Shown: positions 1-64,000 of the stretch, piece by piece
Layout of the letters: each line of letters begins with the position of its first letter
How positions within the stretch are numbered: the stretch's first letter is position 1
Source of the DNA: Nautilus pompilius
Taxonomy: Eukaryota > Mollusca > Cephalopoda > Nautilida > Nautilidae
Assembly: GCA_018389105.1 (NCBI GenBank)
Contig: JACATO010001665.1
Span: 99,301 to 163,300 of the forward strand
Length of the DNA stretch: 64,000 nucleotides
Reading direction: 5' to 3'
The notes under the pieces: generated by a model
What the model saw: the letters and a program-made list of their open reading frames with translations, nothing else
Database searches by the model: none
Told to the model about the DNA's origin: nothing
Translations under genes and position numbers: made by a program

Positions 1-30
1 GCTGTTGGCGTAATACGAGCAGCTTACATG
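1..30 (+). CDS. possible 3' end of an exon of the + strand tail gene
   Basis: The first 30 bases read without a stop as AVGVIRAAYM and end at ATG followed by gtgtgt, a possible splice donor in phase 0. The next recognised exon at 2194 also starts in phase 0. Joined, they would give a hydrophobic stretch running into a tyrosine-rich cytoplasmic tail, a common pattern in small membrane proteins. The segment is very short and cut by the window edge, so this is a suggestion only. Confidence 0.25.
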
Positions 31-2193
31 GTGTGTCAACTCAACAATCTGTCTTTCAAGATTCATCCTACCATTTTCAGTTACAGCAACCCATCAGACT
101 AGAAATCGGGAAAACTTAACGTTGCTTGCACTAAAAAAAAAAAAATGGCTACTTTTGTCGTCGTATCTGAAAATTGTCTTATCACCTGTGTATGAATTCT
201 TTCAAAGGCATACCGTATAATCATTTCTTTAGCATCATGGAAATGAGGTCTCTAACAGGCACTGCAGCAGTCTAATTATAATTCGCTGCATGGACCATTA
301 ACTGAAGCTTGGGGTTCGTGATGCTTTCCAAACTGTTACTGAAGCAAGTAATTTTACATTAATGATTAGTTTGTTGTACTCTTTTTCCAAAAGGCCCAAG
401 GACCAAAGATAGTTCCAAGCTGTGGCCTCTGTCATTTTGCATCCACCTACTTAAGGTTGGTCAAATTTAGACACCTGTCATCTTTGTTGCACATCAGTAA
501 CTGCTTTGTGTGGAGAGTTGCCTCGCAGTTGTGACATTTTTTGACGATTGTTTGCCAGACAGTTCACATTTCCCCGGCAGAGAAGAGAAGACAAAATGCA
601 GTGACCAGATGGTAAAGCCAATGAACTAGCGAGTGCTGGAGCTAGCCATTGAGGATGCTTTTTTTGCAATTGGAATGATGACAGATCCTTTTATATCAGA
701 ATGGGAATTCCACTACTATCACCACCAGGTGTGAAGTACTACTTGTAGTAAAAGCCTTACCTAATAGGAAGGACAGAAATGGTATAAATATGGGTGTCAG
801 GGTACAGGTGCGCTCAGTGAGAAACACATTTGAAGAAGTGATGGTCATAAAACAATCAGATGCTGAAAAAACAAAAACTTGCAGGTTCATGCTTACTCAT
901 TTTTTGGTGCGTTAGTGGACTAGAGAGAGAAGATCTGACGATAAAAGCGCTTTCCTTAACTCTTCACCATCAGCTGGAACTAAAAGAATCTTATTCGGGA
1001 TGGTAGAACTCTCGAGTTTTGTGCAAATCTGTGATTGTAAGCTTTTTTTTCAGGATTTTTACCTGAAGAAAGTTGCCACTGCACTCAGTGTAACTGTTGT
1101 GTACTGCTGAATGTGAGCATGCACCATTAATATTGCGGACCAGATATCAGAAACTGACTGCACAAAAATGCCGCCGGTTGCACATTCATTTCGGTCAGTG
1201 GCCAAGAGAGGTGGAGATCACTTGGACACGTGGACAGGAAAGGCAAAGAAGGAATACTGCATCTGATTGAATGCTGAAGGCACTGTAGGCCAAACTAAGC
1301 ATTTTAAATCATCTAATTCTCCACTGTAATTAAGGTTATGTGCAGTGATAACATCCTAATGAATCATTTTTTGAACATTCTAAGTTATCAATATTTTTTT
1401 TACATAATGTTGGCCTTATGCCTGACCTACTTCAAAAGGGGTCTCTTATCATTGTTTTATACACTGGATCATCGAGAACTGCTAGTTTATAATACCTAAA
1501 GTTTAGTCAGGTTTTGGACGCCAGATTATACACTGCTTTTATCTATTTAAGGTATCTTTTTCATTGCTTACTGTTAGTGTATAGGGTTAATTTGGATCAG
1601 CTAAAAGACATACACTTGGATGCAGTAAATGTCATCTTCTGGTTATGCTCATGAATGATCTAAATCATCTTTATCTTTCTATCGTCATTGCTATTATTAA
1701 TAATAATTCATTTGCTTTAAGAAACAATTATACTGTTTTTAAATCATTGGCTAAACTTTCAAAACAATAGATTGGAACATCTACAAATAGTTTAGAAATT
1801 ATCAAAGGATATGCACCATAGAATTAGAAATCTGAATTTTTGATTTTAAGTCACTTATAAACATTTCTAAATCTCACTGTTATTAAGTTGGGGGGGAATG
1901 AGAAGCTCAGTATTTTATAATAATGGCTCAGTAAACCAACTAAATATTTAACTTCAGGCTGTTCCACCTGCTGTAGTGTGTAATCTTTCTACACCTCTCT
2001 CATCCAACTTCATTGAACCTAATTAATTTTGCCTGATATATTTGAAGTTTCCATATTTTAATTCATTTTGGTCAGGCAGTCAGTCGAAATGCAGCATTTG
2101 GAACCCTTGGAAATCCAAGGAATGAAACACTAAATGGAACTGCTTCGCTAAAATCTAAAAGAGATGAATAAAACTCTTGTCTTTTTGTTGTAG
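31..2193. other. AT-rich non-coding stretch, probable intron
   Basis: No coding run with splice borders was found on either strand; the short frames present have no family signature. It is probably intron of the + strand gene whose last two exons follow. I see no repeat with defined ends here. Confidence 0.4.
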
Positions 2194-2262
2194 AATTTTC
2201 CATCCTATGATGAGGTTAAAAGTCCTAAATACGAAGAAATTTTCCAGCAGCAGAAATGCATG
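2194..2262 (+). CDS. penultimate exon of unidentified gene, YDEV/YEEI motifs
   Basis: This 69-base exon has a strong acceptor (pyrimidine tract, then tag) and a donor ATG|gtaaat, both phase 0. It encodes 23 residues beginning NFPSYDEVKSPKYEEIF. Two tyrosine motifs stand out. YEEI is the known preferred ligand of Src-family SH2 domains, and YDEV is of the same acidic type. PSYDEV is common just inside the membrane in small transmembrane proteins. It splices in frame to the terminal exon at 3045. I do not recognise the family; a cytoplasmic signalling or sorting tail is an inference from the motifs. Confidence 0.6.
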
Positions 2263-3044
2263 GTAAATACCAGTCCTCTTCTACTTAGGAGTTCGATTTT
2301 AATATTTGGCATAATCAAAATGGTTTGCAATAGAGAAATTTGAGGGTTTTCCTCAACCATATTGATTTTTTGTCACCAGGTATGTGTCATTATATTTTAA
2401 TCAGTGGAAATGAAAAGTAGGGTTGGTAAGATGCACAAAATTGTTGTATTGTTATGCGTGCAGACTAAGAGTGTGGTATATGTTTTACTTTTATGACTTA
2501 TAAAAAATCCAATGTTTACCTCCCTTTATTTCTATGGCGGGGGCAAGTAATGTACACAGCATTGTGGAGAGTTGTGGCCCTTGAGTTTGTCATGGAATGT
2601 TCCGTTCAGAGCTGGGATCTGTTGGAACAAGTGGCGCTTCATGCACACTGCTTAAAGATGAGACGGGAGACTGAGCACTACTTTCCTAACTGTTTCCCTT
2701 CACTTTTAAAATCCCACAGTGTGAAATGAAGCATGGCTGCTGGACTGTGGAGTTAACACTAAACTGAAGTAATTCTCATTGTCAATGGAAATTCTTCAGC
2801 TTAGCAATTTTATTGGTATTTCTACCATTTAAAATTATGGATGAAAGAGAAAATTAACAGGTATTTAATTTGTGATGAGTGTTCAAGTTTAAGAAAAACA
2901 GTGGAATAGGATTGAACATTTTTATCAGGTGTGACTACTATTTTATAGTTATTAATTTAACGTATCTAGACTTGTTTTTTGTTGATTATATTTTTAACAT
3001 TGTTTTTTTTTTTTTTGTTTTCAATCAAATGTGGCTGACTGCAG

Positions 3045-3509
3045 AATAGTGTTGGAGATCAGCAGGTTTATTCGGCGTCATCTTGCTCTGAGGTTGATAA
3101 TTTCTCTTTGATTTCAAACACATCTAGCAAGTCACCTGACAGCCAGAAAAGGCTTAGCAAGAAATGTGCAAAAAGCAGATGCTCTGAGTTTTATGATAAC
3201 CCACAGGATGCAGATCTGATGTCGGCAGAGACTGGCTCTGTTAAAATTCAGTCTGAACAGAGAATGCCTCTTGAGGTTCAGTACAGTTGTGACTGTCATC
3301 AGAAAGCATCAAGTATTTCCAGCTACATTTTCTACCATTTTAATGACCCTGAAAACTTAGAGACGGCAGAAAGAATGAGAGAGACTCAAACTGGTGATGC
3401 AGATGGAGTTTTTCTTACTCAGCAGAATGATGCTTCATCACCTTTTTCGGATTATAAGCCGATTTCAAGCTGCTGTTTACGTCATGGATCTGAAGAAACT
3501 GTTCTGTAG
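3045..3509 (+). CDS. terminal coding exon of unidentified tail protein
   Basis: After a long T tract and ctgcag acceptor, an open frame of 154 codons runs to TAG at 3507-3509 in the same phase (0) as the exon ending at 2262. The product is hydrophilic, rich in Ser, Asp, Glu and Gln, with no hydrophobic segment, so it looks like a disordered cytoplasmic tail. Isolated tyrosines occur in contexts such as EFYDNPQ and DYKPI; the end is RHGSEETVL, whose last residues (ETVL) resemble a class I PDZ ligand (S/T-x-hydrophobic). No domain is recognised. With the upstream 23-codon exon it forms the C-terminus of a gene that begins left of the window. It runs towards the receptor gene on the other strand, so the two genes converge. 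Confidence 0.6.
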   Translation, partial: NSVGDQQVYSASSCSEVDNFSLISNTSSKSPDSQKRLSKKCAKSRCSEFYDNPQDADLMSAETGSVKIQSEQRMPLEVQYSCDCHQKASSISSYIFYHFNDPENLETAERMRETQTGDADGVFLTQQNDASSPFSDYKPISSCCLRHGSEETVL

Positions 3510-5399
3510 CCTGGAACCGCATTATCTGATCAGCAGATGTGGGGTGGACATTTCTGATCACTTGGACTCCACTGGTTTAAGTTAGGGAGATGGTCAGATG
3601 ACATTTAACTGCATTCCCCTTCTACAAAAGACACTGGAATATCCCAACCCCCCGTTCCTGTCACTAGCAAAGCAGGACAACAACAACAACAAAATGGATA
3701 GAGAAGACGTTAAAAGGGGGCTACCATGGTTTGTTTTTACTCGCTAGAATGTTTTAAAACATTGGTACAAGACGACTTCAGAATTATTGTGAATTAGAAC
3801 CCCCCCTAAAGGATTTAAATGTCAGTAAATCAGGACAAAAGCAGATCAGACAGGTGGTTGACAAGAAAAATGGCTTTTCTTTCTATTCTCATTTATCTTT
3901 CACCTGTGTTTTTTAAAAAAAAAATTTTTGATTTTTTTTTTTTTAATTGCTGCTCATTTTTTAATCCTTGAGGACATTTAAACTCTCAAAGTTGAGAACA
4001 TCGTGTACCAATGTCCATTTTAAACTGAGTTCCCCTGGCCAGTTAGGTAATTTTGCCTTTAGCATTATTAATTATGCTTGCCTCATTTAGCATCACCCCA
4101 GTGTGTCTGAGACACTGCCAACCTTTATTGCTGATTAGATTTCTTGAGCTGTTGCTTTAGCCCCCCTTGTAACGATCAGAATTTGTTACGTTTACATTTT
4201 CATTGTTGTACAATATTAGGAAAAGATCATTCTTAGTTTCTACCAGATATTTTGTGATTAGCCCTAAATTGCATAACCAAGGGGCACTGATGATGTACTG
4301 TATACACTGTTCAAAAAAAAAAACAAAAAACGTTTTTTTTTTTGCTCAAAATTCTATTTTTTTCTTGTAATAACAAAAACTTTCTATTTTTCATATTTCT
4401 TCTTGTTAATTTCAAGCTTGGCCATACTCAGCCGGTTCCCTCATGAATGCGTATTTATCTTAGTTTTGCGAATTTTAAAATCTCTATTCTATTTTCTGAT
4501 GCTTTGAAGTTCAGCTTTGTCGCACAGGTTAATTGTTTGTTTTTTTTTTTAAATGCTTCATTTTAAATGGCAGACAGTTTTGTGTATACTATCAAAAAAC
4601 TAAAGTAAATGCAGAGAAGTGGGATCGACAAAACAGAAAGACGAGACAAGACTTGTAAGGTTATCAACGCATTGCAAGCTAATATGCTACAGCAGGTGGT
4701 CTGGAATCAATCTTTACGTAACTTCTTTTTCGTTTTCTTAAACAGCATGCTGTGTTTACAGACTACACTGAGACTTTACATTATAATCGTTCCCTAGATT
4801 ATTAGCAGAGATCAAAACTTACAATACAATACACACTCGACCTTTTGCCGTATGTTAATCATAGTAGTTGCTGCAGTATTCAGCATCCATACATATTTAA
4901 TTCGGTTTACTTCCTTTCCTGAAAATGGATTGCGCGCTTTGTCTGCGGGTTTGGTTGAGTTGAACATTTTTCTACAATTCTTCAGTTTTAATGATGCTAA
5001 AGCTGTGTGGTTGCAGTACCTGTAAAATTCTGCTGCAAAAGTGATCATCTGAGTTATGGAAGCATCAAGAGAAAAAAAAAACAACATTTTTCATATTTTA
5101 TTTTAGCGTTAAGAGAAACAGAATAAATACTTGGCATTTAGGGTATTTTCATTGAAAATGATGAATGGACCCTCAACACATTTGACTCCTTTAGTTATAA
5201 AATAGAATAATTTGTCTCTTTAACAGTGAAGACATCAGTCCATTTATTCACAAATAAGTTAAGTTTATATACAGTGGCCTCTCATGATAATTTTGAAAAC
5301 TATTATACTGTCAGTTTGTTACAGAGAAAAATCCATTATGGAATCCTTTTGCATAACAAGAGGTGGTTTGACCTAGAACAAAGAAAATCTACCCTATTT
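3510..5399. other. AT-rich 3' flank of the + strand gene
   Basis: Contains long T and A runs and no supported coding frame. An AATAAA at about 5122 could serve the + strand gene, but it is 1.6 kb past the stop, so the real 3' end is uncertain. Confidence 0.35.
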
Positions 5400-6100
5400 G
5401 GCATTGAACTTAATCCATGAAAGCACCCCATTTGTTTCCATTTTATTGGTGGGATGTGGACAAGGTTTCTCTCAGTTGATGATCCAGTTGTTTGATCAGA
5501 TCCATGTTAAGAGTCTTTGGGTATTAAGAAAAATTCTTGAATGCCTTGATTCCTCATCCAGACTGTTGCTTGTAGCACCAATCTGCTGAAGAATATGAGT
5601 ATTACAATCTTAGTATGATGTCCTTTGACAAATGCCAATTTTACACCATATGATGAAAGTCCCACCTCCATACTTAACTCTAGCCTGTAGATGGGGTTCA
5701 GGTTTCTCCATATGACCCCCAGATGTGAATTACTGAAACCTGGAATTGTCTTGGAAGAATACCAATGCCCAAGGGGTTTTGCCAGACATTCTCTGACCAG
5801 ACCTTTCAAAGCATTTTATTCTTATCAGTCAGATGGTGTTTTTTATCTGCTACATAAACTTTGTAACCATCTTATGTGGAACTGGTTTTGGACCATTCTT
5901 TGGTCCATTTCTAATACATGAGCAATGTCACCAAGAGAATCTTGACAGTAAATGTAGACATAGTGAGAAATGACATATTTTCCTTTACTGCTGAAATCTT
6001 CCAGATCACCAAGCAACAGCTGTGGCATTTGCATCTGTAAACTTCACTAATATTGGCCAGACCTTTAGCAATCAATCAATGACTTTGACCAAACAACAGG
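5400..6100 (-). mobile_element. decayed Tc1/mariner-type transposase
   Basis: Read on the minus strand, the segment gives broken pieces in the order expected for Tc1-like transposases. Near 5930 is a helix-turn-helix-like piece (SLGDIAHVLEMDQRMVQ). Near 5750 FFQDNSRFQ resembles the FSDESRF region with the first catalytic Asp. Near 5700 VIWRNLNPIY corresponds to the usual VWRKPNE. Near 5640 YGVKLAFVKG corresponds to the G-x-L-x-F-V-x-G stretch. Stops and frame changes lie between the pieces, so it cannot be active. No terminal repeats were found. It lies in the 3' flank shared by the two converging genes. Confidence 0.5.
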
Positions 6101-6402
6101 GAAACTAAAACATTGCAGAAGTCACCTGTTTTTGGCATGTTGACAGTGTACACTGATTATCTGCCTACCTAAATGTCTAACAGATTCTTATTTAACCTCA
6201 GTGGCACTATTTAAAAAATGTCTGTTATCATATAATGCCACGTCAGGAAAAGATTCTATACTGATACATGGTTGTTAATTAGTTCCATTTGTTCTCGTGA
6301 CATTTTGGAGTAAGTTGATATTATGTATGTGAATTGGGAGCAGCACAATAAAAGGTCTCTCTCTCAGGCCTCTAAAACATCACTTCATCTATGCTTATGC
6401 GC

Positions 6403-6408
6403 TTTATT
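6403..6408 (-). terminator. candidate poly(A) signal of the receptor gene
   Basis: AATAAA on the minus strand (tttatt on +) lies about 0.4 kb past the receptor stop codon at 6802. It is the nearest good match in the 3' flank; an equally good one lies near 5817 inside the transposase relic. Confidence 0.35.
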
Positions 6409-6801
6409 GCATGATCCAATAGACTGCTGTGTGAAAGCTGGGCGCAACACTTCGCCAATGGGCAGGATCTCTCTCATGTGAACAAGGATGCAGTTCATCC
6501 ATTAACACAATGGTAAAAACTCATGTCTGAGATCACTACATACTGAGTTATTGCCTGCACTTTCCTGTTTGGAATTCTCATAGAATTTTTTCACCTAATT
6601 TGCTGCATTGTTACTGTGAAATTTTCTGCTTTCAACATCACTTCTTTGGATGGGTTGGATAAACGGGCAAGCAAAGCTGCGATGTCCCATAACCAGTTCC
6701 CCTCAAGATCTTCCAGAATGCCTGCTCTCAAGAAGAATCTAATGCGATGAGATGTGGTGATCCTTTAGAATACCTGGTCTTTGACAAATTTTACATTTAG
6801 A

Positions 6802-7014
6802 TTATAATGAATTCTGACATTGGACATAACTGGTGATGCTTTCAGGATAAGACTGACAAGTAATGGAGTACTGATCAAACGTAATGGAATCAGTATCCTC
6901 ATCCTCACTTTCTCCATCCCCATTATGGTTATCTGTTTTCTCCTGAGGTGTTTTTATAATTACATTACTGAGGTTGAATTCTTCAGTGGAGCAGTGGGTA
7001 GAAATCATTCCAGC
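6802..7014 (-). CDS. receptor exon 18: cytoplasmic tail and stop
   Basis: The acceptor cttgcag is in phase 0, and 70 codons run to TAA at 6802-6804. The tail has an acidic stretch (DGESEDEDTDS) and then three tyrosines, Y913, Y920 and Y927, exactly seven apart and each followed six residues later by Ser. None is in a YxxQ context. It is much shorter than the gp130 tail. Confidence 0.8.
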   Translation of the reverse strand, partial: AGMISTHCSTEEFNLSNVIIKTPQEKTDNHNGDGESEDEDTDSITFDQYSITCQSYPESITSYVQCQNSL

Positions 7015-10000
7015 CTGCAAGACAAAAAAAATAAACAACAAAGTTCTGACCATTTTTAATGGAGCTGGGAGGTTTCCATGCTGATAAATTTTTTTTAAAA
7101 AAGAAAAGTTCCCATAATGCTTTGCTATGAAAGTTGACAAAAGATACCCCAGCCAAAGAATTTTGGATTCAGATCCTAAACTAAATCTCGTGTTACCCTA
7201 TGACTATCAATCTCCGCTTTTGTGACTGGCAAAACTTTGGTAACCATCTGTGTCTTACTAACTTTTAGTGGCAGTGATGATGATGCCCAACAATGAGATA
7301 AGTTGTTATCACCTGTGATAAATGAATGGGTGTGGTGTGGCTGCTGTAAACAGGTGTGCAGCAATGAGAGAAGTAAACAGACTGGGGCTACTTTTTGATT
7401 ATCGCGAAATAAACTCGCCATTTCTGTTAGACGATGCAGTCACTAGATTTTCATCAAGCACCCTCTTGTGCCTTCCTAAAATTAACAGATAATGGAAGAA
7501 GTCAATCAGCTGTAACTACCAAGCATTAAAGTAACAATGTTAATTTTTTTTTTACTTGAAAATTCACTGGTTTAAAATGTAATGGTGAAGACCAATTGAT
7601 ACTCACTGTGCTCAGTGGAGGTATTATAATATCGGTCTGCTCGAAAAGGATCCTGAAACAGAGAGAAAACTTAATTGCCACTGCTCTTGTGAATCAATAG
7701 CTTGGTGGGGGGGTTTCCCTTTGGCTGCTGGTCAGCACTGAATCTGGTTTGAAATGGAAAACAATGGAAGATGCGCGGTGTTGCAATTGCATCATCAGAG
7801 CTTGATTTAGCCTCAGTTTGATTAGGTTTTGGTGCCCCCTTGACCTTTGTTTACATTACTTTTTTTGTGGTGGTGGAAGGGTTTCCGTTCAGATTTGCAT
7901 TTACGCTAATTTTCAGCCAACCAAACCTAATTTAATAGATAGCATTGGAGCCATGGCGGTGGCCATGACATGCTCAGTTCACTCCAAGAGCTTGGCAGTG
8001 ACCTTGGACCAGGGTTATTGGTGCAACAGATTTTCTGTCATTAAGGGGCAGGAAAAGCATCTGTGGAATTGAGAAATAAGTCGTATTATTATTATACATG
8101 ATAGATATAACGCTCTAATGAACTGACTTGTGTGAAATGTGGGATACTTTATTGTAAATTTCACTTTTGACAACCAGTGTAGGTGATCAGAATCCCTTTT
8201 GGGTGCTTGTTCTTAATGGGAAAAAAAAAGAAAGAAAAGGGGGGGGCTTGTCGTCATCGGCAATGCTGGGCGGTTTTAGAAGAATGTGTCTGTCTTCAGT
8301 GTACACACATCATTTCTGTGGAAATACACCGCTCACTTCTTCCAACAAAAAAGAAGAATGCAGAATGCCTACCTTTTACAGCAGCATGCAATGTTGACAA
8401 GACATATTAAAAAACCAAGAATTCCTCCAAATATTATGGCGTATGTAATAACCATTTTATTGCTTATGACGGTCTCTGAAATAAAGAAAGAGAATATTAA
8501 TCAGTTTTTTTATGCAGAGATTATGTCACTTGCCCCAAAACAACTGTCTGCCTTGCTCCCACTCTCTAATTAGCAATTACGATTATCTAAACAACGCGCA
8601 AGAACCCAGTCGCTGTTGTTTCTACATCAGATGGAGTTTCCAAAACAGAGTTTAATTTGTATATCCAATTTCCCTTGGCTGCACTACTAACCAGCTGCAG
8701 CAACTTCCTTGTTTCAAGGACTTTGAAGTGGACTGGCTGGCTGGCATGTTTAAAGTCTTTTCGTGGCCACTTAACTGGGCCTCTCGGTCTGGGGGGACCT
8801 GACCAATAGTCAAGAGGCCGCCCAGCCTATCTGGGGAAAAGGTGGATGAACGCCAGTCCAGTAAAAGCTCTCTGTTTGAATCCATAGTGCATAACAACGC
8901 CAAGGTTGTAGGCTTGGCGTATCCAGCAGGCCCCTGCGCGTCACAAAAGACCCAAGCTAAACTTTCTGTCTCTGTAAAATTCTACAGGCTGCTCACCAGT
9001 AATTAAACATGATGCTAGTTTCTTTTTTTAATTCTGATAACATTGCAGGGCCACCAAGTTGTCCCTGCCCCCATCGACACCCTTTAGAAAAATACCCTGG
9101 CTCTGCACATGCATTACATAGTCAGAAAAAGATTAAGTCACTTCCGGTTCCTTTGGTTCATTAATAAAAGAAAACCAGACCAGATTCTATTGGTAATTTT
9201 CGTGGAAGGGCACCTGCACGTGTCCTGATATAACAATGAAAAAGAAAAAAACCTAACCAGATGAGGTGGTGAACACCTGCAGAATTCTTTGATAGAAGAT
9301 GAAGAGCCGACAAGATGCAACAGGTATATTTATTTACTTTTTTCTTTTTTGCATTTTAATGAATCTTTAACATGGTTCATTTCTGGCTGTAACATCATCC
9401 TCAACCGGATAACAAGGCCCCGCCAGGAATTTGCATATTTAAAAAAAAAAAAAAATTTATGGCAAATTTATTTCCAGTAGTCAGAGTTGATAGTATAAAG
9501 AATGGGTGACATTGTAGTGCTGCAAAGCTTTCCACAGTAAGAAAAATACATCATCTGTCTGGGACCGGTTCTTGTATCAGCTGTGATGGTGGCTTCGTAT
9601 CGATGACTACACTAAAACAAGACTTAGAGGGATATCAAGTTATAACCCGTAGAACTTTTGGAAGTGTTCTCACACTTACAAACCCCCCCCAAATCACTTG
9701 TTTAAAGGGGGAGGGAAAATAGAGTCGGTTTTCGCAGAGTGGCTGCAGGTCAAGGGTTAGTTATTAAAACTGGAAAGGATCCCTGCATTTAAAAAACAAA
9801 CAATTACAAGACACCCCTCTCTCTCTCTCTCTCTCTATACTGGGTAATTATTTTCATGACTTAATTAATAACTACCAAATGTATCTGGAGGAGGGGCAGC
9901 ATTTTCTACAGGCATAAGAACCAACCACAAAAAATTCCCACTCAAAAAACAACAACAAGAAACTCAGGATTTATTCCAACTTTCGCTTTTGACTTCCTCG

Positions 10001-13000
10001 GAGCTTCACACTGTACCGGGCTTATTCTTAGCGGCTACAGGGAAGTGGAGACAAAGGACCCGCTGCCCTCACACCAGACTGGAGAAACAATTATGATCCT
10101 TCGATCGATTGATTAATGCTGTCAGTTACTTATTCCACTGCTGAAAAAACATTTTCTGATGTCTCTAGCCCCTGCTGGGATCCTTAAAAAGTCATTTCAT
10201 GAGATACACTCGTGGTTTTTAGCGCAGCTCTCAGAGAGATACCAGAACCATGTATAATACGTAAGAGGGGCAAAGTCTCCAAACATCTTTTACTAACCCT
10301 GTCATGGTGTTGCCATGTGTTTGCACATCACCAAGATCCCCCAGCATTTCCATTTCAGCTCTTTCAAATAAAATTTGAACTAAATAATAAGAAAGGAACC
10401 CCCCCCCCTGGTTTTTAAAGGTTTTCACTGGGAGAAGCTACCCTAATTACTAGCACGCACTTTATATTGCTGGTAAACACTGTGTCGCTATCACACACCT
10501 TATGTTGCTAGCATTCGTGCTTCATGTCATCATCGCACTCCTTGTTACTAGCTTTTCTGATCTCTCATAGCTTATGGAAGCCAGTCCTTATACCTTTAAA
10601 TTCCCATGTTGTTTCAGTCACATGCAAAACGTGACTGTCTCATGTTAACTGAAAATGTTTCTAATGCTTCTCACCAAGGCACGGACCCGGGTTTTTACTT
10701 CCCGTTAATGTCAAGTTTCACTCAGGTCTTCCAGTATTCCTTAAGGTCTGGTACTTTAGGGCTGGGAAGTCTGGCACCAGACACACGAGGAATCGCCAAC
10801 GTAAACGTCGCAAACTGAGATACGATAAAGGGACATCAGGTTCCCAAGTTAATGAAAAACTAGTCTGAATTACGTCAGCTCTCCTGAAATTGGATCTCAT
10901 CTGAGTTTTAAGTTGTTCTTTTGTTAGTCAGATAAATTGCTTGGCACACCTCACTGAATTAGTTTACCTCGTACTCATGGTGATGTTTTTAATCTGTAAG
11001 GTAATTACCTCAATCCCTTAACCTCCTGTGTCATTCCCTGTCAAAACTCTCTTCATCTTCACCATTTGCTAGAACATTATTCGCTATGAGGACAAAACCT
11101 ACTCTCATTGGATCAGTATGGTAGTGAGAACTGTTTACACTGAAGAATGTCAGTGCATTTAGTTTAAAATTACCTTTAAATATTTAATTTTTAAGCAACT
11201 ATGTACAGCAGTGTCTGTAAATTAATTCTCTGTTTTACGAACTGGCTGACGAAAGCGATTGGAGAATTTTTCTAACATAGATCACAGGTGAAGGTATTAC
11301 ACTTATTAAGGTTATCAAAAGGTGGCAAACCCAGTGGCATGCAAATGGAGATACTCATTGAAGATCCATAGATCCCGAAATAATCCTTAATCCCATCAGT
11401 AGTAACTGCCCGGATCGAAATTTGGACATCCTTTGGTCCGTCTGTACAGGAGATGTTCTTAAGGTATGAGTGTACACTGCCGTTGATGCGGATTCCTTTG
11501 TTCCGATTCAAAACGAGATTGTAGTAACTGATGGGACCATTTGGCTCTTCAGGACTTTCCCACTTTATTAAAAGCTCATTTCTCGCTTTGGCTATCACCA
11601 CAATATTCCTCACAACAGATGGCGCTGTGGAGAACAAAAGCAAAAAGGAAAAATGGAAAAATTTAAATGTAGATTCTTTTCCTGTAGCAGGGAGAAATTT
11701 AGATGGACTGTGGAAGAAAATGGCGCTGTACTGTAAAAGCATTAGTTTAACGAAGATGACTCAAGTCATTAAATTGTGAGACACATCTATCCTCCACTGC
11801 AGAGGGTAGTTCAACGTGCTTCTCAAGAAGAGCCTGGTGCAAGAGAAGGGGTTGTGAAATGGCAAAGAATTTTGTCACCTAAGCAAATGTGTGTCAGGGA
11901 CTAACGAGACCCCAGTGTGTAAAAGATAACAGGTACGTGCACTCTGGATGTCAGGGAGGGAAGCAGGCTGTTACATTAAAAAAGGAGAAGTTAAAAACAA
12001 AAGAAAATGAGCCTTTGTTAATATTTACGTCAGTTTTAGTTTGTGGATTTAATCTTCTTGTAAAAGCAAATACAGCCCCTGTCTGCAGTGAGATGGTTAC
12101 ATAGCAATATTAGTTCTTCAGGTTACAGATGCTTCTCTCTCTTTTCTTTCAAAGGGAACTTTCAGTGTGCTGAAATTTACTGATTACTTAAAAGCTATTT
12201 CATGACTTAAGATAAGGTTTATGATATACCAGAGTTTGGTAAAACTTCAGTAGTTCAGTGATCGGCACACACACACACATGGGTGATGCTATAGCTTTCC
12301 TGTCAAGAAGGCAACAAACAACCGCCTGTGTAGTAGGTGTGCCACATGATGTTCTGGTTCCACTGCTGTTTCTAATCTCACTACAAAAGATCTCAAAAAC
12401 ACAAGATGACAACCTCCAATAATGTAACCATGCAAATAATCCTTTTTTATAGAATTTGATAATTTTATGATTACTATGAATAATAAATAAAAAGTAGTAT
12501 AGATCTCATATTAGTGGTATCAGGTCTTCTAAGGTTCTTAGTGTAGATTAAAGCCTTACTTCCTGCACCGGCAGCAGGACTTCTATCCCATAACTGTCGT
12601 CACTGCCTCAAGCATCAAAACCGACCTGGTTCGGCAAGTAAGGACACCAGGTAGTTGATCGCCACTTCCCAAGAACGATTTGGGGCAGGAGAAACTTTGG
12701 AGAGACAAGGCACCTGAGGGGTGGGTCACCAAAACTATCTTCTATTTGAGAGTGAAAAAGGGGAGGTTGTGTGGGTGGGGATGAATCACATAAATTCCTT
12801 TGACAAAAAAAAAAACATGGTTTACCGCTGATCTCTGTCTTTATTTGCACAGGTGGCGATTTAGGTGAGCAGCCTGCAGAGTTGCAGGCTTCAGCGTTCA
12901 GTGTGTAGTTGGTGAAGGCCAGCAGCTTTCTTATCACCTGCTCTGTTACGTTCCCAACCTGACGATGTTCGCTCCGTTCTGGCGGAGAAGAAATCTTTAA

Positions 13001-16000
13001 AAAAATAAGTAAACAAATAAATAAACAAACGCATAAGTGTTTGGCGCATGAGCCGCCTGCTCTCCATAGAGAGAGAGGAATGTTTTCGTGCTCCCAGACA
13101 GGTTAAGTTATCGACGCACGGCTGTGGAATGCTGTTCCAAATCTCCTGTAGCACTTGCCACACTGTATCCAAGGTGCTTGGTGGCCGTCCAACTTACTCG
13201 CAGAGCCTCAGCGACGTTCACATCAGGACACATTTTAAGCCAAGGCATCTCTCCGAGTTTTCCACCAGTCTCTTTGTGTTTCAGACAGTTTTTCACCTCG
13301 TTGGCATTGGAAGATGAATCCCCATCCAATCAGCTGTCTTTCTGAGGGAATAATATAATGGGTGAGAACCTGCGTGTAGTGTAACTGTCATCAGTCAGTG
13401 TACTTTCGTTTTATGCAAACTTGGCTGATACGCAGCCACACACTTGTATTGTGATTCACCCCTATTTTTTTTCTGTAGGTTGGTTGCCCCTTCTCAGCAA
13501 AGTGTTTTGGCACATCTACACATCCACTGAGATCATTTTGCTGTCTGTCTTACTGCTGTTCTTAGAGAAATGTTAACACCTGTATCTGCAGCTAAGTCTT
13601 TCACAGGATCTCTATGGGTTCCTCGTCTACCATTATAGAAAAACGTGCCCTGAGATATTTAACTTCACTTCTGAAGAGTTTGGGCTTTTTTCTTTAAACA
13701 TGTCTATCGGCAATGGTATTAGTTTTGCAAGTCCTCCAAAAATTTGATTTCTATACATCTGTCACGTGATACTTCTCAACGGCCATAGTATCCACCACTC
13801 TACAATGCCTATACAGTTATAGTCCTGTGGCGCTTTCAGACTGCTTGCATGACAACCAACCAGTGCCCCCATACTAATACCTGGCACTCGAGGCGTGGTT
13901 GTCACATGTTATTTGCATTTTATACCCAGCTTTTCTCTGTTTCTACAATTATTTCCAATACTGTACATAAAAATCTAATTAAAAACAACAACACGTAGCT
14001 GCTATCTGACCATTGTTGGTTTGTTATCAGACATTTAGTATAATTAACGTAAAACGTTAACCTATAAATGAGCCCAATGTCTGATTACATCCATCAAAAA
14101 CAACATAACACATTATGCTTTAGACTATATATTATTATAAATACGTATTATAACAATCGTAGGCCTTTTCTACTGTCTATAATATAACAATACAGTATTT
14201 TTTTTTAATTAATAAGATTTCCTGAAAAGGGTAAAAATTTACTTACTTTTGTTAGAAATTGTGTAGTTGTTTTGTAACTTTTATTACATGGTACAAAAAA
14301 TTGTGTTTTTATTGTAAGTAACATTTTTGTACATTTAAAATTTTAGAACGAGAGACCGAAGGCAATAAGGTTATTCGCGGGTGTTTTTAACCACCACAGA
14401 GAAAAGCCTTCTTGCATTTCGCGGATAGCTGGATACCAGCAGGTCTAAAACAACCCCTGTTAGAAACAAGAAGAACTTAGTTTAGGAAAGAAGGGTTCAG
14501 TTTGGTGGGTTGTCTCCACTGCTGCTCATTTTTATCTCAGAGTTAAAAGGGGGACACTCGAGTCTCTGACCCTCTCCCCCCCCCCAAATCTTATTTCGGA
14601 GCAACAAGCAAAGTTTTCACCAGCTTCCTTAATGAGATTTTACCCATACGGACCGTGGCTGTTCTGTTTTCAGTTGGAAGTGGGGTCCACAACATGAAAA
14701 ACCTTGGGGGGGGCCAAAGAAAGCTACAGGGCTGAGTGGTAAATATACGCAGCACATCCAGTTTGTGTTCTATTCTAAGCATGACGCAGATTTGTTTGTG
14801 ATGAGAGATGGAAAGAGAGAATATGCCGACCAGATGTAAGGTAGAAAAAAGTAGTGTGTGACCACTGGAGCAGTTCTTCCACGAATACAGCGCCCCACCA
14901 TAATAATTTAGCAACCTGCCAGTAATACAGCATACAGCAGTTTGTGTTGCAGGAAATGACAATTAAAAGACAAGCAACAGATTACGCAAACTTTTGTTAC
15001 AGCATGCTTGCATGTCTAGTACACCCTTTTCGAATTTTACCCGCCTTTGATGTCATCATGTGGCATTCCCCTATCTAGATCAGCTCATCTGCAACCTGTT
15101 TCTCTTTTTTTTTTTTCAGAGTAATTTTTAACCCCCTCCCAATCTGTAGCTCACATTTTTTCCCAGATCCACTACCAACATCTCGTGTTGGGCTCCCCTG
15201 ACTGTGTTTCGTGCAGCGCCTTGTCGTGGAAACCCCAGTTTTTTTGGCGGGGGTAGGGGTCCTGGATGCATTGGTCCACGACCCCCCCAGATGGAACCTG
15301 ATTAAGTTTTGTATTTTTAAATCAGGTTTACAGTAATGAAAATTTGGGAAAGACAAGAGACACAGGTGAGAGGGAGGGTGGGGGCAAAATCAGATACAGC
15401 ACCTCGACGATGTAATGAGTGATGTTTCCATTCGGCTCGACCGGTGGCTCCCAGGTCAGCCGCACCGTTGAGGCTGTCACGTTCCCAGCTGTCAGATTCC
15501 GGGGACTCGTACCGGGAGCTACAATTCAAACAAGAATAATCCATGAAACACATCAGGTGAGACACTAGAGGATTCTAAAAGAAAAAAGTTTATGAGAATT
15601 TGTTTTCTTTTTCTTTTTTTTTTTTAATTAACATTTCTTTCTCAAAACTGGGAGGGGGGGAGGGATTTTAAAATGCATTTTGTTGTTACCGTGATGGCAG
15701 TGGAGACGGGTACACACGTCTCTGAGTATAAGGGGGTCTGTAACCCGCCATCCACCCTAAGATAACAGACTTATCTGACTTTATTTTCCCCAATATGAGC
15801 CCAGGACTGGTTCGTCATTTTTGGCCATCTTAGTTCATGAGTCAGTCACCAGGGAGGGTGAGAGCTTGGGGGGGGGGGACTGTATCCACCGTCTGTGCGT
15901 GTTCAGATTGCTTCTTGTCAGGTGGCTAGCATCCTTTACGCTCTTTGGTCGGTTGCATTCTCCTCCTCGCTAGTGACTTTTATGGCGACAATAGACGTGA

Positions 16001-19000
16001 CCCTTGCGAAGTGTCCAGCAGTGCTTATGATAGTTCGGTGCCATGCAATCCAAAAGAAAGGAAAGTGAGTAGTTCTTAGTATTCAGCAAAAACTAAAAAG
16101 AAAGAACACGAATAAAGCTTCTGGACAAGCAGCAGAAACTGTCTGATCATCTATGGGTCCCATTAGGGTCAAGCAACAGGGGGGGGGGGGTTACTGTACA
16201 TATATACATACATATACCATTATGTCATGAGTGGTATTAGTCTTGGTTTGGAAATTAAAAGTGAATCCAGATAGATAAAAATCTTAACTTCGTTTAACCA
16301 TCAAAACCGATTCGTTCAGTTTTCGTTTTTCTTCTAAGAATGCAAACTCATCTCTTCCAGGTGGATGAATACCTGTGGTTTCTTTCTCTAAAGTAGCTGA
16401 TGTCATTTCAGCCATTAAGGGTTAACGTAGCCTAATTCATGGTCCTGTAAACACTTTTCCACTGTTTAGGATTTAATTCACTTCACAAATGGAGGAGGAA
16501 TCAAATATTTAACTTCCATCCAAAAAAACTATTTTATTTTAGTACTAAAAGTCCTTCCATTAGCTGTGAAACAGAGTGGGAATTTTTAAGAGGAAGAAAA
16601 ACCATTTGACCAACTGGTTCCGTTATTTACCTGTCTCTTCTGTTTTTATGAAACTCGGGTCTCCGCACAAAGTTCCCCTCCGAGTCACGACGCACACACA
16701 CACTGCATACAGGGTGAATGGCTCAAGGCCTGTAACTTCCACCTGGCTCTGTTCCGGAAATCTACCGACCGCAGTCACATTTTTCACAAAACCTGTGACA
16801 AAACAAAAAAAAACAGGACATGTCTACTAGAAGAGAGAGAGGAGAGGAGAGATGGCGTCGGTAGAGAGAGAGAGATGGCGTTGGTAGAGAGAGAGAGAGA
16901 TGGCGTCGGTAGAGAGAGAGAGAGATGGCGTCGGTAGAGATAGAGAGATGGCGTCAGTAGAGAGAGAGAGAGATGGCGTCGGTAGAGAGAGGAGAGATGG
17001 CGTCGGTAGAGAGAGAGAGATGGCGTCGGTAGAGAGAGAGAGATGGCGTCGGTAGAGAGAGAGAGAGGCGTCGGTAGAGAGAGAGAGAGATGGCGTCGGT
17101 AGAGAGAGAGAGAGATGGCGTCGGTAGAGATAGAGAGATGGCGTCAGTAGAGATAGAGAGATGGCGTCGGTACAGAGAGATAGAGAGATGGCATCGGTAC
17201 AGAGAGATAGAGAGATGGCGTCGGTACAGAGAGATAGAGAGATGGCGTCGGTACAGAGAGATAGAGAGATGGCGTCGGTACATAGAGAGATGGCGTCGGT
17301 ACAGAGAGATAGAGAGATGGCGTCAGGCAAAAGATGCAGGAGGCGCTGTACCAAATAAAGACTCCTTTGAAAGCTGGAGTCACAAAATTTTTAAAAAAAA
17401 AACAAAGTTTCATCTAAACTTTATTAATTCTGTCTGACTGATATTGACGTTTAAATTTTGAACTTTGTTTAATCAATGCTAAATAATTCGGTAAAAGACA
17501 TCACTTGGGACGGAAAAATTGCAAATAGAGTTGCAGAAGCAGCTGCCCCTCTGTGTACTTTTGCCTGTGCGTGCGCAGGTGAAAGGTGGGTGAAAAGTGT
17601 ACGGAGCGGGTTGAGAAAGTAAGATATATGTATGTATCTTAAAAATGTGTGTGTGTGTGTGTTCAAAATTAAGGTAAACATACTGGTATTTACTGTTCTT
17701 ACAAACATGAGAGAAATCTGTATAGGCAATCTGATACATGAGCGGCTTCCCTCGAAGCTGTCTGCAACTCATTGAAGGCCACCTGATTAGAGTGAATCCG
17801 ATACCATTTTTCGCTTTAGAAAGTTCCGGTTCCTTTGGCTTGGCAGCAGCTGACACCACCAGAGAAAAGAGTTAAAAAAAAAAAAAAATAATATTAATAA
17901 TAAAAGGAAAAACAAAACTGGTGAGAGATGATGCAGATGGAGAAACACAGATTCTAAAGTTTGTTGTTGTTGTTTCTTTTTTAAATTTATAATTCCTTCC
18001 CAACACTGGCGAGTTTAAAAATTCATTTCTAGCAATAATTAAAAGTTAAAGGTAAGTTCTGTAAGAAGTGAATTCTCTTTAAAGTTGGTCGTTAAAGTTT
18101 CTGATGATTTTGGAAAACGTTAGCAACGCTGAGACCCATAACACAGGAGAACTGGTCTCCAACAACCTTGGCATTTCTTATCATCTAGCTTTTTTGTCTT
18201 TAAAAGCCGATATAATTCATCCCTTTTCTGGAAGCAGTTCAGTAACTCAGATCTCATGCATTCCGACTGTAATTTAAAGCGTATAAATCTAGTGAAAACA
18301 GGGAGCCTTGAATATCAAATTAAACTTTGATTTTTGCATATTTTGAATCAAACGGAAGGATAATTAAACTGGATGAGCTGTGTGATAAGGGAACAGATAC
18401 TTCAAAGGTGTTAGGAAAATCCTTAGCAATCACAGCAGATTAGGTGTCCAGGATCACTCAGTCCTTCTTAAGAAGCCGATGGAAAATGGATGAACCAACC
18501 TTCCACTTTTCTGAAGACCTGGGATGTTTGAAATACGACAAATAATCACTCAGAACTTTCCATAATCCTAAATCCTTTATTGCCACTTGATAAAAGATCC
18601 ATTCGTCTCACTGACGGCCATTTCTCTCTCTCCCCGCCCACCCTTGCGATGGAGCCTTTCATAAGCCGTAATGGCTTCCTGCCTAAACCAAACTAAAAGC
18701 AGTTCTAATCGGTCACTTTCGCAAAGCAACGTCAGCAAAAGCTTCAGTCAGCTTCTCCTCCCATACAGATGGGCAGTAAGACACAAATATGTTTAAAGGT
18801 GTCAGCAAGAAATCCAGGTACTGACTGCCCAGGCAGACCACCTGAAGGAAACCGAGACATCAGATGGTGTTCCCAGTTACTCCCATGGAAAGACCAAAAC
18901 AGAGCTAACCATTCCTGGCTGCTTCCCGGCCCAAATTCACGTAACAAGCTGTCCCACCCCCCCACAACAGATGATGGTAAACTTACTTTGATTATAGTTA

Positions 19001-22000
19001 AAATCACACTCTGTGAACATCAGCCCGCTGCTGCTTTCCAAAGAGTTGAAAGACACTGCAAATCTAAATTCGTGAGGGTCCCTGTCTAGTGAGACAAGGT
19101 ATTCAGCCGAGCCCGCTGGCAAACTGACCCAGTCCAAATATTCCTGAAGCACAAAGCAATTGTAGCAGCTCAGAGGCTATTTGTGCTGTCTTCTTCTCAG
19201 TAACAACATAGTATTTACTGTGTAACTTCAGGCGTTATCTAGCAGCCATGAAATAATAAAAACAACTGCATGAGAACCTTTAAGAGCAATCTGCCGTTCC
19301 AGTTCACCTCACCTTGCAGCTTACAGTGGCGTAGTCTTTCAAGCACCAGAACACAGTTGTGTTCAACACTCTACTCTCTTCTGGCAATTTCCAGGACACC
19401 AAGACATTGTTGCCTGTCATTCTTTCAGATACAACGCCAGCTGGCTTTGGAAGTGCTGAAAACAAACAAAAAGACAGACTACAACAAGGTTACAGCCTCC
19501 TCTCCCCTCCCCAACATGAACTAAAACTGTGTCAGAAATATCTCTATCTTCAGAATGCAAAGTAATGCAATTTTATTGTTCTTTCAATAATAATAAGGAC
19601 ACTGATTGGTATATGTTGGGAATTGGTTCGAATTAGTATTAACAGAAGACGAGGACATTATTCAAAGGAATCAAACCTGCCAATAGGAGTTTTATTTCGA
19701 AGTCCATCAGATTTCAAAATCGTTCCCAGTTACAGATCAGAGGCGGCAGAGAACTGAAAAATGTCGATTATGTTATTCTTACTCTTCAAACATTTGGCCT
19801 TTTAAAATTCCCACAAGTGCTCTGCCTGGAATTATTCTGTTCTTAATAAACTTATCACACGGTTACCAAACTTGAAAGCTCTGCAGATATTTAATTTCTA
19901 AAAGAATATTTACCTAGATGAATTTAGTCAGTATTACCTGATTACAGAAAAAAACATCATGTAACCCGAGAGGTTTTGTCTCATGGCAACTTTCAGGTGC
20001 ACTGAAGCACCAGGATGTTGGCAATAATGCTGCTGTGCACCTGTAGATAGTTAACTACAGAATTTACCTGTAAATCTTAACTTTTATTTTGGTTTATTAG
20101 TAAGTGATGCTGATGTGGTAAGCATCAGGTGAGATCCAAGGAATGACTCGGTTTCCTTCCTGTTAGCTTTTGACTTTACACGGGCTAATTAGATTACTGA
20201 AATTAATGTTTACCTGCAAAACACGAGGGTCAGTGTTGGTACATGGACTAAAAAATATCTGTGTGTACTTACGTCATAGATTTTCATTGAACCTTATGGA
20301 AGAAAACTTAACTCAAACAATAGCCAGATAAAACAGCAGTAAATTCCAGGTGTTTCAGAATAACTGGACTGTAAGTGGTTTCAAAGAAAGAAAGTAATAT
20401 ATACTTTTAAATCTTCTTTTTTTTTTTAAAATGTATTTAGAAAAGTAGCGATGTATTACCTTGTCAAGGTAAATTTCAGTTTTCAAACTACAGTTCTCTG
20501 TTATATTAGAAGGTAGTTCATTACACATTTAAAAGTTCTGGGAGAATCTTTTGGCTTTGGAAGGAAAGCAGATCATCGTTTAAAAAGAGTGGAAGACTGT
20601 ATTAGTTCAGCTATGTTAGAATCCGCTGACTTTTAAATTCAAGCTCAAAGCAGGAAACCTAGCCCCATCCCCCCCCCCCCAGATGCTACGCCACCACAGC
20701 CACATGATGTGATCTCATTTTCCAAAGGTTCTTCAGGACACCAACACAAATAACTGCCGTCTTCGTCTCTGGGCTTCTCTGTGGCTTGTCTGTGCCACAC
20801 CTGCACGCCTTGTGGCTGTTCAGGTAAGTGCTCTCCCCACTTGGCTCAGTGCGAGTTGCCGTAAACTTGCCGCAGGTAACTACAGACTCCTCTCTGCGCA
20901 GTCTTCCACACAGAGAGTGTAGATACCAGAACTTTACTCACCGTGTTAGATGTTGTGAACTCTTTGGTTGTTTGACATTCGATTTCAAGCCACTAGCTGC
21001 CGTGTTAGTCTAGTTTTGATAAAAATCTGTGTGTAACCAGCCACCCACATCAGTCTGCTCTCTGTGAGAGCTCCTAGTCTTACCCAGACCCACCCCGGCT
21101 CTTTAATGTCAGTCATTTCACTCTGACGTCCCATGCTGAACATTTTTGGTACCCTCTTCTAGGCCCCTCCTCACTGGTTTTTGGGGGTGGGGCAAGTTCC
21201 CTGAAAAGTTTGTCGTTCAAGGATACTGCCAAATGGTAATCCATCACCGATTAAACAACGTCCATGAACCCATCTCCCACCCACGAGCCTGGGAATTAGA
21301 AACCACAAACTTCTAATCCACCCTTTTCTGGATGGATTACAGTTGCATGGCTCATGTTCTTCAGTCGCCGACAGCTCTGACATCTGCTGCCACGAAGTGC
21401 AGTGAATCTCCGTACAAACAACGATAATTTAAAACTTTTCTTTAAAGTATGAAGTGCACTTTAAATACTAATTTTATTTGTGTCCTGCACCCTTAAACAT
21501 AATAAACTGACCCTTCAGAAACTTACCTGATTTTTTTTTTTTTAACCCTACATCTACTTACATTCCTAAAAATACAAAGCTATGCACTTCCAATTCAAAA
21601 CAAATGGACAGATACTCACCGCGATCTCCTCTGACAATGTAAATCTTTGATGCAGGTGAGTCACCTCTAATTGTGCTGGCTGTTACTGTAATCCAGGAGG
21701 AGTCTTGAAATCCAGAAGTTTTGATCATCGCATTTAATGAATCATTTTTCTTCTCGATTTTCAGCGTATGATCACCACTGACTTTGACAGTAAAGAACCG
21801 GATGATACCATTCCTGTATTTCTTAGGGACGTTCTGTAAAAATAATAGTAGTTTCAATACAACACCTAAATTTGGTCTCCAATAAAACGGTTAATGAATA
21901 TTTAGTTAAATTTGTTGATAAGACTAATTTATTTTTATGTACATGTAAACTTTAAAAATGACTCTTTTTTTTTTTTTTTTAAAAAAATAAATGAAAATAA

Positions 22001-24678
22001 ATTGTATTGTAAAACGTTTATAGCGAATATTATAAAAACTGTTCAGCAAGACAGAATTTTTTTCTGTTTTAAATTCTCATTAGTACAGGGGCAGGTGAAA
22101 CACTGAATATACGTTAATCAGAGACCCAGTCATGAACGTTTGAGTAAGGGATGTATTTCCCAAACGTGTGAAGAAACATTGATATAACTAAAAAGCAAGA
22201 CAAAGTCGTCTTGCGCCTTTTGTAGGTGGATCAGCTATTAGCTCTGGATTCCATGTGCACTTGCAGGTGCCTTCAGAGTGAAATGGGGCTGCTACAGTAG
22301 GGCGATTAAGACGCCACTGCGCATGGCCCACCACCTGACATTTAAATTTACTATTTATTCTCCGAAACAAAATCTGCTGACATGATTAGACACGTCAATG
22401 TGACGACGTTAAAATTTGCGTTTACCTTCCAGTATATGGTGACAGTGCCAGTGTGACTTATGTGGTAAGCCCCAGGTGTTACGATAGGCCCTTTACTCGG
22501 AGCTGGAAAAACACAAATAAGTTAATACAGTATGCTAACTACACAACATTTACCGTCTCAAATCTCACCCAATTCATTTTTCTGACCCCCTCCCACCTCC
22601 TCCTTTTATTTTCCCTTGGCGCCCAATCAGATTTTTCAATTGCAAACAAAAATCCATTATCTTTTTGTAATTTAATCATAAGTTTTTTTGTGAATAATTA
22701 TCTCCACAACATCAGAACTGCTTGTTGCTTAGATAACAATGTTGCTGTTTTTAGGGTTTGGCATCATTCTATAAAACCCCACACCAGACCTGTTTTCAAT
22801 CCACGCACGTGAAACAGATCAACAACCAGACCACACACTTTGTGGATGACACCATACTGCACCAGGTCAGACCATCAAGCGGGAAGATGCAACGTGTTTA
22901 CAGCCAAATCAAACTTGTTCAGCTGACTGAATGGTAGGTATGTCATCTAATGTCAGTAAGTGCGAGTGCCTTTGTTTGAATCACAGGTTAAATTCATTTT
23001 GGGTCACTGTCAGTGGTTTCAAAGGTGTGTCAAATTCTCATTTCAAGGTTAAAGCTTTCTCATATATAGATAATTAAAGAAACCTGACAGTTCTTCATTT
23101 TGCTGCTTTACATCTTTGCAAAGAAAACAATATATATATATGTATATATATACACATAGTGTCAGCTGTTTTTGCATCAGCCTTTAATTATTAGTAAGTT
23201 TTGAATACTGCAAACAGCAATGATTCCAATATAACAAAACATTTGCTGAGGAAGAACTTACTTACTTCTTCCTAAAGGCACGTCTAAAAGGATCACCAGA
23301 AACTCTGTCCACTTACTAGTACATCACGCACATCGCACCCAATATTTCCACAAAATTTCTACAGAGATTCCTAACCTGCTTGCAGAGTTCTACTCTTCAT
23401 CTTCATGGCATTGCTCCAAACTGAACTCTCCACCAACTTGTACACCAAAGTCATTTCATACTCTGTGTAAGGAATCAGGTTTCTTATATTCAACATAGTT
23501 GATTCAATGCTTTCCAAAGTCATTTCCTAAAGAAGAATAACCAAAAAAAAAGGAGAGAGAAAAACCATTTTCCTCTGGACTAAATTGGAACAGATTCATC
23601 ATCATCAGAACTGGTCCTTACTGGTGTGAGGTGGCTCAGACTTTTACTATGTACATTTCTCTTGTAGCTTATAACAGTTTGATGATAACATGGTGTTGAA
23701 GGGACAAATAATCAAACTCCAAGCTGTTTATTTTTTTAAGACAGTGGTGGCCGGAAAATCTTTAAGCATGTCCTCAAGCTATGGTGCGCGCTACTGACCA
23801 GGGTAGATACAAGGTCAGAGAACGGGCCATCCACTCCCCTGCTATCTGTGGCCAGTGTTGACTGTAGAAAGGATTTAGTTTGAACTTTCTAAAGAACCAA
23901 ACACCAACTTCCAATCTGCTCCAAATAAAGCAAAAACACGAGCAATGAGGTAACAGGAAGACACAATGAGTGCAACCAGACCAGCAGTTCTGAGACTGAC
24001 ACAGCAGAGAGATGTAGAGGAAACCACCGAGGCCAGCTGTAGTTAAAGGGGCAGGTTTTCACAGCAACAGCAACAGCAACATTAAACATATAGTGAACCT
24101 ATAGTCCGTATACATTGATTTTAGTCTCATCTATGCTGCCATAGACAGACTCCAGCTCCAAATTTACAGAGTCAAAATTTTCCCATAAAAAAAGACTAAA
24201 CTAAACATAAAGAACAAAGTTACTTGCATTTGACTGGTTGCTCCACTGTGACTTATAGATCAGTTTATACTGAACTGGACCCCAAACCTCCAAATAAACG
24301 TCTGGAAGTTTTCCAGTCAGGTTCAAGGAGTAGCTGGTGGGAAATATCTTCACATCTCGTAGGGCTGACAACTTCACTAGATAGAGAATTTAAGAAAAGA
24401 AAGACTGCCAGTGTGTGCTGCTCGGCACAGATCAACTACTTTCAATTTTCTAGCTAAATACTAATCATCTAGCAAAGGGTGGACAACTTGGGCAACTTCC
24501 CTACATGCGGTCCATGAGGGGGAAAAAAAAGGTATTATTTCCTAGTTTGTTTTAATTCTCTATTGTGCCATTAAATAATTCTATTTGAATTACCTGGGAT
24601 TTTAACTTTACCTTGATTATCCCTTCCTTTGTTATATGTAGCACTTGTTTTGTTCGCAATGTATTATATACCTCTCAC

Positions 24679-24709
<31 letters not shown>

Positions 24710-27700
24710 TGTGTGTGTATTTGTTGAAATAATTGCATGTAATATTTTTATCAGCAATTCTTATAATTGATAAATTTCATTATTTTGTATCTTGTTATTT
24801 GTGAGAATGCAGGTGTCCAAGAAATATATAAAGACGACGATTACAGATGAGCAGCAAGAAATTTTCCACAGCAGTCCAGACACGTAGCAGCTTCTGCTTA
24901 TGATGGAATGAATGCCAGCACAAAAACAATGGTAATTGTAAAATATCAAGGCAACATCTTCACTATATTTGTTGCAGTAAATTACTGTTCATTGTTGTGT
25001 GGTTCCTCATATCGACTGTGGCTGAGCACGTTGCTGATAGACAAACTGTCTCCCATTTCTCTTCTTTTTTATTACCCTGTGTAGTTTATTTTGTGATTAC
25101 AAAAGTTGAAAGAAGAAGAAGAAGAAATACTGAAGCTCCCAAATCTCAAAAGCATTAATTTGTTTCACTATAAAAATAACCAATTTGCAATTTTAAAAAA
25201 ATCACATGTACATCTGGCTAGGTTTCTTTCTATATTCATTTCCCTTCATTGCAACACAACTTGCAGAGATCTGACGTGTGGCCAACAAGGAGTTTGGTGA
25301 GATTGCTCGGGCATGATTCCCAAAAACGCTGCGGCGCTTCTTGACTTGATTCACTGACGGGTAGACATCTGTGAGGTTGGAGAAACATCGCCCTACAACC
25401 GTTCACCAGAAAGCATTGCCAGTCTTAGGAACTGACAGTTCTGACTGCAACAGAAAGATATCTACTAGAGATTTTCATTTTCAGGTACCACAATAAAAAA
25501 AAAAACCCCAAAAATGGCCGGCTAGGCAGGGAAAAGCATCGTGCCAGGGAAGACTCCCCAAATCAAGCCATTCCCACAAGAAGCGACTTCAGGCCCCACC
25601 TGACCTTAGCAGTCCGGTAATTTAATCAAGGAGCTTTTTATCATCAAGGACACAACCCATAGCATTTTGAATGCAAGGATATAAAAGAAATACAAAATGT
25701 ATCTACTCCAGTTGTCAGATATAGAACCACAGTAGGCCATTAACAATTTTTAGAAAATCCACACTGGTGATGAAAGATTTTTTTCTTTTTAGTTTTAATC
25801 TTTAATCTTCTTTGCCAAAAGTTTACAACAAAAAAAAGGGCCTGAAGAATACTTACTGAAAAAAATACCATATGTAATTTTCGCTATCATTAAAGTAATC
25901 TTTACTTCATCTTTAACTGAATGAACCAAAAGACCACCTTTACAATGTAAATGCCCATGTAAAGCTGGTCTTAAAGACGAGGTAAAGATGTCGTTTTTCT
26001 GCTGTGTATGGCTGATGCTGATCTGTTCCATCATTGGAGATGAGCATCATCCTATGCACATAGCAAACTCTTGTCTCATTCACATTTTTATTTCCATTAA
26101 AATGATACCAGCATCAAACGCAGGCCCAGGGAAAAACAGAGACAGACAGACAGAGACAATTTGACAGCAGCAGCTTATTTCAAAGTTAATTAAGGGGGTG
26201 ACAGCGCAGAATGAGGGCTCCTACAGGTAACTAAAGATGAGAACCTACCTATCGACTCATTAGTCAGCACGCTAAAGTTTTTCCGATACACTCCGAATAC
26301 ATTTTCTCCCGTCAGTTGGAAGTCATACGTCTGATACAAGAAGAAGCAGGTTCCGAGTGGTTCTATGACACAGCGCCCTCTGGTTGTGGGTTTCGTGGAC
26401 CCAGCATCAGTGATTGGACAGCTGCATGAGCAGTGTGGACAAATCAAGTTGCATGCATCACGGAAGCACCGTGCCCTAACAGAGAGGTTGTGAAATAGTC
26501 TGAAACGCAAAGAAAGCATCGATCTTAGTGCGTGCACAGCCCTGTTGGACACCATACCATAAAAGGCTTTTACAAAAAACTTACTGCAGCTTGCGAACGC
26601 ATTCGTCGGGAACAAGTCTCAAAAATCTACCTCTGAAAAACAGGCACAGTCTGATGGCAACCCCTCCCTGACTTCTAAAAGTCGCAGCACTGGACAAACT
26701 AAACGTAAACAGATGTGTGGGAGTCATAGTCTTAAGCGTATCACCCTATCTATTCAACTTCGGAAAACTGGCAACAGAAGCCGGGATATTTCGTTGCTTT
26801 TTCTTTTTTCTCTTCTCACCTCTTCTGACCACTTGTTCTGTTTCTTGATAAGTGCATCACCTGAGCACAGTGTTACTGTACTGTAAGAGTCAGAAATGAA
26901 AAAACAAAAGACAGATACAGATTTATACAACCTGGCAGACTTGTGGGGGCCGTGGCATTCCAAAAGAGCGGCTATTTTAGCTCATGGGTGTAACTGAAGA
27001 ACCCCTGTTAATACACATACGTACAGAAAGGTAGGGTAGGTATGCCTCGTCTAAGCATGCGAAGTGAGTGGAAGCAATCAAGGGTATCATGCAGCATCTC
27101 ATTGTCAACTTTGGAATGAAAGGGGAAAAAAAGAAAACACCAGTTTTTAAGTAGTTATAGTTAATTCTGATAATTTCTATAGTTTTTCAAGCATAGACAA
27201 AATCATTGCTGAACCCATTTATGCACCCTGAGGTCACGTGATTGGTTTTTCTTAGCATAAAGTTCTTCAGAAAACTGTTTAGGAGTCCTGGAATTTGAAT
27301 TTTAAGCAGAGAGTGGGGGAGATGGAGGAGGAGAGGGGAAAACGAAGCAGATAAAATACAAGCAATGGAAAATATAACAGATATTGTATATCAGTGGGTG
27401 AAATTTTGCATGAAAACACGTATTTCCAAAGTAAAAAAAAACAAACAAAACAACAAGTTTTCTTTTATCTGCTTCTGTCGTTAAAAATAAGCTGACACAT
27501 GAGGATCCATACTGAAGACTTGAAGGTTTTCAAAAATGCACATGGATCAAAGAATACCAAAAACAATCACCATCAGCATCTTTGACCAGAAAAGACAAAA
27601 ACAAAGCCAAAAACGGGTCTTGAAATTATTTTGCTCTTTATGCCATTGAAATTAAACGGATTGCAGATTTCTCCCCTGAAATAATAACAACAACAACAAC

Positions 27701-30700
27701 AACCATGCACTTTATAGGATAGTAGGTAAAGTGTTGTACAAAGAGAGATAATAACCTATAATTATAATTGGTTTTCTAATCAGTTTTTACCTGATGGAGA
27801 AGATTAAAACCCAGAGTGCTTTATACAGTTCCACATTTTTGTCTTCAGGTAAAAGGTATTGGCAGACTAGGCTTTTGATGTCTTCAGCGAAACATGTCAC
27901 TTCCAAAGGTTTTGGGGGTAGATCTGCAAAAGTTCAGATCATCATTAAAAACTGGGTTTTTTTATTGGTTCATGTAAAGAATCTAACAGCTTACACATAA
28001 ATTAAAATATTTTAGCTTTGTTATATAAGTCTGTAGGTCATCCACATCTTGGATATACTGCCTACAGTCAAAAAGAATTCTGAATAATCAAAGAGAGTTC
28101 AGCATGGATCCATTTGAATGTTTAAAATATTTATAAAAGACCAACAATTTTAAAAATTAGAGATATCTAGTAGAGAGATTAGGGATTGGAGAACACATAC
28201 CTTAGACAATTTTAAACTAATTAAGGGATTTTAACGTGTGGATAGTCACAGGTTGCTTTAACTATCTACAATTGCTTGAAGTCATAAGCAAATAATGGCC
28301 AAAGTATCAGTTCAGCTTTATGCTAGATAAAACAGAAATTTTAATAAGAGAATTGTGATTGGCTAGAATAAGTTACCTTGACAGTAAAAGATAAATGAAT
28401 TTACAACTCAGATTGGTAGACATCTACTCTCTCTTGATAAAGTTGTATAAACCACAATAGCTTCTCGCCTAATCGTAGCAACAGGAGTAAATTAAATTAA
28501 ATTAAAATAAAAGTAACATTTCCAGGAGACTTCCCGATCATCACTGTCTTAGATTAAATGCAGTAAAATTCTCCAGAGTGGAACATTACACGCCAGCATC
28601 TTGCTTATGGACAACAGTATATAATTAATTACATATTTTCCTGACAGACAGTTTTGCTTATCTACAACGAAATAATCCGCAGAAATATTGATTGACACAT
28701 TTTTTTTTTAAAATTTAAATTATGAAACTGAATAATTAAATTATATATTTGCTAATTTTGTTATTATCAAAGTAAAGTTAGCTAGCTAAAGACAAAGTTT
28801 ATCAATGTCACAGTTGCTTACTCCATCACAATACAGAAATTGAATACTCTAGTAAATATAAATGTAGGCAATGGCAGAGATGAAGGGAATGAGGTCAGTT
28901 GACAAAGTTGCCCACAAATAACCATTTTTAACACACAAGTATGCATATGAATTATCTGACATCTGAATAAACAATCCGGTAGTTATTACTGTTTAAAGGG
29001 AAATATGATAGCTTCCATGTATCTTTTTATTCTTACTGCAGATGCCAATAAAACTATTTAGATCAGTTATTTTAATTACCAGTACTACTACTAACATTAA
29101 CTATCATTAATACTAACTAAAATATCTTCTTAAAAAAATAGTTTTTCATCCACATTTGAAATTTAACTATTACATGAAAGATTCTTCCACTGAAAGAAGC
29201 AAGACATACAGAGACAGGATGAACAAGTGACACGTTTTAAATATACTTTTAACCACACAATGAATTATTTTAAAATATTAAAGGATATAATACACAATTT
29301 CGATAGCATTCTTTTGACAAGTTTCCTTCTCTATTCTTGTAGACTGTCTGATACCAGGGACAGGGCTACTGACAGACAAACTATCATTTCAATTAGATTT
29401 TTGTTTTATGCACTAGTAAAAAATTCAATGAGCGTAGTTGACGCCAGTTATTATTTAGTATTTCTAAACAGTAAAATAAATAACACCTTGCAGGTGCATG
29501 ATGGGTCACTGCCAGTCTTTAGATTAATAGACAGTTCTGTCTTCATCTCGTTCAAAAACATTGTTCACTTTTAAAATTCTGTTTTTTTTTTAGATTTTAA
29601 AGAAAGAAAGATTTATGAAAGACAGGTTCCTGAAGATTGCCAAATCAAGAGAAACATGAATAACGGTCTACTTACAGCCAGCAATTATGGTAAAATAAAC
29701 CGCAGAATAGAGTGCTTCGTTTGTGTGACAAATGAATGTAAAGTTCCCCTGAGTTGCATTTGTTATAACGGCTTTGATTGCAGTATTGTTGACAGCTGTG
29801 GACAGAATGGTCTTGGAGCCAAGGCTAAAGGAGAGCAACTTGCTGTAGTCAAAAGATTTCTCTGGACCATTGTAGCAACAATACACAGTCAGATTGCTGC
29901 CAACTTCAATGTAGGTATCTCTACTTGGAAAAGTATCTGCAGAAGATGAGAAATTGAAAATGAAGAGACTGCTGAAAGTTGATTTTTTCCCTAATCTTGG
30001 GGAAGTAATGGCACAAATGTATTGACACCCATATTTGAGAAAAAACTCCTTTGAGCAAACAAAGTGTTCCAGTTCCAGATTAGTTTTAAATTAGCCATTG
30101 AATATATATTTTCATATTCCATCACCATAAAATCCAGATTATGCTAAAGTATGCATACCTTGTAAATAGTTTCAAAATTTACTACAGGTTGAGAATCCCT
30201 TGGGACCAAATGTGTTTCGGATTCGGAATATAGATATACCAGCATAATTTGGTATCTAACCCACTGGGGAATGGGAACTGGGCACAAGTTCCTTTACAGC
30301 ATTATAACTGCATATCAATACAGGTATTTTTATGCATGAAACCATAAGAAAAAGGTGTGCATTTAACCATCAGAAAGGTAAGCTATCACTATGGTATGCC
30401 TACCGGTACCGTAGAGGTATCTGAAGGCCTTTTAAACATTTTCAAAGTATATTCACACCAACAACGAAGCACAGAAAAGGCACAAAAATTACAGCGAGTA
30501 ATATGCGTACGGCAAGCGTGTCGGGACTCATGCATCGCCAAGGAACCTTCTGGAATTTTCCGCTGGAGGTGCTCCAAACATATTTTGGAGCTTTTTAATT
30601 TTCAGAATTTCGGATAAGGGATTCTCAACCTGTAGGACGATTAGTAGTTTGTGTAATCCCATTTACAAAGAAAGATTAAAGAGCCTTTGGCTGTTCGGAT

Positions 30701-31561
30701 TAGCGTACAGATGCTCTAATGGTGGCATGGTTGATGTTTTTTAAAAATCTTTTCTGAGAAGAAAGATCCATCCAAATAGAGATTGACGCAAGTAGCATAT
30801 TGCATATTAAGAGACCAAAAGATGCATCAAAACATTTCTGATCAGACACTATGAATTATTTTTAGTCATTCTGTGATATCTTCCTGGTCAGGTCGTAAAA
30901 GCAGTGAACAGTTTAAAAAAAAACAAAAAAAAACCAGAGACAATTTTTAGAACCTGAATTGTCTCAATTTGATTCCCCGCCAAATTTCTAACAAGCAAAA
31001 ACTAAAGATTATGGTGTTAGTTAATTGCTCAAGATAATAGAGGGGCTTAATACTAGGACAATAATTCTTTACTGAAAATAATGTATACATGAATAACAAT
31101 CATCTATTGCTGGGTATAAATCAGTTTAAAAATTGAACTGACAAACTTATTCTCTCCATGAAGAAGTTTTATAAATGTTTATATACATGATGGCTTCCAG
31201 TCTCCTGTCAGTAACTGAACCAAACCATAACAAACAATCAGACGCAGCAAAATTTTTAAATGACCTGGACAGATTTAGTTAATTTACAATTTTCTCAAAT
31301 TTCAAATTGAAATAAAGCAAAATAACAAGCATCTGCCCGTTCAGCTAGTGCCATTAAACATGCACATGTTGTTTATATGAGACATGCGGTAATTCTGACC
31401 GCTTTGTTCGATAGAGAAAAATATCTGGAAGAAAAAAATGTTATTATTTATCTTTCCATCATAAGTACGTTATGATAACAAAAATGTTACTCACAGATAA
31501 GTGTTGGCGATGCTGCAAATTCCTGGAAAAAGACAACAGCTGCCAAGAGAGATCTGAACAT
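6802..31561 (-). CDS. gp130/Domeless-like class I cytokine receptor (whole gene)
   Basis: This is a single-pass receptor of the class I cytokine family, by analogy a plasma-membrane receptor signalling through JAK/STAT. Eighteen coding exons (listed separately) join in phase to about 934 residues, close to the size of vertebrate gp130. Domains in order are: signal peptide 1-22, Ig-like D1 24-109, D2 110-237 with the C-x9-C pair C120/C130, D3 238-333, five more FNIII domains D4-D8 334-814, membrane span about 822-847, and an 86-residue tail with a box1-like PPL. The D1/D2 join GYLPPKPLEVTC mirrors gp130 GLPPEKPKNLSC. Domain borders fall in phase 1, as in vertebrate relatives. Departures are Tyr for the Trp after C130, a degraded WSxWS and no YxxQ. 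D7-D8 resemble generic FNIII of adhesion proteins more than gp130. The family call is strong; orthology to gp130, LIFR or Domeless is not decidable by eye. Confidence 0.85.
7607..7652 (-). CDS. receptor exon 17: box1-like segment
   Basis: A 46-base exon (enters phase 2, leaves phase 0) with acceptor gtttcag and donor gtgagt. It encodes ILFEQTDIIIPPLST, about 10 residues inside the membrane. A short hydrophobic run ending in Pro-Pro at this position is typical of box1, the JAK-binding element of class I receptors. The assignment as box1 is by position and Pro content. Confidence 0.75.
8373..8475 (-). CDS. receptor exon 16: transmembrane segment
   Basis: A 103-base exon (enters phase 1, leaves phase 2) between tttcag and gtaggc. 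It encodes an uninterrupted hydrophobic stretch from about residue 822 (MVITYAIIFGGILGF) to 847, ending CCCKR, a typical stop-transfer end with possible palmitoylation cysteines. A membrane span on its own exon after the last FNIII is the standard layout of this family. Confidence 0.85.
11331..11624 (-). CDS. receptor exon 15: FNIII domain D8
   Basis: A whole FNIII domain in one 294-base exon, phase 1 to phase 1. It has the strand-B Trp (LLIKWESP), the EPNGPISYY turn and SIRAVTTDG near the end. Acceptor is ccacag. The donor gtttgc is weak but is the only one in this part giving phase 1 for the membrane exon; the frame stays open beyond it to 11272. Confidence 0.75.
12826..12978 (-). CDS. receptor exon 14: second half of FNIII D7
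   Basis: Encodes LLAFTNYTLNAEACNSAGC, the F-G part of an FNIII domain, with donor gtaaac in phase 1. The 5' border is unclear. The best acceptor (tctccgccag, exon to 12978) enters in phase 1, which does not fit the phase-0 donor of exon 13. Inner acceptors ending the exon at 12958 (phase 0) or 12965 (phase 2, with a donor 5 bases further in exon 13) restore the frame. Confidence 0.7.
12990..13340 (-). mobile_element. frameshifted Tc1/mariner transposase C-terminal relic
   Basis: Minus-strand frames carry the end of a Tc1-like transposase in correct order. NANEVKNCLKHKE corresponds to the stretch after the DNDPKH motif, CPDVNVAEAL to PDLNPIEHLW, and after a frame change LQEIWNSIPQPCVDNL to the conserved EEWNxIPxxxxxxL end. 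The catalytic DNDPKH region is eroded (DGDSSS). It lies in the intron between receptor exons 13 and 14 and probably accounts for the unusually codon-like composition there. Confidence 0.65.
15403..15518 (-). CDS. receptor exon 13: first half of FNIII D7
   Basis: A 116-base exon, acceptor ttgtag, entering in phase 1. It encodes PGTSPRNLTAGNVTAS, then RLTWEPPVEPNGNITHYIVE, the A-C strands of a textbook FNIII domain. Donor gtgctg (phase 0) is weak; gtatct five bases on would be a phase-2 alternative. Confidence 0.8.
16631..16792 (-). CDS. receptor exon 12: second half of FNIII D6
   Basis: A 162-base exon, phase 1 to phase 1, acceptor tgtcacag after a T/A-rich tract and donor gtaaat. It encodes VEVTGLEPFTLYAVCVCVV, the E-F-G strands with the usual L-x-P-x-T-x-Y signature. 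Confidence 0.8.
16845..17330. repeat. intronic minisatellite, GATGGCGTCGGTAGAGA type
   Basis: About 20 imperfect copies of a 22-29 base unit, each with a constant GATGGCGTCGGTA core and a GA run of varying length, lie between receptor exons 11 and 12. Because units drift in length, both strands carry long spurious frames through it; these are not genes. Confidence 0.9.
17703..17849 (-). CDS. receptor exon 11: first half of FNIII D6
   Basis: A 147-base exon, phase 1 to phase 1. It encodes AAKPKEPELSKAKNG, then FTLIRWPSMSC and MYQIAYTDFSHV, the A-C strands of an FNIII domain. I chose donor gtaaga over an earlier gtttgt because it is stronger and keeps the frame into exon 12. Confidence 0.8.
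18987..19143 (-). CDS. receptor exon 10: second half of FNIII D5
   Basis: A 157-base exon entering phase 0 and leaving phase 1, with tgcttcag and gtaagt borders. Encodes EYLDWVSLPAGSAEYLVSL and HEFRFAVSFNSLESSSG, matching the layout of the fifth domain of gp130 relatives, which is also split near its middle. Confidence 0.8.
19313..19455 (-). CDS. receptor exon 9: first half of FNIII D5
   Basis: A 143-base exon, enters phase 1 and leaves phase 0 (ttttcag, gtgagg). Encodes LPKPAGVVSERMTGNNV, then VSWKLPEES and TTVFWCLKDY. The W-C spacing recalls gp130 D5, where VEWTTP is followed by LEWC. Confidence 0.85.
21620..21833 (-). CDS. receptor exon 8: second part of FNIII D4
   Basis: A 214-base exon, phase 0 to phase 1 (tttacag, gtgagt). 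Begins NVPKKYRNGIIRFFTVKV and ends near WITVTASTIRGDSPASK. The NGxI turn and the closing ASTIRGDSPAS match D4 of gp130 (ANGKILDYEV, VRNLVGKSDAA). Confidence 0.88.
22426..22502 (-). CDS. receptor exon 7: first part of FNIII D4
   Basis: A 77-base exon, enters phase 1 and leaves phase 0 (tttccag, gtaaac). Encodes PSKGPIVTPGAYHISHTG, then VTIYWK. gp130 has PSKAP at the same D3/D4 join, followed by the strand ending LVWK, so this exon is one of the clearest family markers. Confidence 0.88.
23376..23526 (-). CDS. receptor exon 6: second half of cytokine-binding D3
   Basis: A 151-base exon, phase 0 to phase 1 (tctttag, gttagg). Encodes LIPYTEYEMTLVYKLVESS, then VWSNAMKMKS. The WSxWS box expected here is reduced to SSVWSNA, keeping W320-S321 only. 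The PYTEY signature is standard for FNIII. Confidence 0.85.
24228..24364 (-). CDS. receptor exon 5: first half of D3, GC donor
   Basis: A 137-base exon, acceptor ttgtcag in phase 1. Encodes LRDVKIFPTSYSLNLTG, then YLEVWGPVQYKLIYKS. The only exit that keeps the frame into exon 6 is GCAAGT, the usual form of a non-canonical GC donor; the GT two bases further would put a stop codon early in exon 6. Confidence 0.78.
24677..24718. repeat. (CG)n(TG)n alternating tract
   Basis: About nine CG steps run directly into about twelve TG steps with no break in purine-pyrimidine alternation, in the intron between receptor exons 4 and 5. Such tracts are known to favour Z-DNA. Confidence 0.9.
26249..26499 (-). 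CDS. receptor exon 4: second part of cytokine-binding D2
   Basis: A 251-base exon, enters phase 2 and leaves phase 1 (gtttcag, gtaggt). It holds eight cysteines (C165, 170, 174, 177, 179, 181, 197, 205); the last two, in RCVIEPLGTCFF, fit the second conserved pair of D2. TYDFQLTGENVFG follows, matching the gp130 strand ending VEAENALG. The Cys cluster 165-181 is an insertion compared with gp130. Confidence 0.82.
27791..27923 (-). CDS. receptor exon 3: first part of cytokine-binding D2
   Basis: A 133-base exon, enters phase 1 and leaves phase 2 (tttgcag, gtaaaa). Encodes LPPKPLEVTCFAEDIKSLVC, then QYLLPED. The C-x9-C pair at 120 and 130 is the hallmark of class I receptors; Tyr replaces the usual Trp two residues after the second Cys. 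Confidence 0.88.
29676..29936 (-). CDS. receptor exon 2: Ig-like D1
   Basis: A 261-base exon, phase 1 to phase 1 (cttctgcag, gtaagt). Encodes an Ig-like domain with Cys in YIEVGSNLTVYCCYN and the partner in NFTFICHTN, closing VYFTIIAG. gp130 D1 ends YGITIISG at the same place. Several NxT/NxS sites suggest N-glycosylation. Confidence 0.85.
30185..30632. mobile_element. Tigger/pogo-like MITE
   Basis: A 448-base element bounded by perfect inverted ends CAGGTTGAGAATCCCTT and AAGGGATTCTCAACCTG, with a TA duplication at each side (30183-30184, 30633-30634). Inner stretches such as TGTGTTTCGGATTCGGA and TGGAATTTTCCGCTGGAGG strongly recall the TA-inserting Tigger/pogo elements of vertebrates. It has no transposase frame, so it is non-autonomous. 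It lies in the first coding intron of the receptor. Confidence 0.8.
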
Positions 31562-31567
31562 GGTAAT
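31495..31567 (-). CDS. receptor exon 1 (first coding): start and signal peptide
   Basis: The start ATG is at 31559-31561, six bases after an acceptor (ttatcctcag), so at least one non-coding exon must lie upstream. It encodes MFRSLLAAVVFFQEFAASPT, a short basic start, hydrophobic core and small residues, a typical secretion signal. Donor gtgagt leaves in phase 1, as usual after signal exons of this family. Confidence 0.82.
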
Positions 31568-34234
31568 CTGAGGATAAGATACAAGGGAGTCGAAGTCAGT
31601 CAGTACCTTCTGAAGACATTTTATTAAACATGGTGTCAGCAGCACTCAGAAAATATGTTTATAGTTCTACTCTTGCAGCAGCACTGGTGTCAGGACAAGC
31701 TAATGTATATCAGGTCATGGGTGGAGAGAATGTTAGGGGTACAGTTTGGAACTCTGATAATATTCAGTTCAAGAACATCCCTGAAGGTACACACAAAGTC
31801 CTTACTATACCATTGCTTTTTAGCCCTGATGTTTTGCGGGGACGTAAAACACCCTGGCTGACAAATATAAAAGTGAACATGGCCAATGCCAATTTACCAA
31901 ACTAGCTGTCACTTTACGGTAGATCAAACCAAGGCTGCCACGCTATGTGCTTTCAGCAGATCGTGTGATCATCATGGCAAATGGAGTGTGCGCCATCATT
32001 GGTCATGAGCAGAACTATAAAGGGAAGGTAAAGAATAAAATCCACATAGCTCTGTAACCCAACATACTGAGCAAACCCAGTTTGAGGTCAAGCAGAATCA
32101 GAGAGGTTTCGATATCTTCAAAAGCAATAATTGGATAGATGCCCTGGCAAAGCAGTAGGCTAAAATGTTGGTCTAAACAACACATTGGAAGATCTGGCAA
32201 CCAATAATTTGTGTGTTGATGATCAACTCTAGCCACTTACAACATCCATAAATAGAAACCTCTGAAGCAAATTAATTTAACTGCACACCAAGCAGTCCTG
32301 TAAACTGTAGCTTTTCTTTTTAGTAGTCAATCAATATCAGCCTGGAACGTTTTACTACCTAGTAAAAGCAGACACACCGTTTTAAAAGCAAGCCATTTAA
32401 AATTTCCAGACTTTACATGTATCTAAATATCAACATACATGATTCAACTCTGTTGATCGTTAACTTCACACAGCTGGCAATCAGTCAAACATACAGCCTC
32501 ATAGCTGGATGAGGTTGGTTCTTAGCAAGGTGACCTTTCTTCCAGGTCATCTTCCACTGAAGATTCATACTTGTGGATTATATTCATGTATAGCTAGCCC
32601 CTTCATCAGGTTAATCCTCGCTTGTACTTTCTTTTAGCTCTTTCAAGCTCGCAAGTATGAATGCTTCATTATCAGCAGTTTAGGTTTTATGTACACCCCA
32701 GTGAAGAACGTATTTATCTGAACACTTCAGTGCAGACACAGTAGACAAGACAGTGGAACCCACTTATATTTGAAAAAAAAACAAACTTAAATTAAGAAGT
32801 GAAAGCTTTAAATAAAAGGAAAAAGTTTTAGATGTCATATTAATTCCGAAAGCTTTTATCAGACACAATCGAGCAAGTTAATGGAAACGGACCATTTAAA
32901 CTTTGACAAGGACCAGACAAGAGAAGGATAAGGCGGTTCTTTGATAAGATTTCTCAACTGATAACCCTGACAGTGAACATGGATGACTATAGAATGCGTG
33001 CACACAGAATGCATTAAGGTTTGTTTTTTTTTTTTAAGTTAAACAAGTCAGTATTACTTGAATAAAGATGCCTGATTTTTGCATTAGTTTACCAATCAAA
33101 TACAAGGCAGCCATTAATACGTTATTAGCCACCAGTTAGAATTCTAAAAATAAAGACAAATGGCAGGGATCTCGACAAAATAAAGCAGCTAATTTAGTAA
33201 ACTGTGACAGTCTTAACAATGATAGACCACATACTTTTGCTTTGCATTCTCCAGAAATAACCAATTAAAGGTCCTTTTTCAAAACCAAGTAAATGCACAA
33301 GAATTTTACATTTTACAGAGACAAAACAAAAAGAAATCTGAGTAACAAGGTCAAGTATTCATGTGACGAGGGGTCTGCTTTAAAGGTCAACAATATGAAT
33401 ACTTTCAAAGGCCAGGAGAGCACTTAGCTTTCAGCCCCCCCACCCCATCCAGACGAATCCATTGTATTATTTCATCCGCTTTTAAATTTTCAATAAGAAC
33501 AGATACTTGTAATCAAATCATCATGGGAGATTCTTTGAACAGAAAGTCAGAAAAGGATGAAACACTTCCGCTTGGTTGTGGGATCATGACGTTCAGTCAG
33601 AGTTGGCAGTTCTGAGGGACATCATTCCTGCAGATGTTCAGTCACATAAAGGGGGTGAGGGGGTGGGGTCAACAGCTTCTGCTATCCATCCCAGACAAAA
33701 ACATATTTCCTAATGGTCTCAGGTTTAACAGGGTTTTTTTGCTATGTTTTCCTTATAAAAGTCGTGACAGCCTGTCTGGTGTCTCTTGGAGTCTGGCATA
33801 GAGGAAGGAAAGAAATCCACCAAAAATATTACCAACATTATTTTCTATCCTGATCCAGGCTGGGAAGAAAAAAGAGTATTTCTGCTAAGTCCCGACGGTT
33901 GATTGATTCTCAGGCAAAGCATTAACATCTGCCGCCAATCTCGGTAGACCATTGACAGGGGAGGGGCTTTTACTGCAGATAAAAGGTCGAGTGCCTGAAA
34001 ACGTTTGGGTATATACGTGCATTAGGTACCCGACCGAGGTGTAAGGGCCAACAGATAAAGCAGGTTGTCTGTGGACAATACCGACATTCAACCGTACTTA
34101 TATTGATAATGCAAAGGAAGAAGCATCACAGCGCGGGTTATTTTAACTTCCGTTTGCAAACTTTAAGGTCATAAGGGCCCGCGTCCTCCTGCTGCTGCAG
34201 TCGCTTTCCTATTTAAACGTCCTTCAGTACTCAC
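31568..34234. other. receptor 5' intron, no supported coding exon
   Basis: Probably the first (5' UTR) intron of the receptor. Small + strand frames at 31630-32033 are discussed as a possible ghost exon. The rest is AT-rich without defined repeats. Confidence 0.45.
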
Positions 34235-34335
34235 GAGACAATGTCTAGAGAAAATAACTGAAATTTCACACTGAGAGCCCCAAGACCTCCTTAAATACAC
34301 CCCCATCGTTGTTCTCAAACCAGCCAACTTGTAGC
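34235..34335 (-). other. candidate non-coding first exon of the receptor
   Basis: A strong donor (gtctc|gtgagtac, minus strand) ends at 34235, upstream of the acceptor at 31568. The sequence has several in-frame stops, fitting 5' UTR. No transcription start could be fixed, so the 5' limit is a guess. Confidence 0.3.
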
Positions 34336-34792
34336 CAGATGTTTATTCTTACTTAGATGGTTAACTCTCAGATTCCTCACCTAGATCTAGGTTGACAGGC
34401 AGCCAATTTCTGAAGCAGGTCAAGTGCTTCATATTTCAGCATGTCCTCCTCCTCCTCCCAGCCATCAGCTGCTTGCTCAGCTTTTACTTTGGACTGAATC
34501 TGTTCAGTCAACTTAATTCGGAGACAGAAATTATTTTTTTAAATTTGTTTGTGTCTCTCTCTCTCTCTTTAATTTCCACATTTAAAAAACAGAAGAGGAG
34601 TTCTAGTCAGACTATCAGTCGTGTCCTTAGTCTCATATCCAAGACAGGAATCTGCAAACCTCTGTAACCAAGAAAGCGTACAACCCTGATAAAATTCACA
34701 GTAAAATGGGCGGTAACGGTCTGGTAAGCAACGCGTTTCCTTAAGTCACGCGAGTACACACAACAAATGCACAAGACAAATATACAGAAATT

Positions 34793-34798
34793 TTTATT
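34793..34798 (-). terminator. EED poly(A) signal
   Basis: AATAAA on the minus strand, 135 bases past the EED stop codon; the only good match close to it. Confidence 0.6.
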
Positions 34799-34932
34799 CA
34801 AAAGTTCAGTATAAAAATGCATATATAAACATTGTGCTGTAAGTCTGTGGCAGTGAACATTGAGTGTAACTGACAGTGTTTATGTTATACTTCTTAAAAG
34901 GCAAACAGGCACTGGGGTAGGAACCACGTCTG

Positions 34933-35059
34933 TCATTTGATGCGGTCCCATCGCCAGACTGTCCCATCATCACAGACAGCCACCAGTATGTTTCCATCTC
35001 TGCTGAATGATGTCTGTCTGATCGCCGTTGTACATTTGGGATGTGTAAGTATAGTGCAT
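34933..35059 (-). CDS. EED: EED exon 12: last propeller blade and stop
   Basis: Enters phase 2 (ctttacag). Encodes [20 protein letters not shown], then [18 protein letters not shown] and TGA. Human ends ASIWRWDRLR, so the C-terminus is at the same place. Confidence 0.97.
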
Positions 35060-38000
35060 CTGTAAAGAAAACCCAAGATTACCAAGGGTGGGTATACTCT
35101 TGTATTTTTCTTCTGTTAATATATTAAACTGAGGTTTTCATCTGATTCATCTCAGAACACACTAAGGTTTCTCACATAACATCCCGCCCACCATCTTCTG
35201 TTTTCATCCCAAATTCAGATTTGTATTCGCCATTTCTAGAACTAGAATGTCAATGTTTGTGATTTTATTGTCAGCTAATTTAGAAAACAAAAAGACAGAC
35301 AGACAGATGACATTATAATCTTTGTTTGAAACTTGAAAAAAATTTCTAAGTTAATCCATGAAGGGTGTTGGACTAACAATAATCATAACCTTTAATAAGT
35401 TAGTGGATGAGACTGACATGTAAAACATGGGCATGCAGAAGTCTCTTTCCCCCTTTTAAGTTAATTTCTTTAAGCTTGAGGTGGATTAATTATACACGAA
35501 AGAATTTCCATATCAAGTCTCTCAGAATACCAAGTGTCCGTTACGAGTGACAAGTTTGCAACTCGTCGCCTTCGCATTAGCCTTGGTAATCTCTCGTGGA
35601 AATGCAACTGTTGAGGATGCTTAGCGCAGTGTTAAAAATGTACACCTTACACACATGACAAATAAGAAAAACAAAACAAAAAAAAATCATGTGATATTAA
35701 ATGCTTTAAAGTAATTTAGGCAAAATTTCACACATGCTATTGCTGTTGTTGTAGTTGAGCAGTGTACACGTGGTTTTCCTTTTTATTCTGTTGTACCTGG
35801 CTGAGTGACTTCTGGGAGATCTGTGGCTTTGGACCATTTTTCCCATTGCTATTGCTGTCTGGCACAATGTTACTCAGTAACTAGTATTAAGCCAACATTG
35901 TTATTTTAAAGTCCTCTTTTACTATAACATTCTGATACCACACTTATATTATATTTTTGTGTTTTCATAACCACCTTGGTATTCAACAATCTCTCGTTTT
36001 ATTTCCTCCTAATGTAACTTCAAACTTCCCTCTCCGTAACACTAGAATACCTGAAGATTACTTGGGCTCATAAGCAGCTTGAGGTTTTATCGTTACTTCG
36101 CCACCCTCAGCCTGTATTCAGATTCCCTAAACCTCTGAACCAACTAGTGACAGATGACTGTGGCTAAGGTATGGGCTCGTAGCGTTCTCCATTGTTCGTT
36201 GAGGGAATGTGCAGAACTCCATTTATTTAAGAAGACTGTAAAGGCAATACTGGTTCCAGCTAACATAAATGCATTTACAAATACTAAAACCAGTTTCTTC
36301 AGATATTCACAAAGCAAATAAGTTTGCAGCTAAAATGTAACAAGATATGACATTATAAATGAACTATACATATCTCACCTGGCCTGATTTGGATCATCAA
36401 TATCCATGTCCCACACACATAATCTGCCCACCTGATTTCCAAGAGCCATCATCTGAACGAAAGTAAATAAAACCCTTTCAAATTACAGTACATGGAAATT
36501 TCAAGTGCAGTGTTATTCTATTTATGCTGCTTGTAAAAATCCCAACCTAACCAGAGAGCCATTAGTATCGGAGGTTTTCGTTAATCATCTGTTTACCTTT
36601 TGCCAGTAGTCAAGAGAAAACCTCATGTACCAGATGTCACATTCCCGGTATTCAAATCGATGTAAGATGGTGATCCCCTCCAAGTGCTTCATGTCTACCT
36701 TGTCCACTTGATTCAGCAGTCCTGGTTTCCAGCAGACAATGCAGTTCTCGCAAGACTACAAAATAGAGCTATAGTAGAGCACCAGTCCTCGTCTAATGAT
36801 AGGAGTACATGCATTGTATGTCCCTCAACAACAACCTTCTTGGTCTAGAAGCCCACCTATTCTCAGCATGCCGACAGCACTCACTGCTCTTGCCAGTCTA
36901 GGCGTCTGACGTACATGTGATCGCCGGGAGCATGCAAACTTTAGTCAGACACATTCGTTTAATGGGCATTGCCGAATTAATGTGGTGGGACTCTGTGTGT
37001 TAATAGCTCATGTTAATTTAATTGCAATGCGCCTGTGCTGGGGCAAACATACTTCACGTACAAACTGGAAACATTAATGAGTGCTCAAAATTTTAGGTCA
37101 ATATCTTATCTCTGATGTAAAGTGCTGCAATTACCAATCCAACGCCACATGGAGTCAACCATTTTAAACTTTAACAGGGATATCTTATTTACGATTCATT
37201 GTTGCCTAATCATACTTAACAGCTGAATTATAAGTAGATATTCCTACCAGGGTGGGTGGGTGGTTAATTTTGTGTGTTCTTGTAATTTGATTACAGACCA
37301 GTGCAAGGTAAGTAGCTAAAGAAATGGCATATCAATTGGATTCCACTGGGCACCTCTCTAATAAGAGTGGGTCCCTGTCGAAAAGCTGATAGCGGAAAAT
37401 TTTGTACCTTTTAATTTCAAAATTCATTTAATAAGCTAAACCTAATGCTGGTTGTAGTCATAATAGTGGTGTAGCATAGAAAATTGTAATGATGTGTTGG
37501 ATGGCATCGTATATTTAAATAACAAAATTTGTCAGATGGTACAGCAGTATCTGTAATGTATGTTTGGTGTCAGCTGAGTTAGCAGACCCGAGTGCCTGGT
37601 AAATTGAGGGGGTTGGTGGTGCAGAACACACAGTACACATGCTACTGCCATGAAGAAAAAGAACAGTCACCATGGAGAGAACTAAGTTGGTCTCATGACA
37701 GTTTATTTGAGGAATAAATATCCCAGGAAGTCTCCAGTTCAGCCAGTATAGAGCAGCTGCACTGCGCAATCAGCCCAACCACATCTCCATCAAGAGCTGC
37801 TTCTACAAACGAGCGTAAAGCGAAGAAATATTCGCTTTTCAGAGAAATTTTTTTTTCCTCCTCCCATTTACTAAGGTTTTCTTTTCTTATTCTTCTAATT
37901 ATCAGTCACTGGGTTTCCTGGATAAAAGTTTGGAGATTAACCATTTTAACAGATTAAAGAAAAACACGCAGGTGGCGTTCTTGATCCCAGCTGGAAAATA

Positions 38001-41000
38001 CCAACTGAGACAATTTAGCAGACCAAGTCTTGAGGAACGACGCTTAACTGAGTGGCTTACATTTTAAATCACAGCACCTGCATAAATTACAACTTTGGAA
38101 TTCATAGGATCTGATGTAAATGCAAAATTCAAAATCATCACAATCTGTTTCCAATGATGGGACTAATTTAGGAACAATATACGAATGTTTGGTTCTTTCT
38201 TGTATAATCAATAAAGCGCCCTCTTTTCTATCTGCTTCTTTGACCTGCGCTTCATTTGTTCATACTTATTTCGGCCGTGTCTCCACCTGAAAGGGAAGTC
38301 TGGTTTACATATCTACCTTGGACAGAACAAATTTGCCAAGCCATCGAACACAGTCAACGTAGTTTCTATGGATGTCTCGAGTGGAGAAATCTGGGTAGTG
38401 ATTTGACACTGTCGGGAACGGTCTGCATTCAAACAAAAGATTAAGAATATAATCAACATTTTTATCTGGGTGTTAGAAAGAAAAGCAAAGACATAACATT
38501 TAAGCATCTGAGAAAGCACAGTGGTTTCATGATGGAATTTAGTGTGTGTGTGTGTGTGTGTTTGCATGTAAACACTGTTTTAAAGACTTAAAATTAGTGA
38601 ATAAGAAAGGTCACAATAAATTGAGAGTTTACCAGGTGTAACAATAAGCTGTTGTACTTTGGTAACAGAAAACCTGCATTACAGACACAAGTATTTGACC
38701 ATTCATATACCCATCAGCACTCATTCTTGTAGATTAAGTAGCAGGACATTGCTTCCCTCAATGATATTTGCAAATATATTAGAAATGTTCCTTTTTTTTT
38801 TTTTTACCAAATAAAATTTGATTTTAACAGTTTCATGTATAAAAGCTAAATTACATCAATAAAAAATCTTTGTATTACAATTACCAACATTTTTTCAAAT
38901 GGTATTATATAAATGCAGGGCCAAAACATGCAACGGTTAAACCAACTACAGCAAGCTGCAGACTTCTTGACATCATGAATGTCCACTCTTTCTCTCTCGA
39001 TTTTGAATTTTGCACAACAATTCATCGTAGAACAAAGCTACTTTCCAGTAGAGATCAAACAAAGTAGCAACATGTGTCTATCTACCTGTTGTTTTTGGAA
39101 CTGTTGTAAGTATAAGATTCTTTCATTGCCTTGACAATATCCGCTTTGTTTGTAGCCCACATCTTTAAGGAATGGTCCATACCACATGATACAATGAAAC
39201 TTCCGTCGATGTTAAAATCCTAGAGAGAGAGAGAGACAAAACCAAGACTTTATAAAGTATTATATGTTTTCCTTTCAGTGATGGTAACATAAGGTATAAT
39301 CAAACATTGCTGAAGCTCTTTAAATGTTAATTTATCTTAAGAAAAACAGCAGCCAGAAGTTTTGCATCACTCTGGGTTTTTCTAACTTCGCTTGATGAAG
39401 TCTAATAGTTTAAAGCCTAACATGCATATACACAATTTCCAATTCGACCCTATAAATTAGAATGGATGGACATTTAGATGTGGTTATGGATACAGTGTTA
39501 GGCTATAAGAGCAGTATTTACAGAGATTTTATTATTCCTATTTCTAGGGTAAGGAATGTTTGGCCATAACTTTAGAGCCAAAAACAGACAGTTTTCAAGG
39601 TAAGGCTTTTACAGAGGAACTGCTACATGGAGAAGTAATTTGTAATATCAAAAGCACACCAGCCATTAATGGCTGCCTCACTGTGAATTAGGGAATTCCA
39701 TGTTTCTCATTTAACATTTTCTGAGAGTTTACCATTTGATACTGTTAGAGAAGCCCAGTGTAAACTGTTTCCTGTCTTCAACAGATGCACACTACAATCA
39801 TTGTAGCCTGTTCCCACTTACCGCACTAAGAACCTCATCTCTGTGGCCATCAACGCCGCCAAACATAACAACACAGATGTCTGTTTTGATGTTCCAAATT
39901 CTCAAAGCATGATCTGAGAAGAGGAAACAACAAGTACAAGTTAACAGCTTACAGTCCTTTCATGTAGATTTATTCTATTTTTCCTTTTGCCTATGGGAAA
40001 ACCTAAACCTCTGCAGCATTAGCGTACAAGAAATTCGGTAAAGTGTGAATTTTCTTTTACATGATTTCTGATGGTCAAGGTACTCAATTAGTAAAGGACA
40101 ACGCATATAGAATACTGCCAACACCACTTGATGCTCAGACATAAGAAAAATTGGTCCATGAAGCAAGGTCAGACCATCTAAAGGCTGGGCCTTGAGAATC
40201 TGATATTAGAAAAGCTTCTAATAGATTCCCATTGTTACCACTGAAATTAACCTAAGTAATACATATTTTAACTAATATCAACTGCCCTTGTAAAACTGCT
40301 AACAGTTTTCTTTTTCCATGCTTGATGCACATAACCAACAACAGCTTTAAATGTCCCCATACAGTTCTCAAGCATTTTACACACTGCACTAGGTGCATAA
40401 TCTCAACTGCTGTATTTCTCTGAATACCTAAGTTTCCCCATTTGTGCAGTTCGTTTACTGTTTGGAAGATCTATTTCTCAGCATGCAAAAAACAAGACTA
40501 GTTTACTTGCCATGAATGCTCACCTTTACTGACTGAGAGCATCATATTTGGGTCCTTGGGATGAAATCTAAGCTCATTGACAGCATTTCCATGGCCAATA
40601 AAATGCTAGCAAAGAAGACATTATTATAATTTTGTTATATATATACACACACACACACACAGAATCAGTTATGTAAAAAAAGGAAATAGTAGTAGTGATG
40701 AGTTGCTCTCCGTGTGGACAACGACACACTCAAAAACAAAAACAAGCATTTAGATTTAGGGGAATGTTGTACTCCAAACAGGTTTCTCATGCCACGGTTT
40801 GCCATAAGGCACCATCGTGGTGATGTAAGTAGTGAGCCACCTATGTACAGTAGATGTTACTCCAGCAATTACGGATTAGTGTTGGAGTTAAGTGACTGTT
40901 TCAAATGTCATGCCACTTAACTGCCAGGCTGTTACGAAAGAAAGGAAGACATGACGAAAAGTAGGTAGGCATGCATCACCAGGACCGCACTTCTTTGAGA

Positions 41001-44000
41001 AATAGGTATTTAACATTCACAACGTTACACTTTTGAAACTTTGCAGTAAATTAGGGGAAATAACACTGGGATCCCTCATTCTGTGCAGTAGATTTGAAAG
41101 CAGATTAAGAACAGATTTTAGTTTTAATAGATACAGCACCGATATGTTATAACCTTGAATTACAAACCATGGGAAGAAATTTAAAGATCAACTTAAAATA
41201 AAAAACAGTTCCCGTGAACAGTGAGCAAACTCAGTTTATTTTCTATAATTCAGGAGAGATTTTATTCCGTATACTAATCGCGAAGTAATCACACCCAGCT
41301 TCTTTCACAGCTGGGAGAAGACGTTTAGGGTACAAAAAGCCAACCACAATGGATCTCTCGGGCTCATGACAATGAAAGTCAGTCAACCTACCACCCATTG
41401 TAATCCTAAAATGAGTTCTGGTTGTTTACAGAAACAATGACCTTTAAATATATTTGTTCTCAGAACCAACCTCTCCTCTATTTTTTTTTTAAAATTCAGA
41501 AGTTTCGGCCATAACCCAACATAAATTTACTTGCTCGGTATAAATCAAAACTTCAGGAAACTTTGCGAACCGTCAGATGTCGTTGCGCCTTTAGAGGAAA
41601 AACAAAAAAAAAAAAAATACAAGCAGACATTTAACAAATAAAATTGGTTTTAAGGAACGCTGCAACTGTAGCCGAAAGTCCTGTGATACAGCGATTAGAG
41701 AAACGTTTTAGAAGTTGCCAAAGACAGTTTTTGCAACAGCTTGAACGCATCAGTAATAAGTAAACTCTTGACAGTGAGGCGATTGGGGTGGGTGAGGGAC
41801 GGCCCTCCCGTCACCAATACGAAAATCTGTCGAGGCAGTGTAAGGGCACAGCCACCGCTTCCATTCTCACTTAAACAGAGCCCCCCCCCCAAAAAAATAC
41901 AAGGATTCTGTCCTCCTGAGCATCAGTGAAAAAAAAAAACAAAAACAAAACAAACAGAAATTCAGCTGGTTTGTTCTTATGTAGAGTTGGTGATTTGTGT
42001 TCAGTAAAATCTGGTGTTGAACGTAAATCATACGTAATGGCATCGCCGGATCCTGCTATTCCTTTACCCACCGGACGGACTGACACACCCACACACACCC
42101 CGTCATAAATCCGAATATTTCACACAAGGAAACAAATGGCGTCAGCTTTTCATTAAATGAAAAACCCGCCCCGCGCTCTAATTCTAAACAAAGACTTCAC
42201 GAGTCCACTTTCAGTTCTTGCATTCTCTGGTGCGGCGAACACACACACGGCAAAACAGTGAGCGACTCATACAGCTTTCGAGGAATGTCCGCTATTCATC
42301 AGTGGGCTGGTGGTAAGTTCTGCATAAAACTGGTTTGCCAGCCACCTGGCAATAATGAGAGACTGTCATTCCAGAAGACACCCACCCACCCACTCTACGC
42401 TTTTCCCTTGTGTATTTTAAGCATCAAGAAACAATATCCTTAAGCCAATTGAAGATTCCCCACAACCTCCTCAGCATTATCTTTTTCCTTTGAATTTTTT
42501 AAGGTAACAGGAGGACTTTTTTTCTTTTTAAATTTGTTTTTTCTACATTTAGAAAAGTTTAACTAAATATTGTCCCAATTAGTGCCAAGATCGCGCTTTT
42601 TTATTTCTGATTTCAGTGCTTGTACACAGCCGTACTTCACCCAATTTTTCTTGTAAAGTTTCAAAATTTAACAAGCATTCACCTTTTCTCATTTACAACA
42701 CATCAACCCTTGTATGGCAACCATCACCACGAGACGATTTAACTTTTCCCTGCCTCTGTTCCAATTCCAGACCAATTTATGGCAATAGCGGAAGCCTGCG
42801 AGAAGTCACTACTGCCACCTGCCGGGCGTGGGGAAATTTCCCAGTCCTCAGTGAATATCACTGGTCGTCGTCATGGACGACGCACACCCCCTTGACCTCT
42901 CGGGGGGGTGGGGGGGTGATACCTCACGGTGCAAAGCGAAGGCTGACCCCCCCGTGAAAAATTTGGAGAATGTTGGATGACCTAAGTGATGAGAAGGAAT
43001 ACTCACCATCAGATACAGCTTCTGGTGAGGAAGGTGAAGTGAGAGGTGATTTGACTGACCCAGAGAGTGGCGGCAGCAGCCAGCATGGGACACCATCGCA
43101 GTCTCGCTCCGAACTCCACCAGGTCGGAATAAAGGCGGCTTTATGATATTTGCTGTTTTTGTGTATTTATCTTAATTTTGATGCAAATCTGTCATTTCAT
43201 AAAGAAAAATAAAGTTTTTTTTTTTTTTTGTACAGGCGCCAATGGGATTTTTTAGCCAGTTAAGGGTTAACGAAAAATGACAAATGAGATGTTTTTTTTT
43301 TCCTTTGCACTTGTCTCCCTATAATGATTTTCTTAAATACTGCTGGATTTTATCACCTCCCAATCCCTTTTTTTCTTCCTTCATTTAGATATATCACTCA
43401 AAAATAAAGAAATAAAATCGATGTAAATCAAGTAACGATATAAATTACAAAACGCCAACCTTTATACATTGCATAGAGACAGGACTGATGATTCTGATGA
43501 TGCCACGGAGACCGGCAGTTGCGAGGACAGGTTGACCGGTCACCTCGTCATAGGTCCAGGCACAACAGTAGAAATTCTCATCCGTCTGAGCTAAATGTCA
43601 AGAAAAGTGAAGATGACTTCCTCACCTAACTACTGCAACCCGAACAACACTTCAAAACCCGAATGTTTCCTCAGAACTTGACCTCCCTGCCGACTTCTTA
43701 AAAGGTCCATCTTTAAATATGATTCTTATAAACAAAAAAGACTCTCTCTCTCTCTCTTTATATTATCGGGTGGTGGGTGAGGGATAAAATAACACTGTTA
43801 CAATAAATAATTAGGGGATGGGGCCCTCTTCAAACGCAGAGACAATTCGTTCAACCAGCTGCAATTCTTCGAGTAAAGACAACGGAAGGAGGCAAAGATG
43901 GAAGTAGTCAAACACCAAACGCCAGTCTTCTAACAAAAACGTTCATATATTTCGAAAGGAAACATCGTTTAAATCTGTCAAACTCGGGTTTTATACTTTC

Positions 44001-47000
44001 CCAAAAAAAGACTGATTCAAGAAAGTGATGAGTTTCTCGGATGTCTGTTTAAAACAAAGCAGCTCTCTCTTTCCTTTTAGATTTCAAAGCCGGTATAAAT
44101 AAGATGTTTCTCTGTGCATGTAGTTGCAGCGAGTTATACGGGTAAAGAACATTTGCTAAATCTAAAGACAAGGATACAGACGGATCCGCATAGGCTTGCA
44201 GCAATTTGATCTTCCCATTCTCCTGGCATTCATATATAGTCACCTGGGGGGAAAAAAGGACAAAAGAACATTTCAACAACAAACGTGGCTGGAGCGAGTA
44301 TTTATCTTCATCAACAGCTTATCATATCAGAACCGAAATTCACTGGACTGCCTTATGTCGGGTGGATGCCTTAGATAGTCAAACACCCCCCCCCCTCCCG
44401 TGGCTTTCACAAGACGTAGTAACAAGAGACAGGCAGCTAACGATGGCAACTTTGAATGAGCTACTATCCGTCCAGCGGTTCAGGTAAAGTAGGAACTTTA
44501 GCTAAATTCTGGGGAGGTAGCGTCGAGAAAATAAAGTAAAAATATTTGTCACAAATTAACCCCGACCCCTGCCGCCAAAGAACGATAACCAGTCAAGTGG
44601 TCACTTCGCCTAGTGAGTGCCGAAGAGAGAACAGCTAAATTAGAAAACTAAAGGAACCATTAGGCCACTGTCCTTCATTCTGGCGCGTTCTTTCGATTAT
44701 TATCAGGGTGCTTCAACGTGGTATCATACTTTTAATCCTGAAATAATTCATATAGTCCAAAACTCGGCTGAAACACCATCGGTGTGATGTTACCTGGCCA
44801 GGTTTCATTTTGATGTCCTTGGCAGCTTCAGCTTCCCGCTTACTTATCAATAACTGTGATAACTACAGAAATACCAAATTTCGCGTTCTTTTCTTTTGTT
44901 TGAAAAGCGAGAGATTTTTTCCCTTTGATCTAAAACAGGGGGGGGGGAATCCAAAAAGTAGCCAGGTTACCTGGTGAATTCTAATCCGGCCCAACGACCT
45001 ATTTGTAACAAACGGCAACAGCCAAAAGGCTTTGTTGAGTTGGGGCTAGCTCATTTTTCTTGATGAAATAATCCAAAGGGTAAAAAAAGAAAAATTAATC
45101 TCAGCTTTGATCTACAGCATAAAATATTTTCGCATCGAATTATGCAGATTTGGAACGAACGAACAAACAAACAGTAACAAAATAAAATCTGGAAGTTTAA
45201 TGAAGTAAAATTAATATTAGTTTGAAAGATCAAACAGAAAAATTCAGCTCATCTATTTAAAAGTAAAACCCATAAAATCTCTAACTGATTCTCCAAGGTA
45301 TGAACAGTACCCGCCACCTAACAATTCCAAAATGATAATATGCATATGCAAATTTAAATGACCAAGTTAGATATATTATGCTTAGTTCTAAGCTGGTAGT
45401 TTTCAATATCAAATTCATCAGCATTTTTATTTATGATGCTGCTAAGTAAAATAGATGCCTCACTCTCAAAGACAATGTTTTCAGAGAGACTCCAAATAGC
45501 TTTTCCTTTATTTATTCTGTAGCCCCACAAGTTACATAGTCACTTTCTTAAAGGAAGACTGAAGTTAACATTTCAAGTATACCATCCCTAATCTTGTATC
45601 CAAGATAGGGATCTGCAAACCCCATAACTAGGGAAGCAGGGGAAGCATACAATGATGACAACTAGGTACAATAACCTAGTTTCAGTACCAAAGTTACCAA
45701 CCACATAAGAAACAATCAGTCATTTATATCAATACTCTGAAAACATCTTGTGATTCAGAGGTTTCCTTAGTAAAAAGTAGTGATAAATGTTTAACCAGAA
45801 CCCACAGAGATGCCTGGCAAACCCATCACCCCAACAGATCTTTAGCGCTGTCCATTTACAACGGTGAAAAGTGACCCGCCATTCATTCGTCAGATCTATG
45901 ATACAAGAGGATTGGTCAGTCCAATCACCGGTGAGGTGACGATGACTAAGGCAAGTTGTTCTCCCATAGTAGTTTTCAGTCGCAAAATCGAGCTTCTTTA
46001 TTAACAGATTTCTTCGGTGTTCCTTTAAGTCTGAAACCGAGAGGCGGAGAAGTACAGTGTTTGTTTGTTTGTTCTCGTTCCATACTGCAGCAGTGACGGT
46101 TGGAAAACCGCTGCACCATCAACAGTTAGAGATTTGTAAAGTCTACGTACAGGTCTTTTTTTTCCCCATGAAGAAGGTGAGAGCTAAAGGAGTTAAGTAA
46201 GCACCTTACTCTGTTGCTGCCAACTGTAGCAAAAATGACGGGATCTCCTGCCCTGTGGTTGGGATTAACATGTACGCCAAATATGGGCTGTCCGTGATCC
46301 TCCTTGACAAAATAGAGAGACAGACAGACATGTATACTGATGGAGCGCTTGCCAGCTCTTTGGAGTCGCACAGCGATTTTCAGTCACAATACAACACTTG
46401 CACGATGAGGGCCTAGTACTCAAGGCTCTTAAAGAACATTTGATAAAGAAAGTTAGGCTAAAAATTAATATGCAGTTCCAAAAGGAGGCAAATTCAGCAC
46501 AACAGCTGTAAAGACAAAGAATCTGTTGTACTCAATACAGAGGGAGAGAGAGAGAGAGAGAGACAGAGAGAGAGAGACAGAGAGAGAGATAGATTAAGAG
46601 TAATCTGAGCAACTATACACTTACCCGTTTATCTTCATTTGTGAGCAGGGTTTTCAAGTGTCCTTTGTTATGGAAAGATTAATTAAAATCTACTAATTAC
46701 CAGATTTAAAAAAAAAAAACAAAAAAAAACTTTTTTTCAGTCTTGAAGAATTTTCAAGTAAATGAAGAGGGCTGATGCAAGAGGATGAACCAGATGTAGC
46801 TTATCTTGACTTTAGTAAAGCATCTGACATACAACAGTTTATTAAAGCATTTTTGAAAAATTATAGTAGCAGGGTTGGGAGGTGTGTGTGTGTGTGCACA
46901 TACATACACACATATATATAATATATATATATGAGAGAGAGATTAAGGTGAAAGTTTCATCATGGCCAATTTTTAGAATTTGAGAAGTGGGATGCACCAG

Positions 47001-49856
47001 GTTTTCTGTCTAAAAAGCAATCATCTTTTTCTAATGAACAGAAATGACACACAAAACACATTTTCAGGTGACGCTAAAATTTACAAGTTATTTATAAAGA
47101 CAACAGATCAGCTTTTAAAAATCACATCCACACTTTTCGTTCTTACCTTCAGAAAATTTGTGCACCTATACTGGAGTTTACATCTTTTAAATCTGTTTTT
47201 CCCTCGGCCAAATCGCCTCACTCCAGTCTGGGTGGGCGTCTCGCTGCGCGCAGTCTCATCAATAGTCGCACTCGTGGTGCTGGACAGGTCATCCTAGAAC
47301 AGAGAACAGGCTTGGTTAAAACCAGCTCCGGGCATAATTCTGCTACCACTCTTGAAAAAGGAGAGGTGATGTAAAATACATTTTTTTATAAAGTTAATAT
47401 CACCTCCTTGTGTAGGTATTTTAACCTTTAGCACTAATCCTCTGATCAAAGACTTTGGCAGCTAGCAATGTTATGGATTTTAGCCACATCCAAAAAAATC
47501 TAAGAAAAATAGCCCCAAACATGAAAAAATAACAGGGTAGCAGCTGCTGCATTCATGAGCAATGAAAGTAGAGAGAAAATAATTCTAAATAATACTTGAA
47601 AACAATCATCTTCTTTAAAAAGATGAGACAAGAGAGCTTTGGCTAGTCTGGAATTCTAAAAAAAAAAAAAATGTGCAAAGAAAAACCATTAAATGTATCC
47701 GAATAAATAGTCTGAGTGACAGAAACATTAAGTCCTGTAATAAACTATTTAATACAAGTCAAATTAAGCAATGGTAAGACAATGCCTCATAACAGATAAA
47801 AACTCTAATTAGCCAAGATTTTTAAAGATGAAACATTTTTAAGCAATTTTTTTTTTATTACATTTTGAAGATTTTAGAATATTTTCCCAGATTTGTTTCA
47901 CATTCCGTTTCAGATTTTTTGCCGCTCCATGTGTTTGAACTCCACTTCCTTATGGGACTCTACTGCATGTTTTAGCACGCTTACATATGTGAATAAGTTT
48001 GTTGTGGAGCATTTAAAACTTAATGAATTGAATTAGCATATCAATGGTGTCATGCAACCAGAGCGAAACTTATTTTCCTTGTAAAAATTACTTCAAAGCA
48101 ATTATAAAAAGGAAACCAATGATAAAGTGTTTTCTAAGGAAAGTTGTTAAATGTTCCAATGATCTATTAAAAGTTTCCAGACTTTTTATCCTAAATTACT
48201 AATTTCCATGCATCAAGAGTATCACACCATTTGACACAAGTATAAAGTCCTTAATAAACCAAAACATAGCAGCAGCTCAGAAAAGGTTTGTCCCAATAGA
48301 AAAAAAAACAGATAAGCAAACCATACATGCCAAATCATGAGAGATACTGCTGAATACAATTAAAAATCTAAACAAGGATTCTGTCACAACTGGCATATTC
48401 TCTCTCTCTCACTGATTTCATCTCTCTATCACTCTTTCTCTCTAGAAAGCAACAGGCATTATCTAAATTGTATATAATTTTTTTTCACATGAGCAAATAA
48501 ATAGAATTGTTATTGTAAGCTGGTGACAGATTTTAAAAAATTATATCGCTTTAAATGAATTGAAGGATTCAGACATCAGTAAGAACAAGCATAAAACAAC
48601 AGTCAATACATTTTTAATCATGCACATCCAAGATTACCGGATATGCCAATTACAGAATTATATACCCATGAATTACTGATGTAGCTAATAAGGAGATCAC
48701 ATATATAGTAAAGTAATAAACAGGAACAGATTACCACCAGTGTTTTATAGAAAGAATGAATGTAATCACACTTTGAAGTAGGTAATTTTCAATTTCTAAA
48801 AATCCAGCATCACATCCATCAGTATAGGTATAGTTCAGTGTCTGGGTTTGTGGACAGACAGGGATATTTTAGTAGATTTTCCAAACTCTTCTTACAACTA
48901 CCTGCATTGCAAAATCCTTTTTTTTTTTTTAATTGCCAGACTAATAAAGGTCTCCGGGGTATTTAAGACTTGAACAGGTTCGAGTTTCAAACGTTATTTT
49001 TCGTCCCATTAGCCAGTGACCCGAGCATGAGAGATCAGGTTCCGTTCGTTTAAATATGCAGGTGCTTGTGAATGGCTGGCTAGCGAGTGGACTGACCGGT
49101 CTATCTGGGGAGGGGCGATGGCGAGTTTTGTCTGAGCTGAATGCTTCCCTGCTGTGCACCCTACTAACTGCCACACTGGTAGTAATATACGGCGGAACGA
49201 CATTTTTTAAAGTGTCACAGAAACACGGTTATATTACTAACCAAGTCAGTCCGCAACCACCCCCACCACAGCATCATCAGGGGCAGATAACTCTAACCAC
49301 CCGGGTGTCAGCTTTCTTTGTTCTTCGTGATAGGTGCCGGGGGTCAGGTTTAGGCTCCATCCCCCTCCCCCCCCCCACACACAAGTCCTCCTCGACTTCC
49401 GAGTGAATGGATCAGGAGGCGCACATCCCGCTCCCCTCCCCCCACCCCTGCTGTGGATCCAAGAGCGTGATAACAGTTACGTCTGGATCGAATCAGTCGT
49501 CGACCCCCAACTTCTTACTCCGAGCCGGCAGGCGAGCATTTCGGGCCCCCAGGGGGGGGGGGGTGGGGACGGAGACAGCGCAGAGCCCGGATACGTCCCC
49601 GTGAGCGATGGCTGATGTTACCCCAGCACCCGACACTCGTCGGTCGGCGGGTGGCGCGCGCGCGCCCCCCCCCCTCCTCCTCCCATGGCCGGCTTCCCGC
49701 CTCCCCCTAATCTGGAACCCAGACAAACAAACCTGGCGCGCGCTAGACAATAGACCGGGGTCGAACACGTACGATTTCATCCCCCGAGCCGTCCTGCGAG
49801 AACGACAGTCGTATCTTCTTGGATCCGGAGAGCATGCTCTCCTCGCTGTCCGACAT
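34933..49856 (-). CDS. EED: EED, Polycomb repressive complex 2 WD40 subunit (whole gene)
   Basis: EED is the WD40 subunit of PRC2 in the nucleus. It binds EZH2 and reads trimethylated H3K27, which stimulates methylation of neighbouring nucleosomes. Twelve coding exons (listed separately) join in phase to 429 residues, against 441 in human. After an acidic, Ser-rich N-terminus comes the basic stretch [13 protein letters not shown] (human KWKSKKCKYSFKC) and then the WD propeller to the C-terminus. The aromatic cage is intact: F85, Y136, W352 and Y353 sit exactly 12 positions before human F97, Y148, W364 and Y365. Long blocks are unchanged, such as [17 protein letters not shown] and [10 protein letters not shown]. 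Other parts differ enough to exclude a vertebrate source. All junctions are GT-AG with matching phase. Nothing suggests a pseudogene. Confidence 0.97.
36379..36452 (-). CDS. EED: EED exon 11
   Basis: A 74-base exon, phase 0 to phase 2. Encodes [17 protein letters not shown]; human has MLALGNQVGKLYVWDLE. Confidence 0.96.
36597..36755 (-). CDS. EED: EED exon 10: cage residues W352, Y353
   Basis: A 159-base exon, phase 0 to phase 0. Encodes [12 protein letters not shown] and [16 protein letters not shown], the latter holding the Trp-Tyr pair of the methyl-lysine cage. The loop between differs in sequence from human ([15 protein letters not shown]) but is of nearly the same length. Confidence 0.96.
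38317..38422 (-). CDS. EED: EED exon 9
   Basis: A 106-base exon, phase 2 to phase 0. Encodes [20 protein letters not shown], then [15 protein letters not shown]. The FPTV start is closer to what I recall of insect Esc than to human. Confidence 0.96.
39086..39219 (-). CDS. EED: EED exon 8
   Basis: A 134-base exon, phase 0 to phase 2. Encodes [19 protein letters not shown]; human reads [19 protein letters not shown]. Confidence 0.96.
39822..39913 (-). CDS. EED: EED exon 7
   Basis: A 92-base exon, phase 1 to phase 0. Encodes [19 protein letters not shown], then [11 protein letters not shown], almost unchanged from human. Confidence 0.97.
40524..40605 (-). CDS. EED: EED exon 6
   Basis: An 82-base exon, phase 0 to phase 1. 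Encodes [18 protein letters not shown], then MMLSVSK; human has HYVGHGNAINELKFHPRD. Confidence 0.97.
42707..43266 (+). mobile_element. piggyBac-like non-autonomous element
   Basis: The right end reads inward CCCTTAACTGGC and is followed by TTAA (43267-43270), the piggyBac target. The left end CCCTTGTATGGC matches it at 9 of 12 positions and is preceded by TCAA, one change from TTAA. Inside, from 42972, a 57-codon frame encodes an acidic peptide starting [16 protein letters not shown]. Acidic SD-rich N-termini are typical of piggyBac transposases, so this may be the start of a deleted transposase. It lies in the EED intron between exons 5 and 6, in opposite orientation. The family call rests on ends and target only. 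Confidence 0.45.
43460..43585 (-). CDS. EED: EED exon 5: cage residue Y136
   Basis: A 126-base exon, phase 0 to phase 0. I used acceptor gctcag because it keeps phase with exon 4. Encodes [19 protein letters not shown], then [18 protein letters not shown]. Human has ADENFYTCAWTYD; the Tyr is the second cage residue. Confidence 0.95.
44178..44243 (-). CDS. EED: EED exon 4
   Basis: A 66-base exon, phase 0 to phase 0 (cccccag, gtatcc). Encodes [18 protein letters not shown], then ADPS; human has VTLYECHSQGEIRLLQSY. Confidence 0.95.
46210..46302 (-). CDS. EED: EED exon 3: cage residue F85
   Basis: A 93-base exon, phase 0 to phase 0 (ttgtcaag, gtaagg). Encodes [13 protein letters not shown] and [12 protein letters not shown]; human has EDHNQPLFGVQFN and [12 protein letters not shown]. 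The middle, PNHRAG, is diverged. Confidence 0.97.
47147..47293 (-). CDS. EED: EED exon 2: N-terminal acidic/basic region
   Basis: A 147-base exon, phase 0 to phase 0. Starts [20 protein letters not shown], then basic [19 protein letters not shown]. Human has the same order: Ser/Thr/Pro-rich, then GKWKSKKCKYSFKC leading into the propeller. Confidence 0.94.
49773..49856 (-). CDS. EED: EED exon 1: start codon
   Basis: ATG at 49854-49856. Encodes [19 protein letters not shown], then SQDGSGDEI, with donor gtacgt in phase 0. An acidic start followed by a KK patch is as in human EED. No other ATG in frame joins exon 2 so well. Confidence 0.9.
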
Positions 49857-49859
49857 TTT

Positions 49860-49990
49860 TAATGTGTTTGGTCACGTGGTGGTCATGTGGACAACGGGTT
49901 TTAGCGGGAGAGCCGTTTTACTCTGTTTCGAACTTTGTTGGGGATCCGCTCCAAAACGTGAAAGATCCCCTCCCCCCTACACACACACAC
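49860..49990 (-). promoter_or_regulatory. EED: EED 5' UTR and proximal promoter
   Basis: A CACGTG E-box lies about 20 bases upstream of the EED ATG (near 49873), in a stretch richer in G+C than the gene body. The transcription start cannot be placed; a hAT element begins only about 140 bases upstream of the ATG. Confidence 0.4.
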
Positions 49991-49997
49991 CACCTTA

Positions 49998-50245
49998 CAG
50001 GGGCGGACTGAGCCATCGGTCAACCGGGCACTGCCCGAGGAGGGCCCACAGCTGCGAGAGATTCCCATATAAATTCTATTAAATGGATGCTCCAATATAC
50101 TCCAGATACAACTAATTTTTAAATTGACACCCCCCCCCCAAACCGCCCTCCCCTTATCTGGCGCCTTGTAGCCTCTGACATCAGCACTAAGGGGCCCAGT
50201 GAACAGTTATGCCCGAGGGCCCATAATACTCTCAGTCCGCCCCTG
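49998..50245. mobile_element. hAT-type MITE with intact 8-bp target duplication
   Basis: A 248-base element with perfect inverted ends CAGGGGCGGACTGAG and CTCAGTCCGCCCCTG, flanked by an identical 8-base duplication CCACCTTA (49990-49997 and 50246-50253). Eight-base duplications and CAGGGGCGGACTG ends are characteristic of hAT elements. It has no coding frame, so it is non-autonomous. The identical duplications suggest a recent insertion just upstream of EED. Confidence 0.9.
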
Positions 50246-50527
50246 CCACCTTAGCTTTGGTCATTCGTACGCTCTCGCCAACGTCCCGGGGGACGGTTCT
50301 AGTGAGTGACCGTAGGAACCATGCAAAAGGCCAGGTGGGTTTTGTAAGAAGCTACCGAGACGAGCCTTCGGCCGGGATCCGTCGACGTGGTGTCGTCTTG
50401 TAGCACGAAGCTCTGATGATAATTTTTCATGGAGGAAACGAAACTTCTACTGCAGTCGGGTAGAGGTTCAGTTCCCGTTCTCCGACAGATACTAACAGGT
50501 GGAATAGGCTTTCTGCGGTTCGTTTCC

Positions 50528-51735
50528 AATCTCTCTCTCTTCTCTCCTCCCTTCCTTTCTCCATATCTCTCTCTCTCCCCCCCCTTCTCCATATCTCTCT
50601 CTCTCTCCTCCTTTCTCCATATCTCTCTCTCTCTTCTCCCTCCTTTCTCCATATCTCTCTCTCTCTCTCGCTCCCCCTCCCTGTCTCCATACTCTCTCTC
50701 ATCCCTCCCTTCTCCATATCTCTCTCTCTCTCCCTCCCTTTCTCCATATCTCTCTCTCCTCTCTCCCCTCCCTTTCTCCTATCTCTCTCTCCTCTTCTCC
50801 TCTCTCCCTTTCTCCATCTCGCTCGCCTCCTCCTTCTCCCTTTCTCTCCATTCTCCTCTCTCCCTCCCTTTCTCCATATCTCTCTCTCCCCCTCCCTTTC
50901 TCCATATCTCTCTCTCTCTCTCCCTCCCTTTCTCCATATCTCTCTCTCTCCCCCTCCTCCCTTTCCTCCATATCTCTCTCTCTCCCTCCCTTCTCCATAT
51001 CTCTCTCTCTCCTCCCCTCCCTCTCCTTCCCTCCTCCCTTTCTCCATATCTCTCTCTCTCTCTCCTTTCTCCATCTCTCGCTCTCTCCTCCCTTTCTCCT
51101 CCTCTCTCTCTCTCCCCGCCCTTGCTCTCCATATCTCTCTCTCTCTCTCTCCCCCTCGTCTCTCTCCCCCTTTCTCCCTCTCTCTCTCTCTCTCCCCCCT
51201 TTCTCCATCTCTCCTCTCCCCCTCCCTTTCTCCATATCTCTCTCCCTCTCGCTCTCTCCTTTCTTCCTTTCTCCATCTCTCTCTCTCTCTCTCCCTCCCT
51301 TTCTCCATCTCTCTCTCTCTCTTCCCTCCCTTTCTCCATATCCTCTCTCTCCCCCGTCCCTTTCTCTCAATATCTCTCTCTCTCTTTCCCTCCCTTTCTC
51401 CCATATCTCTCTCTCTCTCTCCTCCCTTTCTCCATCTCTCCCTCCCCTCCTCCTTCTTCTTCTCTCTCCATCTCCTTCTCCGCGCTCTCCTCTCCCCTCC
51501 TCCCCGTTCTCTCTCTCGCTGTCTTCCATCTCTCGCCTCGCCTCTCTCCCTCTCCTCCCCTCCTCCTCCTCCTCTCTCCCTCCCCTTTCCTCTCTCCTCT
51601 CTCTCCTCTCTCCTCCTCTCCTTCTCTCTCTCTCTCCTCTCTCCTCTCTCTCTCTCTCTTCCTCCTCTCTCTCTCTCTCTCGCTCTCTCTCTCTCCTCCT
51701 CTCTCGCTCTCATCTTCTCTCTCTCTCTCGAACCA
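50528..51735. repeat. 1.2-kb pyrimidine-rich minisatellite
   Basis: Almost every base of the + strand is C or T. A loose unit of about 25-35 bases, CTCCCTTTCTCCATATCTC plus a CT run, recurs throughout. The long frames of over 400 codons on both strands here are low-complexity artefacts. The mirror-like polypyrimidine sequence could form triplex DNA. Confidence 0.95.
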
Positions 51736-51739
51736 TCTC

Positions 51740-54500
51740 ATTTCTTTCAGATAACCCTTGGCTGACTTAAACTGACATAGTCACCTTACTAACATACGTT
51801 AGAGGACGTTCGTAATTAACATTAAAGTTAGAAAAGTGCGATTATACGACAGGCGACATCAGCAGTAATCCGTTAAAGTCCAAGACAACGATACTCGAGC
51901 GGAGATCCGATTCTTCCGTGTCGACGACTGGTTGGGGGTCTCTTTTGGATCCCGAGCGAACAAAGTCTCAAAAGTCGGAACTTTCCGTCAGCAAGTCGAT
52001 CGAAAATAAAAAAAAATTTGCCAAGTCAAACAAAGTTACACCAAAGTAGAATTAGCACATCGAGACATTGAAGAACAGCAGCAGGTTTGGCGAGTTACCA
52101 TCCTTTAGAATCTGGGTAGAAAATGCGAACCGTGCGCAATGATACATTTATTACCCGTGGTCAGTTGACTGTTAAACCTCTCGCTGGATGATGACTGATT
52201 GTTCATTTGTATTTAGCTGTTTAGGCTCAAATTAGAGCAAACAAACTATTTCTAGAGACAAATTTCTAATGGTATGTAATAAATGACTAAGAGATTCTCC
52301 GTAGATTTCGGAACACTTCATTGACTCGCAAGTCGCAAGTGTTCTGAAATTCAGAGAATTCCATAACCTCTACTTATAATGGAGGCATCTGCTAGTTTGG
52401 AATACAATGGTTTGTTAGCTGAAAATCAAAAGAATACTAAAACAAGGAAATTAATATTTGTATATGTCCATTGTCTAATAATATATGTAACAAAAAAAAT
52501 ATACAGAAATTACCTAAGTATTTAACTTTTTTGGTATCTCTTGTCTTTTCGGAATGAAGACATGAACATTAGGAAATCCTTTATAGAACAAAGATCTTCT
52601 GGCCAGGATACGGCCAATTTCAAAGAAAATGAATCTGGAGAAAAGACAAAACACTTAAACTAGAGAATCCGTAGATTTAGAATTAAAAAACATCCACCAG
52701 CTCAGCAACGATCTGATTTAGACACTGGTTTGTAAGCCCAGTTCGCAGGGAAAACTCACAACTGAGTTGGGGTCCCTCGTTGGAGCCTACAATCCTCCTA
52801 CATTCCCCATGGCTCATCTGCAAGCGGTCTGCGGCGCACCTGACATCGCCATACGTAGTAATGATTGTAAAACCGGTAATATGCGAGGCTTGCTGGACTT
52901 TTGAGAGCATGCGGATAACTTATCGGCCAAGGTATACATCAGTCTGCGAACAAAACGAAATCATCAACGTGCGCGAAGAAACTATTAGGGAAGAAATTGT
53001 CGCTTCAGCCAACAGTGGCACCAGATTTTCTACAAGATTACAGATATACCTGAGAAAGAGCAGCTGCCAGTCGGCCCACGGTGTATTGATTTGAAGGGCA
53101 CAGACGCTACCTACAAGACCAATTTTTATGTTTTGTCTCCGTGGAGAAGATGGATGCGACAATAATTGAAAAATCTACCAAATCCGCTCTGGAGTCGGAC
53201 AGATTATTAGGACAGGGGTACGATTACTGTTTCACTATGGCTGATAAAGAGGGGCCGGGTGCGGGCTGTAATTAAAAGGATCTACCTTAAAGAAGCATTT
53301 GCATACTTTTGTTCTGGCTCTCGTGGTCAATGATTTGAATTTTGTCGCTATTGCCTGAAATACCGCGGAAATAGTCAGGGCCATCGTAAAGATGCTTTTG
53401 CGAAAGCCCGGAGAAGAACAGCGGTTTCTAATGTACCGCTTTCTTCTGAAACACAATGGATCGCCAAGTGCACTAGCAGATACGGCGTCACGTGGCACAC
53501 GCCAGCATTCCCAGATGCGCCTCGGGCGGAGCATTATCAACTTCTCTGTCCTCGTTGGTTACCAACGCCAAGTATTCGGAAATCCTCGAACCTGTTAGCC
53601 CGTCTTGGACGCTTTGACTCATCGCTTCAAAGCTGAGTTACCGAAGAGAGCAAACAGGACTTCTTCTGCCTCCTATATATTATGGGCGGATCGCATCGCA
53701 ACCTTAATCCAATAGATCAGGTGATGCTCGGCTTTCAGGTGGGTATGCAAGCACGCCTCAACGGGCACCTGTCTCCGAAAGCCAATTACTCTGAGGTGGG
53801 TGGGTGACGCTCCGCTGATTAATTGCACGTTCCGTTGAACTTATCAAACAAAAATTAGGGTTTTCCTACTTTTTTCCAAGTCTCCGCGTTTACAGGGTAG
53901 ATTACGTAGTAGGAAACAGGACAAACAGTCCATCAGCAGCCGCGCTCACCAGAAGGAAGAGCAGGAGGAGGGGTGCATCTATCGGGAATTGAGACGGGTA
54001 GTGCAATCAGGAGAAGAGGAGGGAGGTACAGATTCGAAATCAATGTAAGCTACGGATTTATGCTGGAGGATAACAAGAGCAGGGGTCGGGTCGAGAGAAT
54101 CGTTCCACCGCCCAGGACCGGGGTCTATTTTATTATCATCCACGAGTGGGAAGTGCCGCTGGGGCGATGAGAGGCCATCCATTATACGGTCCGTACTGGC
54201 CGACGAACGCTGTTGCGCAGCTGTCCTGTCCGTGGAACGAGAACAAAGAAGAAAAGAGTACGCAGGAGGATTTCCGCTGAGTTTATGTCGATAAAAGGGT
54301 CCTGGTTCGCCTACGTCAGTGGACATCGGGCGACACGGTCGAGCGGATTTACCCCATGATCTGTCAGAGTACCTCCAAGGATTCTTCGACGTACGTGGAC
54401 CGAGCAAACCTTTAACTTTACCGCATCACGGACCTACCATAAAACTGCCCTATCGCGGGAGGAGCAGACCGACCTCGATCAAATTAGAGTTTATACTGTC
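51740..54500. other. 5' flank without supported genes
   Basis: Unique-looking sequence. A minus-strand frame at 52683-53162 is open except for one TAA and has no recognised family; other frames are short. No splice-consistent gene was found. Confidence 0.4.
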
Positions 54501-54509
54501 ACCCAGATA

Positions 54510-54905
54510 GAGATATCTCCCTCTTTCTGTACTGACGTCACCTCTCTCTGTACTGACGTCATCTTTCTCTGTATTGACGTCACCTCTCTCTGTACTGATG
54601 TCACCTCTGTCTTACTGACGTCATCTTTCTCTGTATTGACGTCACCTCTCTCTGTACTGATGTCACCTCTGTCTGTACTGACGTCACCTCTCTACTGACG
54701 TCATTTCTCTCTCTACTGCGCCATATTTCTCTGTACTGACATCATCTCACTCTTTTCTCTCTCTCTGTACTGACGTCATATCTCTCTGTACTGACGTCAT
54801 ATCTCTCTGTACTGACATCATCTCACTCTTTTCTCTCTCTCTGTACTGACGTCACCTCTTTCTGTACTGACGTCATCTTTCTCCGTATTGACGTCATCTC
54901 TCTCT
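54510..54905. repeat. minisatellite carrying TGACGTCA (CRE) sites
   Basis: About 17 copies of a roughly 20-27 base unit of type CTCTCTGTACTGACGTCAC. Twelve copies carry perfect TGACGTCA; two have TGATGTCA, two TGACATCA and one is degraded. TGACGTCA is the full palindromic cAMP response element bound by CREB/ATF proteins. It lies about 4.7 kb upstream of the EED start. Confidence 0.92.
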
Positions 54906-54909
54906 CTGT

Positions 54910-56455
54910 CTCAGCGCAGTAGAATATTTAATTACTAAAGCAAATCCAACACTTTATTGAGTCTGTCATTTAGAATCTGCTCACCGTAACACTGTTTAAA
55001 AAAGCATCATGGGTACTGCTCCGGCATTATAAATAGATTTTAGTTAGCCGAAAATACAATCCTTAGTCCTCCACATCTGTAACAATTCAAAAATTAAAAA
55101 AAAAAAAATTACCGGCGTTTTCAGTTATAACGGCCAACAATTATCTTCATTTTGACGAAGGTATTTAAAAGTTGCATTTTTACATTGTCTGCGGAATTGA
55201 GTCGCTTGAGAGCGAGCTCATCACCGGTAAGTCAGTCAGATACCAAGAGGCACCACCCTGTCAATTTGGTTCCTTCCAAGTCAGCAGCCATCCAGCCCCC
55301 CTCGCAGCCAGCTAGATGTTCTCCATCTCAGCCCAAACAAGTTAAACTTTAATTTGTCGTTCCATAAACAAACCCTCCTTTTTCTTCCTTCTCCCCCTCC
55401 CCTCGCCAAAGTTTAGGCCGGCAGGCCGAGGACGGCCTTTCCGCTGTTGTAAGGGCCAGGGGCCTTGTTCTGGCCGCATTCAGGCCCCGCTCTGCTCCAG
55501 CCGTCTTTCTCCACACCTTTGCACGCTTGTCCTCTTCTGTCCCTTTTGCCTTTGTTTTCTCTATTATTCTTCTTATGCGAGCTCACCCCGGTGCAGCTGT
55601 TTCGTACCTCACGGCCCAGACAGTGACTTTTTGTTGTTCCTACTTCCACATACAATGAACTCGGACCGAGGGGCCTCGAAAACCAGAACCCCGACCCGTC
55701 CGTTCTCTGTGAGAGTCCCCACTCGCGATACTCGGTCATGAGACCAGGCCGCCGTGCGGTAGGCACGGGGTTAATCCCGGCTCCGTGTGTTAGAAGATTT
55801 TTTTTTTAAAAGGAAAAGGCACGAAAACAAGGACCCTTTCCCCCTCCCTTAGTCCAATCAGCTCCAGAAATATACCACCGCGGTGCAGACCCGGGCGTTT
55901 GCCCTCCCGTACTTAGTCTAACGGGACGTTTCCCTGCCGGCTAATAAAGATGGAAGTAGGAGAGACCCCTGTCTGTGCCGAGCGCTTTAGCCCGTCCTAT
56001 AACCACATGGGCTCGTTTGCACCCGATTACCCTTGCAAGTCTAATACTCACCACTGAACCGCGAAGAGCTGACACTATAAAGTACCATTCTCTGTGATGA
56101 TACATCCGCGCGCATCGCTCCGGCCCCACGTGTTTTCCATAAGGCGCGATTCCCCTAAACAAGAAGTCAGTTCGCTGGCTTCTGCTTCTCCATCGCGGTG
56201 GCGGAAGCGCGCGCACCATTCGTGTTTAACCCTTGTATGACGTTTCGGGACTGTTTGGGCTGAGAGCAGTTTTGAGCTCCCTAAATCCTTGGTTAAAATT
56301 TCTTATTGCCCTCGGGCTTTTATGAATTTCCCTCGTTTTTTTGGCTGATAGAATAATAGCAACAAAGAACAAAAGTAGGAACCACTGGATTCTTACCACG
56401 GTACAGGTACGTCACGTGTCGGGGCGCAGTACGTGTGGAGGAAGAGGAAGATTTA
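54910..56455. other. 5' flank without supported genes
   Basis: Includes CpG-bearing stretches around 55.4-56.2 kb. A solo piggyBac-like end, TTAA followed by CCCTTGTATGACG, is at 56226-56242. Open frames here lack family signatures or splice logic. Confidence 0.4.
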
Positions 56456-56460
56456 GCGGA

Positions 56461-56517
<57 letters not shown>

Positions 56518-56533
56518 AGATGGAGAGAGAGAG
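56461..56533. repeat. (GA)n microsatellite
   Basis: A nearly pure GA run with two ATGG interruptions. Confidence 0.95.
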
Positions 56534-56808
56534 AGGCTGACGTTGCGGAGGAAGTATCAGGGATCGTGGTTCTGACTTCGACGATTCGTCGTTTTCAGAG
56601 TCTGTGACGGTTCGGATGAAGACATCCCACCCCGAGCAGGAGGGAGAGAAAGTCAGTCTTTGAGATCGGGAGATGGAAAATTGACGTTGGAAAGCCATCT
56701 TCTCTCCACAAGCTGCCATATCACGACGTAATACGTGACGGACCGACTCGGCGGGAGGCAGCTTGTATCGGACCGCTTTCCTTCTGAATTCCGAAACTGG
56801 AACCCCCC

Positions 56809-56811
<3 letters not shown>

Positions 56812-56847
<36 letters not shown>
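56812..56847. repeat. (GT)n microsatellite
   Basis: About 18 uninterrupted GT dinucleotides. Confidence 0.97.
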
Positions 56848-56848
<1 letters not shown>

Positions 56849-57323
56849 CCTGCTACCGGGTCTCAGAGCATTCCCGCAAGACTGCTCGGCCGGGGTTCGG
56901 CCCGACAAACCTCCGTAGTTTCCTACCGGTCAGGGAAGAACGAAGATGTTGTTGTCACGAGCAACAAGAACGCGACACTGAAGTGGATAAAACCAGAATT
57001 CCTCACATATCGTTCCTGACTAAGACGACAGAGAGGGAGGCGTGGACAACACGGACGAACTACGATGTCTTTGTTTCGTGGACGGAAATCCATTCAACGT
57101 GAAACCGCGACAAACTTGCCACCGCAAACCTCTTTTGGAGATATTGGAAAAGACCCCTAGTTGAATCCTATCATCAAGGCCAGATGCTGGCTGCTTCTGT
57201 TCATCATCATCATCATCATCTGTCTGGCCTGGTTATATGGATCTACCAAGCTCCTGTTTCTGACTTTATGTTCAAACATCTTGTTTTTATCTTGCATTAA
57301 AAAAAAAAAAGAAGCTTTTGATT

Positions 57324-58255
57324 AAATAAATTTGTAGGCACCAGTGATGCAGACGTTACTTGGCAACATCGCCATCACTGGTTACTTAATAGATAAATTT
57401 GTAGGCACCAGTGATGCAGACGTTACTTGGCAACATCGCCATCACTGGTTACTTAATAGATAAATTTGTAGGCACTAGTGATGCAGACGTTACTTGGCAA
57501 CATCGCCATCACTGGTTACTTAATAGATAAATTTGTAGGCACCAGTGATGCAGACGTTACTTGGCAACATCGCCATCACTGGTTACTTAATAGATAAATT
57601 TGTAGGCACCAGTGATGCAGACGTTACTTGGCAACATCGCCATCACTGGTTACTTAATAGATAAATTTGTAGGCACCAGTGATGCAGACGTTACTTGGCA
57701 ACATCGCCATCACTGGTTACTTAATAGATAAATTTGTAGGCACCAGTGATGCAGACGTTACTTGGCAACATCGCCATCACTGGTTACTTAATAGATAAAT
57801 TGTAGGCACTAGTGATGCAGACGTTACTTGGCAACATCGCCATCACTGGTTACTTAATAGAAATTTGTAGGCACCAGTGATGCAGACGTACTTGGCAACA
57901 TCGCCATCACTGGTTACTTAATAGATAAATTTGTAGGCACCAGTGATGCAGACGTTACTTGGCAACATCGCCATCACTGGTTACTTAATAGATAAATTTG
58001 TAGGCACTAGTGATGCAGACGTTACTTGGCAACATCGCCATCACTGGTTACTTAATAGATAAATTTGTAGGCACTAGTGATGCAGACGTTACTTGGCAAC
58101 ATCGCCATCACTGGTTACTTAATAGATAAATTTGTAGGCACTAGTGATGCAGACGTTACTTGGCAACATCGCCATCACTGGTTACTTAATAGATAAATTT
58201 GTAGGCACTAGTGATGCAGACGTTACTTGGCAACATCGCCATCACTGGTTACTTA
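57324..58255. repeat. 67-bp satellite, 14 copies
   Basis: Fourteen head-to-tail copies, first core at 57334 and last at 58201; the period is 67 bases except three copies shortened by 1-2 bases. Each unit has an inverted repeat, ACCAGTGATG and CATCACTGGT, around GTTACTTGGCAAC, which resembles the palindromic X-box of RFX factors. Copies are almost identical apart from a C/T site (CACCAGTG or CACTAGTG), with the last four all T. Confidence 0.95.
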
Positions 58256-61200
58256 AAGTCATATGAGGGTCACATTACACAAATAAAAGGCTGACCCTCG
58301 GAAACTTTCGCCAAAAATGAAGATTGCCATCGTCCAGATTCCAGCAACGAGGGAAGGAGAGGTGGGCGGGACAAGTCCATAACTGATCTGACGCTAGACG
58401 GCGCCACCCGCCGCCCCCCACGAATGAGCAAGACTTTTGCTGGAACAGAAACAAAACCAACAGAAACTCAGCTAAACAAACAACGAGAGCGCGGAGAGAG
58501 AATATAAAACAGCTTTATTCGCATTAAATACTTTCCCACAATTATACAGAATGTCGGTGACTCGATTCTTTGCGGTACGTGCCCCTCCCAGGCGGAATTT
58601 CTATTATTTTCTTTGGAAACGATGCCAAGAGAGGTTGTACTTTAACGTCAACTCACGACCGGGACCCACCCCCCTCTACCCGGCCACCCGGCTTCTGGAA
58701 TGCAGGGACGTTCGGATTTTGTTTTGTTCTAACGGATCACGTAGCCAAGGTCACACGTACTAATCCAGACCCGCGCAGATCTCCGCGGCTGCAGTTCTGG
58801 GAGACGGGTGGAAGCCAAACCCGTTCTGGACAATTCGAGTAATGGGGTGGATGGGGGCTGGCTAACCTTCTGAATGTCGGAAAATTTTTCGGGTACAGAA
58901 AGTAGCAATCGTCATTTATACTCGACTGTCAGAGCGGAGGATGTCGTTACTTGGCAACCAAGGTTGCAGGTAGTCTGAAGCTGGACACTTCACATCAATC
59001 CGGGAATTTGTGGAAAATTGATTATATTCATCATCATCAGCAGCATCATAATAATAATAATAATAATAATAATATATATATATATCTATATTATTTAAAG
59101 TCGCTCCATTCGTTCGTTGCCAGCGGAATAACAAACCCGTCTCCATAACAGAATTTCCTCGTTCTTGGCGTGTGGGCCGTGCCGCCATATCCGGTGATCG
59201 ATATTCCTGTAAACGCTTGTATTTACTTGCTTATTTAATCGCTTGTGCGGCTCTGATCCTCTCCGACACCGCAACATTCCCTTTCGTGGGGGTAGACGAC
59301 TGACTGTGCACGCAGTCGGCCACGAGCTGGTCACAAAGCGCCTCGTAGCCAATGACCTCGACTCCGTGACCTACTAACCGAATTCTTCGGAAAATCGAAT
59401 AGGTATTTGCAAATGCGGAGCATCCAAAAAGCACCGATTCGCCCCGGCGGGAACCAGGTCCTGCGTCATCAAATGCAGATTTCCACCAATAAACTCGGAT
59501 TAAGGTGGGGGGGGCTTAAAAAAAATTAGAACAGCTCAAGATGTTTCGGTTCAGTGAACGCGAGAGCGACAAGAATCTACCATCCAGCAGGGTACATGGA
59601 GGCTGGGATCATATACACCGATTTTCCCTTAGAGAGAAACTGCAGTTGTAGGAGGGAAATGTCTTTTTTAAAAAGGGGGTGCATCTCGCAGGCCGCTTTA
59701 AATTAAGAATAAGTGACCGATCCTGCACCCACGATAGACACCCGTGGCTCGTTTTCCAGTCGGGTTCGGTCGGTCCTCAAACAGGATGAAGTACGTGTCA
59801 CCTGTCGACTGATCGGGCCGATGACGCACCCGACTCCCATTCTTCTGCAGGACCGATATTAATGTCTGCCACACACACCTGTCTAGTCCCCGGCTGTTCC
59901 GACCGGGTAATGGTGGTTTTCGTCAGCGCTTCAAGGGGCTGGCGAAGCTCGCCCCGTAACCGGTCCGTCAGAGGTAAGCCAATAAATGTCCGCACCGAAA
60001 GGAACGCAGCGATTCCCTTGTTTTATCAAAAGCAGGCATTCTTACCCCCTTTACTTGGTGCTGTCAAATGAACGCTTAAGGTCCACACAGCTTTGACGAA
60101 CGCAGTGTTACCGCGGTGTAGGGTTTGGATCTGATGATTATATCCGGCAATCAGGAATTTAAAAAAAAAAATCTGAAATTCCATTCTTTGGAGACTTCCA
60201 AGAGTGCAAGAACACGGCAGTCGGGTTACATCAAAAGCAAGCACGTGTCGCCTGGAACCAGCAGCGAACAATATCGCTGAAAACCAATTCTGGAAATCGG
60301 TTCCACCCCGCTACAAATTCACTGCCATTACGACGTGATCGCCGAAAGACCTCAGATTCCATCACGGCTACCGAAACACCCAACGAACTCGAGCCTGCTT
60401 CATTGTTGTTGACCGGCGTTTTTTGTGTGTGTGTGTTTAAGGGGGCAGGCAGGCCCCATTTTGCAAGTGTGTGGATTTTTTTTTCTTTCCATTGTTATCT
60501 GATGTCCACTTTCAAATTTAAATAACGTCAAGAACGCAAGCGTTATAATCACGTGTGGTCTACTTCGCTGATTCTAGGGGCGATGTCGGTGTCAAGTATC
60601 CCCAGAGTCACGTGGTTGTTCGTATAAGGGCCAGAACAATGATACCTTTCCACCTATCATTAGTAAAATGTTATACTCTCGCTTTTAAGAAAGGAAAAGC
60701 AGCACTTGGTGGGGGGGTGGGAATTCTGTGAAAACGCAGAGAGCTGTTTATTCCCCAGTCTCTCTTTACCTATCTATCTATCCTTTTGTCTATCAGTGTC
60801 AAAGTCAACAGAGATTAGTTCCTGCTTATTCATACTTTAGTTCCAAGAAGTTTTTTTTTTAAATTTTTTTTACAAGGCCTGCAGTAAATTCTAATCAATC
60901 ATAAAATAGAGAAAATTTCCGTCTAAAATTAAACATTTTCATTCTTTCTGGACAGCGTAGCTCTTTTGTTAAGAAGGTTCGACAAGTTGGTGTGCGTCAG
61001 AGTTGTGCCCAGTTACTGTATGTGGTGATAATTTTTTCCTACCTATTTCACGAAAGCTCAAAGCACAAGATATGCCGACATTTCAGGAAACTCTTGAAAA
61101 GATTTAATTATTTCATATGTGTGTTCGATAATTTGCAATTATTTCAGTAATGGAACCAAATCATTGAGTGTCGATATATACCAAAAATAAGGAATTCAGT

Positions 61201-61743
61201 GGTCATTTAAGACTCGGTCTCACAGAATAACAATTCATTGATTCCCGACAACATGACATAGCACTCACTCACCCCCTTAGATTAAAACAACAGCCAACTG
61301 TTCTGGCAAGTGATCGTAGATTAGTCTTATCCGAAGTCAGTAACTTTTACATTAATCAGACTCTTAAAGAAGATAACCGGTGTTAACTAATACAATGAAA
61401 AGTAAGAGAATGCACCTAAACAACAGAAGAGTAATTAATATGCCATTAAATATAAATTTCAAACGTCCTAGGTGAGGGAGGGCAAACATACGGTTCAGCT
61501 TTAATAGATCTATTCCTCCCACCCCTAGTATATCGGAGTATGCACTTATCTCGCGCGCGACAATTGCATAATTTGTTGGAAAAATAACAGAAAAAACCTG
61601 TAAAGGAGAATCGTTCCATACATTTAATTGCATTAAAAGAATTCTACGCGAATGCCAAGCGATCGTCGGCAAAAACTGCTCAGTTTTCTACTCGATTCGT
61701 GTTTATTTCTGTTATCATTCGGTGCTTTTGTGATGAGAGATGA

Positions 61744-61745
<2 letters not shown>
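58256..61745. other. no supported gene; scattered simple repeats
   Basis: Includes a short AAT/TA tract near 59049-59086. A second GTTACTTGGCAACC at about 58948 matches the satellite core. Several frames of 60-90 codons have no supporting features. Confidence 0.4.
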
Positions 61746-61797
<52 letters not shown>

Positions 61798-61970
61798 GAT
61801 GGAGAGAGATGGAGGAGAGAGGAAGAAGAGATGAGGAAGAGAGAGAGAGAGTAAAGATTGATAGATGAGGAAGAGAGAGAGAGCGAGTAAGCGAAGGAGA
61901 TGAGGAAGAGAGAGAGGAGAATAGAGAGAGAGAGAGAGAGCGAGAGAGATGAGGAAGAGAGAGAGAATGA
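61746..61970. repeat. GA-rich compound repeat
   Basis: Starts as a pure (GA)n run and continues as copies of a GATGAGGAAGAGAGAGAG-like unit. Confidence 0.93.
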
Positions 61971-63468
61971 TGGAAATAATTTTCGGAATCCGTCGCCAAT
62001 GTATACGATTCTGCTACATTTCAAGCCTATCAATGCATATATTTATTTATATATATATATATATAATACATAGATATTTTGTTTAGAGAAGAAAATATAT
62101 GTAGGTCATACAACAAGTAGGTCATCTGAAATCATTAACCGACTTTCGGTGCCGATGAATATGAGGCAGCTGCTGGTGGTTACGTCAGAACTTCTGTCAG
62201 GTGCTCTGGTTACCAGCCAATCAGGCATGAGCGCTCACCTTGGCGCGTGGCCACCGACTCGGTGTCGGCCGAGCCGGAATCTGTAATTTTACAGAATGGA
62301 AGGTGGCAGGAAGAACATTAGTGTTAAAATGGGGGACTATCCCGCTGCTGGATTCTGGCCGCCAGACCGGGACAACTCGAAAGGATCAGGTAGGGAAAAC
62401 AAACACAAACACCGATTGTCTGTCTACTCTAGAGGTACACCCTGACAACAACAGTCCCCTCCTCTCTTGTTTATTACTGAAACAAACAACAGAAAGTCAA
62501 GAACAACCCGAATTTATTAGCATCTCCTCCCCTCTCCACCCCTTTTAACCCCCTAACCACCACCACCCCACCTCCCCAACCAGCTCCAAGTAAAACGGAC
62601 CGACTGCCCCACCTCGTTTCCCGTCAGACCGGCCGCCGGCAACTTTAGCGTTGTAACTGCCCCCGGCGAAGAAGCAGGAAGTAGATAAAAGAGTCGTCCC
62701 TCCTCCCCAACCCCTCAGCTGGCCCCTTTCTTGTCTCCCGGCTGACACTTGGAAGTGAACGAATTATGCACCCCGACTGATTTTGGAAACTATATGTGGA
62801 TTTTTTTGTCACAACTGGATAGCGTAAAATTCCTAATTCTTACCGTAAATTAAAAGAAAATGGATGGAGAGTAAGAGAATTCATAATAATAATAATAATA
62901 ATAATAAAATAATAATAATAATAATAATAATAATGAATGGGTGTTACGGTGTAGCAGAGTAAGTCAAGGAGGAAAAAGTAATGGGAACATGCAAAGGCGG
63001 ATACCATTGTTTCTTTTGTGCAGACTTACCTAGTAACATCATCATCACTGGTTACTTATTACACACAGTTGCAGCAGCCCAGTACATCGTCCAGTCCAAA
63101 ACTTAGTTTTGCCGCACCAGATTTTGGTCTTTAAAAAAAAAGAAAACAGAAGAAAAGTCAAAATAGAGACCGGCTGCGTGTCATCTATAAGAACAAAACA
63201 AAAATGATATTGTTGTCCACGTTACCTGAATAGTCAGCTTCGTGAACTACTCACCTGGAAAGACAGAGGTGTAAAGTGGGAGGTGGGAGGTATTTACTTC
63301 TGCTCGATGAAGAATAGTCACCGAAGAGTCGCCTTAACCCTGATCTTAAAACCAGCATTTTCCATTACAGTTCTCTGATTCAGAGATGGTTTAAAACTCT
63401 TATTTCTTCTTCTTCTTCTTCTTTCTTATTATTATTATTAATTATTATTATTATTAGTATTATTATTA

Positions 63469-63502
<34 letters not shown>

Positions 63503-64000
63503 TTATTATTATTATTTTATTATTAAAATCGCGAATTCCAGAAAGAGCTTACAGCTGTATACAGTTTATTATATCTCACTCGTATAAGCTGGGAAACTGA
63601 ACTGGGTGAATCGAAGTGTAGGTATTGATTCGGATTGAACAGTCTGTAGCTGACGCCCACACTACTACCCGCACAATCTATTATTATTATTATATATATA
63701 TATTTTTAGCCCTTCCCTTGAAGGATCTGCAGAATTTGTAACATCACCGAAAATTACCACGGTTCGTACTACAAAAAAAAACAGTTTAGCTGTGGGAACT
63801 GTTGAAATATGCCACCCCTTTGAACTAGGACTGGGCTCCGCCTACAGTCGTGGGAGAGGAGGTATCGTAATCGATAGCACCTTTAAGATCATCGCCATTG
63901 TTCAAGTCCCGGCCGGTGGTAGGTTCTCGGTTGCTAACTCAGACTTAACTCCCTCCTGAAGCCCATGCTTCATTATGTTTCAGCTAAACCGGACATAAGA
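61971..64000. other. no supported gene; ATT/AAT microsatellites
   Basis: Holds (AAT)n at 62883-62935 and (ATT)n at 63425-63525, plus a diverged half-copy of the 67-bp satellite at about 63030-63060. No gene seen. Confidence 0.45.

Follow-up and report, generated by a model that had tools for sequence, protein, structure and literature searches.

A predicted class I cytokine receptor of the gp130/LIFR group encoded in the genome of Nautilus pompilius

Does a cephalopod encode a class I cytokine receptor of the tall kind represented by gp130 and LIFR, and how would such a receptor be related to those of vertebrates and flies? The question is raised by a locus of Nautilus pompilius, which a preliminary description had read as a gp130-like cytokine receptor in a non-vertebrate genome. 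The locus lies in a stretch of 64,000 nucleotides, here called the window, which corresponds to bases 99301-163300 of contig C1589 of the genome searched (728 Mb, 2558 contigs). Our best explanation, taken as a whole and held with a probability of roughly 85%, is that the gene, hereafter P1, encodes an invertebrate tall class I receptor of the gp130/LIFR/OSMR/IL12RB2 group, which is proposed to signal and to share a common bilaterian ancestor with its vertebrate counterparts. Articles cited by PMC number are drawn on in excerpt throughout.

Gene model and domain layout of P1

P1 was modeled from open frames and splice sites, the sites being chosen by eye so that the frame holds. The predicted gene runs along the minus strand from 31561 to 6802, and its 18 coding exons join in phase, as had been described, into an open frame of 933 stop-free codons followed by a TAA stop (Table 1). 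The span first given, 6802..31567, keeps its lower end; 31567 proved to be a 3′ splice site that precedes the ATG (31561) by six bases, and this suggests a non-coding 5′ exon upstream of exon 1. Sixteen of the 17 introns are GT-AG, and the one that follows exon 5 has GC-AG ends. In order, the introns have phases 1,1,2,1,0,1,0,1,0,1,1,1,0,1,1,2,0; exons 6, 13, and 15 end in weak splice donors.

The predicted protein runs from a signal peptide through an Ig-like D1, a cytokine-receptor module (D2-D3), and five FNIII domains (D4-D8) to one membrane span and a tail of 104 residues. D1 (exon 2) and D8 (exon 15) are each encoded by one exon and D2 to D7 by two exons each (3-4, 5-6, 7-8, 9-10, 11-12, and 13-14), followed by the span in exon 16 and the tail in exons 17-18. 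The ectodomain as counted, 775 residues, carries 19 N-glycosylation motifs and 19 cysteines. Splice and phase fit was the sole basis for exons 17 and 18, and on it they were preferred to an alternative last exon at 8060 of the window, which would stop after 15 residues.

Elsewhere in the window, exons of the Polycomb WD40 protein EED, recognized by eye, adjoin P1 on the minus strand (about 34936-46400); their product looks more divergent than a vertebrate EED would be. A degenerate (TC)n tract of 1.2 kb occupies 50530-51729, and at 57326-58256 a 67-base unit is repeated in tandem 14 times with 98% matches.

Table 1. Predicted exons of P1 and probable last exons of its neighbor P2, in window coordinates
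Feature	Position	Strand	Basis
P1 exon 1: ATG and signal peptide (MFRSLLAAVVFFQEFAASPTLI)	31495..31561	-	splice/phase model
P1 exon 2: Ig-like D1	29676..29936	-	model; PDB matches
P1 exon 3: D2 first half, C-x9-C	27791..27923	-	model; PDB matches
P1 exon 4: D2 second half, C-x7-CFF	26249..26421	-	model; PDB matches; paralogue motif
P1 exon 5: D3 first half, GC donor	24228..24376	-	splice/phase model
P1 exon 6: D3 second half, SSVWS at WSXWS place	23376..23526	-	model; paralogue alignment
P1 exon 7: D4 first part, APSKGP join	22426..22502	-	model; PDB alignments
P1 exon 8: D4 second part	21620..21833	-	model; PDB matches
P1 exon 9: D5 first half, FWC	19313..19455	-	model; PDB matches
P1 exon 10: D5 second half, LDW	18987..19143	-	model; PDB matches
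P1 exon 11: D6 first half	17703..17849	-	splice/phase model
P1 exon 12: D6 second half	16631..16792	-	model; 52% identity with P2
P1 exon 13: D7 first half, extra FNIII	15403..15518	-	model; DNA identity with C885 copy and P2
P1 exon 14: D7 second half	12826..12994	-	splice/phase model
P1 exon 15: D8, complete FNIII in one exon	11355..11624	-	model; DNA identity with C885 copy
P1 exon 16: transmembrane span	8373..8475	-	splice/phase model
P1 exon 17: juxtamembrane, box-1-like IIIPPL	7556..7652	-	better of 2 phase-fitting candidates; putative
P1 exon 18: remaining tail, 3 Tyr, no YxxQ, stop TAA	6802..7014	-	putative
P2 tail exon, probable (NFPSYDEVKSPKYEEIFQQQKCM)	2194..2262	+	splice sites and phase; putative
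P2 last exon, probable (tail and stop), tail-to-tail with P1	3045..3509	+	putative

Searches bearing on class I identity

At E values up to 1, the full P1 protein matched 161 PDB sequences. Ranks 1-4 were receptor tyrosine phosphatases, aligned through D6-D8 with E values down to 2.1e-21; among the best 60 of the 161, LIFR followed at rank 5 (3.3e-17, residues 25-543), colinear with P1 from D1 to D6, and gp130 was found at 9.7e-10 (residues 32-448). A phosphatase also came first among the eight matches of D4-D6 (9.6e-7). LIFR was second there (2e-6) and a further phosphatase third (2.8e-6); two chains of gp130 (1e-3) preceded three FNIII proteins with weaker scores. The phosphatase rows could be taken to mean that P1 is not a cytokine receptor but an FNIII protein of the adhesion or receptor-phosphatase-like kind. 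However, 17 of the 18 PDB matches of D1-D3 alone (E up to 10) were LIFR, gp130 (2.6e-3), IL31RA, or CRLF1, the sole exception being a geranyltranstransferase at E 0.7, and Pfam recognized no phosphatase catalytic domain in P1; we regard that identity as extremely unlikely. The preliminary description had named profile searches placing D1-D3 outside class I as what would refute it; the D1-D3 matches fall almost wholly within class I.

A profile of P1 and its relatives P2 and P3 (described below) returned 57 PDB rows, the first nine of which were LIFR, IL12RB2, gp130, and OSMR chains; class I chains made up 22 of the 57, and the remainder were named as FNIII proteins. gp130 reached 3.2e-15, with LIFR and IL12RB2 scoring above it. 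As a control, D1-D3 was shuffled 500 times: the real sequence scored 30.4 bits against LIFR and 22.2 bits against gp130, compared with maxima of 6.5 and 6.7 bits for the shuffles, of which 203 and 93, respectively, gave no score at all. From the D1-D3 matches, the colinearity with LIFR, and the ranking of the profile, we conclude that P1 is, judged by sequence, a tall class I receptor, by score nearer LIFR than gp130. The label gp130-like thus holds for the broad gp130/LIFR/OSMR/IL12RB2 group, within which LIFR, not gp130, scores best; a reading of P1 as a one-to-one gp130 orthologue is not backed by the profile scores.

In the Pfam check proposed earlier, fn3 passed its cut-off in four stretches of the full protein and no class I family was recognized. 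The count of five FNIII domains, already part of the preliminary description, comes from how the exons are laid out and from the alignment with LIFR, which stops in D6, and agrees with the likeness of P2 from D1 to D8. An Rfam search returned 0 matches.

A structure model of D1, built from exon 2 alone, was all-beta and weak (pLDDT 58.7). When this model was used in a fold search of the PDB, in which chain identity was read from entry title and length, 16 of the 50 listed rows were class I receptor entries (leptin, LIF, CNTF, IL-11, IL-27, OSM, and gp130). The top four rows were a bacterial peptidase, and PD-L1 and further Ig-like domains were also listed. This is in keeping with an Ig-like D1, although as proof it is slight.

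A family of related loci and its class I motifs

At least four loci, P1 included, make up a family of relatives; the number is a lower bound given that matching was done exon by exon on a limited candidate list. On the same contig, P2 lies on the plus strand from 73635 on and matches P1 exon by exon from D1 to D8; P3 lies on the minus strand, from 61530 to 48383, and matches P1 exon by exon in part. The first 14 intron phases are equal in P2 and P1, the splice sites of P2 having been chosen with P1 as a guide. Over D1-D6, P2 is 42% and P3 40% identical to P1; the search for P3 did not recover exons 5, 7, 8, and 12, which its row therefore lacks, or anything from the second half of D6 to the tail. 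The left end of the window probably holds the last two exons of P2, convergent with P1. Two further partial copies are a D6-end-to-tail copy at the end of contig C885 and a D1-D3 copy on contig C999, for which D4 and onward were not found in bases 1-48000 of 87415. Genome-wide, D7-D8 gave 10 matches: three in P1, two in P2, two in the C885 copy, and, on C297 and C2069, three FNIII matches that were weaker. Contig C2069 also holds a large FNIII exon array (about 103-340 kb), partly in near-equal repeats about 3.8 kb apart.

Because P2 has equal intron phases and 42% identity, and because the shuffles fell far below the real D1-D3, P1 is more than a chance assembly. It might still be a decayed copy, as P3 and the C999 copy look incomplete, the tail exons of P1 have no recognized counterpart, and three of its donors are weak; against this, the frame stays open across 18 exons and P2 is similar exon by exon from D1 to D8, so that we consider a pseudogene very unlikely.

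The class I consensus in the D2 region is CX(9-10)CXWX(26-32)CX(10-15)C (PMC1963337). In D2 of P1, the C-x9-C noted previously is present as C120 and C130 and, together with a C-x15-C, fits the consensus; CxW reads CxY, and the spacing between the second and third cysteines is x24, compared with 28-34 in class I. P1, P3, and the C999 copy retain C-x9-C, the first cysteine being gone in P2, and the second residue past the second cysteine is Y or F in the copies where the consensus has W. An extra D2 cysteine pair, C-x(4-7)-CFF, is common to P1, P2, P3, and the C999 copy. The WSXWS motif that closes D3 is known to vary, as in GHR (PMC1963337, in the part cited), and its place is taken by SxxWS in the four copies with the exon seen (SSVWS in P1; SKFWS, SKYWS, and SQFWS in the others). 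The WC and DW of D5 align with LIFR, with WI in P3. The D3/D4 join reads APSKGP in P1, SPSKGP in LIFR, and RPSKAP in gp130 in the printed PDB alignments; the join reported earlier as nearly that of gp130 is there, with the LIFR version closer. Judged by sequence, the class I marks of P1 appear partly worn, with CxY, the x24 spacing, and S for the first W of WSXWS; this speaks against our reading, as do the lack of a class I family in Pfam and the peptidase at the head of the D1 fold search.

Two blocks of DNA stand out in the comparison of copies. That around exon 13 (window 15394-15522) is 95% identical to C885 and 88% to P2 and ends within 10 bases of the exon; that around exon 15 (window 11327-11646) is 91% identical to C885 and ends within 30 bases. 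In contrast to these near-identical blocks, exon 14 shows 53% protein identity over 36 residues. The blocks perhaps reflect exon-limited gene conversion or shuffling between relatives.

Tails, signaling partners, and origin

The predicted tail of P1 holds three tyrosines and no YxxQ. About ten residues past the membrane span it carries the degenerate stretch IIIPPL, which only resembles box 1. The tail of P2 comes to a predicted 177 residues and the C885 copy has an open frame of 303 codons; YxxQ is absent from all three tails read, and a box 1 exon was sought and not found in P2 and the C885 copy. These points, too, count against our reading.

For the kinase, the minus strand of contig C374 matched FERM_F1 (1.1e-11) and, below its cut-off, FERM_F2 (2.2e-4), followed by a C-lobe piece of one kinase domain and then the N-lobe, loop, and C-lobe of a second. 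JAKs have the order FERM, pseudokinase, and kinase, and mainly from this domain order we read the gene as JAK-like. No SH2 was found in it in three minus-strand frames of four stretches. The sequence of the kinase exons alone does not single out JAK: among the best 60 of 821 PDB matches passing 1e-20, the first was a 678-residue chain named EGFR (4.2e-55), followed by 7t6f (“Tyrosine-protein kinase”, 4.8e-45), which we take to be JAK1, and TYK2 (1.6e-39), with Kit, SYK, FGFR, and JAK1 kinase chains in later rows. A whole-genome FERM_F2 search had no match anywhere and hence gives no answer on JAK. A JAK2 kinase query of the genome gave 70 matches, the JAK-like exons being among 14 places beyond the top ones; two of the top three matches (L014 and L016), inspected by eye, did not look like JAK and were set aside.

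As for STAT, an exon on contig C557, the one match of a genome search with STAT_bind, matched STAT5A/B at 8.8e-18 and STAT6 at 2e-5 (seven PDB matches in all) and is, by these scores, STAT5/6-like. Haemocyan_bet_s (PF14830) matches were also seen on this contig (seven of 14 in the genome, the other seven on C1362); this family of hemocyanin units is specific to molluscs, in keeping with the animal.

In the class I scheme, ligand binds at D1-D3, chains pair, JAK sits at box 1, and STAT is recruited. Applied to P1, a helical cytokine would bind D1-D3, and the five FNIII domains would space the module away from the membrane and determine the geometry in which chains pair. Two chains would pair, P1 with itself or with a paralogue; JAK on the box-1-like stretch would phosphorylate the tails, and STAT would be recruited, perhaps mainly through the longer-tailed relatives. 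By analogy, P1 may also signal weakly, signal through partners, or serve as a regulator. A more specific proposal, that P1 has no signaling of its own and would act as a regulator or decoy paired with a longer-tailed relative, as Latran does with Domeless, would fit its short tail beside those of P2 and the C885 copy, the side-by-side position of P1, P2, and P3, and the Drosophila precedent (PMC2914635). The box-1-like stretch, however, lies near the usual distance from the membrane; Latran has no FNIII domain (PMC2914635), compared with five in P1; and, because the longer tails also have no YxxQ and the STAT exon is STAT5/6-like, the lack of YxxQ in P1 says little. We consider this role possible but doubtful, and keep to a receptor proposed to signal.

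A receptor found with a JAK-like gene and a STAT in a mollusc makes this kind of receptor look older than vertebrates, as earlier work suggested. In our proposal, the bilaterian ancestor would have had a single tall receptor, from which P1 and the vertebrate tall receptor genes would derive through duplications that took place independently in each line. Tentatively, and with rather less than even confidence, we suggest that a tall, split-exon receptor of gp130/LIFR type predates the protostome/deuterostome split and that molluscs separately made an independent system of shared and private chains feeding JAK/STAT. If our reading is true, the layout of Ig domain, module, and FNIII domains predates that split, and the split-exon structure probably does too, an early date that the fly gene, with its single-exon module, had hidden. 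It would also mean that a group for which excerpts of PMC13203501 report no IL-6-type cytokine found has a family of such receptors alongside JAK and STAT, and would make concrete both the search for a ligand and a test of signaling versus regulatory chains.

Class I receptors are already in print for Ciona (PMC1963337) and molluscs (PMC13203501); the new points here are the eight-domain ectodomain, SxxWS for WSXWS, and a receptor cluster with unlike tails. Neither an eight-domain ectodomain nor a receptor cluster in molluscs turned up as described before in a literature search that had most subscription journals outside it. The parts of PMC13203501 covered mention no cluster, intron phases, or eight domains, and those of PMC1963337 and PMC6997183 state no intron phases for vertebrate receptor genes.

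Among known receptors, LIFR is like P1 in its colinear Ig D1, D2-D3, and D4-D6, the SPSKGP join, and the WC and DW of D5. LIFR has an additional N-terminal module and three FNIII domains; P1 differs from it in having five and in SxxWS. gp130 (IL6ST), which has a long tail with YxxQ sites, shares with P1 the order of Ig domain, D2-D3, and FNIII domains and the C-x9-C. Between module and membrane, the tall gp130/LIFR group has three FNIII domains, as described for gp130 in excerpts of PMC2914635, compared with five in P1, which is therefore a variant rather than a typical member.

Domeless and Latran resemble P1, by description only, as invertebrate class I receptors with signaling and non-signaling duplicates (PMC2914635). 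P1 could be the local counterpart of Domeless, with gp130, LIFR, and Domeless as equal descendants of one gene, and we give this only slightly less than an even chance: Domeless is described as gp130-related with three FNIII motifs (PMC2914635), and the fly class I receptors are Domeless and its duplicate Latran (PMC3296744, PMC2914635). Against it, the module is encoded by a single exon in the fly and is split in gp130 (PMC1963337, in part), as it is, over four exons, in P1. Domeless has three FNIII domains and Latran none, compared with five in P1. Our preferred reading remains a tall receptor of the gp130/LIFR group.

Within Mollusca, IL6R-type class I receptors have been reported together with JAK and STAT; in the parts of that report covered, these 'IL6R' proteins have three to four FN3 domains by SMART, compared with five FNIII in P1 (PMC13203501). 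The gp130-like receptor of Ciona (BN000969), described in excerpts of PMC1963337 as having a gp130-like layout and a gp130-like split gene, is likened to P1 by that description: a non-vertebrate receptor with the same layout and a module split over exons.
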